The notes beneath the pieces are model-generated. The model searched no databases, was not told where the DNA came from, and was given only the letters and a program-made list of their open reading frames with translations. DNA of 64,000 nt, taken from positions 310,001-374,000 of the forward strand of contig NZ_VTEX01000004.1 in assembly GCF_008180865.1 (NCBI RefSeq), in the 5' to 3' direction. Below, piece after piece: positions 1 to 64,000 of the stretch (the first letter of the stretch is position 1; each line of letters opens with the position of its first letter). This DNA comes from Rossellomorea aquimaris. GTDB lineage: Bacteria; Bacillota; Bacilli; Bacillales; Bacillaceae_B. The position numbers and the translations under genes are program-made.

Positions 1-50
1 TGAGCTTTTTCTCTCTAAAAGATGCGGCCTAAATATTGTTAATTCAGCTA

Positions 51-1398
<1,348 letters not shown>

Positions 1399-1533
1399 TT
1401 ACTACAATTTTCATAAAAGAAAATGGGCTGTTATCATTTTGTAATAAAATAGTTAGATAATTCAAACTATTTATCAATTTTGTCCTTTGCTCCACTTATT
1501 CTATACAAGTACAAGAACGTTTTCAAATGAATT

Positions 1534-1585
1534 AAAGGCTGCGGGAAAGAAATCGTTCAATTTCTCTCCTGCAGCCTTTGTTTTT
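1534..1585. terminator. Stem-loop between dgkA and cdd
   Basis: A stem of about 20 bp with two imperfect positions and a short loop lies downstream of dgkA. T-rich sequence follows on the plus side and a weaker U-rich run on the minus side. It probably ends or attenuates minus-strand transcription leaving dgkA. Confidence 0.55.
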
Positions 1586-1612
1586 CAACTATTTGTGCCT
1601 CTTTGCATCCCA

Positions 1613-2011
1613 TTAAAGTGTAGTGACGAGTTCAAGCAGCTTTGGGATGAATATAATAGCACCAACAACCGCTGTACACACGGCAAAGAGTAAGACGGCA
1701 GCCGAAGCAAGATCTTTCGCCGCTTTCGCCAAGGGATGATAGTCTGAAACTGAAAGGTCCACTGCCTTTTCGATTGCCGTATTCATGGTTTCAAGTGCCA
1801 GTACGGAAAACACCAATATAATCAGGATGATCCATTCCATGGCAGATACGGAAAGGAGATATGCTAAGATAAAGACAATGATCCCTACACATGAGTGAAT
1901 CCTGAAATTCTGCTCCGTTGACCATACAGATTTAATCCCATCTGCCGCATATCCAAAAGACTTCAAGAACCTGAATAGGCCGAACTTAGTCCCTTGTGAG
2001 TCCATACTCAT
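1613..2011 (-). CDS. dgkA: Undecaprenol kinase / diacylglycerol kinase DgkA
   Basis: A small integral membrane kinase of the prokaryotic DgkA family. In Gram-positive bacteria this family phosphorylates undecaprenol to regenerate the lipid carrier for wall synthesis. The 132-residue protein has three hydrophobic segments (about 43-58, 60-78 and 103-125) and the family motif region around [14 protein letters not shown], with acidic residues expected at the Mg-ATP site. The gene start lies 26 bases inside ybeY, indicating translational coupling. Order ybeY-dgkA-cdd is the same as in B. subtilis. The substrate (undecaprenol rather than diacylglycerol) is inferred from the Bacillus homologue. Confidence 0.93.
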
Positions 2012-2459
2012 TTAAAATATCCTTTTGTCTTTGAAACATTTTCTTTTCATCCATTTCTTCCATATGATCATAGCCTAATAAATGCAGGAATCCGTGAAGG
2101 GCAAGAAAACCAAGTTCACGGGAAAATGAATGATTGTATTCTTCAGCCTGCTCTTTGGCTCGCTCGATGGATATGATGATATCACCGAGAACCCGGGGAA
2201 TTTGACCGCCTACTATTTCGACTTCGTCCTCTCCCAGTTCTTCAAGAGCAAAGGAAATGACATCCGTCGGCTGGTCCTTATGGCGGTACTCCCGGTTGAT
2301 TTCCTGTATTCTTTCGTTCGTCACAAACGTAACCGACACTTCGCTGTCATCTTCGACCTCTTCTTCTTTTGCAGCAAAGTTCAAGATGTTTTGCACCAAA
2401 CTTGTTTCCTCTTCGGATAATTTTTCAGTTTCATCAATAAAGTCGATCAATAATGTCAT
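1986..2459 (-). CDS. ybeY: Endoribonuclease YbeY
   Basis: YbeY is a single-domain metal-dependent RNase that takes part in 16S rRNA 3' end processing and ribosome quality control. The 157-residue protein carries the family signature [11 protein letters not shown] near residue 120, which supplies the three zinc-binding histidines (H-x3-H-x5-H). It overlaps dgkA by 26 bases downstream and pgpH by 4 bases upstream, so these genes form one translation-coupled block. The B. subtilis counterpart is YqfG. Confidence 0.96.
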
Positions 2460-4621
2460 GCTTTTTCTCCTTTTGCTTTAAGTTCCGGATATTCTATTCT
2501 CGGATGAAAGATTCCATTCAGTGTCTCACAAAGAGACTTCTTGACAGTTTCTAATTGCTTTAATGAAATATCGCATTCGTTAAACTGACCGTCCTGCAGG
2601 CGGTCTTGTACTATGGAATGAACAAGCTGTTGAATCTCTCCTTGCGTGGGAGATTTCTTCGATCTGACAGCCGCTTCCACACTATCCGCTATGCTGATAA
2701 TGGCCGCTTCCCTTGTTTGTGGTTTAGGACCGGGATATCGATAATCTTCTTCCTTAACATCTTTCCCTTGTTCCTGTGCCTTATAATAAAAAAATTTCAA
2801 CAAGGTTGTCCCATGATGCTGCTCGGCAATATCGACGATTTCCTTTGGCAGCTTATGCTTCCGCAGCATGTCGGCACCATCTGAAGCATGACTTATAATA
2901 ACATCCCTGCTCGTCTCAGGCGAGACCCGATCATGAGGATTTTCCATATTTAGCTGATTTTCAATAAAAAAATGTGGCCTTTTTGATTTACCGACATCAT
3001 GATAGTAACAGCCGACTCTCGCTAATAGGCCGTTTGCACCAATGGATTCACATGCAGATTCTGCAAGATTCGCTACCATGACACTGTGATGATATGTACC
3101 AGGTGCATCGGTCAGCAGCTTCTTCAATAATGGTTGTGTAGGGCTTGAAAGCTCCACCAGCCTCATGGAGGAAAGTATGCCAAACCCGGCCTCGAAAAAC
3201 GGCAGAAAGCCGATTGTTAATATAGAGGAACTGATTCCTGATACCAGGGCAAACACGAGATAATACACATATTCACTGTTCGAATATGAGGTTCCGCTTA
3301 ATAGAATCAAGAACCCAAGGATCAAAATATTCACAAGAGCTACGTAAATCCCCGCCCTTAATATATTGGAGCGCTGATTACGGCTCACCAGGAAAAGAAT
3401 CCCGGATACGCCACTGAATAACGTATAAATCGCAATTTCAATATCGATTGATCCTGAGAACTGTTGATGAAATACGATACTCGAGCACGCAGAAAGGATA
3501 AACACCATCATCATAGCGATCCGTTCATTCAGGAGGATTCTAAGTATCATCCCGGTGAACGCTGCAGGGAATATGAAGGCTATATCATTGATTTCCAGTT
3601 GCTCTATGAGTCCCACGATCTTCATGATCAAGAGTGATATCACAAATACAATGCTCGTGAGGATTAAATAATTTTGTTTCCTTTCTTCGGTTACTTCCAA
3701 TGTGTAGAAGAAATAATACAATGAACTGATCACCACAAGCACAAAGAGTGCCAATCCGATGTACGGGCGGAAGGAGAACGTATTTTCCACCATACCTAAG
3801 GACTTCAGGATACTGTATTTTTTAGAGGTGATCAGTTCCCCATCTTCCACGATGACTCCACCTTCGATAATTTCAACCTTTTGCACATTTGCCTCGGCAA
3901 GTTTCTTTAACTCATCCGTTTTTTCAGCATCATAGTAAAGTGTCGGCTCCAAAGCGACTTTCCCCAATTTGACGGCGGCAGTGGATAAATCACCTTCGAA
4001 GGAATAGTTGGTGATCCGCTGTTCTAAGTTCAATTTTGCTTCGTTTAATTCTTCCTCTTTCACCCCGTTTTCCATGATGATCTTCATCTGTGTGGAAACG
4101 ATGGTTTCTAGCCGCGACAAGTCATCCTCTGAAGCCACCAGGAGTATCTTTAACACGTCATCACTTAAACTGTTGGTTATATTATTATTTTTATCCTTAG
4201 GCAATTTTGCTTTCAGAAGTTTCAACTGATCATTAATATCGGTATTTTGGGAAGGCTTTAGATCATCTTCTTCACCTGCCTGTGCTGAAGATTCTTTCTT
4301 CACTTCATTTACACTTTCAATCAGTGAGCGAAGAAGGGATATGGAGTTGTCTACCGCTCCTTCTTTCGTGGTATAGACATTCGCTACTTCAGCCTTTGCT
4401 TCTTCCTTCTTCTTCTCGGTAGCCTCATCATCAACGAATTTCTTAGGAGCCCTTATCGTAGTAGGAGCTTCTTCATACAAATTGATATCAAGGGTTTTCG
4501 GTTTTACATTTCCAAATAAAACCCCAAAAACAATAATGCCAAGTAACACAAATAAGAGATTAGTAAAGAGTCGGTAGCTAAGAAAGCTCCTTATCTTGAG
4601 TAAAAATGGGTGCGTTTGCAT
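2456..4621 (-). CDS. pgpH: Cyclic-di-AMP phosphodiesterase PgpH (7TMR-HD)
   Basis: This is the membrane HD-domain phosphodiesterase that degrades the second messenger c-di-AMP. Starting at the ATG at 4621 (good GGGGG ribosome site) it has 721 residues, close to B. subtilis YqfF. Order of parts: one N-terminal membrane helix, a large extracellular domain rich in Lys/Glu, about seven transmembrane helices in the middle, then a cytoplasmic HD domain with GTYHHS and YYHDVGK supplying the metal-binding His and Asp residues. An upstream in-frame GTG/ATG would add 14 residues but has no better ribosome site. It overlaps ybeY by 4 bases and heads the pgpH-ybeY-dgkA block. Confidence 0.94.
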
Positions 4622-4756
4622 AAAGAACCCCCTGTTATGTAAGTACAATTTTAACCAGTTCAAGGTATAGAGCTCACAGAAAGCATAATAAAAAACGATC
4701 TAGCAATTATGTAAAATGATAACAGTTTTTCTCTTAATTATCCATGTTAAACCCGA

Positions 4757-4824
4757 TAAAAAAAGATTGATCCCTGCATGCGCCGCCTCTATTAACAGGG
4801 ACATGAACACATTGGATCAATCTC
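4757..4824 (-). terminator. Rho-independent terminator after phoH
   Basis: The stem arms GATTGATCC and GGATCAATC enclose a loop of about 40 bases; in the minus-strand RNA the second arm is followed by a run of seven U. It separates phoH from pgpH, so pgpH probably has its own promoter in 4622-4756. Confidence 0.8.
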
Positions 4825-4833
4825 TTTATCGTT

Positions 4834-5793
4834 TTATTTTTCAATTGTTTCATAGGCATTGATGATTTTAGCGACTAATGGGTGACGAACCACATCCGCT
4901 TGATCAAGATAAATAAAAGATACGCCTTTTACATCTTTTAATATTTTTTCAGAAGAAATCAGTCCTGACTCGCTTCCTCTCGGTAAGTCCACTTGAGAGC
5001 GATCTCCTGTAATAATCATCTTCGAATCAAAGCCAAGTCTGGTTAAAAACATTTTCATTTGTGCTTTCGTTGTGTTTTGTGCCTCATCGAGGATGACAAA
5101 CGCATCATCCAGTGTACGGCCTCTCATATAAGCAAGAGGAGCGATTTCAATGGTTCCTCTTTCTATCAACCGGGCTGTATGCTCAGCCCCAAACACATCA
5201 TGCAGAGCGTCATATAAGGGACGTAGATAAGGGTCCACTTTTTCCTTCAGGTCCCCCGGAAGGAAGCCAAGACTCTCTCCCGCTTCAACAGCAGGCCTTG
5301 TGAGAATTATTTTCTTTACTTGCCCATTTTTCAACGCATGTACCGCCATCACTACAGCAAGATAGGTTTTCCCCGTACCTGCCGGACCAATCCCAAACAC
5401 CATATCGTGTTTTTTGATAGCCTGAATGTATTGGCGCTGCCCAAGGGTTTTCACCCTGATGGATTTACCTTTTGCATTTTTCGTGATTTCTTCATTGTAC
5501 AAGTCTGTAAAGTATTCAAGTGTCCCTTGCTTGCCCATTTCCAGTGCATAGTGGACATCTCTTTGGCCAATATTGATTCCTTTACGTATTACAGCTACGA
5601 GTCGATCTGAAACATCTAGAGCGAGACTTACATCTTCTTCCTTACCTGAAACCAGCAATTCTTCGCCTCTTGTTACGATTGAAACGTGTAATTCCTGTTC
5701 TATTAATTTAAGGTGAGAATCTGAAACACCAAACAAAGCGATGGCTTCATTAGGGTTTTCAAGTTGTAATTTCATTAAGATTTCATCTGACAT
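4834..5793 (-). CDS. phoH: PhoH family ATPase
   Basis: A cytoplasmic P-loop ATPase of the PhoH family, 319 residues as in B. subtilis. The Walker A motif GPAGTGKT lies near residue 138 and Walker B VILDEAQN near 236; the N-terminal third resembles a KH-like RNA-binding module. PhoH proteins are thought to act in RNA metabolism and are regularly next to ybeY, as here (phoH, pgpH, ybeY). It follows yqfD with 3 bases between them, so it is co-transcribed with yqfC-yqfD at least partly. The exact reaction is not known. Confidence 0.93.
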   Translation of the reverse strand: MSDEILMKLQLENPNEAIALFGVSDSHLKLIEQELHVSIVTRGEELLVSGKEEDVSLALDVSDRLVAVIRKGINIGQRDVHYALEMGKQGTLEYFTDLYNEEITKNAKGKSIRVKTLGQRQYIQAIKKHDMVFGIGPAGTGKTYLAVVMAVHALKNGQVKKIILTRPAVEAGESLGFLPGDLKEKVDPYLRPLYDALHDVFGAEHTARLIERGTIEIAPLAYMRGRTLDDAFVILDEAQNTTKAQMKMFLTRLGFDSKMIITGDRSQVDLPRGSESGLISSEKILKDVKGVSFIYLDQADVVRHPLVAKIINAYETIEK

Positions 5794-5796
5794 TCG

Positions 5797-6984
5797 TTAG
5801 TCTCCTTGAATAATTGGTTGTCCTACTGCAATATTTTCTAATACTTTGAAGTGAATTGTTACCCTAACTTTACCATTCTCAACCTTTTCTTGCAAAATTT
5901 TTTCACCTATGACTTCTGCATCTTCCGGGAGGGTGGACTCCAAATTACTTTTGGCCAGCTTCTTCGCCGCATCGATGGCTTCTGATTTCGTATAAGTTCT
6001 CTCAACATCTTCTTTCTCTTTAAAGCTTTTATCAATATAATATATTGGCAGCTCCCATTTCAAGAAACGAAGGTTCTTTTTGTTCTCTTCCACGATGGAC
6101 TCTTTATACTCAACTTTCCCGAATCCCCACACCGGAATATTGAAAGAGCCGACTCCTACATATCGCTTTCTCTTTTCATCGCCGCTAAAAACCACAAACT
6201 GGGATTTCAACGGTAGATCAACGTTAGATTTATACCATGTTTCCCCCAGGATTTTCGCCTTGGCCGGGACCCCTTTAGGATCTTTTTCATTCCCGATCAA
6301 ACCGGATACAAGGAGCTGACCTTTATTCACATAATCATTTACGTTCACCTGGGGATCTCCTTCTTCTACGAACATCTGAGTGATGATCGCTTTCTTCTTC
6401 GCTACAATATGCTGCAGACCGGAGGATTCAGAAGGCTCAGGGGCGTTCTTCTCAACCACTTGGAAGTGAAAGGTTGTCCCTTGCAATTCCACCCCTACCC
6501 ATGTAATATTGTTCATCCTGTAGGATAGCTCTCTTTGAATATTTTCTACATCCGGGAGTGAGAATTGCAGTTTCCCTTTTGATACTCCCATTTCTTCCAG
6601 CTCTTTTCTTATACTGTGCTCCGTTTGCGGTGACGCCCCCTTAATTTGGATGCCCCACACCATATTGGAGAGCAGGAACACGATGATGAAGAAAGCAAGT
6701 CCACCAATCATGAACCCTGAGTTATTCAGGGAGCGCTTGAACAAAAATGGAACTCCCTGACCTCTTAGAAATGTCACTTTACACTCGGATGTTCGAACAG
6801 CTCTTCTGAAGTTATGTACATCCTCTAAGGATAAGTAAAAGGTGATGGTTTCTGTTCCAGCTCTCTTCACATTCCAAATCGTGATACCCGCCCGAAGCAA
6901 TTGATTGATGACCCTCTCGACTAGCCTGCCTTCCATTTTCACAAATACCTTTCCCCTTAGAAAGGTGAACCATTGATTCTTCAA
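5797..6984 (-). CDS. yqfD: Sporulation protein YqfD
   Basis: A 395-residue member of the YqfD family, found only in endospore formers and known in B. subtilis as a sigma-E-controlled sporulation protein. Residues 1-85 are a soluble basic domain, a single transmembrane helix lies near 92-110, and the rest would be outside the cytoplasm of the mother cell, probably facing the intermembrane space. It follows yqfC by 11 bases, and the pair behaves as a unit across Bacilli and Clostridia. No catalytic motif is visible. The molecular function is unknown. Confidence 0.92.
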   Translation of the reverse strand: MKNQWFTFLRGKVFVKMEGRLVERVINQLLRAGITIWNVKRAGTETITFYLSLEDVHNFRRAVRTSECKVTFLRGQGVPFLFKRSLNNSGFMIGGLAFFIIVFLLSNMVWGIQIKGASPQTEHSIRKELEEMGVSKGKLQFSLPDVENIQRELSYRMNNITWVGVELQGTTFHFQVVEKNAPEPSESSGLQHIVAKKKAIITQMFVEEGDPQVNVNDYVNKGQLLVSGLIGNEKDPKGVPAKAKILGETWYKSNVDLPLKSQFVVFSGDEKRKRYVGVGSFNIPVWGFGKVEYKESIVEENKKNLRFLKWELPIYYIDKSFKEKEDVERTYTKSEAIDAAKKLAKSNLESTLPEDAEVIGEKILQEKVENGKVRVTIHFKVLENIAVGQPIIQGD

Positions 6985-6995
6985 ATCCGTCCCTC

Positions 6996-7280
6996 CTATT
7001 GTTCTAAATAGATCACTTCTACGATCTTCCCCTGAAGAAGAATTTCTTCAGGAAGAATCATCTTGATGACAAATTGTTCACCTTTTATTAAAAGTTGACC
7101 TTGTTTTAGCAGAAGTCGTACCTCTCGATCTGTGAACGTTAACAGACCACGATGGTTCTCTATATAGATATGAATTTGTCCGATCATTGTGACGCGAGGA
7201 AGGTCCATCATGACATCTTCAGGTAAATCCATTTTCTGGGTCATCCATTTACGCATGTGTTGTAAAAAGCTTTTTGCCAT
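6996..7280 (-). CDS. yqfC: Sporulation protein YqfC
   Basis: A 94-residue protein of the YqfC/YabP-like sporulation family. I chose the ATG at 7280 because it matches the B. subtilis length and has a G-rich ribosome site 9 bases upstream; a longer frame reaches 7301 through the hairpin described at 7281-7330. The protein is small, mixed alpha/beta, with no membrane segment. In B. subtilis yqfC-yqfD is read by sigma-E RNA polymerase in the mother cell. The ribosome site lies in the 3' arm of a terminator-like hairpin, which is unusual. Confidence 0.9.
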   Translation of the reverse strand: MAKSFLQHMRKWMTQKMDLPEDVMMDLPRVTMIGQIHIYIENHRGLLTFTDREVRLLLKQGQLLIKGEQFVIKMILPEEILLQGKIVEVIYLEQ

Positions 7281-7330
7281 AAAAAAAGAACCCCCTTTCA
7301 TCTCATATTTATGAAATGAAAAGGGGTTTC
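7281..7330 (-). terminator. Terminator-like hairpin overlapping the yqfC ribosome site
   Basis: In minus-strand RNA, AAACCCCTTTTCAT pairs with ATGAAAGGGGGTT around a short loop and is followed directly by seven U. The structure ends the upstream yqfB-like/floA/nfeD message, yet its 3' arm contains the only G-rich ribosome site of yqfC and the U run abuts the yqfC start codon. Confidence 0.75.
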
Positions 7331-7337
7331 ATCACTC

Positions 7338-7802
7338 TTATTTTTGATGATGCCGCTTTTTTGATCTCGGAGGTCCGAATACCTCTGAAAAAATAAATCC
7401 TTTTACGATATCATCTTCCTTGTTGAAATCAATGTTGAGAGTTGAATTTTTTTCCCGTATCTTCCTTGCCCTTGTCTGATGAGCTCCAAGTCTGCGGGAA
7501 TATCGCTCCTCTTTCTTTTGCAAGTCTGCATAAGTTGATTCCGCTTCCTTCTTCTTTTCTTCAAATCTGGTTTGAATGGAGGAGGCTGCGTCTTTCAATG
7601 GTTCTTTATAATCTTTCGGCACTCTGCTCCGTGCCGGTCTCTCTCTCTCCCTTTCTCTCTCTCTTGCATGAGGTTCGGAAGGAGGGGCAGATGCCGTTTG
7701 AATCGGTTTTTGCCTTACCGGTTTATTTGAAGGCGACTCTTTCACTTTATTGAAAATCGACGTGATAAGCCCGATCAGGATGGCAATGATTAAAGGTTCC
7801 AT
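7338..7802 (-). CDS. YqfB-position membrane-anchored protein
   Basis: A 154-residue protein in the position of B. subtilis yqfB, last in the nfeD-floA unit. It has an N-terminal hydrophobic helix (about residues 2-16) and then a highly charged, probably disordered cytoplasmic tail with Pro-rich, Arg/Glu-repeat (about 46-58) and coiled-coil-like Lys/Glu segments (about 70-110); the final 40 residues are more globular. The Arg-Glu repeat is encoded by a CT-dinucleotide-rich tract at 7637-7673 that could slip. Position beside floA suggests a role at membrane microdomains, but I recognise no family and no function should be assumed. Confidence 0.8.
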   Translation of the reverse strand: MEPLIIAILIGLITSIFNKVKESPSNKPVRQKPIQTASAPPSEPHARERERERERPARSRVPKDYKEPLKDAASSIQTRFEEKKKEAESTYADLQKKEERYSRRLGAHQTRARKIREKNSTLNIDFNKEDDIVKGFIFSEVFGPPRSKKRHHQK

Positions 7803-7831
7803 GGAGAAAACTCCTTTCTCACAAGGGGATA

Positions 7832-8839
7832 TTACTTATCTTTAGAATTTTTCGGATCATTTTTATCCCCGGTTAGTTTGCCAATCGAGTCTCTCATTTC
7901 CGTATCGGCGTCGATATTCTTTATGTTCATATAGTCCATCACACCGATATTGCCTGATCGAAGTGCTTCAGCCATGGCAAGAGGTACTTCTGCTTCTGCT
8001 TCCACAACCTTCGCTCTCATCTCTTCTACTCTTGCTTTCATTTCCTGCTCATTGGCAACGGCCATTGCTCTTCTTTCTTCCGCTTTAGCTTGAGCAATGT
8101 TCTTATCAGCTTCCGCTTGTTCTGTTTGCAGTTCTGCTCCGATATTCTTGCCAATATCAACGTCCGCAATATCAATCGAGAGAATTTCAAATGCCGTACC
8201 TGCATCCAGGCCTTTTGAAAGGACCGTTTGAGAAATCAGATCCGGATTTTCCAATACCTTCTTGTGATTGTCGGATGAACCTATTGTAGATACAATCCCT
8301 TCCCCTACACGGGCAACGATCGTCTCTTCCCCGGCACCCCCGACAAGGCGGTCGATATTCGCACGGACCGTAATACGCGCTTTCGCTTTCACTTCAATTC
8401 CATCCATTGCCACACCGGCAATGAATGGTGTTTCGATCACTTTAGGGTTAACACTCATTTGAACCGCTTCAAGTACGTCACGACCTGCAAGGTCAATCGC
8501 CGCAGCACGCTCAAAGGTCAATTCAATATTTGCACGATGAGCTGCAATCAATGCATTCACCACTCTGTCCACGTTACCACCAGCTAAATAGTGACTCTCC
8601 AGCTGATTGATCGTTACCGTGATTCCTGCTTTATGGGCTTTAATCAATGGATTGATCACACGACTCGGGATAACACGTCTCAACCTCATTCCCACTAGTG
8701 TGAAAATACTGATTCTTACTCCAGCTGCAATCGCTGAAATCCACAGCATGACTGGTACAAATGTAAATAAAACTGCTAATACAATCACTCCCACCACAAT
8801 GGCAACGAGCAATAAAATCGTACTTGGTCCTATAACCAT
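7832..8839 (-). CDS. floA: Flotillin-like protein FloA
   Basis: FloA is the bacterial flotillin that assembles in functional membrane microdomains and affects membrane fluidity and signalling complexes. The 335-residue sequence is very similar to B. subtilis FloA (YqfA): an N-terminal hydrophobic hairpin (about 5-55) that does not cross completely, a SPFH domain, and a C-terminal coiled region rich in Ala/Glu (about 230-300) containing [13 protein letters not shown]. It follows nfeD by 20 bases. In B. subtilis the operon responds to envelope stress through sigma-W; a matching promoter lies at 10213-10239 here. Confidence 0.96.
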
Positions 8840-8859
8840 ATTCTTTTCCTCCTAAGTAA

Positions 8860-10170
8860 TTATGAAATGTCTCTTACAACAATCCGTGAACCTTCTACTT
8901 TCACAATCTTAACTCTTTCGCCAGCTTTAATAAAGCCGCCCTCTGTCACTGCATCAATTCTTTCATCATCCACGATCACGGTACCGGAAGGTCTTAGAGG
9001 AGTTTTCGTTACTCCTTCTTTACCGATCAACTCTAATCGATTGATGTTTGATACATATCCACTTTCTGTGCTTGTTGAATCTTTTAAAATGATTTTGTTG
9101 AAAAATTTCATTTTTTTACCAAACACCTTTACAAATATAATCATTGTAGCAACGGCAATAAGTAAAGCGATAAGAAGAGAAATTCCCATTTGCACTACAT
9201 CGCCCCCTGCCAACATAATACTTGCGAGTATTGCCCCGATGCCAAGTCCCCCTGCGATTCCCCCAGGGAGGAAAAATTCCGCAACGACAAGCGCGATTCC
9301 AACGATAAAGAGGATTATCGTTTCGTAACCGGCAAGTCCCGCCACTAAGTGTCCATAAAAGAATAATACAAGTGAAATCAATCCGATAGAACCGGCAATG
9401 CCAAAGCCTGGTGAATACAATTCGACAATCAACCCAAGGCTTGCCAACGAAAGAAGGATTGGTACCACGACCGGATTTGTTATAAATCGTGCCAGTTTCT
9501 CTGCAAATGTCTCTTCAACATTTACAACAGAAGATTCATCGACACCAAGGGTTTCGTATAACTCATCCAGATTCGCAACAGTTCCTTCAGAGTAGCCGAC
9601 TTGTTTGGCTTCTTTTGAACCCAGGGTTAATAATTCCCCTTTTTCAATCCCCAATTCTTCGATTACTACCGATTCATCCGCCATGGCTAAAGCAACTTGA
9701 GGATCTCTCCCATTTGATTCAGCGGCACTCTTCATGGCAGAAAGCCAGTAACTCTGAGCTTTCTTATCAGCGGCATTTCCAGCTTGATCGATCACAGCCG
9801 CAGAACCGATTTGACCATTTGGGACCATATAGATCTCATCTGCATGAAGGGAGATGAAGGCACCTGCCGATAAAGCATGATTATTCACAAAGGCAACCGT
9901 CTTTGTTTCTACTCCGTCAAGGAGCTGACCAATATCACCAGCTGCAGTGACCAGACCTCCAGGCGTATCAATATCAAAAACAATCAGTTCAGCATTGTTT
10001 TCCTCTGCATCACTTATCGCTCTCTCCAAAAATGCATGAAGGCCTTTTTCAACTTCTTTGTGAATAGGAATAACGTATACTTTTTTTGTATTCTCAGCAG
10101 AGCTTAACAAGGGCTGTAGAAAACTGAACCCAAGAATCATCATGAAAAATATAAGTAGACCTTTTTTCAA
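8860..10170 (-). CDS. NfeD family protein with N-terminal ClpP-like serine protease domain
   Basis: The long form of NfeD (436 residues; B. subtilis YqeZ/NfeD2-type partner of FloA). It has a signal peptide (residues 1-25), a ClpP-fold serine protease domain (about 30-220) with the segment NHALSAGAFISLHAD holding the catalytic serine and VVIDQAGNAADK-like substrate loop region, five or so membrane helices (about 230-350) and a C-terminal cytoplasmic OB-fold NfeD domain ending in KVEGSRIVVRD. It is the first gene of nfeD-floA-yqfB. The protease is presumed to act on membrane partners; the substrate is unknown. Confidence 0.93.
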   Translation of the reverse strand: MKKGLLIFFMMILGFSFLQPLLSSAENTKKVYVIPIHKEVEKGLHAFLERAISDAEENNAELIVFDIDTPGGLVTAAGDIGQLLDGVETKTVAFVNNHALSAGAFISLHADEIYMVPNGQIGSAAVIDQAGNAADKKAQSYWLSAMKSAAESNGRDPQVALAMADESVVIEELGIEKGELLTLGSKEAKQVGYSEGTVANLDELYETLGVDESSVVNVEETFAEKLARFITNPVVVPILLSLASLGLIVELYSPGFGIAGSIGLISLVLFFYGHLVAGLAGYETIILFIVGIALVVAEFFLPGGIAGGLGIGAILASIMLAGGDVVQMGISLLIALLIAVATMIIFVKVFGKKMKFFNKIILKDSTSTESGYVSNINRLELIGKEGVTKTPLRPSGTVIVDDERIDAVTEGGFIKAGERVKIVKVEGSRIVVRDIS

Positions 10171-10212
10171 CGCAACCCCCTCGTTTCAGGTAATATTCCT
10201 TGATACTCTATG

Positions 10213-10239
10213 TACGATTGACCTATTAAAATAGTTTCA
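10213..10239 (-). promoter_or_regulatory. Sigma-W-type promoter of nfeD-floA
   Basis: On the minus strand TGAAAC and CGTA are separated by exactly 17 bases, a full match to the sigma-W (ECF) consensus, 43 bases upstream of the nfeD start. B. subtilis yqeZ-yqfA-yqfB is a known sigma-W target, so the control appears conserved. The rest of the 336-base gap (10240-10464) shows nothing else I can name. Confidence 0.8.
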
Positions 10240-10464
10240 ACTTTTTTAAAAATATTATGATGTTTGCGTGGAATTTATTAATATAGTAAAAAAACTCGAA
10301 AGAGAAGGATGTTTTTGATGGGCTGTTCTTGTTTATAACGATTCTTTACTCTTTATTATCAACCTGCTCAAGTTTATTTTCAACCTTCAATCTTTAATTT
10401 TACCTTTCCCCAACTTAATTTCAAACCTCCCTCTCATGGTAACCCCCACTTTTATAACGTGCAT

Positions 10465-10502
10465 AAAAAAACCGGAAAGCATGATGGCTTTCCGGTTTCT
10501 TT
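10465..10502 (-). terminator. Rho-independent terminator after yqeY
   Basis: Perfect 12-bp stem (AAACCGGAAAGC with its complement) around a 6-base loop, followed by seven U in minus-strand RNA, immediately after the yqeY stop. It ends the rpsU-yqeY message. Confidence 0.9.
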
Positions 10503-10506
10503 AATC

Positions 10507-10953
10507 TTATGATAAATGTTGAAGAACAAGTTTGTTGACGAGAGCTCCATCGGCTTTCCCTTTTAATTTAGGCATGATTGCTCCCATCACTTTGCCCATG
10601 TCGGCTTTAGAAGTAGCACCTACCTCCGCTACTGTCTGTTGGACAATAGCAGAGACCTCTTCTTCTGAAAGCTGCTTAGGCATATATATTTCGACGTAAG
10701 TCAGTTCTGTTTGAATTTTTTCAACGAGGTCTTCGCGACCAGCGTTTTGAAATTCTTGGAGGGAGTCTTTCCGTTGCTTCACTTCTCGAGAAAGGACAGT
10801 CAACTCTTCGTCTTCAGAGAGTTCCTGTTTCCCATGTTTAATCGCTTCATTTTGAAGTGAGGCTTTTAGCATGCGAATCACAGAAAGCTTCTCTTTTTCT
10901 TTATTTTTCATCGCTTGTTTCATATCATCATTTAAACGATTGAGAAGACTCAT
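10507..10953 (-). CDS. yqeY: GatB/YqeY domain protein
   Basis: A stand-alone YqeY domain of 148 residues, the module otherwise found at the C-terminus of GatB, where it contacts tRNA. The free protein is thought to bind tRNA or help tRNA-dependent amidation, without firm proof. The sequence is helical and highly charged, with the family features [16 protein letters not shown] near residue 15 and the C-terminal [21 protein letters not shown] segment. It follows rpsU by 14 bases and ends at a strong terminator. Confidence 0.93.
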
Positions 10954-10967
10954 GCTTACACCCTCTC

Positions 10968-11141
10968 TTAGAACTTACGCTTTCTTGCAGCTTCTGATTT
11001 CTTTTTGCGTTTTACGCTTGGCTTTTCATAAAATTCGCGCTTTCTAAACTCTTGTAAAGTTCCTGTTTTAGAAACTGAGCGTTTGAAGCGACGAAGAGCA
11101 TCTTCAAGCGATTCGTTTTTACGAACAACTGTTTTTGACAT
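10968..11141 (-). CDS. rpsU: 30S ribosomal protein S21
   Basis: S21 is the small basic ribosomal protein near the anti-Shine-Dalgarno region of the 30S subunit. I set the start at the ATG at 11141, giving 57 residues beginning [17 protein letters not shown], almost identical to B. subtilis S21; the longer frame to 11165 would only translate the ribosome site, a strong GGAGGGAGGG. It heads an rpsU-yqeY message and is divergent from the yqeW gene. Confidence 0.97.
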
Positions 11142-11476
11142 CTCTCTTTCCCTCCCTCCGAACACACTACACTTACATGTTCAAGTCAAGAAATGGTTTG
11201 TACCAATTTCTTAAGACGCAAAATTTTCCCGCGTCCTTTACTTCACCAATAGGTTATGGCTTTGCCCTTGGATCATTGTCACAAGGGGACAGAAAGTGTA
11301 TGTCTTTCTTGGATGAATTCTTTATTAACATAAAGAAATCCATGTACTTTGCCATTATAATATATGATATGTAATAGGTCAACAATTTATCATAAAACAG
11401 GTCACATAAATAGGCATGTCTCACTCTTTTCTTCCATACATTTGTATAAAGCAGGCTGGTGTGTGGGAGGAATATA

Positions 11477-12409
11477 ATGATTTTACATGGAATCGCCTTT
11501 ATTTTTTTCATTTTATGTTTTTTGCTGGGGATGACTTGGCTGAGGACAGGGCTCTTTAATATTGCCAATCAGAAAATAAAGAAATGGCTTCATTATTTAA
11601 CAAGCACTCCCGCTAAAGGTGTTCTTACAGGAACGATAGTGACAGCCTTTATCCATAGCAGTTCTGCCGTTATGGTTCTCACAGTGGGACTGGCCTCATC
11701 CGGCTTGATACCGTTCAGACAGACTATCGGAATCATGCTTGGAGCGAATATCGGGACAACGTTCACTCTTGAAATGTTCACACTGGATATGAATTATCTT
11801 ATTGTCCCATCCATGGTCATCGGATGCATTCTGTATTTCTTCCGCTCACCTTCCATCCGAAGTGCTGGAATGATATTTATCGGGTTTGGATTAATCTTTA
11901 CGTCGATCCGCGCGATTCAGTGGTTAGCTACTCCATTAACGACTCACGAATCCTTGCGCACGTATATCATAGAAGTGAACGAGCATGTTGTACTCGCCCT
12001 ACTTGTTGGTTGTGTATTAACGGCGATCATCCAATCCAGCACCGTTGTCACAGGGGTAACGATGGGATTTCTGGCAGCAGGTTCCATTGACCTTCATGCA
12101 GGAATCGCCATCATGCTCGGCGCAAACGTCGGGACGTGTATTACAGCCTTTATTGCAAGCATCGGTGGAGGAATTCAAGCTAAACTGACGGCGTACGCTC
12201 ATATTTGGCTTAACGTTATTGGGGTCGCTCTTTTCATCCCCTTCATTCCACTACTCGGATCGGTTGTTCGATCTTTAGCAGGCTCACCCGATTTACAATT
12301 GGCACATGCCAGTGTCATATTTAACATTTTATGCTCGATCCTTGTGTTGCCATTTGCGAATCAATTCGCCCGATTTATCGAAAGAATTCACCAGCCAAAA
12401 AAAAGCTGA
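11477..12409 (+). CDS. yqeW: Na/Pi cotransporter family protein YqeW
   Basis: A polytopic membrane protein of the NptA/PF02690 family, 310 residues with eight or so hydrophobic segments. It has the family's twin inverted motifs: the HSSSAV/MLGANIGTT half (about 55-95) and the QSSTVV/MLGANVGTC half (about 175-215), which line the transport site. Likely cargo is phosphate with sodium, inferred from the family. The ATG at 11477 has GGGAGG 6 bases upstream and is preferred to an upstream GTG. Its stop codon lies inside the bidirectional terminator shared with deoC. It is a single gene in the B. subtilis position of yqeW. Confidence 0.92.
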   Translation: MILHGIAFIFFILCFLLGMTWLRTGLFNIANQKIKKWLHYLTSTPAKGVLTGTIVTAFIHSSSAVMVLTVGLASSGLIPFRQTIGIMLGANIGTTFTLEMFTLDMNYLIVPSMVIGCILYFFRSPSIRSAGMIFIGFGLIFTSIRAIQWLATPLTTHESLRTYIIEVNEHVVLALLVGCVLTAIIQSSTVVTGVTMGFLAAGSIDLHAGIAIMLGANVGTCITAFIASIGGGIQAKLTAYAHIWLNVIGVALFIPFIPLLGSVVRSLAGSPDLQLAHASVIFNILCSILVLPFANQFARFIERIHQPKKS

Positions 12410-12441
12410 ACAAGGATTGAGATCCCCGTTCAGCTTTTTTT
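12397..12441. terminator. Bidirectional terminator between yqeW and deoC
   Basis: Perfect AAAAAAAGCTGAAC / GTTCAGCTTTTTTT stem with A and T runs on both sides, serving the two convergent genes. The yqeW stop codon is in the left arm. Confidence 0.93.
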
Positions 12442-12445
12442 CTCA

Positions 12446-13117
12446 TTAATAATCAGAGTCGCTTGTCAAGCCTTGTACGATTTTTACACCTGAGCTTGCT
12501 CCCAGGCGAGTAGCTCCAGCATCAATCATTGCTTGAGCATCTTCAGAAGAACGAACGCCTCCTGAAGCTTTCACACCGATATCTGGTCCGACTGTTTTTC
12601 TCATAAGAGCGATATCTTCGACTGTCGCTCCTCCAGTAGAGAATCCTGTAGATGTTTTCACATAGTCTGCTCCAGCTTCTACAGCTAATTGGCAAGCTTT
12701 CACTTTTTCTTCATCCGTCAGCAGACATGTTTCAATGATCACTTTTGAAAGTGCCTTACCTTTAGATGCTGCCACAACAGCTTCAATGTCGCGTTTAACC
12801 AACTCATGATCGCCACTTTTTAAAGCGCCGATATTGATTACCATATCAACTTCTGTAGCACCTTTTTCGATTGCATCCTTTGTTTCGAATGCTTTCGTTT
12901 CAGGCGTAGAAGCTCCCAGCGGGAACCCGATAACCGTACACACTTTCACTTCAGTGCCGCTTAATAGTTCGCTTGAATATTTTACCCATGTCGGGTTAAC
13001 GCATACAGAAGCAAACTTAAATTCTTTCGCTTCCTGGCAAAGTACTTCTACTTGGTCTTTCGTTGATTCAGGTTTAAGTAAAGTATGATCAATCATACTA
13101 GCAATGTTCGTAGTCAT
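12446..13117 (-). CDS. deoC: Deoxyribose-phosphate aldolase
   Basis: DeoC cleaves 2-deoxyribose 5-phosphate to glyceraldehyde 3-phosphate and acetaldehyde in deoxynucleoside catabolism. It is a class I aldolase TIM barrel of 223 residues. The Schiff-base lysine is in [13 protein letters not shown] (about residues 150-162), the second lysine in [14 protein letters not shown] (about 178-190), and an N-terminal DHTLLKPE motif binds substrate. It stands alone here, convergent with yqeW, without the deoxynucleoside kinase/phosphorylase genes often seen beside it. Confidence 0.96.
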
Positions 13118-13245
13118 TCATTATCTCTCCTTTAACAGTTGTCCGTACCTCTCTTATCATAACAAAACAAAGAGAAAAAGACGAGCATTTCTTATTAGCA
13201 TCTCCAAAAAAAGAAAACCTTTTCATTTTTTATAAGAAAATGAAA

Positions 13246-13274
13246 ACAACCCCGGCAATCTTTGCCAGGGTTGT
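13246..13274 (-). terminator. Terminator after the glucosidase gene
   Basis: ACAACCCTGGCA and its near-perfect complement with a 4-base loop, followed by a U-rich run in minus-strand RNA. It lies 8 bases past the stop of the GH13 gene. An AT-only inverted repeat follows at 13217-13245. Confidence 0.85.
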
Positions 13275-13281
13275 GAATTTA

Positions 13282-14946
13282 TCATTTTAAACGGTACACT
13301 CTCGCCTCGTATGGCTTAAGCGTTATCTTGCTTACAATTTCATGGCTGTTTACATCATAGTTATTCAACAGAAGATTTGAAGAGGAGACTTCCAATTCAC
13401 CAAGGTCACAAACGGCATCATCAGTGGAAAGGTTTGTGATCACGATCATGGATTGATCTTCTCCTGTGCGGGTATACGCATAGATTTGCTTGTCTTTTTC
13501 AAGAAGCAGGTCATAGATCCCGTACGTGAAGACATCTTCTTTTTTCTTTAGTTGAATCATTTTTTTATAGAAGTTCAGAATGGAGCTTTCATCCTTCTCC
13601 TGAGCTTTTACATTAATTGTTTTATAGTTTGGGTTCACTTTCATCCAAGGCTTGCCGTTTGTGAATCCACTGTTTACCTCGTCAGTCCATTGCATCGGTG
13701 TTCTGCTGTTGTCACGGGAAGAAGCCCAGATGATGTCCATGATGTCTTGGTGAGGTACCCCTTCTTCACGCTTCAGACGATACAGATTCTTGACCGCTAC
13801 ATCATCATAATCTTCAATGGATGGGAATTGGACATTTGTCATACCGATTTCCTGACCTTGATAAATAAAAGGAGTCCCCTGCATCAAGAAGTACATGGTC
13901 GCCATGGCAGTGGCACTTTCTCTCCAATATTCTTTATCATTACCCCAAGTGGAAACAACTCTTGCTTTATCATGATTTTCGATGAATAGAGCATTCCACC
14001 CATTGCCTTCAAGGCCTTTCTGCCAGCGAGTGAGCACCTTTTTCAATTCGACAATATCAAGGTCAGGGTTGGTTTCTGCGTCCCAGAGACCAAGATGTTC
14101 GAATTGGAAAATCATATCCATCTTACCATTTTCTTTTCCGACCCACAGTTCCGCTTCATCGGCTTTTACACCATTCGCTTCCCCAACGGACATGACATCA
14201 TAGTTTGCATACGTCCGATCCTTGAATTCTTGCAGAAACGTATGAATCCCTTTTTGATTCATATGCATATCGAAAGAAGAAACATACTTTTCCTTTTTCG
14301 GATTTGGCATATCAGGTAGACCCGGACGTTTCTTAATATGGCTGATGGCATCGATTCTGAAGCCATCAATCCCTTTATCTAGCCACCAGTTGACTGTGTC
14401 ATAAAGAGCGTCGCGGACTTCTTCATTTTCCCAGTTCAAATCCGGCTGCTTCGTAGAGAATACGTGAAGGAAATATTGATCTGTTTCATCGTCATACTCC
14501 CATGCCGATCCTCCAAAGATGCTTTCCCAGTTATTTGGCTCCTTGCCTTTTACGCCATCTCTCCAGATATACCAGTCACGCTTTGGATTTTCTTTAGAGC
14601 TCTTAGATTCAATGAACCAAGGGTGCTCATCACTTGTATGATTAAGTACTAGGTCAATGATCAGTTTCATATCTCTCTTATGAACCTCATTAAGTAATTG
14701 ATCGAAGTCCTCCATCGTACCGAAGTCTTCCATAATATCCTGATAATCAGAAATATCATATCCATTATCATCATTAGGTGATTTATACATTGGACAAATC
14801 CAAATCACATCGATACCTAATTCTTTAATATAATCCAACCGTTGAATCACGCCCTGCAAATCACCAATTCCGTCGCCGTTTGAATCCTGAAAACTCCTTG
14901 GATAGATTTGATAGCCTACCGCTTCTTTACGCCATGCCTTTTTCAT
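13282..14946 (-). CDS. GH13 alpha-glucosidase (oligo-1,6-glucosidase type)
   Basis: A 554-residue cytoplasmic glycoside hydrolase of family GH13, subfamily 31 type, that releases glucose from isomalto-oligosaccharides or related short sugars. The barrel motifs are clear: nucleophile Asp199 in GFRIDAISH, acid/base Glu256 in VGEANGV, and transition-state Asp326 in ENHD. The first 25 residues include DSNGDGIGDLQG, the calcium-binding-like loop typical of the subfamily. Exact specificity (oligo-1,6-glucosidase, sucrase-isomaltase or trehalose-6-phosphate hydrolase) cannot be told by eye. The gene is a monocistron inserted between deoC and mtaB, preceded by two cre-like operators, so it is probably under carbon catabolite or LacI-type control. 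Confidence 0.9.
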   Translation of the reverse strand: MKKAWRKEAVGYQIYPRSFQDSNGDGIGDLQGVIQRLDYIKELGIDVIWICPMYKSPNDDNGYDISDYQDIMEDFGTMEDFDQLLNEVHKRDMKLIIDLVLNHTSDEHPWFIESKSSKENPKRDWYIWRDGVKGKEPNNWESIFGGSAWEYDDETDQYFLHVFSTKQPDLNWENEEVRDALYDTVNWWLDKGIDGFRIDAISHIKKRPGLPDMPNPKKEKYVSSFDMHMNQKGIHTFLQEFKDRTYANYDVMSVGEANGVKADEAELWVGKENGKMDMIFQFEHLGLWDAETNPDLDIVELKKVLTRWQKGLEGNGWNALFIENHDKARVVSTWGNDKEYWRESATAMATMYFLMQGTPFIYQGQEIGMTNVQFPSIEDYDDVAVKNLYRLKREEGVPHQDIMDIIWASSRDNSRTPMQWTDEVNSGFTNGKPWMKVNPNYKTINVKAQEKDESSILNFYKKMIQLKKKEDVFTYGIYDLLLEKDKQIYAYTRTGEDQSMIVITNLSTDDAVCDLGELEVSSSNLLLNNYDVNSHEIVSKITLKPYEARVYRLK

Positions 14947-14974
14947 CGTAACACCTCATTAAAGTATAGTAAGA

Positions 14975-15006
14975 TACAAACGCTTACATTAATGCAATCG
15001 TTTGCA
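14975..15006 (-). promoter_or_regulatory. Twin cre/LacI-type operators upstream of the glucosidase
   Basis: Two 14-base imperfect palindromes lie 4 bases apart: 14993-15006 fits TGNAANCGNTTNCA at every fixed position, and 14975-14988 (read on the minus strand) fits at all but one. CcpA and LacI-family sugar repressors bind such sites. They are 28-60 bases from the start codon, a position suited to repression. Confidence 0.75.
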
Positions 15007-15250
15007 CTATTAGTTTAAAAAAAAGACCTGTTTCATTTATTATGTTGACATTAATAGTTTACAACCTTCTTCTTCACATATCAATAGATAAATTGTTTCT
15101 AAGAAAAAAAAGAAAGTGGTTACAAAGAATTATTGTGCAAAAACAAAAAGCTCTTTACACAGATTGTTGTATTCAATATAAGGTAACCCTGGGCTCTGTC
15201 AATCAGCGTGTGTAGGATGGTGAGGGGAACCGCTCCGCTTTCCGCGGAAT

Positions 15251-15281
15251 AAAAAAAGCACCTAACCATTGTCAGGTGCCT
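15251..15281 (-). terminator. Terminator after mtaB
   Basis: GCACCT/AGGTGC stem with a 10-base loop followed by seven U in minus-strand RNA, ending the heat-shock/RNA-modification operon. The gap 15007-15250 upstream of it holds a short GC-rich piece at about 15222-15248 that resembles the repeat at 23390-23670, and nothing else recognised. Confidence 0.85.
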
Positions 15282-15294
15282 TGATCTATTAAAT

Positions 15295-16629
15295 TTAAAT
15301 TGCGGCTTTTTCTTCTGTTTCTTCAAGGACACGTACGAATTGGCCTTCATTTAGAGGATAACCTGCTTTTGTGATCTTAACTTTCACAAGCTTTCCTACC
15401 ATATCTTCTGTTGCAGGGAATACCACTTTCAAGTAATTATCCGTATATCCAACATAAAGATCATCTTGGTAAATTTCTTCAGGGATAACTTCTAATACTT
15501 CATTTTCAAACTGAGAAGAGTATTCTTTCGCTAATTGATTAGAAAGTTCAATTAAACGATGAACTCGTTCATTCTTGATATCTTCATCGATTTGGTCGTC
15601 CATACGTGCTGCAGGAGTACCTGTTCGCTTTGAATAAGGGAACACGTGAAGCTCCGAGAATTTATGTTCATTGATGAAATTAAATGTTTCCATAAATTCT
15701 TCTTCCGTTTCACCAGGGAAACCGACAATGACATCAGATGTAACGGCAAGTCCCGGTAAAGCCTTTTTAAGCTTTTCCAAGCGCTCTGCAAAGAATTCCA
15801 TCGTATATTTTCTGCGCATTCTCTTAAGAACCGTATTGGACCCTGATTGAAGTGGAATGTGTAAGTGTCTGACAACAATATTTGATTGATCAATCACTTC
15901 AATGACTTCATCCGTAAGTTGACTGGCTTCGATGGAAGAGATACGAATTCTCTTCAGACCCTTCACTTTTTGCTCCAGGTCTTTAAGAAGCATGGCAAGG
16001 TTGTAGTCTTTCATGTCCTCTCCGTATCCACCTGTGTGAATTCCTGTCAGGACAATCTCTTTATAGCCGGCATCCACTAGCTGCTGAGCTTGATGAATGA
16101 CTTCTTCAGGATCACGGGATCTCATCAGTCCACGGGCCCATGGAATAATGCAGAATGTACAGAAGTTATTGCACCCTTCCTGGATTTTAAGAGAGGCACG
16201 TGTACGATCCGTAAATGCCGGAACATCCAGCTCTTCGTAGACACGATTCTTCATAATGTTTGTAACGCCATTGATTGGTTGGCGTTCTTGTTTATATTCT
16301 TCAATGTATGTTAGCATTTTTCTTCGATCCTGCGTCCCAACCACAACGTCAACGCCCGGTATCGCCATAATTTCAGCAGGGGATGTTTGAGCGTAGCATC
16401 CTGTTACACAAATCACTCCGTCAGGATTCTTACGGATGGCACGACGAATGACCTGTCTGCTTTTCTTATCTCCCGTATTCGTTACCGTGCACGTGTTAAT
16501 GACATACACATCTGCAATCGAATCATATTCTACACGTTCATATCCTTCTTCTTTAAATAGTTGCCAGATGGCTTCTGTTTCGTAGTGGTTCACTTTACAC
16601 CCTAGAGTGTGAAACGCTACTGATGGCAT
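15295..16629 (-). CDS. mtaB: tRNA t6A37 methylthiotransferase MtaB
   Basis: MtaB is a radical-SAM iron-sulfur enzyme that adds a methylthio group to t6A at position 37 of tRNAs (ms2t6A). I chose the ATG at 16629 (444 residues, AGGTGA ribosome site); the frame is open to 16725 but translates into rsmE. Domains: N-terminal UPF0004 with cysteines in HTLGCKVNHYE, NTCTVTN and GCYAQ; radical-SAM CNNFCTFCIIP (about residues 150-160); C-terminal TRAM domain. It is the last gene after rsmE, 5 bases apart. B. subtilis YqeV is the counterpart. Confidence 0.95.
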   Translation of the reverse strand: MPSVAFHTLGCKVNHYETEAIWQLFKEEGYERVEYDSIADVYVINTCTVTNTGDKKSRQVIRRAIRKNPDGVICVTGCYAQTSPAEIMAIPGVDVVVGTQDRRKMLTYIEEYKQERQPINGVTNIMKNRVYEELDVPAFTDRTRASLKIQEGCNNFCTFCIIPWARGLMRSRDPEEVIHQAQQLVDAGYKEIVLTGIHTGGYGEDMKDYNLAMLLKDLEQKVKGLKRIRISSIEASQLTDEVIEVIDQSNIVVRHLHIPLQSGSNTVLKRMRRKYTMEFFAERLEKLKKALPGLAVTSDVIVGFPGETEEEFMETFNFINEHKFSELHVFPYSKRTGTPAARMDDQIDEDIKNERVHRLIELSNQLAKEYSSQFENEVLEVIPEEIYQDDLYVGYTDNYLKVVFPATEDMVGKLVKVKITKAGYPLNEGQFVRVLEETEEKAAI

Positions 16630-16634
16630 TACAA

Positions 16635-17381
16635 TCACCTCATAAGTTCTAATTGATAGCTGATGGCTGAGAGGACATACAATGGAGCAGTCTCCGTCCG
16701 TAAGATTCTTGGGCCCAGTCCACATGGAATAAAGCCCTCGCTCTTACACATCTCTACTTCTTTTTCTGTCAATCCACCTTCAGGGCCGAATACGACAAGG
16801 ACACTTTGTCCATTTTCAATCGTCGATAACACCTTTGATAGATTTCCTTTTTCTCCGGCTCGTGCTTCTTCTTCATATGCGATCAGTTTGTAATCAAACT
16901 GTGCCTGTATTAATTGTTTCAATGAAATGGGGGCAGATACGTCGGGAACAAGGAGTCTATGAGACTGCTCCGCTGCTTCCTTAACGATTTTCTCCCATCG
17001 TTCCACCTTTTTCTTGGCTTTTTTATCGTCCCACTTCACAATGGAGCGATCCGCATTAAAAGGGATAAATTGAGTGGCTCCAAGCTCTGTTCCCTTTTGG
17101 AAAATCAACTCCAATTTATCCCCTTTCGGCAGTCCGCTCGCAATGGTTACTTTAATTGGCAATTCTTTCGTCGTTGTTTCCCATTTTACTATTGATAGTT
17201 CTATTGAGTCACTGGAAATCGTTTCAATACGGGCAATTCCTGATGCTTGATCCTTAAATACAGCATAGACTTCATCATCTTCCTTCATTCTCATGACACG
17301 AACGATATGATGATAGTCATCCCCTGTTATCGTAATCGGATCATTTTCTCGATATATGTCATTTATAAAATATCGTTGCAT
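16635..17381 (-). CDS. rsmE: 16S rRNA (uracil-1498-N3)-methyltransferase
   Basis: RsmE methylates U1498 of 16S rRNA using SAM. The 248-residue protein has an N-terminal PUA-like RNA-binding domain and a C-terminal SPOUT (trefoil-knot) domain with the SAM-binding segments VVFGPEGGLTEKE and LGPRILRTETAPLY. It sits between prmA and mtaB as in B. subtilis (yqeU). Confidence 0.95.
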   Translation of the reverse strand: MQRYFINDIYRENDPITITGDDYHHIVRVMRMKEDDEVYAVFKDQASGIARIETISSDSIELSIVKWETTTKELPIKVTIASGLPKGDKLELIFQKGTELGATQFIPFNADRSIVKWDDKKAKKKVERWEKIVKEAAEQSHRLLVPDVSAPISLKQLIQAQFDYKLIAYEEEARAGEKGNLSKVLSTIENGQSVLVVFGPEGGLTEKEVEMCKSEGFIPCGLGPRILRTETAPLYVLSAISYQLELMR

Positions 17382-17412
17382 ACAGTTTCAACTCCACCGT
17401 TTTTACTTAAAT

Positions 17413-18354
17413 TCACATAGGCTTCTTGGCAATAATAGCGACCCAGTCTTCCATGACCATAATTTCTTCTATAATAAATCCGGCAGACTCCAATGCATCA
17501 CGTACTTCTTGCTTCTTAGGCTGGATAATCCCAGAGGTGATAAAAAATCCGCCAGGTTTCACAAGTTCGAAGGCATCAAGTGTAAAGCGTAAAATGATCT
17601 CAGCCAAGATATTCGCTACAATCACATCCGCTTGCCCTGAAACATCATTCAATAAATTATTCGCGTCAACCGTTACAGTTTGCTGGACTTTGTTCAGCTT
17701 CACATTCAGTCTCGCTGAACGAACAGCCACTTCATCTAGGTCATACGCTCTTACATTGTCTGCAGCTAACTGTGCAGCAGCAATGGATAATACACCTGAA
17801 CCTGTTCCTACATCGATGACCGTATCGTGTTTTTTAACGATTCGCTCTAGGGCCTGTATACACATGACTGTTGTAGGATGCGTCCCTGTCCCGAACGCCA
17901 TGCCTGGGTCCAGTTCAATGATGAGTTCGTCACTATGAACCGGTGTGTAGTCTTCCCAAGTTGGTACGATCGTAAATTTATCGGAGATCTTCACAGGATG
18001 GTAGTATTTCTTCCACGCCGTTGCCCATTCTTCCTCGTTCACTTCTGAAATCTCCACTTTGTTTACACCAATGTCGATATCATAGGTTACCAGGTTCGAA
18101 ATGCCCTGCTTGATCTCGTCAACGGTTTCACCAAGAAAGCTATTTACGGGCAAGTACGCTTTGACTAAGACACCTTCACTAGGATAATCATCAGGATTGA
18201 GTTGGTAGATCTCTCCAAACATATCTTCTCTTTCCTTAATTAATTCGGCCGGGTCTTCAATGACCACACCGCTTGCTCCAGATTCATGAAGAATGTTTGA
18301 AATAGGTTCAATCGCTTCATTCGTAGTAAGAATACTGATTTCTGACCATTTCAT
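17413..18354 (-). CDS. prmA: Ribosomal protein L11 methyltransferase
   Basis: PrmA trimethylates lysines and the N-terminus of ribosomal protein L11. The 313-residue protein has the N-terminal L11-recognition domain (about 1-100) and a Rossmann methyltransferase domain with [17 protein letters not shown] near residue 176 and the NILAEI active-site-like motif near 245; [14 protein letters not shown] precedes the SAM site. It follows dnaJ by 24 bases in the extended dnaK operon, as in many Firmicutes. Confidence 0.96.
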
Positions 18355-18378
18355 TGATCTACCAACTCCGTTCTTTAG

Positions 18379-19506
18379 TTATTCGCCTTTAAAGGCTTTT
18401 TTTACTTTATCAAAAAAGCTTTCATGCTGTTCGTCTGGAACCTGTCCGCTAATATCAGCAAATTCTCTTAATAGTTGCTTTTGCTTATCCGTTAACTTAG
18501 AAGGGGTAACCACCTTCACCTGAACATGCTGATCACCTGTACCGTATCCACGGACATTCGGTACTCCTTTACCTTTCAAACGGAATCTCGTGCTTGTTTG
18601 AGTTCCTGCAGGCACTTTCAGCTTTACTTTTCCGTGCAGGGTCGGCACTTCAATCTCATCACCTAATGCCGCTTGTGCAAACGTCACTGGCATTTCACAA
18701 TAGATATCATCTCCGTTACGCTCAAAGAAATCATGTGAGCGAACGTGGAATACAACATACAAGTCACCGGCAGGTCCGCCATTTATACCCGGTTCACCTT
18801 GACCAGTCACACGCAGCTGCTGTCCATCATCGATACCAGCCGGGATTTTAACAGAAATTTTACGGCGCTTCTGTACTTTTCCGGCCCCGCCACAAGTTGA
18901 ACATTTTTCCTTGATTTGTTTACCTGTACCGTTACAGTAGTGACAAACGCGTCTGTTCACAATGCGGCCGAACGGTGTATTCTGTTCTACATTCAATTGA
19001 CCCGATCCATTACAGTGAGAACATGTATTGACCTTTGTTCCCGGCTTTGCACCTGAGCCATGGCAGGTGTCACATTCTTCTTCTCTCGGAATCTCGATTT
19101 CTGTGTCTTTCCCAAAGACCGCTTCTTCAAATGTCAGTGACATCGTGTACTGAAGATCGGCACCTTGCCTAGGTGCATTCGGATCTCTTCTGCGGCCTCC
19201 GCCGCCACCGAAGAATGTATTGAAGATGTCTTCGAAACCACCGAAACCTCCACCGCCAAAGTCAGCACCGCCGCCAAATCCCTGGTTAGGGTCAGTATGT
19301 CCGAAACGATCATATTGAGCACGCTTTTGATCATCACTCAATACTTCATAAGCTTCCGATATTTCTTTGAATTTTTCATCCGCATCCGCTTCTTTATTAA
19401 TATCCGGATGATATTTTTTGGAGAGCTTGCGGTATGCTTTCTTCATTTCGTCTTTTGAGGCATCTTTTCCGACACCAAGAACCTCATAATAGTCCCGTTT
19501 ACTCAT
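18379..19506 (-). CDS. dnaJ: Chaperone DnaJ
   Basis: DnaJ (Hsp40) delivers substrates to DnaK and stimulates its ATPase. The 375-residue protein has the J domain with HPD at about residues 33-35, a Gly/Phe-rich linker (about 75-110), four zinc-binding CxxCxGxG repeats ([32 protein letters not shown], about 148-210) and a C-terminal substrate-binding domain. The operon order hrcA-grpE-dnaK-dnaJ-prmA-rsmE-mtaB is the class I heat-shock arrangement of B. subtilis. Confidence 0.98.
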
Positions 19507-19645
19507 TAAAACACCACTCCCGAATCCTTTGCATAAAGGTTATTTTAACATTGAGCTTTGACTATTATCAATAAAAACTCAACATTCCTTTTAATTGATT
19601 GTGTCAGTCAGATGAATGAATCACCTTCTGTTTCTTTCAATCATA

Positions 19646-19687
19646 GAAAAAGTCAAAGCCAAGAACCGCCCTGACTTTGACTTTTTC
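19646..19687 (-). terminator. Attenuating stem-loop between dnaK and dnaJ
   Basis: GAAAAAGTCAAAG and its exact complement around a 16-base loop, followed by a modest U-rich run in minus-strand RNA. It probably reduces read-through from dnaK into dnaJ; a comparable partial stop between these genes is plausible given the 190-base gap. Confidence 0.7.
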
Positions 19688-19699
19688 GTTCATACTAAA

Positions 19700-21565
<1,866 letters not shown>

Positions 21566-21568
21566 TTA

Positions 21569-22135
21569 TTATTGATTGACCTTCACCATGGAAGGACGAA
21601 TTACTCTGTCTTTCAGTTTGTATCCCTTTTGAAATTCTTCAACAACTACATTGCTATCGAAATTTTCATCTTCTGTTTGCATAACTGCTTGATGCAAATG
21701 TGGATCGAACTCTTGACCTACCGCTTCAATTGGCTCTACTCCCTCTTTCTTAAGGGCTTCAACAATACTTCTATGAACCATTTCCATTCCTTGAAGAAGT
21801 GTTTTTGTTTGATCATTATCAGCATCTATATTTAAAGCACGCTCGAAATTATCAAGTGCCGGCAATAGTTCAGTGATCAGTCCTTGAGCACGATATTTCT
21901 CCTTCGCTTCGTTTTCTACATTGACGCGGCGGCGGAAGTTATCGAAATCAGCTCTTAAACGGAGATAACGATTCTCAGACTCATTCAGCTTATCTTCCAA
22001 TTGTGAAAGCTCATCTGATTCTTGTTGTCCTTCTGCTACTTCCTCTGCTTGAGGTTCTTCAGCGAATACTTCTTCTACCGCATCGCTGTTTTCTTCTTTC
22101 GCATCATGCTGTTCTTGTTTTGTTTCTTCAGACAT
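21569..22135 (-). CDS. grpE: Nucleotide exchange factor GrpE
   Basis: GrpE releases ADP from DnaK. The first 50 residues are acidic and disordered, then a long coiled coil (about 55-110) and the C-terminal beta-wing with [21 protein letters not shown] use the second ATG (22135, 188 residues, MSEETKQ) because the GGAGGTGA ribosome site overlaps the first ATG at 22144 and sits 8 bases from the second. Confidence 0.96.
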
Positions 22136-22231
22136 AACATTCACCTCCTTAAAAATCTGCGACCATTACAAGGCGCCAGAAGGCCATTAGACCTGCTTCC
22201 TGGCCCTATTTTCCTTTATACAATATGTCCA

Positions 22232-23269
22232 CTAATCTTCACTTTGATACAGTTTCGTCAGAACCTTGGACATATCATTTGAAAAGAAATTAAGTAAACT
22301 CACGACACGGGAATACTCCATTCGGGTAGGTCCGATAATCGCGATGGATCCTAATTGTTCTTTACCAATAGAATAAGTAGCGGTTATGAGACTGCAATTC
22401 TCCATAGCAAGATGATCATTTTCTTTCCCGATTTTAATGGTCAATCCAGTAGCGGATGGACGAATCAAGTTGTAGACGCTCTCCTCTTGTTCAATCATCT
22501 CAAGGAGCATGCGAACTTTATGGACGTCATTAAACTCAGGTTGGTTGAGTATATTGGTTTTCCCACCAAAGAACAGCTTATCCGTGACCGTTGGATTAAA
22601 GGAATCCGTAATCGAGTGAAGGATAAAATCATAGTTCTGAATATGCTCTCTTAGTAAAAGAGCGACTTCCTTGAAAATTTTATCGTTTAACTCACTGATA
22701 GGAACACCCGATAAACGGTCATTCAAGATGTGCACAAGCTTCTCAAGCTCCGCAGCATCCATTGTAGGAGGGATATGGAACAGTTTATTTTCAACATGTC
22801 CGTTATCCGTCACGATGATGGCAATCGCTGTATCTTTGTTCAGAGGAATAAGTTGAATCTTTTTCAGCTTATTTTCCTTCAAATCGGGACCTAATACGAT
22901 GGTCGTGTAATTCGTCAGCTCGGAAAGAATCTTTGCCGACTTCTGGACCACTTTCTCCAATTCATATATTCGCTCAGTGAAGATGGAACGAATTGCATGC
23001 ACGTCATTCTTCTTTAATTTCTGTGGAGAAAGCAAGTGATCCACATAATAACGATAACCCTTTTCAGAAGGAATACGTCCTGAAGAAGTATGCGTTTTTT
23101 CGATAAAACCCAAATCCTCCAAATCAGCCATTTCATTTCGAATCGTAGCCGAGCTGAAGGAAATTTCATCCTTCTTGGATAAGCTCCTCGAACCGACAGG
23201 CTGAGCTGACAGGATAAAATCATCAATAATCACTTGAAGAATTAGAAGTTGTCGATCTGTTAACAACAT
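22232..23269 (-). CDS. hrcA: Heat-inducible transcription repressor HrcA
   Basis: HrcA represses class I heat-shock genes by binding the CIRCE inverted repeat and is itself kept active by GroEL. The 345-residue protein has an N-terminal winged helix (about 1-75, with [16 protein letters not shown] as recognition region), a dimerisation domain and a GAF-like domain. It is the first gene of the operon and a perfect CIRCE lies 12 bases upstream of its start, so it represses its own operon. Confidence 0.98.
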
Positions 23270-23281
23270 TCATCACCCCTG

Positions 23282-23308
23282 TTAGCACTCTATCAAGATG
23301 AGTGCTAA
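23282..23308 (-). promoter_or_regulatory. CIRCE operator
   Basis: TTAGCACTC, nine bases, GAGTGCTAA: a perfect match to the CIRCE consensus bound by HrcA. It lies between the hrcA promoter and start codon. Confidence 0.98.
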
Positions 23309-23319
23309 ATCTAATTAAT

Positions 23320-23348
23320 AAATTATCAAATCAGAAAAGGGATGTCAA
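23320..23348 (-). promoter_or_regulatory. Sigma-A promoter of the hrcA-grpE-dnaK-dnaJ operon
   Basis: On the minus strand a perfect TTGACA -35 and a TAATTT -10 are separated by 17 bases, and the predicted start falls at the edge of CIRCE, as required for HrcA repression. Confidence 0.85.
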
Positions 23349-23389
23349 TATATTAGATTGGCTCTTTTCGTAAAGTCAGTTGTTTTTGA

Positions 23390-23670
23390 ATAAGCGAGTA
23401 GTGGTTGATTTCCGCTCCAGGTACTCGCTTTCCGCGGGGCGTGAGTTGAGCCTCCTCGGGCATTGCCCTGTGGGGTCTCAACTGTCTAGCTCCGGCGGCT
23501 AGCCCCTCGAGGTCATAAGCTAAATGGCCCAAGAAGGCAAAAAACGCCTTCCCGGTCCATTCATCTTATGCTTGTCGGAGCTGGTCGAGACGCCTCCGCT
23601 TTTAGTACTTTCCCGCTATTCCCGCAGGAGTCGAGCACCTTCCGCTCCACTCAACTTTCTAAGCATGAGT
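23390..23670. repeat. GC-rich dispersed intergenic repeat
   Basis: The gap between hrcA and hemW is filled by GC-rich sequence unlike its AT-rich surroundings. It contains TTTCCGCTCCAGGTACTCGC, CTTTCCGCGGGG and CTAGCTCCGGCGGCTAGCCC, with an internal hairpin around AAGGCGTTTTTTGCCTT. I recall similar blocks scattered between genes of many Bacillaceae; a fragment (CCGCTCCGCTTTCCGCGG) recurs at about 15229-15246. No coding frame is supported. Confidence 0.7.
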
Positions 23671-23692
23671 TACTCCCTGTAGAATACATCCA

Positions 23693-24823
23693 TTAAATTA
23701 CACCAAGGAAAGATTGAAATACTTCGTTTCCCAGAAAACGGCCCTGCTTCGTAAGTGCCACACGCTCTTCATCTACTAAAAGCAGTTCTCGTTTCTCCAT
23801 TTCCTTAATGGAGGTACCAAAGACGGACTCCACGCTGCAATCAAATTTCTGTTGGAATATGGATTTACTCACGCCATCTACCTTACGTAATCCGAGGAAC
23901 ATTTCCTCTTCCATCATTTCGGCTTTGGTGACTTCATGCTGCTGGATGGTAGGCAGGGAACCTTCTGCAATCGGGTCCATATATTTTTTCAGGGGACCGT
24001 AATTGGAATAACGTACTCCGTTTATATATCCGTGGGCACCTGCTCCTAAACCATAATATTCATTATTGTCCCAATAAACGAGATTATGTTTGCTTTCGTA
24101 TCCCCGTTTAGCAAAATTACTGATTTCATATTGATTGATCCCATATTTCTCCATCGTTTCGATCAGAATCTCGTACATAGCCGCTTCCTGATCTTGAGAA
24201 GGCAATGACAGCTTCCCTTTCCTCATCAGGTTGTAGAAGACCGTTTTCGGCTCTACTATGAGTGAATAAGCCGAGTAATGAGGAAGATCAAGATCAAGTG
24301 CTTTCTTCAATGTATCTTGAAAATCTTCCTCAGTTTGCTTAGGCAGGCTATAAATCAGATCAATGCTGATATTGGAGAATCCTACTTTCTGAGCCGTTTC
24401 CACAGACGTATACACATCTTTGCTTCTATGTGTCCGACCAATTCCTTTTAGGAGCTCATCATTGAATGACTGAACACCAAAACTCAATCGATTCACACCG
24501 TGGTCCTTTAACACTTGAAGTTTGTCTTCTGTCAAATCGCCAGGGTTTGCTTCAAATGTGAATTCCCCCTGATCAAAGGGAAGGTGATTGTTGATCGATT
24601 CACATAATACATCGAGCTGGCCCGCATTCAATGACGTCGGAGTGCCGCCACCGACAAAAATCGTATCAAGCTTGTCAGGTGACATGACTCTTCGCTTCAT
24701 TTCATCACCCAGGCTGATTAAATATTCATTTACAGGCTGTCCTTCTAAAAAGACTTTATTGAAATCACAATAGTGACAGATATGTTCACAGAAAGGTATA
24801 TGAATATAAGCTGATTTTACCAA
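23693..24823 (-). CDS. hemW: Heme chaperone HemW (radical SAM)
   Basis: HemW is a radical-SAM protein related to coproporphyrinogen III oxidase HemN that inserts heme into target proteins. The true start is most likely the TTG at 24823, which has AGGAGGG 7 bases upstream and gives 376 residues beginning with the family sequence KSAYIHIPFCEHICHYCDF; the open frame to 24910 adds an unconserved tail. The iron-sulfur cysteines are in CEHICHYC (about 11-18); GGGTPTSL near 65 binds SAM. It precedes lepA as in B. subtilis (order lepA-hemW), separated here by a terminator. Confidence 0.94.
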   Translation of the reverse strand: MVKSAYIHIPFCEHICHYCDFNKVFLEGQPVNEYLISLGDEMKRRVMSPDKLDTIFVGGGTPTSLNAGQLDVLCESINNHLPFDQGEFTFEANPGDLTEDKLQVLKDHGVNRLSFGVQSFNDELLKGIGRTHRSKDVYTSVETAQKVGFSNISIDLIYSLPKQTEEDFQDTLKKALDLDLPHYSAYSLIVEPKTVFYNLMRKGKLSLPSQDQEAAMYEILIETMEKYGINQYEISNFAKRGYESKHNLVYWDNNEYYGLGAGAHGYINGVRYSNYGPLKKYMDPIAEGSLPTIQQHEVTKAEMMEEEMFLGLRKVDGVSKSIFQQKFDCSVESVFGTSIKEMEKRELLLVDEERVALTKQGRFLGNEVFQSFLGVI

Positions 24824-24852
24824 GAATATCCCTCCTTTTGGGGCAGTCATAG

Positions 24853-24902
24853 AGAAAAGGGGGTAAGCAGTGCTTGTTTTGTACAAGCCACTTTCCCCCT
24901 TT
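24853..24902 (-). terminator. Terminator after lepA
   Basis: In minus-strand RNA AAAGGGGG pairs with CCCCCTTTT across an inner GCTTG-containing stem, ending in a U-rich run. It lies directly after the lepA stop, so hemW probably has some independent expression or depends on read-through. Confidence 0.75.
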
Positions 24903-24915
24903 ATCATCAAGACAA

Positions 24916-26748
24916 TTATTTTTTATCCGTGTCATCCATCTTCAAGACGGCCATGAAGGCTTCTTGTGGAACTTCTACATTACCTACGGACTTCATACGT
25001 TTTTTACCTTCTTTTTGTTTATCAAGAAGTTTACGTTTACGTGAAATATCTCCACCGTAACATTTTGCCAGAACGTTCTTCCGAATGGCTTTAATGGTCG
25101 ATCTTGCGACAATCTTCTGTCCGATCGCTGCCTGGACGGGTACTTCGAATTGTTGTCTCGGAATTAATTCCTTCAATTTCTCAACAATCAACTTCCCGCG
25201 TTCATAAGCGAAGTCACGATGAACGATAAAGCTAAGGGCATCGACATTTTCAGCGTTCAACAGGATATCCATCTTCACAAGCTTGGATTCCTTATATCCG
25301 ATCAGCTCATAATCAAATGAAGCGTACCCTTTCGTGTTCGATTTCAATTGATCGAAGAAGTCATACACGATTTCAGCAAGCGGGATTTCATAGACGATGT
25401 TCACTCGTGTATCATCCATATACTGCATGTCGATAAAGTTCCCGCGTTTTCCTTGGCAAAGCTCCATTACGGCACCAACGTAGTCGTTAGGAACCATGAT
25501 TGTTGCTTTAACATAAGGCTCTTCAACATGATCCACTTTTTGCGGATCAGGCATCATGGACGGGTTATCCACTTTCACTTCTTGACCATCCGTCAATTTG
25601 ACATGATAGATAACACTTGGTGCAGTCGTAATAAGGTCGATTTTGAATTCGCGCTCAATACGTTCCTGAATGATCTCCATATGAAGGAGTCCGAGGAATC
25701 CACAACGGAACCCGAACCCTAACGCTTGAGATGTTTCAGGCTCATATTGAAGTGCCGAGTCATTCAATTCAAGTTTCTCAAGTGCTTCCCTAAGATCGTT
25801 GTAGCGATTTGAATCGATTGGATATAAACCGCAATATACCATCGGGTTTAAGCGGCGGTAACCTGGTAATGCTTTTTCAGCAGGATTTTTGGCAAGAGTG
25901 ATGGTATCTCCCACCCGGGTGTCCCCAACATTCTTGATCGCTGCTGTTAAGTACCCAACATCCCCGACCGTTAATTCTTTTTGTCCCGTCGGTTTCGGAG
26001 TGAAGACACCGATTTCCGTTACTTCAAACTCTTTCCCCGTCGCCATCATACGGACTTTATCTCCGACTTTGACACTTCCTTCCATCACACGGATGTAGGC
26101 AACGACTCCTCTATATGCGTCATATAAAGAGTCAAAGATAAGGGCTTTTAGTGGGGCATCTGGATCTCCCTGCGGAGCGGGTACTTTTTCAACCACCTGC
26201 TCGAGGATCTCTTCAATCCCGATCCCTGCTTTGGCTGATGCCAGGACTGCTTCCGATGCATCCAGACCGATGACATCTTCCACTTCCTGTCGAACCCTTT
26301 CAGGATCTGCTGCAGGAAGGTCGATTTTGTTGATGACCGGCAGGATTTCCAGGTCATTATCCAAGGCAAGATACACGTTTGCCAATGTTTGCGCTTCAAT
26401 ACCTTGAGCTGCATCCACCACAAGGACGGCTCCTTCACAAGCAGCTAAACTACGAGATACTTCGTATGTAAAGTCTACGTGCCCTGGTGTATCAATCAGA
26501 TGAAAGATGTATTCTTCCCCATCCTTTGCTTGATACTTTAATTGCACAGAATTTAATTTGATTGTGATTCCACGTTCTCTCTCAAGATCCATTGAATCCA
26601 GTAATTGCTCTTTCATTTCACGCGCCGTCAGTGCTTTCGTTTTCTCCAAAATACGATCGGCAAGGGTAGATTTCCCATGATCTATATGAGCAATGATTGA
26701 AAAGTTTCTAATTCTCGATTGTCTTTCTAATTTCTCTTCACGGTTCAT
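24916..26748 (-). CDS. lepA: Elongation factor 4 (LepA)
   Basis: EF4/LepA is a ribosome-binding translational GTPase acting in initiation or back-translocation. I place the start at the ATG at 26748 (610 residues, [19 protein letters not shown]), matching the B. subtilis protein; an ATG at 26775 would add 9 residues. Motifs: P-loop AHIDHGKST near residue 18, RGITIK near 58, DTPGH near 85, NKIDLP near 140, and the LepA-specific C-terminal domain ending [15 protein letters not shown]. Confidence 0.96.
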
Positions 26749-26894
26749 TATACGTTCAACTCCTGTTATTTCCACACATGTACACTATTTTGAATTATAG
26801 CAGTAGACTATATATTATTCAATGTAAACTAAAGGGCTATACGGGAATTGTCGATTTTAGAAAGGAATCAATCGAGTTCTTAGAGATAAATCTC

Positions 26895-26938
26895 CAAAAA
26901 AAAGAGAAGGCTGGAACATTTCCAAAAGCCCTCTCTTA
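26895..26938 (-). terminator. Terminator after yqxA
   Basis: AAGAGAGGGCT...CCTTCTCTT stem around a 3-base loop with one bulge, followed by eight U in minus-strand RNA. It overlaps the yqxA stop codon and ends the spoIIP-yqxA message. Confidence 0.88.
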
Positions 26939-27283
26939 AATTAACGAAGCAATAAAGTTCACTATTTCATTGGTGATACTTTCAATTATATTCGCCAGCG
27001 CCTTTCCGATTGAGGAAAACGCATTAAAGGCTTTCATATCCTCTAATTTCTCTTTCTTTTCGCTTAACGTTTTCGATTCTACTTCATTCCCAAGGAACGA
27101 CGCTTCCACGTTTCCTTCTCCGTCCTGACTCACTCCCACCGGCGATGTGAATTTTTGTTGTTCATGTCCCTTCATTTCCACGATGCCTTCATTCGCATAC
27201 TGCATTCCGATCAGTACCCCGATAAATAATGCAGATATAAGTAATGCACATTTAAAAAAGAATTTTGTCATTGGTTCCTTCAT
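26936..27283 (-). CDS. yqxA: YqxA family protein (DUF3679)
   Basis: A 115-residue protein in the place of B. subtilis yqxA, right after spoIIP. It has an N-terminal membrane anchor (about residues 9-27) and an otherwise hydrophilic body with an amphipathic C-terminal segment (about 92-115). The family is restricted to spore formers. The 7-base gap to spoIIP argues for co-transcription and hence mother-cell expression. No function is known. Confidence 0.85.
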   Translation of the reverse strand: MKEPMTKFFFKCALLISALFIGVLIGMQYANEGIVEMKGHEQQKFTSPVGVSQDGEGNVEASFLGNEVESKTLSEKKEKLEDMKAFNAFSSIGKALANIIESITNEIVNFIASLI

Positions 27284-27290
27284 CCTTTTA

Positions 27291-28499
27291 CTACTGACTT
27301 GAAGCAGGAGTGACAGGTGTATGATTCACCTTTTCAGCCTGCCAATAATATTCAGCGAATACTTCAGCGAAAGCCTGTGCAGATCGTTCCAATTCCTCGA
27401 ATGTATTATCGACTCCACCAAACTCCAGTAACATGGCATTGCTTGAAAGATCCTGGTTGAACTTCCCGTTGGTCCCGCTTCCCTTCTTCGCAATCACTCC
27501 ACGTGAAATCCCTTTATAGTTCGCTTCCAATAATTTATGAAGCTCTGTTGCCACCTTTAAATTCTGCTCGTAATTCGGATGCTCTTCCCCAACGACAAAT
27601 GCAAGCTTAGCATAAGATTTTCCTTTGATCGTTCCCGTCGTGACAGCCCTTCTTTGAGAATCACGATGGATATCAACGAGATACAGCAAGTCTTTATTAC
27701 TTGTCATGGCAGCCTGCACTAAAGGTCTCGACTCCTGGTAAGCAGCCCAATAATCCAATCCTTTTTTGTTTAAGGTCTGAATCACGTCGGTTTTATCTAT
27801 GCTCGTTCCGATACCCTGGTCCTCTAAGTTCCTCTTCACCATGTCCCCCACCTTGGTGACATTGACTTCTGAGTGCATGGCTGAATCGGGATTGGTCACA
27901 CCATCCAAATAAGGGAGATAGGATTCTCGGGTATGAGTGAAATAAAGATGAACGGTTTTTTTATTCCCTGTGGATAATGGAGGTGCCACATCCCCACTCT
28001 TTTGATCCGGGTCTTTAAGATTCTCAACATTCTTGAGTGGTGCCTCATTCCCTGCTTCGAGTGCTTCAGGAGGCGGGACCGACTCAATCGGCATATTCGT
28101 AAAATCCGTTCCTTCCCCTGCCACAAGGATATCCCCGTCAAAAATCGAGAATCCCGGAAGCTCTCTCCCCAGGAAACTTCGGGGATCTTCTAAGCTCACA
28201 TTGGTAGCCACCTGAAAAAGGAGGGATGACACATTCGGTAAAGCCTGCTCTTCTTCAGTTAAAATTTGATTAAAAGACCGGTTTTCTAATGCCAAGATCT
28301 TATATAATGCATCACCCTTCACATTGGAAGCCGCTTGATTCAATGAATTCGATGTAATTCTATACTCAGGGTTCAAGGAAGTGAGGATGCCCGTTATCGA
28401 AAAAATCGAGAGCAATCCTACAACGAAGATCAACATCCCTTTCAGTATCGTTGACATATTAATCGCTACTACATAATTAGGCGCTTTATACGACCTCAT
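27291..28499 (-). CDS. spoIIP: Stage II sporulation protein P (peptidoglycan hydrolase)
   Basis: SpoIIP is the amidase/endopeptidase of the SpoIID-SpoIIP-SpoIIM machine that thins septal peptidoglycan and drives engulfment in the mother cell. The 402-residue protein has one N-terminal membrane helix (about 13-34), a linker, and the extracellular SpoIIP domain from about 185 with HLYFTHTRESYLPYL (zinc-site His/Glu) and VDIHRDSQRR. In B. subtilis it lies directly after gpr and is read by sigma-E; here a 570-base spacer with its own repeats separates it from gpr. Confidence 0.95.
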   Translation of the reverse strand: MRSYKAPNYVVAINMSTILKGMLIFVVGLLSIFSITGILTSLNPEYRITSNSLNQAASNVKGDALYKILALENRSFNQILTEEEQALPNVSSLLFQVATNVSLEDPRSFLGRELPGFSIFDGDILVAGEGTDFTNMPIESVPPPEALEAGNEAPLKNVENLKDPDQKSGDVAPPLSTGNKKTVHLYFTHTRESYLPYLDGVTNPDSAMHSEVNVTKVGDMVKRNLEDQGIGTSIDKTDVIQTLNKKGLDYWAAYQESRPLVQAAMTSNKDLLYLVDIHRDSQRRAVTTGTIKGKSYAKLAFVVGEEHPNYEQNLKVATELHKLLEANYKGISRGVIAKKGSGTNGKFNQDLSSNAMLLEFGGVDNTFEELERSAQAFAEVFAEYYWQAEKVNHTPVTPASSQ

Positions 28500-28820
28500 T
28501 CTCCCACCCTTTCCTTTAATCTACTCTAGTACAACGTATGTCATTACTAGAGATAGTAGAACTATATTTAGTAGTCATTATGAGGTTATTGGTGGAAAGT
28601 TAAACGGGGGAATCTATTATTTTTAGTGGATCAGAAGTAGATGGGGGTTGGGAATTGAAAGCTGGAGTGAAATTAGATGGGTAGGAAATTTCTTTTTAAA
28701 GTGATAATCACGATTTTTGAGGCGGGGGAATAACCCCTTTTACGTAAAAATCTAATATTTTCGGTTTCAGAGGTAAAATAAGCTCCAATTTTTACAGAAA
28801 AATGCTTTCCTCTTTTTGGA

Positions 28821-28911
28821 TATCAGCGAATTTTTCATTTTATCAGCGAAATACTGATTTTATCAGCGAAATCGTCACTTTTATCAGCGAAATTTCAAAT
28901 ATATCAGCGAA
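28821..28911. repeat. Five TATCAGCGAA repeats with about 20-bp period
   Basis: TATCAGCGAA occurs at 28821, 28841, 28861, 28882 and 28902, always in the same direction, with different AT-rich spacers. The surrounding 570-base gap (28500-29069) has no supported gene; besides the repeats it holds a small hairpin near 28945 and the gpr terminator. Confidence 0.85.
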
Positions 28912-29013
28912 ACGATCATTTCTTCTAAACTTTAGAGCACACTGATTCCCGAACCGGGAGATTCGAGAGCTGACAAATTCCCTCAAGACCCGATCACTCT
29001 ATTCCCAATTCAT

Positions 29014-29052
29014 CAAAGAACGCCTCAAGGGTCAATACCTACCCCTAAGGCG
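29014..29052 (-). terminator. Terminator after gpr
   Basis: GCCTTAGGGGT pairs with ACCCTTGAGGC (one mismatch, one wobble) and is followed by GUUCUUU in minus-strand RNA. Confidence 0.75.
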
Positions 29053-29069
29053 CTGCTTTCATCTGCAAT

Positions 29070-30179
29070 CTATCTCGTCTGATATCCCGTATTCTCCTGG
29101 TCAACCGCATCATGCAGTGCAGCATTCAAGCCGCTTGCGATAAGGTTGGCCATATCTTCCATGAACACGTCGACTTCTTTAGGTGTGACCATCAGATTAT
29201 GCCCGATGGGAGCCAATACTTCATGAATCAATTTTCGTTTTTCATGATCCTCGAGTGTACCTACAATCCCCATGTAGGCTTGACGGTGTTGTTCTTCCGG
29301 AAGATCTTCTTCTGTTAATTTCCTTCTCTCACCGAAGCTCAACCCTGCCGGGGCAAGGGATCTGGATGGACGGTCCCCTTCTCTCATTTCCTTTCCAAAA
29401 TGCTTTAAAAGAAAATCAACTGTATCGCTTACGATTGTGACAGCATCAAGTACGGTCGGAACACCGATGGCAATAACCGGAACCCCTAACGTTTCCTGAT
29501 CCAATCCTTTTCGCTTGTTCCCTACTCCTGACCCAGGATGGATGCCTGTATCCGAGATCTGGATGGTTGAATTGACACGCTCAATGGAACGGGATGCCAG
29601 GGCATCGATGGCGATGATGAAGTCTGGTTTGGATTTCTCCACTACTCCGAAAATGATATCGCTCGTTTCAATACCCGTGAGCCCCATCACACCAGGTACG
29701 AGGGCACTGACCGGCCGATAGCCCTCCTCCACAGATTCCGGCTGCAGTTCAAATAGATGTCTCGTCACAATGATGTCTTCACAGACGCGGGGTCCTAATG
29801 AATCGGGGGTTACATTCCAGTTACCGAGACCAACGATTAAGCAGCTTGCATTTTTACTGATTTTTTTATTAATCAAAAATTGATTAAATTCGTTCGCAAA
29901 AACTTTTTCAACTCTTTGTTGCAGTTCTGCATCTTCCTGGCGAATTCCATGAGCCTCGATGGTTAAGTAATTACCAGGTTTTTTACCGATTTTCTCTTCT
30001 CCTTCTGGTGTAACGGTGACAAGGGAAACTTTTATCCCATCCTCTTCTTTCTCTTTAATCATGACTCCTTGAATGGATGAAGTATCTTCCGCTTTATCAG
30101 TGACGACCATTTCTCTTGCTTCAACGGCAAGATCGGTACGAATGGAATATTTACTGTAATCGATTTCTTCTTTTTTCAT
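29070..30179 (-). CDS. gpr: Germination protease GPR
   Basis: GPR is the aspartate-type protease, made as an inactive zymogen in the forespore, that degrades small acid-soluble spore proteins at germination. The 369-residue sequence begins [20 protein letters not shown]; the first 15 or so residues form the propeptide removed by self-cleavage ahead of the RTDLAVE segment. Conserved parts include [16 protein letters not shown] (about 113-128) and [10 protein letters not shown] (about 190-199), which hold the acidic active-site residues. It is divergent from rpsT, as in B. subtilis. Confidence 0.96.
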
Positions 30180-30381
30180 TTCGACTCTACCTCCAGGCTT
30201 GGGATGATATCTACTATTTTTTTATGTTTACCTTTTTCGTATGGGTTCATTCACTCGTTTAATTTCACTACATAGTATTGCAATATCACTGTTCGTTTGA
30301 TAAAATATCATTTGTTCTTATTGTTTAGGAATTTAAATCGAGTCACATAGAATCTCGATCCTTTTATAGGAGGTGACAGGA

Positions 30382-30633
30382 ATGCCAAATATCAAATCAG
30401 CTATCAAGCGTGTAAAAACTAGCAACGAGCGTAACGCTCAAAACGCTGCCGTGAAATCTACAATGCGTACTGCTATCAAGAAAGCAGAAGCTGCAGCTGC
30501 AAACAGCGCAGATAACGCTAAAGAATTAGCAACAGAAGCGGTTCGTCAATTAGACAAAGCAGCTCAAAAAGGTCTTATCCACAAAAACGCTGCGGATCGT
30601 CAAAAGTCTCGCCTTATGAAAAAAGCGAACTAA
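30382..30633 (+). CDS. rpsT: 30S ribosomal protein S20
   Basis: S20 is a primary 16S rRNA-binding protein. The 83-residue product starts [19 protein letters not shown] and is strongly basic and Ala-rich. The ATG at 30382 has a full AGGAGGTGA ribosome site at 30369-30377; the GTG nine bases earlier overlaps that site and is not the start. It is monocistronic, between gpr and holA, and ends at a strong bidirectional terminator. Confidence 0.97.
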
Positions 30634-30636
30634 TTG

Positions 30637-30676
30637 AAAAAAAACCACCTCGCCCATGGCCAGGTGGTTTTTCTTT
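30637..30676. terminator. Bidirectional terminator between rpsT and holA
   Basis: AAAACCACCT and AGGTGGTTTT arms around an 11-base loop, with an A run before and a T run after, serving the convergent rpsT and holA genes. Confidence 0.92.
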
Positions 30677-30693
30677 TGCTTATTATTCACTGA

Positions 30694-31722
30694 TCACATA
30701 AAGCTCTGATCATGAAGTTTAAAAAGAAACATTTCAATCATTAATTCCTTTTTGATTCTCCCTGTTTTGATTTCATAATCTCCTTGAGATAGCAATTCGA
30801 TGATATGGGCGAGTTGTTTATCGTTGAAGTGCTTTGCCTGTCCTGCTGCAAGTTTCACTCTGAAAGGGTGTACTTTTAGGTAGGAAGCAATTTTTTGCTG
30901 CCCGTAACCTCTTCGTGATAGTTCCTTCGTTCCATATATCAATCTGAACTGCCCTGCCAGGATCGATAGAATCTTCAACGGTTCTTCGTTTTGTTTGAGA
31001 AGGTCATAATAAATTCTCAATGCCTCATCGATTCTTCTGTGAACGACCTTGTCCACTAATGTGAAAATATTTTGTTCCAGGGACCGGGCTGTTAATCGTT
31101 CCACCACTTCTACGTCGATTCTGTTTGTATCGCTTGCATATAAAGAAAGTTTGTCCAGCTCCTGTGTGAGCATCATTAAATTTGTTCCAGCGAGGGTCAG
31201 TAATAGTTCAATCGCATCTTCATCTATCTGAACACTATTAGAGGCAGCACGTTCTCTTACCCAGGACTTTAATTCATGCTCGTTCAGCTTTTTGGCCTCT
31301 ACCACTTCTGCCAGTTTCTTCAAGGACTTTGTGATTTTCTTACGCTCGTCCAGTTTTTCGTAATTGGCTGTAATGACCAAAATCGTATAGGGAGCAGGAG
31401 ATTGTATGTATTGTTCCAGTCTTTTAATATTGTGCTCTACCTTCTCTTTTGTTTTTTCTGCTGTCAAAAAAACAGGGTTTTGTAGGATGACGACCCTTCT
31501 CTCCCCCATAAATGGAAAGGTTTCTGCATCTTCTATCGCCACTTCCACAGGGGTTTCCTCCAGATCATAACTGGAAAAATTAAAATCCATTTCTTCTTCT
31601 GAAAGGGCACTTGAAACAATTCTTTGTTTCGTTTCATTAATAATAAATGACTCATTTCCGTAAACTAAATACATAGCTCCAAATTGAGATTTCTCTATTT
31701 TTTTCCATATATCAATAACCAA
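30694..31722 (-). CDS. holA: DNA polymerase III subunit delta
   Basis: HolA is the clamp-loader delta subunit that opens the beta sliding clamp. The likely start is the TTG at 31722 (342 residues), which lines up with the B. subtilis YqeN N-terminus and has a GGAG site 9 bases upstream; the ATG at 31737 lacks one. The N-terminal AAA-like domain lacks a functional P-loop, as usual for delta, and contains FPFMGERRVVIL and the PAPYTILVI strand; the C-terminal collar domain includes KVHPFRVKLA. It is a single gene. Confidence 0.92.
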   Translation of the reverse strand: MVIDIWKKIEKSQFGAMYLVYGNESFIINETKQRIVSSALSEEEMDFNFSSYDLEETPVEVAIEDAETFPFMGERRVVILQNPVFLTAEKTKEKVEHNIKRLEQYIQSPAPYTILVITANYEKLDERKKITKSLKKLAEVVEAKKLNEHELKSWVRERAASNSVQIDEDAIELLLTLAGTNLMMLTQELDKLSLYASDTNRIDVEVVERLTARSLEQNIFTLVDKVVHRRIDEALRIYYDLLKQNEEPLKILSILAGQFRLIYGTKELSRRGYGQQKIASYLKVHPFRVKLAAGQAKHFNDKQLAHIIELLSQGDYEIKTGRIKKELMIEMFLFKLHDQSFM

Positions 31723-31896
31723 GTCAGCACTCTCCATTAAGTCTTTTCTCTACTCTATGGTAAAAAAGCTTTTTGGTTTTGGCAAGTGGTAAAGGGGACA
31801 TCCGTCATATGGGACACCCCCTATATCTATATTAACGTTAACGGAGAAGACCTAGGAACCATCTCCGTCAAGCGGTATTTCCTTTGTATTGATTAG

Positions 31897-31929
31897 TGTC
31901 ACCTGAGCTCGGGAAACTTATAGGTGACA
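31897..31929. repeat. Inverted repeat upstream of yqzM
   Basis: TGTCACCT and AGGTGACA are separated by 17 bases in the 295-base gap before yqzM. A second, weaker pair (GGGGACAT / GGGACACCCC) lies at about 31793-31821. No promoter stands out; the arms could form a leader hairpin. Confidence 0.5.
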
Positions 31930-32017
31930 ACTCTTGTCAGTAAAGGAAAAAGTAAAGGGAAGTATAGATTTTTCATTAGCGATGTTCTATACTAGAATAG
32001 AAATAGGAGGGGTAGTT

Positions 32018-32152
32018 GTGAACCAATTTGAAAAGAATGTACAATCAAAAAGAAATGATGCAGTAGATTCAGGCGTTGGATTTATTGTTTCTTTTGGATT
32101 CTTTGCGACAATGTTCGTTATTGCAACTGTTATTAAGTTAATCGGCTCTTAA
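32018..32152 (+). CDS. yqzM: YqzM family small membrane protein
   Basis: A 44-residue protein beginning MNQFEKNVQSKRNDAVDSG, the sequence of the YqzM family known from Bacillus. The GTG start at 32018 has AGGAGGGG 7 bases upstream. The hydrophilic N-terminus is followed by one transmembrane helix (about residues 22-42). It lies between holA and comEC as in B. subtilis. The function is unknown. Confidence 0.9.
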   Translation: MNQFEKNVQSKRNDAVDSGVGFIVSFGFFATMFVIATVIKLIGS

Positions 32153-32163
32153 TGAATATAGGA

Positions 32164-32270
32164 GGCAGACCTTACAGAATCCGGTTTCTTCAACTTCCAT
32201 ATATGGTACTGGTGTATCATACAGATGGCTTGAAGGTGCCTGACTCCTTGTGATAGGTCTGCCCCTTTTT
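32164..32270 (+). terminator. Long hairpin terminator after yqzM, with repeat-like core
   Basis: Outer arms AGGCAGACCTTA and its near complement ATAGGTCTGCC are followed by CCTTTTT. The 76-base interior contains TGGTGTATCATACAGATGGC and AAGGTGCCTGACTCC, which resemble short repeats I have seen often between genes of Bacilli, so this may be a mobile intergenic repeat that now serves as terminator. Confidence 0.65.
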
Positions 32271-32301
32271 CATTAGCGCTTAATTTGTTTTGTCATACAT
32301 C

Positions 32302-34569
32302 CTATGGCAGGTGGGCTGAAAACGTTCCTTTTTTATCCCAAAAACGATAGGTGATCGCCCCATTTTCTCCCGTGCTATATATAGTTATTCCTCTTATCTC
32401 CAATCGTTCCACTACCTCAGGATGAGGATGCCCAAAGCGATTGGTTTCACCCGCAGAGATCACCGCCACAGACGGATTCGTCTCAACGAGGAACTCTTCG
32501 GTTGTACTCGTATTACTCCCATGGTGACCTACTTTCAACACATCAATAGGCAGATCGAAGTTTCTGATGAACTCTTTTTCCCCTTGCTCTTCTAAATCTC
32601 CAGTAAATAACCATTTCAATGAACCGATTTCTCCATATAATACAATGGAATCATTATTTCCTTCATACTCTTCATCCTGCGGGGAAACAATATGCAATCC
32701 ATCATTATCACCTGCCCATCTGTATGGATAATGTGCTTCTTTAACAGGAACTTTCTTTTTTCTGGCGATTTTCATGATTTTCCTCATTTCGCCTTTCTCT
32801 TCACTGTTAGGGCTGATCAAGACTTCCTTCACTTTCATTTCCTCAAGAACCGCCTCTGATCCGCCAATATGATCGAGATCCCCGTGTGTTAAGATCAGGG
32901 CGTCAATGGACGTGACCCCTTTACTTTTCAAAAAAGGAACGACGATGTCTTCCCCTACAGAAAAACGATTCTTCCTCTCTTCCCATTCTTCTTTCGGAAA
33001 CTGCACTTCCCCACCTGTATCGATAAGATAGGTCCCCCGATTGTACGGCAGCATGATCAGTGTAGCATCACCCTGCCCAACATCCAGGAATACAACCTCT
33101 CCATAAGGATTATAAGTGTTGATTAGCATGTGAATGGATGCCCAGAAAATCAAGAGCAGCATGGAAAGTATGTACTTTTTCTTTTCAAACCAAACAAACA
33201 CAACATAAATAGCGATGAGGTAACCAATCAAGAATAGAAATGGAGGCTTTCCCATCACAATTGTACTGAATGGAAAAGAAGCGATAATGGTAGATACCCA
33301 CTGTATTCCATCCATAAGATATTTATGGAGCAGGATCAACCATTCAACTGACAGAATATAGACGAGGATGGTCAAGGGAAGAACAATGACTGAGAATAGG
33401 GGTACATAAAGAAGATTCGTAAAAAAGCCTATCAAAGAAAATTCATAAAAATGATAGATGATGATGGGTAACGAAGACAGTTGGGCAACAAGTGTTACTT
33501 TCACCAATTGTGAAATGGATGAGGAAGTATTTAGAATAATGCTTGAAGATACTACAAGAGAAAAACTCACCATAAATGACAGCTGAAATCCAACATTGAA
33601 TACATAATATGGGTCATATAAAACTAACATCACAAATACAATGGACAAACTCTCGATTGTACTTAACTTATTTGCCACTTTCCTACTGAGCAGAATCACG
33701 ATCAGCATGGAAGATGCCCTCGTAACGGAAGGAGATGCGCCCGTCAGTACGATATAACATAGAAGAAAAACAATACATATCCATGTCACCGATTCTTTTG
33801 TGACACCGATCCTCAATAGGCAGTAGTAAAGAATCGCAAAGATCAGCCCAACGTGCAGGCCTGAAATTGCCAATAAATGAACGACACCCAGCTCTCTGAA
33901 CGCCTTCATTGTGTCTTCTGCGATCATCCCTGTTTCTCCAAACAGTAACGCTTGGGTCACTCCTACTGTTGAAGATGGGAAATCCCTCTCTATTTTTTTC
34001 AATCCATCAAACCTTAGATGTAAGAGGGCGTGTTTCCATTTGCTTTCATCCACGCATCCCCCGAATGCTTGTACGTCAAGTATCCAATAAACTCCTCGAT
34101 GAGCCAAATAATTTTTATAATGAAACAAGTTTGGATTTTTATTCGGTTTGGGTTCTGTAAGCTCCCCCTTCACTTCACACAGAAAACCAGGTTTCATATG
34201 TTGGAATTTTCGTTTTTCTTTCTCTGAAGAGAAATAATAGCGCATGAGGACCTTCTCATTCTTTATTTGAGCGAGGGAAACAAAGGAATCCCCATCGATG
34301 GATGGAATGTCATTGATCACAATTTGTAAGTCGACCGGTTCAGGTTCTGATGACAGGACGGTTTTCTGTCTCTTTTCCTGAATAGTGCTGTTGAGAAAGG
34401 AAATAAAGAGAAATAGGAGGCACAGAAATAGGATGGTGGTGGTCTTTTTTCTGAGGAAAAGGGATAGAAGGAGCAGAGCAAGAACGACTGCACCCCAATG
34501 AAATTGAAGTGCAAGTAGCGTCCCCGAAAGTACTGAAAATGCCAGGTAAAGGAAAATCCCCCTATTCAT
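32302..34569 (-). CDS. comEC: DNA uptake channel protein ComEC/Rec2
   Basis: ComEC forms the membrane channel that brings single-stranded DNA into the cytoplasm during transformation. The 755-residue protein shows two N-terminal helices, an OB-like DUF4131 domain (about 70-180), the polytopic competence domain (about 200-480) with LLAISGLHVGLIFA, and a C-terminal metallo-beta-lactamase domain with LTHGDLDHIGGSEAV (about 555-570), thought to degrade the non-transported strand. Its start overlaps comEB by 8 bases. The gene appears intact, so uptake may be functional. Confidence 0.95.
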   Translation of the reverse strand: MNRGIFLYLAFSVLSGTLLALQFHWGAVVLALLLLSLFLRKKTTTILFLCLLFLFISFLNSTIQEKRQKTVLSSEPEPVDLQIVINDIPSIDGDSFVSLAQIKNEKVLMRYYFSSEKEKRKFQHMKPGFLCEVKGELTEPKPNKNPNLFHYKNYLAHRGVYWILDVQAFGGCVDESKWKHALLHLRFDGLKKIERDFPSSTVGVTQALLFGETGMIAEDTMKAFRELGVVHLLAISGLHVGLIFAILYYCLLRIGVTKESVTWICIVFLLCYIVLTGASPSVTRASSMLIVILLSRKVANKLSTIESLSIVFVMLVLYDPYYVFNVGFQLSFMVSFSLVVSSSIILNTSSSISQLVKVTLVAQLSSLPIIIYHFYEFSLIGFFTNLLYVPLFSVIVLPLTILVYILSVEWLILLHKYLMDGIQWVSTIIASFPFSTIVMGKPPFLFLIGYLIAIYVVFVWFEKKKYILSMLLLIFWASIHMLINTYNPYGEVVFLDVGQGDATLIMLPYNRGTYLIDTGGEVQFPKEEWEERKNRFSVGEDIVVPFLKSKGVTSIDALILTHGDLDHIGGSEAVLEEMKVKEVLISPNSEEKGEMRKIMKIARKKKVPVKEAHYPYRWAGDNDGLHIVSPQDEEYEGNNDSIVLYGEIGSLKWLFTGDLEEQGEKEFIRNFDLPIDVLKVGHHGSNTSTTEEFLVETNPSVAVISAGETNRFGHPHPEVVERLEIRGITIYSTGENGAITYRFWDKKGTFSAHLP

Positions 34570-35125
34570 TGAATAGTTTTATGTATTCTTGTTCATAGTA
34601 AGCAAGCTTCTCGGCTTCAGCACCTTGATTTCTCAAGTCATCGATTAATTGAAGCATCATGGAGGCTTTTTCATTGTGTTTTACGTCGATGCTGCTCTCT
34701 TGAAAGGGTACTTTCTCTACATGGACGTTTGCCTTTTGGAATAGTTCGATGGCATAAGGATGATTTTTATAATCTTTTGCATAATAAACCGTTTTGATTC
34801 CTGCCTGGATAAGAGCCTTACAGCATTGAAGACAGGGGAAGTGAGTAACATAAATATCCGCATTTTCCGTTCCGACCCCGAACTTTGAACATTGCAGCAG
34901 GGCATTCATTTCGGCATGAATGGTCCTCACACAGTGATTGTCAATCACATAGCACCCCTCATCTATACAATGATCCCCTCCTGCAATGGAGCCGTTATAG
35001 CCTCCTGCAATGATTCGTTTTTCACGAACGATGGTTGCCCCAACCGCCAGTCTTGTACACGTACTGCGCAGGGCAAGGAGCTGACTTTGGGCCATAAAAT
35101 ATTGATGCCAAGCGATTCTTTCCAT
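34562..35125 (-). CDS. comEB: ComEB, dCMP deaminase family
   Basis: A zinc-dependent deaminase (187 residues) converting dCMP to dUMP; it is in the comE operon but not required for transformation in B. subtilis. Zinc and catalytic residues are seen in TIHAEMNALL (about residues 68-77) and FPCLQCC (about 96-102); further cysteines at CIDEGCYVIDNHC are typical of the dCMP class. I use the ATG at 35125, with AAGGGGG 7 bases upstream; the ATG two codons earlier overlaps that site. Confidence 0.93.
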   Translation of the reverse strand: MERIAWHQYFMAQSQLLALRSTCTRLAVGATIVREKRIIAGGYNGSIAGGDHCIDEGCYVIDNHCVRTIHAEMNALLQCSKFGVGTENADIYVTHFPCLQCCKALIQAGIKTVYYAKDYKNHPYAIELFQKANVHVEKVPFQESSIDVKHNEKASMMLQLIDDLRNQGAEAEKLAYYEQEYIKLFNE

Positions 35126-35205
35126 CACCATTCCCCCTTCTATATTTTTAGGTGAATTTTCATTTGCTTGTTTAAGTGTATAAAGACTTCCTATGTTTCG
35201 TCAAT

Positions 35206-35811
35206 TCATTGGACATAAATATATTCTTTTAATTTCTCAAACGTTTTTTCTCCGACTCCAGAGATGTTTTGAATCTCTTCTATAGTCTCAAACGGACCAT
35301 GTTCTTCGCGATATTGGATAAAGGTTGAAGCTTTCGCAGGGCCGATTCCTGGCAGTGTTTCGAATTCCTGTTGAGTGGCTGTATTAATGTTGATACGATC
35401 CTTTCCCGGATCGTTCCCAGGCATTGGAGAAGCCAACAGGGGCGGTTCTATTTCCCCGATTTTAGGGACATAAATCATCATTTCGTCTGATACCTTTACC
35501 GCTAAATTGATCACTTTTTTATCTGCTTCTGCGGTGAAACCACCGGCTCGATCGATCACAAACTTCAACCTGTCACCCTGCCTGACCTCATATAATCCAG
35601 GTTTCACAACCTCTCCCTTTACGTCTACAAATACTTTTTCGACAATTTTCAATTCTTCAGGCTCCGTTTCTTTTTTTACGGGAGCGGCAGTAAAAGAAGC
35701 CTCTTTCACAGGAGGGGCGGTTGCATTCTTTAATATATATGCAATCAGGACAATGGCACAAATCGCAAGAATCACAAGAACCGTTCTATATTTTTCAATT
35801 AAGGATTGCAC
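35206..35811 (-). CDS. comEA: Competence DNA receptor ComEA
   Basis: ComEA is the membrane-anchored receptor that binds double-stranded DNA outside the cell and hands it to ComEC. The 201-residue protein has a signal anchor (about 10-27), a linker, a SLBB-like domain (about 60-120), and a C-terminal pair of helix-hairpin-helix motifs: NINTATQQEFETLPGIGPAKA and the ISGVGEKTFEKLK segment. First gene of comEA-comEB-comEC, divergent from comER. Confidence 0.95.
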   Translation of the reverse strand: MQSLIEKYRTVLVILAICAIVLIAYILKNATAPPVKEASFTAAPVKKETEPEELKIVEKVFVDVKGEVVKPGLYEVRQGDRLKFVIDRAGGFTAEADKKVINLAVKVSDEMMIYVPKIGEIEPPLLASPMPGNDPGKDRININTATQQEFETLPGIGPAKASTFIQYREEHGPFETIEEIQNISGVGEKTFEKLKEYIYVQ

Positions 35812-35891
35812 GGGAAATCACCTCTGGTGGAATATTCGTTGAAAGGGATTCATAAGTTTTAGGAGAGAGTGTGATAGAAGGAGGGCTGCAC

Positions 35892-36713
35892 ATGAAAGTG
35901 GGTATCATTGGAACGGGGAACATGGGGAAAATCATTATTGAAGCTCTCATTGAATCAAAGGCGATTTCTCCTTCACATCTTCATATTACGAATCGTTCAT
36001 TAAAAAAAGCAGAAGGTATAAAAGAAAAATGGAATAAAGTGAATGTAAGCCATTCAAATGAAGAAGTGATCAAGTCAGCTGACTTAATCTTCATTTGTGT
36101 GAAACCTCATGATGTGTATGATGTGATTCAGGAGAATAAAAAAAGCTTCACCAGGGATAAATGCGTTGTTTCAATAACCAGTCCGGTAAGCGTGGAACAA
36201 TTAGAATCGATCTTGACCAGTTCCTGTGCCCGATTCATTCCTAGCATTACGAATCGTGCATTAAGCGGAGTGTCACTTTTAACTTATGGAAGTCATTGTT
36301 CAGATAAATGGAGGCAGGATTTAATGACACTGGTTGAACATATCTCCACACCGGTAGTCATTGATGAAAATGTGACGCGAGTGGCTTCTGACATTGTGAG
36401 CTGTGGACCTGCTTTTTTCAGTTATGTTACGCAAAGGTTTATTAACGCTGCTGCAGAAGTAACAGAAATAGACAGGGAAACAGCTACTGTTTTGGCATCT
36501 GAAATGCTTGTTGGTCTTGGGGACTTATTGAAGAAAAATATTTATACATTACCGACACTTCAAGAAAAAGTCTGTGTAAAAGGCGGAGTGACTGGAATAG
36601 GGATTTCCGTAATGGAAAGAGAACTGGGAGATGTTTTCGAGAAATTATTTGAAGCCACACAGGAAAAGTTCGTGGATGACATTGAAGGAACGAAGTCACA
36701 ATTTGGAGTCTAG
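35892..36713 (+). CDS. comER: ComER, pyrroline-5-carboxylate reductase-like protein
   Basis: ComER is a ProC-like dinucleotide-binding protein divergent from comEA in Bacillus. The 273-residue sequence starts at the ATG at 35892 (GGAGGG 6 bases upstream) with the Rossmann motif VGIIGTGNMGK (residues 3-13); the C-terminal half keeps the reductase-like helical domain with KGGVTGIGISVMERE. In B. subtilis it is not needed for competence and has been linked to sporulation and biofilm control. Real P5C reductase activity is uncertain. Confidence 0.93.
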   Translation: MKVGIIGTGNMGKIIIEALIESKAISPSHLHITNRSLKKAEGIKEKWNKVNVSHSNEEVIKSADLIFICVKPHDVYDVIQENKKSFTRDKCVVSITSPVSVEQLESILTSSCARFIPSITNRALSGVSLLTYGSHCSDKWRQDLMTLVEHISTPVVIDENVTRVASDIVSCGPAFFSYVTQRFINAAAEVTEIDRETATVLASEMLVGLGDLLKKNIYTLPTLQEKVCVKGGVTGIGISVMERELGDVFEKLFEATQEKFVDDIEGTKSQFGV

Positions 36714-36729
36714 ACAGGCTCCTTTTTTA
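36705..36729 (+). terminator. Terminator of comER
   Basis: GGAGTC/GGCTCC stem with a 6-base loop then six T, with the comER stop codon inside the loop. Confidence 0.8.
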
Positions 36730-36780
36730 TATTTCGACACAAATTGATATTTTCCTTCTTTTTTAAAAAATCTTTTTCAT

Positions 36781-36824
36781 AAAAAAGCCGGATCAATCTC
36801 TTTTCAAGAGACGATCCGGCTTTT
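36781..36824 (-). terminator. Terminator after yqeM
   Basis: AAAAGCCGGATC and GATCCGGCTTTT arms, an inner AATCTC/GAGAC pairing, and a run of six U in minus-strand RNA. It ends the yqeG-to-yqeM operon and is convergent with the comER terminator. Confidence 0.92.
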
Positions 36825-36825
36825 A

Positions 36826-37572
36826 TCATTTCTTCTTACACGTAAAGAAAATTCTTTCGCTATGGTCTGTAGGGGCTTCCTGTGTGAAGTCTGCGGAGAC
36901 GTTCAACACTTCGAAACCTGCATCCTCCAACCATTCTTTCATGGTCAGGATGGGGTATGTGCGCTGTTTATGCAGCTCTTCTACTCTTTCGTACTGATTC
37001 GTTTCCTCATCTTTCACGAAAAAGGTCAGTTCATGCTCTACACTATTGGGAACTTCTCCAGGGAAGCAATCCCAAATGTATGAGACGTGGTCATCCGAAA
37101 GGGTAAATGTCTGGTTAATAAATATTTGCGTCATTTTATAAATGGAATGCACATCAAATAGGAATAAGCCATCATGCTTAAGATGAGCATATACACTTTT
37201 AAACGTATTTTTCACATCTTTTTCGTCTTCCAGGTAATTCAGGGAATCACAAAAAATCGTAATAAGATCGTATTCACCAAGGGAATCAAGCTTTGACATA
37301 TCCTGTTGAAACAGATTTATCTTTACGTTCATTTCAAAAGCCTTTTCCTGAGCTACCATAAGCATATCCTGAGAGAGATCGACACCTGTCACATCGTAGC
37401 CGTCCCGGACAAGGCGCAGTGATAATTCCCCGGTGCCACAAGCGATGTCAAGGACTTTTCCCCCTTGGATTGAATAAGCTTTAGCTTGCTTATTGACAAA
37501 CTCCAACCAGCCGTCGTATGGGACGTCCTGCATTAAATAATCGTACACATAAGCAAAACGTTCATAACTCAT
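36826..37572 (-). CDS. yqeM: Class I SAM-dependent methyltransferase YqeM
   Basis: A 248-residue Rossmann methyltransferase. SAM-binding motif KVLDIACGTGELSLRL lies near residues 39-54, with GVDLSQDML (about 61-69) and a QQDM acidic loop after it. It is the last gene of the yqeG-yqeH-aroE-yhbY-nadD-yqeK-rsfS-yqeM operon, one base from rsfS. The substrate is not known; operon context with ribosome-assembly genes suggests RNA or a ribosomal factor, but that is inference. Confidence 0.9.
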   Translation of the reverse strand: MSYERFAYVYDYLMQDVPYDGWLEFVNKQAKAYSIQGGKVLDIACGTGELSLRLVRDGYDVTGVDLSQDMLMVAQEKAFEMNVKINLFQQDMSKLDSLGEYDLITIFCDSLNYLEDEKDVKNTFKSVYAHLKHDGLFLFDVHSIYKMTQIFINQTFTLSDDHVSYIWDCFPGEVPNSVEHELTFFVKDEETNQYERVEELHKQRTYPILTMKEWLEDAGFEVLNVSADFTQEAPTDHSERIFFTCKKK

Positions 37573-37926
37573 TTAGTGACTCTCACCTTGTCCAACTTCG
37601 ACGAAGGATGCATCTCCCCATAAACGCTCTAGATTATAGTAGCCTCTTTCCTCTTTATGGAACACGTGAGCGACGACATCACCTAAGTCGACTAAGATCC
37701 AGCGTGCTTGATCAAAGCCTTCCAACCGTTTGACTGTATAGCCGTTTTCTTCTGCTCTGTCCTTTAATTCCCGTGCAATGGCCTGCACCTGTTTGTCTGA
37801 GTTACCGTGACAGATCAAAAAATAATCCGCAATTAAAGAAACACCTTTCATATCTAATACAACAATATCTTCAGCACGTTTATCATCAGCGGCATTAAAC
37901 GCTAATTCTACTAAATTTTGTTCCAT
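37573..37926 (-). CDS. rsfS: Ribosomal silencing factor RsfS
   Basis: RsfS (YqeL) binds ribosomal protein L14 on the 50S subunit and blocks subunit joining when nutrients are short. The 117-residue protein shows the family segments FLICHGNSDKQVQAIA (about 37-52) and ARWILVDLGDVVAHVF (about 76-91). It lies between yqeK and yqeM with 4 and 0 bases of spacing. Confidence 0.96.
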   Translation of the reverse strand: MEQNLVELAFNAADDKRAEDIVVLDMKGVSLIADYFLICHGNSDKQVQAIARELKDRAEENGYTVKRLEGFDQARWILVDLGDVVAHVFHKEERGYYNLERLWGDASFVEVGQGESH

Positions 37927-37930
37927 TCCT

Positions 37931-38497
37931 TCATCTCCTCTTGTTTAAAATTAATCCGTTATAAAAGCGAAATGTATCTGGGTAGATCGCTTGATTTTTT
38001 TTCATAAGAAACGTCATTGTATTTTGAAGTGCCTTCAACAACCCTTGGTCCAATGACTCTTTTGCGAGTTCCCTGACTTCTTCCACCCCGGGAAATTGTC
38101 GATTCGGTTCGATATAATCAGCTAAATAGATCACTTTGTCCAGCTTGGTCATCTCTTCTTTACCCGAAGTATGGTATCGGATGGCATTTAATATATCTTC
38201 ATCCTGTATACCCACTTCACGCTCAACAAGAAACGCTCCTACCGGTGCATGCCAAAGCTCGCTATTGTACAGTAAAAGATCCTGATCCAGCTTCTCTTCT
38301 ACAATGATCGTTTGCATTTCCTCTTTATCCCGGAACTTCGCATAGTCATGGAAAATCGCCGCTATTTCTGCCTTTTTCTCATCGGCTCCATATCGCTTTG
38401 CAAGCTCTATGCTTGTTTCCATGACTCCACAAGTGTGTATATAACGATGTTCCGTTAAATGTTCTTTCACGATTTCCAAGGCTTTTTCCCTATTCAT
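37931..38497 (-). CDS. yqeK: HD-domain nucleotide hydrolase YqeK
   Basis: YqeK family proteins hydrolyse diadenosine tetraphosphate symmetrically to two ADP. The 188-residue protein has the metal-binding HD motif AAIFHDYAKF near residue 46 with RYIHTCGV near 18 supplying another histidine, and the KVIYLADYIEPNR segment near 117. The next gene upstream, nadD, overlaps its start by 8 bases, a pairing conserved through Firmicutes. Confidence 0.94.
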   Translation of the reverse strand: MNREKALEIVKEHLTEHRYIHTCGVMETSIELAKRYGADEKKAEIAAIFHDYAKFRDKEEMQTIIVEEKLDQDLLLYNSELWHAPVGAFLVEREVGIQDEDILNAIRYHTSGKEEMTKLDKVIYLADYIEPNRQFPGVEEVRELAKESLDQGLLKALQNTMTFLMKKNQAIYPDTFRFYNGLILNKRR

Positions 38498-39059
38498 ACA
38501 ATTTCTCCTCCTTTATGAATCGATACACATCGTCGGGGACTAAGTAGCGTACCGATCGCCCCAGTTTCACTGTGTTGCGAATGTAGGAAGAAGAAATATC
38601 AATGGCCGGTACTTCCACCAATTGAACATTAAACGAAGTATCATGTGAATAGGAAGGACGATTAACACCAATGAACCTGACCATTTCCTGAAGTTCCTCT
38701 ATCCGGTACCACTTCGGGAGATATTCGATCATATCCCCGCCTATTATAAATGAAAACTCGGTCTCCTTTTCCCTCTCGGTTAACAGCTTAATGGTGTCGT
38801 AAGTGTATGAGGCACCCTCTCTTTCAAGTTCAATCCGTTCGATGGAAAAGTGAGGGTTGCTCTTAATCACTTTTTGAAGCATGAAGAGACGCTGTTCTAC
38901 TGATACACTTTCATCCGCCTGTTTATGAGGAGGAACGTGATTCGGTAGAAATCGTATTTCATCCAAATTCGCCTTCTCTAAAACTTGTTCCGCAATAACC
39001 AAATGGCCCATATGAGGAGGATTGAATGTCCCTCCAAGGAGTCCAACCTTTTTCATCAT
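38490..39059 (-). CDS. nadD: Nicotinate-nucleotide adenylyltransferase
   Basis: NadD adenylates nicotinic acid mononucleotide to deamido-NAD in NAD synthesis. The 189-residue protein has the nucleotidyltransferase signature GLLGGTFNPPHMGHL (about 6-20), the PPHK loop, and ISSSYIRN (about 155-162) in place of the usual SST-x-IR. A second ATG one codon later is an equally plausible start. It lies between yhbY and yqeK in the operon. Confidence 0.96.
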   Translation of the reverse strand: MMKKVGLLGGTFNPPHMGHLVIAEQVLEKANLDEIRFLPNHVPPHKQADESVSVEQRLFMLQKVIKSNPHFSIERIELEREGASYTYDTIKLLTEREKETEFSFIIGGDMIEYLPKWYRIEELQEMVRFIGVNRPSYSHDTSFNVQLVEVPAIDISSSYIRNTVKLGRSVRYLVPDDVYRFIKEEKLYE

Positions 39060-39070
39060 TCTATCAATCC

Positions 39071-39364
39071 TTATCGTGGGAGGATTAATTGCTTGTTTTC
39101 TTTCGATTCCTTGTATAGAACAATTGTATTTCCAATGATTTGGACGATTTCCGCCCCTACACCTTTGGATAACTCGTCAGCAACCTCGGACTTATCCATA
39201 TCACAGTTTTGAAGAATGCTGATTTTCATCAATTCTCTTACTTCAATCGCTTCTCCGATTGTTTTGATCATATTCTCATTGACTCCGCCTTTTCCTACTT
39301 GAAAAACCGGATTTAAATGATGTGCTTCTGAACGTAAATATCTTTTTTGTTTACCTGTTAACAT
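39071..39364 (-). CDS. yhbY: YhbY family ribosome-assembly RNA-binding protein
   Basis: A 97-residue CRM-domain protein (B. subtilis YqeI) that associates with pre-50S particles. The sequence starts MLTGKQKRYLRSEAHHL, with the typical basic N-terminus and VGKGGVNENMI (the GxxG RNA-binding loop of the CRM fold, about 23-33). It overlaps aroE by 14 bases. Confidence 0.94.
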   Translation of the reverse strand: MLTGKQKRYLRSEAHHLNPVFQVGKGGVNENMIKTIGEAIEVRELMKISILQNCDMDKSEVADELSKGVGAEIVQIIGNTIVLYKESKENKQLILPR

Positions 39365-40196
39365 GTTGACCTCCTAGTTGTTGTAAAACGGTGTTTTTCA
39401 TAATCGAATATGGTGGAAAGATTCCCGTCCATTTTTCAAATGAAAGGGCTCCCTGGTACACAAACATATCAAGACCATTTTGAGTACGGGCACCTTTCTG
39501 ATTCGCTTGTTTCAACAATGCTGTTTCCAAAGGATTATAGATAATGTCACTGACGATGCATCCCTCTTTTAACTCTTTGATCGTTAATGGACTGTCTTCA
39601 ATATGAGGAAACATTCCTATAGATGTTGTTTGGATGATCACATCATATTGGTCCAATGAGTTTTCAGCAGCCTCTAAAGATATGAACCCTGAGTTCAAAT
39701 CGAAAGGGCACGCTTCGATCATCTTTTCAGCTCTCAGTGGCGTCCGGTTGGTCACATCGATTCTCTTCACCCCTAGAGAAGCAAGGGAATAATAAATGGC
39801 TTTTGCAGCACCACCGGCACCGATAATCAGCATCGATTTATCTTCAAGTTGTTCATCCGCTATATTTTTCAAGCCTTCCACAAACCCAAGACCGTCTGTA
39901 TTATAACCGATCAGCTTGCCATTTTCATTGACAATCGTATTCACTGCCCCGATTGCCTCTGCCAATGGATCGATTTCTTCTAAAAGAGGCATGACATTTT
40001 CCTTATGGGGAACTGTCACATTCACTCCTTGAATTCCCAACGCCTTTATTCCATCAATGGCTTGGGAAAGCTGCTCTTTTCTCACGTGAAATTTCACATA
40101 AGCAGAATCCATTCCACATTCTTGAAACGCAGCATTATGCATCTCGGGAGACATAGAATGGGCAATTGGATCTCCTATAACACCATATAGAGCCAC
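39351..40196 (-). CDS. aroE: Shikimate dehydrogenase (NADP+)
   Basis: AroE reduces 3-dehydroshikimate to shikimate in the aromatic amino acid pathway. The 281-residue protein has the N-terminal substrate domain with GDPIAHSMSPEMHN (about 7-20) and NVTVPHKE (about 58-65, catalytic lysine), and the NADP domain with IIGAGGAAKAI (about 127-137) and TNRTPLRAEK. Operon position between yqeH and yhbY is the Bacillus arrangement. Confidence 0.96.
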   Translation of the reverse strand: MALYGVIGDPIAHSMSPEMHNAAFQECGMDSAYVKFHVRKEQLSQAIDGIKALGIQGVNVTVPHKENVMPLLEEIDPLAEAIGAVNTIVNENGKLIGYNTDGLGFVEGLKNIADEQLEDKSMLIIGAGGAAKAIYYSLASLGVKRIDVTNRTPLRAEKMIEACPFDLNSGFISLEAAENSLDQYDVIIQTTSIGMFPHIEDSPLTIKELKEGCIVSDIIYNPLETALLKQANQKGARTQNGLDMFVYQGALSFEKWTGIFPPYSIMKNTVLQQLGGQHVNR

Positions 40197-40206
40197 AGAA
40201 TCCCTC

Positions 40207-41307
40207 CTAGATTAATGATTTTCTCAAGAAAACACTAACGCCTTTAGGAACATGGGCAGCAATGGTAGCCCCTCTGTCATTCACTGTAATCCATCCTAAA
40301 CCTGAGAAGACGATATCCGTTTTTGCTTCTTTAATTCTGAACTCATGCCTCACAAGTGGAGGGAATGTGTCCATATCATCTTTTCTTGGCGGCTGCAACA
40401 TTTCTCCTGCATGATTCTTATAGAGCTCATCGGCTTTCTCAATCTTTGTGCGATGAATGGATAGCTCATTTGAGAAATAACAGGTAAATGCCTGACGCTC
40501 ACCAGCCATGAAGTCAAATCGTGCCAATCCCCCGAAGAAAAGGGTTTGTTCTGGATTTAACTGGAAGGTTCTCGGCTTAATCTCTTTCTTAGGAGTAATG
40601 ATTTTCAGATCCTGTTTATCAACAAAATGGGCCATCTGATGGTGATTAATAATTCCCGGCGTGTCTATGAGTGACTCTTCGTTATCAAGTGGAATTTGAA
40701 TCATATCGAGAGTGGTGCCAGGGAAGTGAGAAGTCGTAATGACATCTTGTTCACCTGATACATGCTTGATAATACGGTTTATAAACGTTGATTTCCCTAC
40801 GTTTGTACACCCTACTACATACACGTCTTTTCCATTTCGATAATGTTCAATCGCTTCGATTGCATCAGTAATTCCCTGACCTTTCGCAGCACTCACTAAC
40901 TGAACATCAATAGGCTTTAACCCTAATTGACTTGCTTCATGTTTCATCCAATGAATCAGCTTGGTGGGTTTTACAGACTTGGGAAGCAGATCCACTTTGT
41001 TACCAATGAGCAGAATCGGGTTAGATCCTACGAAACGATGCAATCCAGGCAGCCAGCTCCCATTGAAATCAAATATATCGACAATCTTGACAATCAACCC
41101 TTCTGAATTACCAAGTTCATTTAATATTTTCAAGAAGTCATCATCCGTTAAGGGGACATCCTGGACTTCATTATAATGTTTTAATCTAAAGCAACGTTGA
41201 CAAATGATCTCTTCTTTCTGAAGAGAAGAAGGTGGTGCATACCCCATTCCTTCCTTATTCTCCGTCTGGATTTCAACGCCACATCCTATACATACAACTT
41301 GACTCAC
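40207..41307 (-). CDS. yqeH: Ribosome biogenesis GTPase YqeH
   Basis: YqeH is a circularly permuted GTPase needed for 30S assembly. In the 366-residue protein an N-terminal zinc finger (CIGCG near 6-10, CQRCFRLKHY near 36-45) precedes the G motifs in permuted order: NKVDLLP (about 103) first, then the P-loop GCTNVGKSTF (about 166-175) and DTPGI (about 214). A C-terminal domain thought to bind RNA follows. The start overlaps yqeG by 4 bases. Confidence 0.95.
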   Translation of the reverse strand: MSQVVCIGCGVEIQTENKEGMGYAPPSSLQKEEIICQRCFRLKHYNEVQDVPLTDDDFLKILNELGNSEGLIVKIVDIFDFNGSWLPGLHRFVGSNPILLIGNKVDLLPKSVKPTKLIHWMKHEASQLGLKPIDVQLVSAAKGQGITDAIEAIEHYRNGKDVYVVGCTNVGKSTFINRIIKHVSGEQDVITTSHFPGTTLDMIQIPLDNEESLIDTPGIINHHQMAHFVDKQDLKIITPKKEIKPRTFQLNPEQTLFFGGLARFDFMAGERQAFTCYFSNELSIHRTKIEKADELYKNHAGEMLQPPRKDDMDTFPPLVRHEFRIKEAKTDIVFSGLGWITVNDRGATIAAHVPKGVSVFLRKSLI

Positions 41308-41825
41308 TTTTTATCCTCCCACTCAAGCATGCCTTTACGCTTGAAAAACTTCATTATTCTTCGTTCTACACGGCGATTGAACTTTGTGATGAACCCATCT
41401 GATTGTGCCACGGGAACAACCAGTATCGTATGGAAGCCGTTTCGATTCCCGCCTAAAACATCCGTCAACAGCTGGTCTCCAATGACTACCGACTCTTCCT
41501 TCTTCACACCCATTTCCTGAATCGCCCTTTTGAAAGCACGTCCCATTGGCTTACGTGCCTGGAATATAAACGGAACGCCCAAAGGCTCTGCAAATGCTCC
41601 CACCCGGTTTTTGTTATTATTGGACACAATGGTCACAAGGATTCCATGCTCCTGCATTTCTTTAAACCACTGGATTAACTTAGGGGTGGCATTGGGACGA
41701 TCCCATTCCACTAACGTATTATCTAAATCTGTAATGATCGCTTTAATTCCTTTTTCTTTTAAATACTCCGGTCTGATACTGAAAATATCTTGAACCTGTT
41801 CATCGGGTAAAAATTGCTTTATCAC
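41304..41825 (-). CDS. yqeG: HAD-superfamily phosphatase YqeG
   Basis: A 173-residue HAD IIIA phosphatase. Catalytic motif ITDLDNTLVEWD has the nucleophile and acid aspartates (about residues 29-40); motif II is TIVSNN; motif IV is VVIGDQLLTDVLGGNR (about 116-131). The best start is the GTG at 41825, with GAGGTG 6 bases upstream and the right family length; an ATG at 41852 would add 9 residues. Related proteins dephosphorylate phosphatidylglycerophosphate; whether this one does is not shown. Confidence 0.92.
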   Translation of the reverse strand: MIKQFLPDEQVQDIFSIRPEYLKEKGIKAIITDLDNTLVEWDRPNATPKLIQWFKEMQEHGILVTIVSNNNKNRVGAFAEPLGVPFIFQARKPMGRAFKRAIQEMGVKKEESVVIGDQLLTDVLGGNRNGFHTILVVPVAQSDGFITKFNRRVERRIMKFFKRKGMLEWEDKK

Positions 41826-42074
41826 TTGCAGCACCTCAAATTTCATAATCATTTATATACTTTAATGTTTACTTTTCTTCTTTGTCGTATAGCTCAAACG
41901 TCCATTGTTTCTGCGGATATCGATTCTCTCTATAGTACCTTTTAACGTATAACAGATTAATGATAACCAATTTTTCCTGCAGATTCAAAATAAATCACAT
42001 ATATTCCTGGAATTCCATAAATATTCCCAAGGAGAATAAATATTTTTCGACAAATTTCCAGATGCTTTCATGGT

Positions 42075-42173
42075 TGTGGATAACCTTATTCACATTATAC
42101 AAGACATAAACATCGCTTATTTACCAGTTATATACAAGTTAGTCACAACTTATCCACCGTGAACTGTGGATAA
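42075..42173. promoter_or_regulatory. Cluster of four DnaA boxes upstream of sda
   Basis: Two perfect boxes TGTGGATAA (reverse of TTATCCACA) at 42075-42083 and 42165-42173, plus near matches TTATTCACA at 42086-42094 and TTATCCACC at 42150-42158. In B. subtilis DnaA bound to such boxes activates sda to couple sporulation entry to replication. The rest of the gap 41826-42074 shows nothing I recognise. Confidence 0.88.
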
Positions 42174-42286
42174 CGGAACGCTTGTTCTGAAAAAACAAAT
42201 TTGGTAAAGTTTAATTACTACTTAAAAACGTACTAACATTATGTTTCGAAATACAAAAAAGTTGATGGTTATTGGAGGTGGCATTA

Positions 42287-42427
42287 ATGAGGAAATTATC
42301 GGACGAACTGTTGATTGATTCATATTTCAAAGCGTTGGAGTTGAAACTCAATACAGAATTCATTCGCCTCATCGAAATGGAAATTCACCGTCGATCTCTT
42401 ACTAATAAAATAAAAGCTTCATCGTAG
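42287..42427 (+). CDS. sda: Sporulation checkpoint protein Sda
   Basis: Sda is a 46-residue helical hairpin that inhibits the sporulation kinase KinA when replication is disturbed or in progress. The product begins [19 protein letters not shown] and contains [15 protein letters not shown], clearly the Sda family. The ATG at 42287 has a GGAGGTGG site 6 bases upstream. DnaA boxes precede it and a strong terminator follows, so it is a single-gene unit. Confidence 0.96.
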
Positions 42428-42444
42428 AATACTAACATGAAATG

Positions 42445-42478
42445 GGACGGATTTGTTTAAAATCCGTCCTCTTTTTTA
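42445..42478 (+). terminator. Terminator of sda
   Basis: GGACGGATTT / AAATCCGTCC perfect 10-bp stem, 5-base loop, then CTTTTTT. Confidence 0.93.
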
Positions 42479-42552
42479 TATAAGGATGTTTTCGTAACGA
42501 TGTGACTGAGGAAGCAGTGCCTGATTTCCGCTTCAATCTTTAGAAAGCAGCG

Positions 42553-43335
42553 TTATTTAATGAAATCTCCAATCGTTTCCCCTACCGTCACATTTCTAGG
42601 TACTTCTTTATTCGGCGACAATCGGAACGTATTTTTTTCAAAAAGGAGAATGACGGTGGAGCCGAAGCTGAAGTATGCGACCTCTTCGCCTTGTGTCCAT
42701 TCTTTTTCCTCATGAATATAATCAATGCTGTTGACAAACATGGCCCCTACTTTTACGACAGCTACTTTCCCTCTTACATGCTTCAGCTCCGTAATAGAGC
42801 GGAAGTTTTTTGAAAGGGCTTCTTTTCCGTATAACAATCCCAGTTCATTGACCGGGTAGGAATGCTGTCCTAGTGACCACCTGCTTAAAATCGTGCCTGA
42901 TACCGGGCTGTGAATACGGTGATAATTCGCAGGGCTCAAATAAAATACTGCGAATCCCCCCCCACTATAATCAGAAGCTTTCCCTTCACTGCCAAGCATA
43001 TCAAGAACGGAGTAGGGCTTTCCTTTGACTTCAATTACAAGGTCATCGGAAATGCTGCCGGTATCGGCCAGTAATCCATCAACTGGACTGACCGCTTGTT
43101 CCTCACTATAGTTCACGACCCTTGCATCCTCTTTCAGATTTCTTATAAAGAAATCATGCAGCGTTTCATAATCAGCTACACGGCCTTCTATTTCATCCAC
43201 ATTTATTTTGTACGTTTTTATAAATGATGAAATAAATGGCCGACTCAATGAAGACTGTACAAATTTCCTGATCATATAAGAGGACCATTTTTTATTTGTT
43301 AGTTCGATAAATAGACGATAAATGGATTGCTTCAT
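42553..43335 (-). CDS. psd: Phosphatidylserine decarboxylase proenzyme
   Basis: Psd converts phosphatidylserine to phosphatidylethanolamine at the membrane. It is a self-cleaving pyruvoyl enzyme; the cleavage motif here is FGST (about residues 226-229), the serine becoming the pyruvoyl group. Other conserved parts are VSPVDGLL (about 86-93) and FYLSPANYHRIHSPVSG (about 132-148). At 260 residues it has the Bacillus length. It is divergent from pssA, the gene of the preceding step; in B. subtilis the two are in one operon elsewhere. Confidence 0.95.
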   Translation of the reverse strand: MKQSIYRLFIELTNKKWSSYMIRKFVQSSLSRPFISSFIKTYKINVDEIEGRVADYETLHDFFIRNLKEDARVVNYSEEQAVSPVDGLLADTGSISDDLVIEVKGKPYSVLDMLGSEGKASDYSGGGFAVFYLSPANYHRIHSPVSGTILSRWSLGQHSYPVNELGLLYGKEALSKNFRSITELKHVRGKVAVVKVGAMFVNSIDYIHEEKEWTQGEEVAYFSFGSTVILLFEKNTFRLSPNKEVPRNVTVGETIGDFIK

Positions 43336-43562
43336 TAATATCCCTCACAAATTTCTAAAAAACGATTAACTTTAACAGTTTAATAAGTATATAATAAAAT
43401 ATTATTATATACTATATTTATAAGAATCTTTTTTCACTGCGGGATTTAACATATATTGTGGTTACCATTCCAATTGTTTCTGCAAACGTATGTAGAGTGA
43501 ATATGTTAGCCAGAAAACATGTTCAGTAGTGAACAAACTTATTCAAAGGGAGTGAGTGATGT

Positions 43563-44102
43563 TTGTTTCTCTCCGAAGTCGTCGACCAAACATTTAAAAA
43601 GCTAAAAAGTCAAACGGCCAACCTCATTACTTTGTCCAACTTATCATTAGGCGGATTTGCTATTATTTCAATACTTCATAATCAATTAAACCTAAGCTTG
43701 TTATTGATTTTCATCGCTGCCTTAACAGACCGCTTCGATGGGATGGTTGCGAGGAAAATGAACATTGAGTCAGAGTTAGGAAAACAGCTGGATTCCATGA
43801 GTGATATCATATCATTTGGCATTGCTCCTGCCCTGCTCCTGTATATAGCCGTTCTTAATCAGTATGACTTTCCGGGGATGTTTTTCACCATATTTTATAT
43901 TGGATGTGGAGCTTTTCGGTTAGCCCGCTTCAATATTTCAGAAAACGATGGCTACTTTACAGGATTGCCGATCACCGTAGCCGGATGTTTACTGACTCTG
44001 TGCTACCTGGCTATCCCTTTTGTTTCAGGTGTGCTGATTTTATGTATGACAATTACTCTAGCTGTATTAATGGTAAGTCCTTTTACATTGAAGAAGATGT
44101 AA
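43563..44102 (+). CDS. pssA: CDP-diacylglycerol-serine O-phosphatidyltransferase
   Basis: PssA makes phosphatidylserine from CDP-diacylglycerol and serine, the substrate of the divergent psd. The 179-residue membrane protein has the CDP-alcohol transferase motif DG-x2-AR-x8-G-x3-D-x3-D in DGMVARK through QLDSMSD (about 58-80), and about six hydrophobic helices. No in-frame ATG exists near the 5' end: the best start is the TTG at 43563, 10 bases after an AAGGGAG site. An ATG at 43559 is in another frame and stops after 12 codons. Confidence 0.88.
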   Translation: MFLSEVVDQTFKKLKSQTANLITLSNLSLGGFAIISILHNQLNLSLLLIFIAALTDRFDGMVARKMNIESELGKQLDSMSDIISFGIAPALLLYIAVLNQYDFPGMFFTIFYIGCGAFRLARFNISENDGYFTGLPITVAGCLLTLCYLAIPFVSGVLILCMTITLAVLMVSPFTLKKM

Positions 44103-44114
44103 GGAGGTATGACT

Positions 44115-44141
44115 AGCCCTGTTCACCTTGTGAACAGGGCT
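44115..44141. terminator. Stem-loop between pssA and the YjcZ-like gene
   Basis: AGCCCTGTTCAC and GTGAACAGGGCT form a perfect 12-bp stem with a 3-base loop between two convergent genes. A U run is weak on either side, but position supports a bidirectional terminator. Confidence 0.7.
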
Positions 44142-44172
44142 CTGTCAGGTTATAAATGTTGTGCTTGTCAGG

Positions 44173-44310
44173 CTAACAGTTATTGTAGTACCACCATCCA
44201 CCAAATAGGAAAAGTAAGATTAGTAATACAACGACTAGAGCGAAGTAAAATCCGCCACCACCATAATAACCTGGATAGACTGGTCCATAACAAGGGTATC
44301 CATACGGCAT
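44173..44310 (-). CDS. YjcZ/SscA-like small sporulation membrane protein
   Basis: A 45-residue protein: an aromatic, Gly- and Pro-rich N-terminus (MPYGYPCYGPVYPGYYGGGG), one strongly hydrophobic helix (about residues 21-38) and an ending GGWWYYNNC. This is the pattern of the YjcZ/SscA family of tiny Bacillus proteins, some of which act in spore assembly. The ATG at 44310 has AGGAGGT 7 bases upstream. It lies directly before sigK on the other strand. The plus-strand frame over it is a shadow. Confidence 0.85.
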   Translation of the reverse strand: MPYGYPCYGPVYPGYYGGGGFYFALVVVLLILLFLFGGWWYYNNC

Positions 44311-44508
44311 TGCAATACCTCCTCACCTACTTTTACTACTAGTATATGTACATAGGGAAATAGCGTATAGGCAGTTTCCAACTTTATTACCCGAATTCTC
44401 CGGAAAGAAAGTTTACGATTTCTTTGATTACTTTCCAGGGACATGCAAGGACATCCCTTTCTTATCATATGAATGAGTATAGGCTTAAGTCCTCATGGAG
44501 GTGTGAAT

Positions 44509-44718
44509 ATGTCTGGAGTTCTAACGGCACTGGGGTATTTCATTAAAGAGTTAATTTTCCTCGTTTCTTACGTAAAGAACAATGCATTCCCTCAACCTCT
44601 ATCTGCAGCAGATGAACGAAAATATTTAAGGCTGATGGCAGAAGGAGATGAGCATGCCCGTAATATGCTCATTGAACATAACCTGCGATTGGTTGCTCAC
44701 ATCGTCAAGAAGTTATGA
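44509..44718 (+). CDS. sigK: RNA polymerase sigma factor SigK, N-terminal segment (gene interrupted)
   Basis: Sigma-K directs late mother-cell transcription in sporulation and is made as pro-SigK. The frame starts at the ATG at 44509 (GGAGGT 6 bases upstream), with the hydrophobic pro-peptide [21 protein letters not shown] and then [31 protein letters not shown] of sigma region 2. It stops at residue 69 (TTA TGA) where the family continues with FENTGEDAEDLISIG. None of regions 2.2-4 follows, and the DNA changes character at once. This is the left part (spoIVCB-like) of a gene split by a mobile element; the 3' part is not in the window. Alone it cannot be an active sigma factor. Confidence 0.93.
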
Positions 44719-45083
44719 ACATGATATGATGTCGCTTAATTTGAACTATAAAATTTTTAGTATGTTTCGTTTAGATCGAAAAGGCTCCAAACAATCTAAA
44801 TCAATAAAGGAAATGGACAAGCCTCTATTATCAATTTACTAAAAAAAATAAACTTCAACATTATTGTGCTAATAACTTAGAGAAGAAGACTTCTCATTAT
44901 AAATCCCCTTAATTTCACATATGTTTTTCTGGGTAAGAAATCTAAATTTATTTTATAAATCCCATTGTATTACGGATTGTGTTTTTCAGTCGATTATAGA
45001 GTTTAAATAAGAATTATTTGCATTTAATTAAACAATTGGGAATATACTTTCAAAATCTTACAGTAAGAAGAGGAATATAATAT

Positions 45084-45116
45084 GCATCTTGGTTATTTAA
45101 CAAATAACCAAGGTGC
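45084..45116. terminator. Stem-loop after the AAA+ ATPase gene
   Basis: GCATCTTGGTTATTT and its complement (one wobble) around a 3-base loop, 58 bases past the ATPase stop. U runs are short, so termination is likely but not certain. The rest of 44719-45174, the left end of the element, contains no gene I can support; it is AT-rich with short direct runs only. Confidence 0.6.
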
Positions 45117-45174
45117 GTTTTGCACAGTACTGTTATTTTATCGTTTCTCAAGTTTAAACTATCTTAAACGCTCT

Positions 45175-46902
45175 TTAAAGAATTTCTATATCAATCGCAA
45201 TATGCCCCCCAGTTTCTAATTTTGAAGGTATGAATCTTACTCTCTTCTCATGAAATAAGACTTTTTCCCTGTCGTCTATAATTACAAATGACTGTTCAAA
45301 GAAATAGTCAATATCGTCATCACCTTTGATGAAACCTTTATCTTCTCTAACCCACACAACTCGTCCTTCGATTTTTCCTGGGAATGATGTATGTTCTAAA
45401 AGGACATCAGAAATCTTAGTTACTTTCTTTATCCATTCTCCATTCTTCCTACTTCGTGTTCTATCTATTCTCTCAGAGCCAGATAAGTAGTGCGTTGGAA
45501 TATCAAAATAAAGACAATATGCGTAATCAAACGCATAAGTTGTTCCTTTACGGCCTGTGCCATTATCTATAATGTTGAGGACATTATACTCTTCAGATTT
45601 ATTAACGTATTTTGACAAAGGTAAGGACTTACTTGGATATTGAAATCTATATGTGCCCCTACTTTTACAAGTTTTAGCTAGGTTATTCAGAAAATCCTTA
45701 TCAACTTCACTAAATAATGACTCCATAGATTTAGCATGCTCTCTAAGTGCAATTTTCACATGAGCTATTTTCACTTCTTCTGAGCCTTTATTCAAATTAT
45801 AAGCAACATTTAATGATTGATCTAACAACTGAACAAACCTTCTTGCATTACCATTAGAAGCATTAATTAATTGTTCAAACAAGTCTCCTTCTTCACTTGA
45901 TAAGCTAAATAAAAAGTCATACTTAAGTTCTTCATCCATTGAACTAGATATGTACCTTTCAACAAGTTCTAATGTCTTTTCCCTAAAAGAATTGTATCCC
46001 ACATTACTTGTAATATCTTCTTGTAACCACACAATATCACCATATCTGGTTTCATTTAATATATCTGCAGTTGAGTGTGGATACACAGCTACTTTTGTTC
46101 TTACATAGTCTAAAGTCCTTAATTGATTCATAAGCACTTCAAAAAGTGATGGTTCCCCCTCTTCTTGCTTAAAGAAAGCTTTGTTCACTGAACCAGCTTC
46201 GTCAATAAGGAGAAGGATTTTCCCGTTTACATCTTTAAGTAAAGTATTATATACATGATTTACGTCAGCTATTCCAGGATGTCTATTTTGTTTAAGTTCA
46301 ACTACTTTTCCTTCCTTGTATTGAGCAGAAAGCTCAAAAAAGTTGGGCTTTGCTTTACCAGAATAATTTATATCCTTTTGTATCTTCTCAACGTACTCAT
46401 CAGCGTTTAACTTTCTTAGTTCGTTCAATATTTTCGCTAATTTGTGGTCACTTCCTACAGTAGATAATGGTAAAGTTGTTATTCCATTATGTAAATTTGC
46501 AAGTTTTTCACCGTCCTGAAGGTGCAAAAACACTGAAGATATTTCTTCTATAAGTTTTATGATAAATGCATTATAAATGTCAGTAGGATTATTTATATGC
46601 TGAAAGTCACTTAACTTTATATAGACAGGCAGTATTATTTCTTCAGATCTCAATAATGATGGAACTAAGGAATATAAGTAACAAGCATGATTTGCCCTAA
46701 GATACATGGTTTTACCTGTTCCCATACGTCCCTTTACTATCACATTTTCATAATCAAATGGGCTTGATAACCCATTTGTGGGATCAATAAAAAAATCTAA
46801 GATTTGTTCTAAATTAAATTCATCAGCATTTCTAACTTTAAACGGTCTCTTTATATACAAATTTCTAAGTTTATCTAAATCTGATACGTGTAGTTTTTCC
46901 AC
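45175..46902 (-). CDS. AAA+/ORC-like P-loop ATPase with C-terminal cold-shock-like domain
   Basis: A 575-residue protein, GTG start with AGGGG 10 bases upstream, standing alone at the left end of the element. Visible parts: Walker A GRMGTGKT (58-65), Walker B LLIDEAGS (231-238), a sensor-2-like NASNGNARRF (348-356), then a helical/winged region, and at the C-terminus (about 512-575) GRVVWVREDKGFIKGDDD and DYFFEQS, which fit the nucleic-acid-binding core of a cold-shock domain. The order suggests an ORC/STAND-type switch that senses or binds nucleic acid. I do not recognise a named family. A defence role is a guess from context; replication or element maintenance is the alternative. Confidence 0.8.
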   Translation of the reverse strand: MEKLHVSDLDKLRNLYIKRPFKVRNADEFNLEQILDFFIDPTNGLSSPFDYENVIVKGRMGTGKTMYLRANHACYLYSLVPSLLRSEEIILPVYIKLSDFQHINNPTDIYNAFIIKLIEEISSVFLHLQDGEKLANLHNGITTLPLSTVGSDHKLAKILNELRKLNADEYVEKIQKDINYSGKAKPNFFELSAQYKEGKVVELKQNRHPGIADVNHVYNTLLKDVNGKILLLIDEAGSVNKAFFKQEEGEPSLFEVLMNQLRTLDYVRTKVAVYPHSTADILNETRYGDIVWLQEDITSNVGYNSFREKTLELVERYISSSMDEELKYDFLFSLSSEEGDLFEQLINASNGNARRFVQLLDQSLNVAYNLNKGSEEVKIAHVKIALREHAKSMESLFSEVDKDFLNNLAKTCKSRGTYRFQYPSKSLPLSKYVNKSEEYNVLNIIDNGTGRKGTTYAFDYAYCLYFDIPTHYLSGSERIDRTRSRKNGEWIKKVTKISDVLLEHTSFPGKIEGRVVWVREDKGFIKGDDDIDYFFEQSFVIIDDREKVLFHEKRVRFIPSKLETGGHIAIDIEIL

Positions 46903-47059
46903 TTATAACTTTCCCCTTTTATCCTTACTCTTTTCCTATGAATAAAATTATATCAAATTACACTATTTTGAAAAGAAAAAAATAACAGTAACTAACAACC
47001 CAAAATCATACAACTTTCAAAATTAAGTTTATTTACAATCAAGGAAACAAGGAAAATAA

Positions 47060-47644
47060 TTAAATATCGCTGACATTCACCGTCTTCTTTTTGTTTAGTG
47101 TAATGAACATTATGTGGGTAGTCAGCATGATCAAATAATTCATCCGCTCCAATTGATCTTGCTTCATTGTACTAAACAATTTCTGGACCTCTACAAGAGA
47201 ATCACGTGAGTATGCCTATGAATATCGACACCATCTATTGCTGTAACTCCTTTAGGCATTAATTCTTTAATTTTCTCTAATGTAGAATCATATTGAAATT
47301 GAGCAGCTGTTGCCAATGGGTAATCCGATATCCCATTCATAACGTGGCACTTTTAGCCTACGTTAATTTTGATTTGATGTGTTCTCAAGCAACAAAGCTA
47401 ATGGTTGAAGACTTACTCTCTTTGCGTCTTCCCACTCACCAAATTCCAGGATAAATTTTTTAAATTTTGAGTAATTTTGTGTATATTTGTCTCAATATAC
47501 TCCCTTTGAAACTGTTTCCAATAAAATGAAGAGTAAAGTTTTCTTGTGATTATTTATGAACCTCTCTCCTAGAAGCTTATTTATTTTAATCTAGAATGTT
47601 TTCATAACTCTTACGTATGAATCAAAATCATTTTGTCTACTCAT
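47060..47644 (-). pseudogene. Decayed gene of unknown function
   Basis: A start codon at 47644 with a good GGAGGT site begins MSRQNDFDSYVRVMKTF and hits a stop; coding-like sequence then continues with stops and frame changes: LLGERFINNHKKTLLF, KFKKFILEFGEWEDAKR, CHVMNGISDYPLATAAQFQY, IKELMPKGVTAIDGVDIH, and finally DSLVEVQKLFSTMKQDQ to a TAA at 47060. At least three disruptions are present, so it is not expressed as one protein. The parts do not match a family I know. 46903-47059 between it and the ATPase gene holds only AT-rich sequence. Confidence 0.6.
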
Positions 47645-47669
47645 TAGATACCTCCATATAATTCCAAAT

Positions 47670-47700
47670 AAAAAATCCTTCCATGGTTTGAACCATGAAA
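47670..47700 (-). terminator. Terminator after the 57-residue gene
   Basis: TTCATGGTT and its near-perfect complement with a 3-base loop, followed by GGATTTTTTATTT in minus-strand RNA, 12 bases past the stop at 47712. Confidence 0.8.
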
Positions 47701-47711
47701 AGACCTTCACT

Positions 47712-47885
47712 TTAAAGATGTTCCATCTTTGCTATTTCAAATTGTTTTCTTGCTTTAAGGCTTGTACCTCCCTTAAATTCTTCTTCTGAAAGTAAATCAT
47801 AATCAAAAAGTATCTTTGACACTTCCACATGTTCTTCCCAACATTGATTTTCAGTGCTTAGAGTTCCTAAATAATAAAGTTCCAA
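47712..47885 (-). CDS. Small protein of unknown function (57 aa)
   Basis: A TTG-start frame with a very strong GGAGGAGG site 4 bases upstream and a proper terminator just after the stop, which together argue that it is a real gene. The product begins MELYYLGTLSTENQCWEEHV and ends KQFEIAKMEHL; it is acidic, soluble and has no membrane segment or known motif. It lies upstream of the decayed gene on the same strand. I do not recognise it. Confidence 0.6.
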   Translation of the reverse strand: MELYYLGTLSTENQCWEEHVEVSKILFDYDLLSEEEFKGGTSLKARKQFEIAKMEHL

Positions 47886-48162
47886 TTAACCTCCTCCTTT
47901 TATCCTGTAAATTCGACAAATGGTAGTCTTTTACCTTTTTCATCCAAAAAGAAAAAACAAAATAAAATTAGAATGATTAGTATGATCTTGTAACGATATT
48001 CTTGTAATATTCTTTTACCTTATATGGATAAGGTTACTTTATTAAAGAACCGAGAATAACTTTACTTACGTAGCCAAAAAACCGAGAACGAAGAATTGCA
48101 CTTGAAACTTTTTTTCAAAATAGAGGGGATGTCCCTTATTCCTTTAGTACCGCCGCTTTTTT

Positions 48163-48212
48163 TCTCGGTAATAGGGTAGGAAAGCGATCGCTTTCCTACC
48201 CTATTACCGAGA
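48163..48212. repeat. Perfect 50-bp palindrome
   Basis: Each base of the 25-base left arm (TCTCGGTAATAGGGTAGGAA then AGCGA) pairs with the right arm with no loop; the centre is GCGATCGC. It lies in a 483-base gap (47886-48368) where ACCGAGAA also occurs as direct copies at 48049 and 48081 and ACCGAGA forms the end of the palindrome at 48206. A T run precedes it on the plus strand and no U run follows on either strand, so it is not an ordinary terminator. A smaller inverted repeat ACCTTAT-ATGG-ATAAGGT is at 48017-48034. Confidence 0.9.
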
Positions 48213-48368
48213 TTATTTAAAAAAATATCCTTAAAACCGAAGTATTAAAGGTTGTCCATTTTTCTTCCATAGTATATGAACAAACATAACTGTAATTTTT
48301 TTACTATGCCTCCTCTTTAAAATGGTATATTAGATTTATCAAATTATAAAAAGAAGGGATATAGATAT

Positions 48369-48590
48369 ATGTCAGAAATAAACAAAATTTTTTCTAATGG
48401 TGAAAAGATGAAAGAAGTAGGAGCATCAGTTACTGAAGTCGGTAAAGCTTTTGGGGATGCTATTAGAAAACACCCTGAAAAGGCAATAGGAATAGGAGGG
48501 GTATTAGGGGGTATTTATATCCTAAAAAATAAAAAAATCAAATTCAAACTTAAAAGGCAAGATTTAGACATTGAATTTGAAGCAGAATAA
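48369..48590 (+). CDS. Small membrane-associated protein of unknown function (73 aa)
   Basis: The product starts MSEINKIFSNGEKMKEVGAS, has a Gly-rich hydrophobic stretch (about residues 40-52, AIGIGGVLGGIYIL) that could cross or enter the membrane, and a charged C-terminus (KKIKFKLKRQDLDIEFEAE). A GAAGGG site lies about 10 bases before the ATG and a good terminator follows at 48672. It is the only plus-strand gene in this part of the element. No family is recognised. Confidence 0.65.
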   Translation: MSEINKIFSNGEKMKEVGASVTEVGKAFGDAIRKHPEKAIGIGGVLGGIYILKNKKIKFKLKRQDLDIEFEAE

Positions 48591-48671
48591 ATTCATGAAA
48601 AACCTCAATATAACCTCAGCTATGAGAAGTAATTTCTTATAGAACTAAAAACCTTATCGAATTATGAAGTT

Positions 48672-48722
48672 AAAAAGATCAAAAACTCAGAACAATTTAA
48701 ATCTGGGTTTTTTGATCTTTTA
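48672..48722. terminator. Bidirectional terminator between the 73-aa gene and the recombinase pair
   Basis: AAAAGATCAAAAAACTCAGA-type arm and its complement TCTGGGTTTTTTGATCTTTT around a 10-base loop, with A and T runs on the two sides, between convergent genes. Confidence 0.85.
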
Positions 48723-48778
48723 TTCAAGGTTTGTAATAACGTTTTGTCTCCCTAAACGGAACCCCATATTAGGCTTAG

Positions 48779-50365
48779 CTATATGTTACTTAAGTCTATC
48801 TTTAATTTACATTCAAACTTATTTGGAGGATCGACTTTTACATACTCAACAAAATAGAGGAATAATTTTCTTACCTTCACATTAGATAAACCTGGAAGGC
48901 TACGGAGGTCTAAGATAAGACCTTCGATATATTGTTCATCTGCATCAATTTCTTGCAATTTAGCAATTTTGCTTTGCAATTCCACTATCTGTTTGTCTCT
49001 TTGGTTTACAGATTGAGTTAGAATTTCTTTTCCTATATTTAAGTATTTGATAATGGATTTATCCGCTTCTGAAGAAAATAACTGGGCAATCCTACTTTTT
49101 ACTGTTAGGATTTTTAAGTTTTCTTCTCCATTACTCTTCTCAAGAATTGCCTTTTCCTCTTGTAAACTTGAGAGTTGTTTCTTCACCTTTTCCTTAATAG
49201 CTTTCATTACTTTTTCTGGACTTTCACTTTGAATTTTTTGAAACAAGGAAAACATTTCTTTATGAAGACTGTCTACACATATCTTATAATCACATGGATA
49301 GCATACATAAAATTTCCCTCCATAGCCTTTTGAACGTTGGTCTTTACCCTTTAAAGGTTGGTTACATACCTTACAAACAATCAAATTGTTAAGATAGAAA
49401 CTTGTTTTGTAGTAATTGGGTGGATGCTTTTTCTCTTTCCTCTGAGTATATTGAAAGAAACATTCTTCCCACTCCTTTTGAGTAATTACGGGGTCAATAA
49501 GTGGGCTCTTCTTCATTACCCAGTCCTCCCTGGGGTTTAGAGAATTATGAGAAGTAGTGTTTGTCTTCTTTATTGTCATGAATCCAGCATAGAATGGATT
49601 CAGAACTATTTGTTTCACTTTTTGCTTCTCCCAATTTCCCCCTTTATAACTTCCTGCTGGGAGCTTAGTGGCAATTTGATTAAAGCCGTATCCGCTTTTG
49701 TAGAGATTAAAAATCTCTTTAACATGAACGAGCTCTTCATCACATTTTTCAAACTTGCCTTTCTCTATTGCAATGACTTGGTCAATAGAAAGTTCTTTCT
49801 TTATTGATTCAATTACCTGTTGGTTATCATGCTTACCTGTCTTCCGTAGCTTTTTATGATACTTATAACCAAATGGTGCCTTTCCCCCTGTCCAAAGCCC
49901 TTGGTTTAACAGAGATTTTAAAGCATCTTTTGTAGTAACTCTTATCTTATCAAGTTCATATTTAGCTAGGGCATCCTTTATAGACGAATAGACAATGTCT
50001 CCGTAACTGTAAAGAGTTTCAGTGCTGCTTTCCACGATGTGAATACCCAGCATATTCATAGTAAGACGAAGTGCATCGTGTTCTTCTGGTAATCGAGCTA
50101 GTCTAGAGTGCGAATAAACAATGATAAAATCAAAACTTTTTTCGTTAGCTCTTTTAATTAGATATTCCAGTCCCTCTCTGACCTTTTTCCTTGATGAAAC
50201 TCCTTCATCTGAAATTTCATCAATGATCTCACATTGGTACTTTTCTGCAAAATCATAAGCACTTCTTAATTGTGTATCCATATTCTGCTTATCTGTGGAA
50301 TGCCTACCGTAGAAAACAGCCCTCATGCCAGGCTGAATAATATTAGATAAACTCAATGGTTTCAT
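48779..50365 (-). CDS. Large serine recombinase (second of an overlapping pair)
   Basis: A 528-residue recombinase. The N-terminal resolvase domain has the catalytic serine in YGRHSTDKQN (about residues 19-28), and VYSHSRLARLPEE near 83; a recombinase domain follows (about 165-320), then a zinc ribbon with CKVCNQPL and CYPCDYKIC (about 355-385), and a long coiled coil (about 400-490) with a C-terminal DNA-binding tail. It starts 23 bases inside the preceding recombinase gene and is certainly co-expressed with it. The two differ too much to be a recent duplication. Such paired large serine recombinases move SCC-type elements (CcrA/CcrB); that this pair works the same way is inference. Confidence 0.92.
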   Translation of the reverse strand: MKPLSLSNIIQPGMRAVFYGRHSTDKQNMDTQLRSAYDFAEKYQCEIIDEISDEGVSSRKKVREGLEYLIKRANEKSFDFIIVYSHSRLARLPEEHDALRLTMNMLGIHIVESSTETLYSYGDIVYSSIKDALAKYELDKIRVTTKDALKSLLNQGLWTGGKAPFGYKYHKKLRKTGKHDNQQVIESIKKELSIDQVIAIEKGKFEKCDEELVHVKEIFNLYKSGYGFNQIATKLPAGSYKGGNWEKQKVKQIVLNPFYAGFMTIKKTNTTSHNSLNPREDWVMKKSPLIDPVITQKEWEECFFQYTQRKEKKHPPNYYKTSFYLNNLIVCKVCNQPLKGKDQRSKGYGGKFYVCYPCDYKICVDSLHKEMFSLFQKIQSESPEKVMKAIKEKVKKQLSSLQEEKAILEKSNGEENLKILTVKSRIAQLFSSEADKSIIKYLNIGKEILTQSVNQRDKQIVELQSKIAKLQEIDADEQYIEGLILDLRSLPGLSNVKVRKLFLYFVEYVKVDPPNKFECKLKIDLSNI

Positions 50366-51815
50366 TTCCTCCTAATGCATCCACATGGGGATGCTTAAAA
50401 ATAACTTGTACCTCAGTCTTGCTAACTGCGTATATAACTCCAATAATGTCAAGAAGTAAACTCATTGTTTCTTCCTCTTTTAACCCTGCATGAATTATTT
50501 CATAAGGAGGCTTAAACTCTTTATGAAATTTTTTCAATTGTTCAAGAGTGGCTTGTTTTTCATACCACTTATCCTTACAACTTAAATATTGTTCATTCAC
50601 CTCATTTAATTGATCATTAAGACCAATTAATTCATTAGACAATTGCTCTGCTTTATCTGCTGCTAAGATAGCATCAAGCTGTTCGGCAATTTTGGTTTTA
50701 ATTTCATCTTCAATTTTCTTTGACAATAATTCTAGGTCTTTATAAGTTTTGGAATCTTCTCGTATCATTTTCTCTAAAAACACACCTACATTTGGTGAAA
50801 GGATATCTTCAAAGAAATCATTAGCTTTTCTGATAATTTCTTTTTCAATAATGTTTTTTTCATACCTAATATCCTTATGATTGTTACACTGGTAAACAGC
50901 CTTACCTTTTAGCTTTTTAGTATTTAAACTTTCTTTGCAGTCCAAACACTTTATTATATCTTTTAATAAAAAGGTAATTGAAGTATTATCACCCGCTTCT
51001 CGATAATATCCTTGTAGTTTCTTTTGAGCCGAATTCCATTCTTGGTCGCTAATTATTCTAAGATGCGGGACTTCCCTTGTTATTACAGTATCATTGTCAC
51101 TATACGTCCTCTTTCCTATATATACTTTGTTTTTCAAGAGGTTTTTCAAGTTACCATATGACCATTGGAGCCCCTTATATAAATAACCTTTTTCGTTTAC
51201 TAACCTTACAAACTGATTGAAACTTTTAAATTCGTTACTCAAAAATAAGTTATAAATTTGCTTTATGTCTTGAGCTTCTTCTTGCACTACATTCCAGTCA
51301 CCGTCTTTCAAAGGGTTTTTTTCATAACCTATATTTATTGGCCCTACGGCATGAAGGCCCCCTTTGGCTTTAGTAATCTTTGCATCCCTTAACTTTTTTA
51401 CAAGGTTATCAGCTTCATGTTGGTTAAAAGATGCCATGATACGTTCAATTAATTCTCCTTCAATTGAAAAAAGCATTGGAAATTCATGCTTCCCTGCGAA
51501 TAAAACCTGTATTTGATGCTCCTTAAATATCCTATATATCTCCATGTATTGATAAACTTTTCTTGCAATTCGGCATCTGCTATACACGAGTAATGTTTTA
51601 ACGTTTCCTTTTTGGATTTCTTTTAACAACTTAGACATTTCTGGTCTGTCCTTTGTATTTGTTTTTCTAGCTGAAGTTTCATCGTCACTGAATTCTTCAT
51701 CAATAATTAACTTGTTTGAATTGGCTAACTCATGAACGTGATCACGTTGCATGAGTATAGATAGCTTCTGCTTTTCTTTCGTGATGGAATTTCTATAATA
51801 AGCAACAACCTTCAA
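50343..51815 (-). CDS. Large serine recombinase (first of an overlapping pair)
   Basis: A 490-residue recombinase starting at the TTG at 51815 (AGGAGG 7 bases upstream). Catalytic serine in YYRNSITKEKQ (about residues 6-16), a VYSRCRIARK segment near 79, recombinase domain (about 150-290), zinc ribbon CLDCKESL with CNNH (about 312-335), long coiled coil (about 355-440) and a C-terminal tail. An ATG at 51836 is also in frame but overlaps the stop of the upstream 46-residue gene. Operon: 46-aa peptide, this gene, then the 528-residue recombinase. Candidate for integration/excision of the sigK element or of a smaller element nested within it. Confidence 0.92.
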   Translation of the reverse strand: MKVVAYYRNSITKEKQKLSILMQRDHVHELANSNKLIIDEEFSDDETSARKTNTKDRPEMSKLLKEIQKGNVKTLLVYSRCRIARKVYQYMEIYRIFKEHQIQVLFAGKHEFPMLFSIEGELIERIMASFNQHEADNLVKKLRDAKITKAKGGLHAVGPINIGYEKNPLKDGDWNVVQEEAQDIKQIYNLFLSNEFKSFNQFVRLVNEKGYLYKGLQWSYGNLKNLLKNKVYIGKRTYSDNDTVITREVPHLRIISDQEWNSAQKKLQGYYREAGDNTSITFLLKDIIKCLDCKESLNTKKLKGKAVYQCNNHKDIRYEKNIIEKEIIRKANDFFEDILSPNVGVFLEKMIREDSKTYKDLELLSKKIEDEIKTKIAEQLDAILAADKAEQLSNELIGLNDQLNEVNEQYLSCKDKWYEKQATLEQLKKFHKEFKPPYEIIHAGLKEEETMSLLLDIIGVIYAVSKTEVQVIFKHPHVDALGGNETIEFI

Positions 51816-51836
51816 GTAAACTCCTCCTTTAACCAT

Positions 51837-51977
51837 TCATTCTTCATCATATGCTGGTGTATTCTCAATTTTGTTACTCTCTAATAAAAGATCTATATAG
51901 ATTTCAAACCATCTGTCTGCAGCTTGCTCATCATGTATATAACCTATTTCAGACACTCTAATATCATATTTCTTCAT
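51837..51977 (-). CDS. Small protein heading the recombinase operon (46 aa)
   Basis: ATG at 51977 with AAGGTGG 6 bases upstream; the product MKKYDIRVSEIGYIHDEQAA continues through DRWFEIYIDLLLESNK and ends PAYDEE. It is acidic and helical. Its stop lies 21 bases before the TTG of the first recombinase, so the three genes form one operon. A small acidic protein made with large serine recombinases could be a recombination directionality factor or a regulator; this is inference, as no homologue is known to me. Confidence 0.7.
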   Translation of the reverse strand: MKKYDIRVSEIGYIHDEQAADRWFEIYIDLLLESNKIENTPAYDEE

Positions 51978-52074
51978 AATTACCACCTTATCTTTTTGAT
52001 ATTTAAAAGAAGGAATTGCTTAACTCTTATAGAATGTAGAAATTAACATTATATTGATCGGAGTGGTGACCACT

Positions 52075-52407
52075 ATGCTCCAAGATATTGGAGAAAGAAT
52101 TAGAATATTGCGTACTAGCAAAGGTATCTCTTTAAATTCATTTGCTGAAAAATTAGATATTTCCACTGGTTATCTTAGTAATTTGGAAACTGGTAAAACA
52201 GACACAATACAACTTTCTCTTTTACAAGCTTTACAAGAGGAATTGCACCTCTTCTCCTTTTACAAAGATGAAGTTGACGAGTTAGAATCAAGGTTGCTTA
52301 ATTTAAAAGACAAGTTAAAACAATTAGAGGAAACTAACCCCCAAGCAGCCAACTTTCTGATATCAACAATTGAAAAAGGAATAGAAGTTTATTTACCAAA
52401 GAATTAG
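52075..52407 (+). CDS. Xre/SinR-type transcriptional regulator
   Basis: A 110-residue DNA-binding protein with an N-terminal HTH_3 domain: IGERIRILRTSKGISLNSFA then ISTGYLSNLETGK with the recognition helix (about residues 5-60). The C-terminal half is a coiled coil (about 75-100) that should mediate dimerisation. The ATG at 52075 is preferred; in-frame GTG and TTG codons upstream crowd the ribosome site. It is divergent from the recombinase operon with less than 100 bases between them, so it likely represses that operon and itself. Confidence 0.85.
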   Translation: MLQDIGERIRILRTSKGISLNSFAEKLDISTGYLSNLETGKTDTIQLSLLQALQEELHLFSFYKDEVDELESRLLNLKDKLKQLEETNPQAANFLISTIEKGIEVYLPKN

Positions 52408-52494
52408 TATCAAAATTATTTTAGCCACTATCTACACAATTATTCATAAAAATGAATATAACGTTCATTTAAATGAATATTGTAGTGAAATTTA

Positions 52495-52532
52495 AGAGTC
52501 CCTTTGCTTGTTTTAGTTGGGACTCCTTTTTT
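52495..52532 (+). terminator. Terminator of the Xre gene
   Basis: GAGTCCC and GGGACTC arms around a 16-base loop followed by CTTTTTT. Just before it (52440-52480) is an AT-rich stretch with overlapping ATTCAT/ATGAAT inverted repeats. Confidence 0.85.
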
Positions 52533-52553
52533 GCCTCAAAATGGTGTTAGGTG

Positions 52554-53411
52554 TTAATCTTCAACAATGGTTAACTCCACCTGTCCTGCAGTTGACTTTT
52601 CTATGTTCTTCAAAGAATTTCTTATCAAATTTTTATAATACGCTTTGGGACTTTTATATTCCCGATGTGTATATGGACATATAAATATCTTTTCTTTTAG
52701 GTAATTTCCATTGATACAGCCATTCACATCAAATATTTTTTGATATACTTCTTTAAGGTTACTTATTACTTCATCTTCCTCCAAGTTTTTATTCATTTTC
52801 TTTATCAAAGATAAACCCAGATTTTCGAATTCATTGTATGAAAGTGATTTCATTTTTAAATCCGTTCTCTCTCCATTGTTTGACTTATTTTTAAATTTTT
52901 TGATACTATTACTGTTAATTTGGGTTTTAAGCTTTAAATTTTCATCATCTACAAGCCCATAAAGTTCATTACATATTTGATTCTCAATTGTTAATAATTC
53001 ATTGGTTTTTATTAATTCATTTATTTGTTCTTTCAATTCTAGAACATCAAATTCAAGTATTTGCTTTTCTTCTTGTAATTCAGAAATCATTTTTTCCTGT
53101 TCTGCTACATTGTCTTTAACTTTATTGGTACCTGTATTTTCTATTGATTCACAATTTTGCTTTGGCTGTATTGGCGTTATTTTTTTTACATGTTCCTGAT
53201 ATACTTCCATAATAAACGGTAACCCAGGTCGTTGTTCCTCAATAAATTCGAATAGATCTTCGTCAAGTATTTTATAACCTTCTTTTCGATTTTCACCTCG
53301 TACAGCAGGAATTTTCCCTTCTCGTATCCATCTAGTGATCATTTGAATTGAATCAGTTATAAAGTACTCTTGAAGGATTGATAGTGCCTCATGCACATTA
53401 TATTCTTTCAT
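52554..53411 (-). CDS. Coiled-coil protein with N-terminal MerR-like helix-turn-helix
   Basis: A 285-residue protein. Residues 1-60 resemble a MerR/excisionase-type DNA-binding module (SIQMITRWIREGKIPAVRG then YKILDEDLFEFIEEQRPG). Then a spacer and a coiled coil (about 105-155) precede a basic, Asn-rich region and a C-terminal domain with YKSPKAYYKNLIRNSLKNIE. GGGAGGGG lies 7 bases before the ATG. Proteins of this layout occur in mobile elements as partition or replication factors or regulators. It is a single gene between the Xre gene and hsdR. No precise family is recognised. Confidence 0.72.
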   Translation of the reverse strand: MKEYNVHEALSILQEYFITDSIQMITRWIREGKIPAVRGENRKEGYKILDEDLFEFIEEQRPGLPFIMEVYQEHVKKITPIQPKQNCESIENTGTNKVKDNVAEQEKMISELQEEKQILEFDVLELKEQINELIKTNELLTIENQICNELYGLVDDENLKLKTQINSNSIKKFKNKSNNGERTDLKMKSLSYNEFENLGLSLIKKMNKNLEEDEVISNLKEVYQKIFDVNGCINGNYLKEKIFICPYTHREYKSPKAYYKNLIRNSLKNIEKSTAGQVELTIVED

Positions 53412-53528
53412 AAGAAAACCCCTCCCATAAGGTTACTAAGGTAACTATATGAAAAAATACGAAAATAAGAATTTTAATAATCATTTTAGTTTTTCAATCT
53501 AGAGTTCAAAGATGAAAACACACTTAAA

Positions 53529-53568
53529 GAAACAAGCTAGTGCCGATTAATGAGCACTAGCTTGTTTT
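53529..53568 (-). terminator. Terminator overlapping the hsdR stop
   Basis: AAACAAGCTAGTGC and GCACTAGCTTGTTT arms around a 10-base loop that contains the hsdR stop codon; it ends the hsdM-hsdS-hsdR message. Confidence 0.85.
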
Positions 53569-56522
53569 AATACTTCGTAAATATGTTCCCCTATATGACC
53601 TTCAAGTTGATCACGGAAAAAATCATCTTCTAATACTTTCCCAAAAAAACCTTGGTTCTTGTCATAACCATCTACAACATAGTCCATAAATCGTTTTCTA
53701 AACCCGAGAATGAAATCTTCATATGAATTGTTCTGTGCTTGTGATCGAAGAGTTTCATCACCTGCAGCTATATCAACTATTTGCTGGATGTTTAGTTTTT
53801 CATGTTCTCCAAACTCCGTACCATTCTTAGAGTTAAGTCGCTCTAATATCGCTGTAAGAGGATCTTTAGGCGGGTCTTCATTTGCACGGCCACCACTGAT
53901 ATCAATGCCAACAGTATAATCTTCCTCGTCTTCTCCAAGGGAAATGCTACCCTGTTCTTTCTTTTTTAGAGAGTAGTATTCTAATACCACCTTGTCCTCT
54001 AAATCAACTTTTGTGCCAGGTTTCAATGCAATTTTCTTTAACAGGTAACGAAGGTAAACAAACAGTTTATGCAGATCTACATCCTTAAATGGAGTAATTT
54101 GTAAGACGAACATATAAATGCTATTGAACTTCTTAGCTTTACTTACAAAGTCTCGTTGTTCTTCTTCCGTTAAATTATCATAACGACGCTTTGCCGAATC
54201 GATGTAATTGTTTGAAAGCTCAGTATCACGCTTGGTTTGTTTATCCTTATAGAGAATATCCATGAATTTATCAATTTCTTCATCATTTAAGACCATGTAA
54301 TCCTGCAACTCTTGTTGGATGCTATAAAGCTCATTAGGGTCAATATCACCCTCAAGAACCGTATCTTCGTAATAAGGTTCAAAAGCTTTACGGATGTCAT
54401 CAGGGTCGTTTACAAAGTCGAGAATGAACGTATCTTCTTTCCCTGGATACGTTCGATTTAAGCGTGAGAGCGTTTGAACGGCTTTCAGACCAGAGAGTTT
54501 TTTATCAACAAACATTGTATGTAGCTTAGGTTGGTCAAAACCAGTTTGGTACTTTTCTGCTACCAGCAGCACTTGATACTCATCGCTATCGAACTTTTTT
54601 GGGAGCTGTTTTTCGGCAAATCCGTTCATCTCGGTTTCTGTATAGTCCTCGCCGCTATCTTTTACTGTCCCTGAGAACGCCACCAGAGCCTTCATATCCT
54701 TATAATTCTTGTGTTTAATGTATCGATCAAATGCTATCTTATAACGTACAGCATGAAGTCTCGAGGAGGTTACAACCATCGCTTTTGCCTGACCGTTTAA
54801 TTTTTTACTAGTAATCCTTCTGAAGTGCTCGATGATGATTTCAGTTTTCTGATCAATGTTATGAGGGTGCAGACTCACAAAACGTGATATTGCCTTCGTT
54901 GCCTTGGCACTTTCAAACTCAGGGTCCTCTTCAATTTTCTTTGCCACACGATAATACATTTTGTACGTGGTGTAGTTTTTCAGCACATCAATGATGAATC
55001 CTTCTTGAATCGCTTGCTTCATACTGTAAAGGTGGAACGGGTGCGGTTTCCCTTGTGCATCTTCTGTTCCAAACATCTTTAATGTGCTTCCTTTTGGCGT
55101 TGCCGTAAAAGCAAAGAAACTGATATTAGACTGTTTTCCAACACGATTGATTTCATCGAGAATTTTCTCTTCTGTATCACGTTCGTTCGCTTCCGCTTCC
55201 TCATCCAACTTTTGAGCCTCTTCAAGCGTCAAACTCGTAGTGAGTGCTGCCATGTTTTTCCCGCTAGTGGAAGAGTGAGCTTCATCGATAATAATGGCAT
55301 ATCTCATATTTTTCAGTGTTCCGAGTTTATCTAAGATATAAGGGAACTTCTGAATTGTTGTAATGATGATTTTTACACCCTTATTCAATGCGTCTGCAAG
55401 CTGCGTAGAATCCTCCTCAATCTTTTCCACCATGCCTGCTTTATGCTCCAATTGATACACTGCCTTTTGAAGCTGCTTATCCAAGACTTTACGGTCAGTG
55501 ACCACAATCGCACCATCAAATACGGATTCGTTGTTATCGTTATGTAAGGTAGCTAGTCGATGAGAGAGCCATGAGATGGAATTGGTTTTACCGCTCCCAG
55601 CACTGTGCTGGATAAGATAAGACTGTCCTGGACCGAATGATTTTGCATGAGTGATGACTTTTTTTACAGCGTCTCGCTGATGATAACGAGGGAAGATAAG
55701 CGTTTCTTTTGTGATGATATTACCATCATCATCTTCGTCTTCATCTACGATGAGATAAACAAATTTGTCTAGTACCTCAAGTAAGTTCTCCTGAGACAAC
55801 AAATCTTCCCATATGTAATGTGTACTCAGTTTTCCTTTCACAATCGGGTTGCCTTTGCCGCCGTTAAATCCCCTGTTGAAGGGGAGGAAGAACGTTTTCG
55901 TGCCGTTTAGCTTCGTTGTCATGAATGCTTCATTTGTATCAACGGCAAAGCAGGCAAGAGTACGCTGCTTGAAACGAAATAGAAGGTCTTTTCCGCTTCG
56001 GTCATGCATCCACTGATGCTTGGCATCGCTTACATCCTGACCTGTAAATTCATTCTTCAACTCGAATGCAAGAACAGGAAGACCGTTCAGGAAGATAACG
56101 AGATCGATTCGTTCTCCTTCTTTATGGATCAATTCCTCCGTTACAGACAATCTGTTTTTTTGATACAAGTCCATCAGCTCTTGATTCAAGGAAGTCGGTG
56201 GCTTAAAATAGGCGAAATTCAATTGTACTCCGTAATCTTTAATCCCTTTTCGTAGTACATCAATCATCCCGCGACGTTTCAGTTCTGTATCTATTCTTGA
56301 CAAAATCTTTTGTTTATATTGACCCTTATAAATATCTTTTAACCTTTCTAGGGCTTTGTCTTGTGTTTCCTCTAGAAAAGTAAATAATTGCATTTCATCG
56401 ACTGCATATTGCATATTATAGTCTTTGTTCGTTCCTTCGATATAGCCATTTTCAGTGGTCAAGTATTCCTTGACCACTGTTTGAAATGCCTTTTCTTTTA
56501 AGATATCAGGTGTAACAATCAT
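53547..56522 (-). CDS. hsdR: Type I restriction enzyme, R subunit
   Basis: HsdR translocates and cuts unmodified DNA when assembled with HsdM2-HsdS. The 991-residue protein has the PD-(D/E)xK nuclease core (Asp140, Glu154-x-Lys156 in ERIDLVIF and FELKN), helicase motif I HSAGSGKTN (306-314), a DEAH box in IIIDEAHSS (about 412-420), FFAFTATPKG after it, and motif VI QTLSRLNRTYPGK (about 690-702). All catalytic motifs are intact. Its start overlaps hsdS by 4 bases. Type I complexes protect the cell against phage and plasmid DNA. Confidence 0.96.
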   Translation of the reverse strand: MIVTPDILKEKAFQTVVKEYLTTENGYIEGTNKDYNMQYAVDEMQLFTFLEETQDKALERLKDIYKGQYKQKILSRIDTELKRRGMIDVLRKGIKDYGVQLNFAYFKPPTSLNQELMDLYQKNRLSVTEELIHKEGERIDLVIFLNGLPVLAFELKNEFTGQDVSDAKHQWMHDRSGKDLLFRFKQRTLACFAVDTNEAFMTTKLNGTKTFFLPFNRGFNGGKGNPIVKGKLSTHYIWEDLLSQENLLEVLDKFVYLIVDEDEDDDGNIITKETLIFPRYHQRDAVKKVITHAKSFGPGQSYLIQHSAGSGKTNSISWLSHRLATLHNDNNESVFDGAIVVTDRKVLDKQLQKAVYQLEHKAGMVEKIEEDSTQLADALNKGVKIIITTIQKFPYILDKLGTLKNMRYAIIIDEAHSSTSGKNMAALTTSLTLEEAQKLDEEAEANERDTEEKILDEINRVGKQSNISFFAFTATPKGSTLKMFGTEDAQGKPHPFHLYSMKQAIQEGFIIDVLKNYTTYKMYYRVAKKIEEDPEFESAKATKAISRFVSLHPHNIDQKTEIIIEHFRRITSKKLNGQAKAMVVTSSRLHAVRYKIAFDRYIKHKNYKDMKALVAFSGTVKDSGEDYTETEMNGFAEKQLPKKFDSDEYQVLLVAEKYQTGFDQPKLHTMFVDKKLSGLKAVQTLSRLNRTYPGKEDTFILDFVNDPDDIRKAFEPYYEDTVLEGDIDPNELYSIQQELQDYMVLNDEEIDKFMDILYKDKQTKRDTELSNNYIDSAKRRYDNLTEEEQRDFVSKAKKFNSIYMFVLQITPFKDVDLHKLFVYLRYLLKKIALKPGTKVDLEDKVVLEYYSLKKKEQGSISLGEDEEDYTVGIDISGGRANEDPPKDPLTAILERLNSKNGTEFGEHEKLNIQQIVDIAAGDETLRSQAQNNSYEDFILGFRKRFMDYVVDGYDKNQGFFGKVLEDDFFRDQLEGHIGEHIYEVLKQASAH

Positions 56523-57829
56523 ATTTTCACCTCCAAATCACTTTGTTTATAATTGCGAACATCGGTTTTGCCAGTTACCGCTTCATAGATAAGGGATTGG
56601 CGATACTTCTCTAACGTATTAATTTGACAAGAAAGTTTATTGATTGTATTTTCTATTTCATTAGTTTTTTCAACTAAGTAATTCGATATTTTTGTTTGTT
56701 CTTTAATGGGAGGTAAACATAACACCATATTTCCGAAATCTCGAAACGAAATCGGTTTCCCATCTCTTAAGCTCAAAGACAAAGTTGATAATACATTAAT
56801 GAAAGTCTTACTATAAAACATATATTTAAAGTATTCAGAAACAACATCATATCTGTTTTTAAATACTGTATATGCAGGACTAACAATACCCCTAATTTTA
56901 GAATATTCGAAGCCGCTCTGAAAACTTCTTAAATGTATTACAAATTCTTTCGGTTCAACTAATTTGAAGTTTTGTAAATCTTTAAATGCCATTACCACTC
57001 CAGATTCGATATCTTTTCTGGGAACTAGTCCCCGCCCTTTCATTACTGAAAGCAATTCCTCTTTTGGAAAGTTCTTTTTACTGATCTCTTTAAAAATATA
57101 TTTTGCTTTTTTTAACTCCCAGTGTTCAGGAATTAAACCTATCCACTCTGTCCCACTATCTTTCATTTTTACGTCAGGATCTAACCCACGAGTTACAGTT
57201 TCACTTATAAGAGAATCGCGATATTCTTGAAGAGTTTCAATTTGTTTTCTTCTTAAAATAATAGCTTTGTTTATACCTTCGTCTGCCTCTCTAATAAATT
57301 CTATAATTTTTTTGATTTCTTGTTCCGAGGGAATAGGAATGATAATATCACCAACGGTTTGAGTATTTAAGTTAAGTTGGGTCCCTAATTTCCCTAGTCC
57401 CTTATAAGGTTGACCAGATTCAAAAACATAAAATAAATATTCTCGGAATTCTTCAGCTAGTTTTGGAAAATAAACAAAACCGTCATGGATGCAACAGTTT
57501 ATATTCGTTATACATGGCTTTCCAACAGTGCCAGCTATGCTCAAAAATAATTCGCCTGGATATAATTTTACACTTAGACTGGAACCGAGTCTTGACATTG
57601 CTTGTGTGGTATTAATTAAATATTTACCCGAAGCTGATACGTCAGCAATTCTAACCCAAGCAAATTTTCCTTCTTGTTCGAAATATTTAGGATCATCTAT
57701 AGGTCTCGGAGAGGCACCTCTTTTTACAGGTGAGAGGTATTTAATTTTTTTAGAATCCCAATTGCTTGGTATTTGTCCAATCCATTCTACCTTAGTATCT
57801 TTGTAGGAATTGTATGTTCTTAGTTTCAT
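56519..57829 (-). CDS. hsdS: Type I restriction enzyme, S (specificity) subunit
   Basis: HsdS chooses the bipartite target sequence. The 436-residue protein has two target-recognition domains (about 20-170 and 230-380), each introduced by a WIG-I-P-x-x-W segment (EWIGQIPSNWDSKKIKYL and EWIGLIPEHWELKKAKYIF), and two conserved helical spacers (about 175-215, ending TLQEYRDSLI, and 395-420, ending TLEKYRQSLI). The internal repeat QEYRDSLISETVTRG / EKYRQSLIYEAVTGK is the normal HsdS symmetry. Full length with no frameshift; target sequence cannot be read from it. Confidence 0.94.
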   Translation of the reverse strand: MKLRTYNSYKDTKVEWIGQIPSNWDSKKIKYLSPVKRGASPRPIDDPKYFEQEGKFAWVRIADVSASGKYLINTTQAMSRLGSSLSVKLYPGELFLSIAGTVGKPCITNINCCIHDGFVYFPKLAEEFREYLFYVFESGQPYKGLGKLGTQLNLNTQTVGDIIIPIPSEQEIKKIIEFIREADEGINKAIILRRKQIETLQEYRDSLISETVTRGLDPDVKMKDSGTEWIGLIPEHWELKKAKYIFKEISKKNFPKEELLSVMKGRGLVPRKDIESGVVMAFKDLQNFKLVEPKEFVIHLRSFQSGFEYSKIRGIVSPAYTVFKNRYDVVSEYFKYMFYSKTFINVLSTLSLSLRDGKPISFRDFGNMVLCLPPIKEQTKISNYLVEKTNEIENTINKLSCQINTLEKYRQSLIYEAVTGKTDVRNYKQSDLEVKI

Positions 57830-59868
57830 CAGACTAGCACCTTCTTTAGTAACGCCTGTATGCTTTCTTCTAGATTCACTATCTGTTGTTTCAAAACTTT
57901 TGAGTCCTCTAACCCTTCATATTTATAAAAATGGCGAGTAATAGGCAGTTCATAGCCAATTTTTGTTTTACTCTCATCAATCCATGCATTTGGCACATGA
58001 GGTAAAACATTACTCTTGAAATATTCGTGAATTGTCGCTGTAAGCGGTATGTACTCTATATCTCGAAGTGTCGGATCTGGTTCAATATTCCCCTTTTTGT
58101 CTTTGCAAACATCTGCTGTTTCATCACGCTCTGAAAGTCCCATGTAAATGGCTTTCCACAGTCCCGATTTAACCTCTGGAACATTGTTAAAAAGTGGTTT
58201 AAGTGTGGCGATAAACTCTTCACGATCCTTATAAAGTTGGTCAGAAAAATTCTCTTGAAGGATAGCGATTATTTTCTCTTGGAGCTTTTTACCCTCTTTC
58301 AACTTCGAAAGTTTTTTAATATCAGTAGTCTTTTTATCTTTCTTACGTTGAAAATCAAGGTAAACTTGTTCATCAAATAATTTATTAAAAGCTGACTCAT
58401 TGTATAGATTTTCAATTCGTTCGGGGGTTATCATGAAATTCAATTGCAATGGTCGTTCAACAATAACTTTTTTATATCCAAATTCTTCTTTATCAAATAT
58501 CTTACTGAATTCGTTTTCTTTAAATTCCCCATAAATTCGTGAAATTTCAGAGATTTGTTCATTTGTGATTTCGTTTCTCTTGTTACCCATACTTCTTGAC
58601 ATTTTTACATAAAAGCTTGTTCCGTTAATCAATTGAATCTTTCCTTTTCGTACTGCACCTTTTTCAATGTCCTCGTTCTTCCTGTTAGATAGTACCCAAA
58701 TATATGTGGTAATACCAGTATTATAAAAAAGTTGGTCAGGAAGAGCGATAATACCTTCCAGTAAATCATTTTCAATAATCCAACGTCGAATCTCACTCTC
58801 GCCGCTACCAGCATCACCAGTAAATAAAGGAGAACCGTTCAATATGATTGCCATACGGCTACCTTTTTCGTCCTGTTTCATCTTAGAAACCATGTGTTGC
58901 AAGAAGAGTAGAGAACCATCCGATGTACGAGGGAGACCTGCTCCATAGCGTCCATCGAAGCCTTTTTCTTCGTGTTCTTCTTTGATTTTATCTCCATAAT
59001 GTTTCCAGTCAACGCCAAAAGGAGGGTTCATAAGTGCATATCGAACCTTAAGGTCTTTATGTCCGTCATTGTCATTTAAAGAGTTTCCGAACGCAATATG
59101 CCCTGCGTCTTGACCTTTAATCAATAAATCGGCACATGCAATCGCATAAGACTTCGGATTGAGCTCTTGTCCAAATACTTCTACTTGGGTGCTCGGGTTT
59201 AATTCTTTGATAAACTCTGTTGCTTCAGATAACATTCCGCCTGTTCCGCATGCAAAATCTCCTACCTGAATTATCTTACCTTCTTGCATAAGTTCAGATT
59301 GATCTTCATTAAGTATAAGGTTTACCATAAGCTTGATTACTTCACGAGGAGTATAGTGATCCCCAGCTTCAGCATTTTCAGAAAAACGCCGAATTAGTTC
59401 TTCAAATATGTATCCCATTTGCATGTTTGATACCTTTTCTACGCTAAGATCCATGGCTGCAAACAGTTGGATAACGCTATAAAGCAGGTTATGCTCATCC
59501 ATTTTTTTTATTTCGTCTTCAAAATCAAAGCGTTCGAAAATCACACGCACATTGGAAGAGAAACCTTGTATGTAGTTCCGAAGATTAGCTGCGATGTTAT
59601 CAGGGTCACGAAGCAAAGTTTGGAAGTCGAATGGACTCGTGTTGTTAAAATCGTACCCAGTGATTCTGTTCAAAATCGCATCATGCTTTACAGTTTTAAC
59701 CTTTTCCAGCACTTTTGCTTTCGTAGGCACTAATAAGGAATCAAAACGACGTAATACGCTGAGTGGCAGGATTACATCACGGTATTCTTCTTTTTTATAT
59801 GGCCCACGAAGAATTTCTGCGTTCTTCCATATGAAGTTAACAAATTCACTGTTTTTTATAATTTGCAT
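57829..59868 (-). CDS. hsdM: Type I restriction enzyme, M (methyltransferase) subunit
   Basis: HsdM is the N6-adenine methyltransferase. In the 679-residue protein HYTPREV (171-177) precedes the SAM-binding DFACGTGGM (204-212) and the catalytic NPPF (281-284). An N-terminal helical HsdM_N domain covers about 1-150; the C-terminal 250 residues are longer than in many HsdM proteins and include KKDKKTTDIKKLSKLKEGKK. GAGGTG lies 8 bases before the ATG. It is the first gene; its last base is the first base of hsdS. The 200-base region upstream should hold the operon promoter, not clearly readable. Confidence 0.96.
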   Translation of the reverse strand: MQIIKNSEFVNFIWKNAEILRGPYKKEEYRDVILPLSVLRRFDSLLVPTKAKVLEKVKTVKHDAILNRITGYDFNNTSPFDFQTLLRDPDNIAANLRNYIQGFSSNVRVIFERFDFEDEIKKMDEHNLLYSVIQLFAAMDLSVEKVSNMQMGYIFEELIRRFSENAEAGDHYTPREVIKLMVNLILNEDQSELMQEGKIIQVGDFACGTGGMLSEATEFIKELNPSTQVEVFGQELNPKSYAIACADLLIKGQDAGHIAFGNSLNDNDGHKDLKVRYALMNPPFGVDWKHYGDKIKEEHEEKGFDGRYGAGLPRTSDGSLLFLQHMVSKMKQDEKGSRMAIILNGSPLFTGDAGSGESEIRRWIIENDLLEGIIALPDQLFYNTGITTYIWVLSNRKNEDIEKGAVRKGKIQLINGTSFYVKMSRSMGNKRNEITNEQISEISRIYGEFKENEFSKIFDKEEFGYKKVIVERPLQLNFMITPERIENLYNESAFNKLFDEQVYLDFQRKKDKKTTDIKKLSKLKEGKKLQEKIIAILQENFSDQLYKDREEFIATLKPLFNNVPEVKSGLWKAIYMGLSERDETADVCKDKKGNIEPDPTLRDIEYIPLTATIHEYFKSNVLPHVPNAWIDESKTKIGYELPITRHFYKYEGLEDSKVLKQQIVNLEESIQALLKKVLV

Positions 59869-60079
59869 AAGTTCTACACCTCAATTTAAAATACTTTTAT
59901 TCAATTTGTTGTCGGTTACGTTTTTTATTCTACATTAAGGTTGTCGAACATTTTGTCTAACTTTGTCGAATGAGGGGATTTCTAGCCATATCAAGGCTAC
60001 AGAGTTCTAAAAAGTATGTTTTTTTAAAATGTGATAGGACAAACCTCTCGCTTCATACATTGTGATGAGGTGATGCAGC

Positions 60080-60214
60080 TTGGCAAAGCAGATTGAATTC
60101 GTCAATCACCCCTCCACAGATATAGAATTAGATGAGGAAAAGGCAAGAAGGGTACAAATGCTGATTGCAGAGTTCCTTGTCAAAAAAGCATTAGAAAAAG
60201 CCGCGAGCAGTTAG
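60080..60214 (+). CDS. Small protein of unknown function (44 aa)
   Basis: TTG start with a GAGGTGAT site 5 bases upstream; the product MAKQIEFVNHPSTDIELDEE continues KARRVQMLIAEFLVKKALEK and ends AASS. It is helical and charged. A terminator directly overlaps its stop codon, supporting a real transcription unit. It lies between hsdM and the abortive-infection gene. No function is known. Confidence 0.65.
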   Translation: MAKQIEFVNHPSTDIELDEEKARRVQMLIAEFLVKKALEKAASS

Positions 60215-60225
60215 CGGCTTTTTTG
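60195..60225. terminator. Terminator between the 44-aa gene and the Abi gene
   Basis: AAAAGCCGC and GCGGCTTTT arms around a 9-base loop with A and T runs on both sides; serves the convergent genes. Confidence 0.88.
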
Positions 60226-60228
60226 TAT

Positions 60229-61017
60229 TTACTCATTTGTTTTACTGTCGATGTAGTAAAGAAGTACCCTTGATAAGTTAATGATAAATTTTGCTTCATT
60301 TTCTTCAATGATGTCTTCGTTTGGGTGGGAGAAACCATGGCGATTCCTAATGTCATTCATGTTCTCAAGAAACTTACCAATTGCATTTACTGTTTGATTG
60401 ATGGGTCTTTGATGCTCTCTAACCTCTATGTTAAAACTCGGATGATCTGTTTTGAGTTTACTCCACATATCCTGGATCTTTACGTTTTGCTCACTAAAAG
60501 TGATGTTTTGTTCGTCGCAAAGTGCTTTCAGATAGCCGTGAATTGCTGTGTGGGAACGGTCCACTGCACTGCTATACGAATGTTTTGATATCAATGTGTC
60601 CGCTTGCTGGAGAACTTCTTTTACAAACTCGATATCATGCTTTAGTTCTCCTTGTTCGATTACTTCGCCACGAAGCTGATTAATCCACTGTTCGATTTTT
60701 TCATGTAGCCTTTCTTTATTTTGAAATTCACTTGGTTTGATAATCTCATCCTGCAACATATCTTCAAAAAGGTGAAGTGGATATTTCTCCAAAATACCTA
60801 ATAAAATTTTTGATTGATCAGATGCTGTTGCACCAGTCAGTATTTGAATAAAACGTTCTCTCGTGGTTCCATTATAATCATACGGATTAATATCTAACCC
60901 ACAATAACTCGGGTAGAAATCCGCATGTGTAGAATAAGAAAAATCTCCTAAATAACCTCCACTGACACCTATGTAGGAAACCACACTATTTACTTCTACT
61001 CTTCCTAACTTCCCCAT
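60229..61017 (-). CDS. Abortive infection family protein (Abi_C type)
   Basis: A 262-residue protein starting at the ATG at 61017 (GGAG 8 bases upstream). The C-terminal half has the pattern of the abortive-infection C-terminal family: DRSHTAIHGYLKALCDEQ (about 152-169), then NDIRNRHGFSHP (about 231-242), a motif of HEPN-like RNases with the R-x4-6-H active-site arrangement (RNRHGFSH). The N-terminal half is unassigned. It stands beside a type I restriction operon, so a second-line anti-phage role, killing or stalling infected cells by RNA cleavage, is likely but inferred. Confidence 0.78.
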   Translation of the reverse strand: MGKLGRVEVNSVVSYIGVSGGYLGDFSYSTHADFYPSYCGLDINPYDYNGTTRERFIQILTGATASDQSKILLGILEKYPLHLFEDMLQDEIIKPSEFQNKERLHEKIEQWINQLRGEVIEQGELKHDIEFVKEVLQQADTLISKHSYSSAVDRSHTAIHGYLKALCDEQNITFSEQNVKIQDMWSKLKTDHPSFNIEVREHQRPINQTVNAIGKFLENMNDIRNRHGFSHPNEDIIEENEAKFIINLSRVLLYYIDSKTNE

Positions 61018-61157
61018 ATTCACACTCCTAACAAATATTTGAAACTATATTCATTATACCGATTGAGTTCTTCCCTGTAATCCATAAATCAGGAGAGATG
61101 TGCTGATTCTGAATTGTTTCAAAATCGGTCAGTAATGAGAAAAAATCATTTTGCATG

Positions 61158-61185
61158 CCAACCAGTTATTTTGGTTGGTTTTTTT
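61158..61185 (+). terminator. Orphan terminator
   Basis: CCAACC/GGTTGG stem with a 9-base loop and seven T on the plus strand, but no plus-strand gene precedes it within the 260-base gap (61018-61277). Either a small RNA ends here or the terminator is a relic of a lost gene. Confidence 0.75.
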
Positions 61186-61277
61186 GTCTCAAAACTCATT
61201 CTCAATATCATCGAATCATTATGTATGAAAAAAAGGTTTTTGACACTATACTACAAGACTAAAATAAGGTGATTAGA

Positions 61278-61862
61278 ATGGGAAGGAAATTGGGATACGC
61301 ACGGGTTTCGACAAAGGATCAAAAACTGGAACTGAAGATCGATTCCCTGATAGAAGCTGGTGTAGAAGAACGGGATATTTTCAAGGAAAAAATAACGGGA
61401 AGTAAAAAAGAAAGACCCGCACTAGAACAGTTGATGGAATACGTGGAGCCTGGCGATACCATTGTCGTATGGAAACTCGATCGAATGGGAAGAAGCATCA
61501 GGCACTTAATTGAACTCATGGAGCACTTCAAGGAACAGAACATCGCCTTTGTATCTCTGCAAGAAAACATCGACACATCATCTACTACGGGTAAATTGAT
61601 CTTCAATATCTTCGCGTCATTCTCTGAATTTGAACGGGATATGATCATCCAACGAACGAAAGCTGGATTAGAAGCGGCTCGTGCAAGAGGTAATAAAGGT
61701 GGGCGTCCAAAGAAAGACGAAGCTGCCATTAAACGGGCTTTGAAATTGTATCATTCTAAAGAATATTCGATTAAAGAAATCGCCGAGATGACTGGCGTTA
61801 GTAAAGCAACACTGTTCGGAATATCGAGAAAAAAGCTGCGAAATAACTCGCAGCTTATTTAA
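61278..61862 (+). CDS. Small serine recombinase (resolvase/invertase family)
   Basis: A 194-residue recombinase with the catalytic domain (about 1-135): catalytic serine in YARVSTKDQ (about 7-15), VVWKLDRMGRS (about 63-73), and SEFERDMIIQRTKAGLEAARARG (about 115-137); the C-terminal helix-turn-helix is IKEIAEMTGVSKATLFG. The ATG at 61278 follows AAGGTGA by 6 bases. Proteins of this size resolve cointegrates or invert DNA segments in Tn3-like transposons and plasmids; no transposase or res site is evident next to it. Confidence 0.93.
   Translation: MGRKLGYARVSTKDQKLELKIDSLIEAGVEERDIFKEKITGSKKERPALEQLMEYVEPGDTIVVWKLDRMGRSIRHLIELMEHFKEQNIAFVSLQENIDTSSTTGKLIFNIFASFSEFERDMIIQRTKAGLEAARARGNKGGRPKKDEAAIKRALKLYHSKEYSIKEIAEMTGVSKATLFGISRKKLRNNSQLI
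61832..61860 (+). terminator. Stem-loop at the end of the resolvase gene
   Basis: AAGCTGCGA and TCGCAGCTT arms around a 6-base loop, overlapping the last codons; only a weak T run follows. Confidence 0.65.
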
Positions 61863-61972
61863 AGAATATATTATAGCCTTACTGATATATTATTGATAAG
61901 ACATAAAAAAGGGTAAATGCATTATTAAAGAAATCAATTATCATATACTATAAAAAGCGTGGTGGTTTATTT

Positions 61973-62212
61973 ATGTTCACAAATTTTAAAATCTTCGAGC
62001 CATATATGAATCCTAACGAATTTGAGGAAATGAATAAGCTATATGATACAATTCAATCACGCGAATCATCGTTAGAAAGTAAATTGATTTCATATCGTGC
62101 ACTAAATAATTTGATTGAATTGGTACGTTATCGAATCAAGCAAGATAATAAAATAAATTATCCCCCCTCTTCTAAAAAAGTAACGTCTATATGGTATAAT
62201 AGAAAAAAATGA
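61973..62212 (+). CDS. Small soluble protein of unknown function (79 aa)
   Basis: The product starts MFTNFKIFEPYMNPNEFEEM and is helical and charged, with SSLESKLISYRALNNLIELV in the middle and a basic C-terminus ending TSIWYNRKK. A GTGGTGG site lies about 7 bases before the ATG. The next gene follows 24 bases later on the same strand. No family is recognised. Confidence 0.6.
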   Translation: MFTNFKIFEPYMNPNEFEEMNKLYDTIQSRESSLESKLISYRALNNLIELVRYRIKQDNKINYPPSSKKVTSIWYNRKK

Positions 62213-62236
62213 CATTAAATAGGCGGGGTACTAAAC

Positions 62237-62713
62237 GTGGATTTATTAATGCACTTAAAAGCGTTTTTTACAAGCGAATTGTTCTTATTGTTCTTCACTA
62301 TTATCGCTACAGGTATTGGAGCGGCAGAAACAAGGATGGCGTTAGAATTACTACATATTCATCAAAAATTCAACTTGCACCTTCTCGATGAAGAAGATAG
62401 AAAATGGATTTTAAAAAGTCAATTTCGACTACAAAGGTATAAAGTCGGAATTGCAACATCGTTTTTGGCAATCATCTCCTTAGCAAGGGAACTCGATCAC
62501 TTGAATCAGTCAATCATAGGTTTAATTGCTTCATTAAGTGGTATAAATTTCTTATCAAAACAAATTGATGGGAATTTTGAAACTGCAATAGATGCCTATT
62601 TACAAGGTAAAGTGGATGAAAAGTTATTTAATCTCCAAAATGATTTAGATGAAATTGCCAAAGAAGCTAAGGATGAAGAAAAACCAGATCAAAAAGAGAA
62701 AGAAACTGCTTAA
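62237..62713 (+). CDS. Membrane protein of unknown function (158 aa)
   Basis: GTG start with GGGG 8 bases upstream. Two hydrophobic helices (about residues 8-28 and 73-103, the second possibly two short spans) flank a hydrophilic loop with LLDEEDRKWILKSQFRLQRY; the C-terminal 45 residues are acidic and Lys-rich (EIAKEAKDEEKPDQKEKETA). It lies between two small genes on the same strand, 15 bases before the next one. Small membrane proteins near defence genes can be effectors, but nothing in the sequence shows a function. Confidence 0.62.
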   Translation: MDLLMHLKAFFTSELFLLFFTIIATGIGAAETRMALELLHIHQKFNLHLLDEEDRKWILKSQFRLQRYKVGIATSFLAIISLARELDHLNQSIIGLIASLSGINFLSKQIDGNFETAIDAYLQGKVDEKLFNLQNDLDEIAKEAKDEEKPDQKEKETA

Positions 62714-62728
62714 AAAGGAGTGTTTCAA

Positions 62729-62932
62729 ATGAGAGTTAATTTAGAATCTCTGCAAAGAAACGCACAAAGGTACTTATCGGAATATGAATACGATCAATTT
62801 ATGAGATACCTTGAGGAACGTAACAGTACCAATATCGCAATACGAGTTCATGCAAATATGGAAGTATCTCGTATGGTAAATACAATTAAAAGAAATGCCC
62901 GACGACGAGTTAATACGGGTGTAAGAAGCTAA
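62729..62932 (+). CDS. Small basic protein of unknown function (67 aa)
   Basis: ATG at 62729 with AAGGAG 8 bases upstream; the product starts MRVNLESLQRNAQRYLSEYE and ends RNARRRVNTGVRS. It is helical and Arg-rich at the end, as if binding nucleic acid. It closes a three-gene run (61973-62932) and is followed directly by a strong terminator. No family is recognised. Confidence 0.62.
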   Translation: MRVNLESLQRNAQRYLSEYEYDQFMRYLEERNSTNIAIRVHANMEVSRMVNTIKRNARRRVNTGVRS

Positions 62933-62936
62933 AACG

Positions 62937-62963
62937 AAACCGCTGAAAATAGCGGTTTTTTTT
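62937..62963 (+). terminator. Terminator of the three-small-gene unit
   Basis: AAACCGCT / AGCGGTTT perfect stem, 6-base loop, then eight T. Confidence 0.92.
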
Positions 62964-63105
62964 ATTAAATTCACTTAGGTGCTCAATGTGATTTTGGTAA
63001 GTAATTCCGAGACCTGTTTAAACTCCAGAAAAACTCCTATACTTTTAATGATGAAGATGAATGATGAATATACATAGCATTAAAAGAATAAAAGGAGTTT
63101 ATTCT

Positions 63106-64000
63106 ATGATAGGAATATATTGTCGTGTCAGTACGCAAACACAGGCTGACGAAGGATACAGCTTGGAAACACAGGAAGAACTCTGCATGAAGCGTGCAAA
63201 AGATCTCGGATATCCCCCCTCTCAAGTCAAATTGTACCGAGAAGAAGGTCGTAGCGGTGAAGATATCGATCGACCTGTGATGAATGAGCTGCGTGAAGAT
63301 ACCGCAAATGGTGTGACTACGAAAGTCATCATCACGGATCCTGACCGATTAACAAGGGACCTGACAGATAAGCTGATTGTATGTAAAGAATGGGACAGAC
63401 AAGGCGTAGAAATCGTATTTATCGACACTGAATACCAAAACACCCCTGAAGGGCAAATGTTCTTTAACATGCGTTCTGTATTCGCTCAATATGAACTCTC
63501 GCAAATCCGAAAACGAACCATCCGAGGAAGGCTCCGTGCAGTCGAGAAGGATAAAAAAATCATGCCGATGAGAGTAGCTCCTTATGGATATGACTACAAG
63601 GACGGAGAACTGCTTGTAAATGACCAAGAAGCGGTCTTTGTAAAGAAGATATACAAATGGTACTTAGATGGCTCTACGCTTCGAGAAATCGGTAATAAGC
63701 TGTTTAAAGCGGGTGCTGTTCCAAAACGTGCGGAAAGTAAAAATTTCGGAGCAACTTCCATCCGTCGTATTTTAACTTCAGAGATATACTTAGGAAAATA
63801 CGTTTACAACAAACGTGAAACGAAAAAGGTATGGGGCGAGCGAACGTCCTCTGGGAAGCAAAAGAAAACATACACCATACGGGATGAAGCGGATTGGATT
63901 ACAGTAGATGTCCCTCAGCTCATTGATCAAAAAACCTTTGACTTAGCACAAAAGCAAAAAGAAAAGAACATAAAAAAACGTGGTAACGTGAAATTTAACT
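63106..64000 (+). CDS. SpoIVCA-like large serine recombinase (cut by the right edge)
   Basis: The first 298 residues of a large serine recombinase; ATG at 63106 with AAGGAG 8 bases upstream. Catalytic serine in IYCRVSTQTQADEGYS (about residues 4-19), TDPDRLTRDLTDKLI (about 77-91), NTPEGQMFFNMRSVFAQYE (about 110-128), then the recombinase domain with ATSIRRILTSEIYLGKYVYN. These features match B. subtilis SpoIVCA, the skin excisionase, more closely than the paired recombinases at 48779-51815 do. The sequence is uninterrupted up to the window edge; the zinc ribbon and coiled coil must lie beyond. It is the leading candidate for the enzyme that rebuilds sigK. Confidence 0.9.
   Translation, partial: MIGIYCRVSTQTQADEGYSLETQEELCMKRAKDLGYPPSQVKLYREEGRSGEDIDRPVMNELREDTANGVTTKVIITDPDRLTRDLTDKLIVCKEWDRQGVEIVFIDTEYQNTPEGQMFFNMRSVFAQYELSQIRKRTIRGRLRAVEKDKKIMPMRVAPYGYDYKDGELLVNDQEAVFVKKIYKWYLDGSTLREIGNKLFKAGAVPKRAESKNFGATSIRRILTSEIYLGKYVYNKRETKKVWGERTSSGKQKKTYTIRDEADWITVDVPQLIDQKTFDLAQKQKEKNIKKRGNVKFN

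Follow-up and report, generated by a model that had tools for sequence, protein, structure and literature searches.

The split sigK gene and its intervening element

The window analysed here, a stretch of 64,000 nucleotides (C12:310001-374000) from Rossellomorea aquimaris, carries the 5' part of sigK (44509..44718, + strand). This open reading frame of 69 codons matches positions 4-69 of the profile TIGR02846 (86.1 bits) and runs from an ATG at 44509 to a TGA at 44716-44718; its last codon and the stop codon both arise at the junction. The sigK 3' part (C12:374668-375204, + strand; 64668-65204 if the window numbering were continued) lies outside the window and begins 668 bp past its right edge, about 20 kb downstream of the 5' part and in the same orientation, and C12:374668-375171 on the + strand matches TIGR02846 positions 60-227 (283 bits). 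An earlier note on this DNA had claimed that sigK is split by an element of more than 19 kb, and had named a downstream 3' half and an intact second sigK as the points to check. A correctly oriented 3' half does lie within 20 kb, and a TIGR02846 search of the assembly (cut-off 298.65) detected no second intact sigK. The only other strong match (C1:517277, positions 17-227) scores 265.9 bits, short of the cut-off, and presumably represents the paralogue sigE; an intact sigK elsewhere in the genome was rejected on this basis.

Both sigK halves contain an exact 13-bp direct repeat, ACATCGTCAAGAA, the longest exact repeat shared by the junction stretches; no other exact repeat longer than 8 bp was found in the stretches of 400 and 1,200 bp around the two junctions. 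One copy constitutes the attL core (44699..44711, + strand; C12 position 354699) and the other, outside the window, the attR core (C12:374678-374690). The core corresponds to codons 64-68 (nt 191-203) of sigK, and the arms at attL are symmetric around a central AA. Against the intact site of a neighbour (L096), attL matches to the end of the core and attR matches from the core onward, with 2 substitutions in each case. From core to core, the intervening element (44699..64000 within the window, with its right end beyond it) measures 19,979 bp, in agreement with the size given earlier, and its GC content is 34.7%, against 41.3% in the left flank and 41.8% in the right flank.

In the genus, sigK is uninterrupted and scores over the cut-off in 33 of 36 genomes, and the empty insertion site could be read in all 30 sigK copies examined from those 33. 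Pooled pN/pS values of the two halves against these 30 intact copies are 0.076 (5') and 0.021 (3'), and the medians of the intact copies are 0.080 and 0.023, respectively; purifying selection on both halves is normal, and a dead sigK is unsupported by these values. In a sample of the order, 347 of 397 genomes score above the sigK cut-off and 351 have a match at 1e-82, the four under the cut-off being the present genome, G077, G347 and G378; these numbers are counts of profile matches.

The interruption of sigK by DNA flanked by co-oriented gene parts, the core at both junctions, the empty site in relatives, the large serine recombinase beside the junction (see below) and the lack of a second intact sigK identify the element as a sigK-intervening (skin-type) element, and the interpretation of a site-specific insertion with a clean att site is supported. 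The element itself is new, as the earlier note had said, but its kind is already known: a restriction-modification (RM) island at the same sigK position has been described (PMC10745906).

The junction recombinase and the cargo

A gene for a large serine recombinase of 539 aa (63106..64000, ending at C12:374725, + strand) with Resolvase, Recombinase and Zn_ribbon_recom domains is the candidate integrase/excisionase, and its 3' end crosses attR. Recombinases with at least 49% identity occur in nine distinct genomes, the present one included; in all nine, sigK is split at the same site and the recombinase adjoins one sigK half. Likewise, both recombinase loci in the viral_contigs set (52% and 46% identity) adjoin sigK fragments. 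In P. kribbensis the gene adjoins the sigK 5' half and both arms and the central AA look alike, so that either an inversion or a relocation of the gene may have occurred. One related contig appears to carry a sigK split at three positions, each by a recombinase of its own.

Among 35 other genomes of the genus, matches to the recombinase at E 1e-30 or better were found in six (26-34% identity) and no close copy was present; the insertion is therefore probably young in the genus. The last ~20 residues of the present recombinase (~12 in the relatives) are out of frame with those of the relatives; by eye, the cause is a deficit of two bases immediately in front of attR. This difference counts against the mechanism proposed below, and might impair the enzyme or might be a sequencing error.

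The recognised cargo consists mostly of anti-phage and recombination genes. A type I RM system is encoded on the - strand by hsdR (53547..56522), hsdS (56519..57829) and hsdM (57829..59868), all assigned by Pfam and PADLOC. A gene for an AbiJ-like/Abi_C protein lies at 60229..61023 (- strand; Pfam Abi_C, PADLOC AbiJ at 2e-9). An ORC-CDC6-like ATPase (45175..46902, - strand; Pfam PF24389, 1.5e-12) is a possible defence protein; PADLOC gave no match to it, and its match to an NCBIfam anti-phage family is 28 bits against a cut-off of 370. Three more serine recombinases are encoded: a second and a third large one, which overlap each other (48779..50365 and 50343..51836, - strand; the former with homologues in the F. 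fluitans and P. kribbensis elements, the latter assigned by domain and homologue searches), and a small Pin/resolvase-like one with HTH_7 (61269..61862, + strand; Pfam). Further genes specify an HTH protein (52554..53411, - strand; HTH_17, just under the curated cut-off), an Xre/Cro-type HTH regulator (52054..52407, + strand; NCBIfam matches below cut-off, homologues in the F. fluitans and P. kribbensis elements) and three small products of 79, 158 and 70 aa (61973..62932, + strand), which match no family and form a cassette shared with the G042 element according to a homologue search.

Pfam and PHROGs scans, each on ten element proteins that are partly the same, revealed no phage structural, packaging or lysis genes; the PHROGs matches are to integrase, invertase and transposase families, with one marginal match to a sigma factor (6e-4). 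As far as the scanned proteins show, the element is not a prophage, and the view of it as a parasite, put forward in the earlier note, is only half right given its cargo. An origin from a phage or plasmid was rejected: matches of the recombinase to phage records (429; 27-32% identity among the 15 matches listed) and plasmid records (258) are all below 60% identity, and the 44-aa gene described below has no match in the viral_contigs, plasmid or phage sets or in PHROGs.

The cargo varies between related elements. Homologues of hsdR and hsdM are absent from the fetched element regions of six relatives that all carry the 44-aa gene (C. eiseniae, P. saganii, H. camelliae, F. fluitans, P. kribbensis and G378; tblastn, 1e-8), and homologues of the overlapping recombinase pair exceed general recombinase similarity in three of nine elements (the present one, F. 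fluitans and P. kribbensis). In the G378 element, of 3,268 bp, the only ORFs of at least 60 aa are the recombinase, one oxidoreductase and one further ORF antisense inside the recombinase gene, and the 44-aa gene lies between the former two.

A 44-residue gene and the proposed control of excision

A 44-aa ORF with a TTG start (60080..60214, + strand), whose homologues were traced by blastp, alignments and the order search, is predicted to encode a recombination directionality factor through which excision would be limited to the mother cell. Blastp matches exist in five of the six other elements compared (E 2e-15 to 4e-5); the G042 homologue is weak (E 0.005) and was not recovered by the order profile search. 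In the order sample, the ORF occurs in four of five recombinase-bearing genomes versus two of 392 others; as the search profile was built from six sequences including those of the present genome and G347 (P. saganii), the independent cases are G077 and G378, which have it, and G042, which does not.

Twenty-one nt before the start lies a promoter-like box, AGGACA-N12-CATA (60036..60057, + strand); the sequence TAGGACAAAC there fits the SpoIIID consensus. The pattern WRRACA-N12-CATA precedes eight of ten copies of the ORF, with 0.0015 occurrences expected per random 70-nt window; it was first noticed in six copies and then found in two of four further ones, and so part of the conservation of gene and box rests on copies used to make the profile and the pattern. 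The same box precedes sigK itself (44448..44469, + strand; AGGACA-N12-CATA, by pattern match) and 22 of 30 intact sigK genes of the genus. Against this stand the strict box before sigK in only one of six other split genomes checked, a G378 copy of the 44-aa gene whose box is off by one letter, and a G279 copy with no box before it.

From these features we infer integration, excision, directionality, cell type and timing as follows. The element would be a gene-intervening element with non-phage cargo seated in codons 64-68 of sigK, which the large serine recombinase beside the 3' half would have integrated by crossing an attP with symmetric arms and a central AA with the sigK attB. During growth, the recombinase would keep the element locked in. 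During sporulation, the mother cell would make the 44-aa protein from a promoter of sigK-promoter architecture, presumably controlled by sigma-E with SpoIIID; the protein would bind the recombinase and turn it to attL x attR excision, thereby restoring the sigK reading frame across the 13-bp core and freeing a circle of 20 kb. The forespore would retain the element, so that it would be inherited with its type I RM and AbiJ-like cargo; loss of the RM genes would cost the mother cell nothing, as that cell dies. Taken as a whole, this explanation is very probably correct. A requirement of excision for late sporulation would follow from the split of sigK at an att site and from the studied cases as far as these are described (PMC5025042; PMC10745906).

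Several other explanations have to be weighed. Mother-cell expression of the recombinase alone might suffice for excision, with the 44-aa protein serving some other end, for example as a part of the RM/AbiJ module; we consider this rather unlikely. A distance of 2.9 kb separates the 44-aa gene from the recombinase gene, and the former adjoins the RM/AbiJ genes, which counts against a directionality role, and in G279 a homologue with 82% identity lies inside the same RM/AbiJ module although sigK there is intact and no recombinase was found at E 1e-110 or better; the gene could thus hitch-hike with the module. The recombinase also has a conserved motif of its own upstream, CCTATACTTTTAAT...GAATATA, seen by eye in five of seven elements. 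In contrast, the six elements that carry the 44-aa gene show no hsdR/hsdM homologue in the fetched regions, and the box of sigK architecture sits on the 44-aa gene.

A recent insertion that does not excise, leaving sigK dead and the strain incapable of making mature spores, is improbable. The out-of-frame recombinase tail, the probable youth of the insertion and a broken sigK reading frame in another genome of the genus (G015) would be consistent with it, but neither sigK half is broken or out of frame, selection on both is normal, the recombinase has all its domains and the 44-aa gene and its box are still there, even though a young insertion might not yet have decayed. That the overlapping pair or the Pin-like enzyme performs excision is very improbable despite the number of these genes: only the attR recombinase is common to all sigK elements of this site, the pair has homologues in few of them, and the analogous pair of the gerE element is described as silent in growth and sporulation (PMC5595907). 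An artefact joining two unrelated regions can be practically dismissed. The assembly is a draft of 17 contigs, but a single contig of 504 kb holds the two halves and the exact repeat of the core, and eight other genomes have this insertion site and recombinase.

Beyond the proposed excision by recombinase and 44-aa factor, it is possible, though we hold it only tentatively, that the 44-aa gene is the first member of a directionality-factor family not yet described, with a sigK-like promoter, mobility as a module and stackable sites. Its promoter may have acquired the architecture of the interrupted gene's promoter by convergence or by copying, so that the sigK switch of the host itself would set the moment of excision. 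In G130, which counts against the proposed pairing with the junction recombinase, a 44-aa homologue lies within a gerE-splitting element whose different recombinase is only ~27% identical to the present one. The module might move between sigK, gerE and other islands, and arbitrary cargo might live cost-free in essential sporulation genes.

Significance and relation to known systems

What is new here is this element, its little-described family across several genera, the predicted 44-aa factor and the contig in which sigK seems to be split at three sites. Non-prophage mobile islands settle repeatedly at one exact place in the gene for the last sporulation sigma factor, in four named genera (Cytobacillus, Peribacillus, Heyndrickxia and Fictibacillus) and in further ones. 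The 44-aa protein with its sigK-like promoter is a candidate, open to testing, for the part of the switch that is missing. Also, an idea becomes testable that terminal mother cells make sporulation genes a safe place for defence islands, as the loss of restriction genes in the mother cell would not kill the progeny.

The closest known system is the sigK island of Bacillus cereus biovar anthracis (nt 195, type I RM). This island IV and the related islands of strains EFR-1/EFR-4 (22,211 and 21,367 bp, in sigK) are described in one paper, which shows excision during sporulation (PMC10745906). Size and position are similar (sigK nt 195 versus a core at nt 191-203 here). Island IV also carries a type I RM system whose specificity subunit varies, along with genes for recombinase and HTH proteins, and is free of phage genes (PMC10745906); the present element resembles it in its insertion near nt 195, in its type I RM genes and in the lack of phage genes among the proteins scanned. 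A 545-aa recombinase lies at a sigK junction there, as the 539-aa enzyme does here; it adjoins the 5' fragment in the opposite direction (PMC10745906), whereas the present one adjoins the 3' fragment and reads toward it.

The skin element of B. subtilis likewise is a large serine recombinase element in sigK, with a small ORF for a directionality factor, Skr (64 aa; PMC6957869), and SpoIIID is reported to control both recombinase and sigK (PMC517825). It differs in its prophage cargo, sigK site, AATGA core and recombinase at the 5' half (PMC10745906); the present core, ACATCGTCAAGAA at codons 64-68, is not that of skin proper. As described, skr overlaps spoIVCA, whereas the 44-aa gene is separate. 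In the C. difficile skin, the recombinase is directly upstream of the sigK 3' part as here, and a separate directionality factor, CD1234, is under sigma-E and SpoIIID, but the element is prophage-like and 14.6 kb long; as its sigK 5' part is ~404 bp, it lies at another site (PMC5025042). The gin element, although inserted in gerE, is also described as an island without phage character that carries RM genes and three recombinases, two of them a pair, and its directionality factor, GirX, of 42 aa, is a published analogue of the predicted 44-aa factor (PMC5595907).

Anatomy of the split sigK gene

The earlier note held that sigK is split by a skin-like element of more than 19 kb, and both halves of the gene were recovered. 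The 5' part runs on the forward strand from an ATG at 44509 to a TGA at 44716-44718 and covers positions 4-69 of the TIGR02846 profile; the 3' part, which the note had placed downstream, covers positions 60-227 and lies on the same strand at C12:374668-375171, 668 bp past where the window ends (C12 is the contig carrying the window, at 310001-374000). Each junction (attL and attR) bears an exact copy of a 13-bp repeat, ACATCGTCAAGAA, and the two copies lie at a distance of 19,979 bp; apart from it, the junction stretches compared share no exact repeat longer than 8 bp. The GC content of the element is 34.7%, against 41.3% and 41.8% in its flanks. An intact sigK elsewhere, the other check raised by the note, was not found by a TIGR02846 search of the assembly (4.74 Mb, 17 contigs), in which the next-strongest match, taken to be sigE, reaches 265.9 bits, under the cut-off of 298.65.

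Of the 36 genomes of the genus searched, a set that includes the present one, 33 carry sigK over the cut-off. Here the gene is split at profile position 60-69, and the uninterrupted site was read in all 30 intact copies fetched (30 of the 33). Compared with the intact copy in L096, a locus of the genus, attL matches to the end of the core and attR from the core onward, each with two substitutions. Pooled pN/pS of the two halves against the 30 intact copies is 0.076 (5') and 0.021 (3'); when every intact copy is set against the 29 remaining ones, the medians are 0.080 (range 0.064-0.149) and 0.023 (0.018-0.041), respectively. By these values, which a young insertion could equally give, the split gene is not in decay.

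Two other genomes of the genus have sigK in pieces. In G036, two pieces on different contigs (L134, L135) overlap at profile positions 109-111, a place that we take to be near the skin site of B. subtilis, and a 30% identical recombinase adjoins the 5' piece. In G015 (C78:63082-63662), pieces 34-172, with one internal TGA, and 166-227 are mutually out of frame: either the strain does not sporulate or the assembly, with 7% contamination, is in error.

Recombinases and cargo at one sigK site

The large serine recombinase at the attR junction (539 aa; Resolvase, Recombinase and Zn-ribbon domains) is oriented toward attR, and its reading frame crosses attR into sigK. A genome_contigs scan with this protein gave eight loci, three distant (22-31%) and five close (68-80%), the latter in Cytobacillus eiseniae, Peribacillus saganii, Heyndrickxia camelliae, Fictibacillus fluitans and P. 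kribbensis. All five close recombinases adjoin a sigK half (the 3' half in four, the 5' half in P. kribbensis), and the point at which the two halves meet is the same in every one of these genomes. A profile built from the present protein, these five and that of G042 was run against 397 evenly sampled genomes of the order; five match at E 1e-110 or better (the present genome, G042, G077, G347 and G378), and all five have sigK split at the same site. With G347 and P. saganii counted as one, nine distinct genomes, the present one included, carry the recombinase, located at sigK in 9/9. The best matches in the 35 other genomes of the genus are 26-34% identical.

In eight elements, F. fluitans being left out for its diverged attL, the core has a central AA and arms on either side that form imperfect inverted repeats (raw counts of 15-22 of 30 positions), as would be expected of a serine-integrase attP. 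The tail of the present recombinase is shifted relative to its relatives (the C. eiseniae protein ends in DDIASWSHRQKI), apparently, as judged by eye, through two missing bases directly before attR. In P. kribbensis (L034:10001-11731) the recombinase lies in the opposite direction, its frame extending some tens of codons into sigK in antisense. A motif, CCTATACTTTTAAT...GAATATA, precedes the recombinase (e.g., L024:3000-3105) and by eye is kept in five of seven elements.

The cargo comprises a type I RM system (hsdR, hsdS, hsdM), an AbiJ-like protein, an ORC-CDC6-like ATPase and, beyond the recombinase at attR, a Pin-like resolvase and two further large serine recombinases with overlapping genes. 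Selected larger ORFs of the relatives (17 outside G077 and two in it; three without a match) encode a RecJ-like protein, a DUF4011/MTES_1575 helicase-nuclease and an MFS transporter in C. eiseniae; GGDEF/EAL and STAS proteins in P. saganii; glyoxalases, DUF3231 and ArsB in H. camelliae; ArsB and an ApeA-type HEPN protein in F. fluitans; a C5 methylase and a HATPase protein in G042; and hsdR and hsdS in G077. From sigK half to half, the elements measure 3.3 (G378), 8.6, 13.7, 18.2, 18.6, 20.0 (the present one), 20.5 (G077), 22.1 and 83.7 kb (P. kribbensis). That of G378 (L153:6118-9386; 3,268 bp) holds the recombinase, a 44-aa gene, a Gfo/Idh/MocA oxidoreductase and little more, and is close to a minimal skin. 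The present hsdR is 95% identical to that of G279, another genome, and 84% to that of G077, whereas hsdS is only 28-32% identical: specificity is swapped, and such swapping is likewise reported for B. cereus islands (PMC10745906).

Two IMG/VR contigs point to stacked splits. In L148 (G422; 4075-11556; 15.7 of 61 kb read), a 52% identical recombinase at the same site is followed by sigK positions 63 to about 113-122, an insert of ~4 kb encoding a polysaccharide deacetylase and another recombinase, sigK positions 112-145 and a third recombinase. In L149 (G423; 887-2765), a 46% identical recombinase at that site adjoins sigK positions 62-143; there the gene is broken off, likely by a second interruption. 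Neither contig yielded the outer ends of sigK, and a weak match of 17.5 bits at L148 25075 was taken as noise; a sigK cut at three sites by three recombinase elements is thus strongly indicated in L148, if incompletely.

A 44-aa gene and its promoter-like box

All-against-all comparison of ORFs of at least 35 aa in seven elements, leaving out those antisense to or inside the recombinase or sigK, yielded one gene besides the recombinase that recurs in nearly all: an ORF of about 44 aa (60080-60214), matched in five of the six other elements (E 2e-15 to 4e-5). A profile of these six sequences gave a weak seventh match in G042 (E 0.005). C. eiseniae, H. camelliae, F. fluitans, P. kribbensis and G378 have the gene directly 5' of the recombinase; in the present element, P. 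saganii and G077 the two are separated. Six of the 397 order genomes carry it, again six with a wider profile including the new sequences: four of the five recombinase-bearing genomes versus two of the 392 others. As the present genome and G347 contributed to the profile, independent evidence among recombinase-bearing genomes comes from G077 and G378, which have the gene, and G042, from which it is absent.

G130 and G279 carry the gene with sigK intact. In G130 (L155:7278-15189, L162:9204-9443), the homologue lies in an element splitting a gerE-like gene (Pfam GerE, 5.5e-16 and, below cut-off, 6.3e-4), and two diverged copies, one partial, directly precede that element's own recombinase. By ORF reading, the neighbours are sdhCAB, a thioesterase, a MarR protein, RacE and a GerM-like protein, which we take to be the order around gerE. 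In G279 (L154:3054-10943), the window's module of hsdR-hsdS-hsdM, the 44-aa gene and the AbiJ-like gene is found again (hsdR 95%, hsdM 84%, AbiJ-like 85%, hsdS 28%) within an island with ORFs that read as Tn7-like.

In 8 of 10 copies of the 44-aa gene a box, WRRACA-N12-CATA, lies at most 70 nt from the start, compared with 0.0015 per 70-nt window drawn at random from these sequences. Six copies served to define the pattern; among four further ones, it is present in G077 and G130, one letter off in G378 and absent from G279. The box also precedes the present sigK (44448-44469) and 22 of 30 intact genus copies, but among the six other split genomes checked only one has its strict form before sigK. 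TAGGACAAAC in the box fits the SpoIIID consensus, WWRRACARNY, and ATA with CATA fits a sigma-E promoter. The spacing of sigma-E promoters is given as 12 +/- 1 in a figure legend of PMC517825.

Proposed excision and known skin elements

The recombinase and 13-bp repeats suggest that the element integrated, and would excise, by site-specific recombination, with the 44-aa protein as putative directionality factor and excision presumably limited in cell type and timing. In several relatives the recombinase stop codon falls inside sigK DNA, and there excision would give the recombinase a different C-terminus. In B. subtilis and in the island of B. cereus, too, the two frames are described as overlapping (PMC10745906).

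SpoIIID is an activator of both spoIVCA and the 5' sigK gene in B. subtilis (PMC517825), and sigma-E with SpoIIID controls the directionality factor of C. difficile (PMC5025042). The family across genera, the 44-aa gene and the multi-site cutting of sigK were not met in the literature searched, which covered few subscription papers. Skin elements (PMC5025042; PMC10745906) and non-phage gene-intervening elements (PMC5595907) are already published, as is a sigK insertion at the present position with type I RM cargo (PMC10745906); the element is therefore new as a member, not as a kind.
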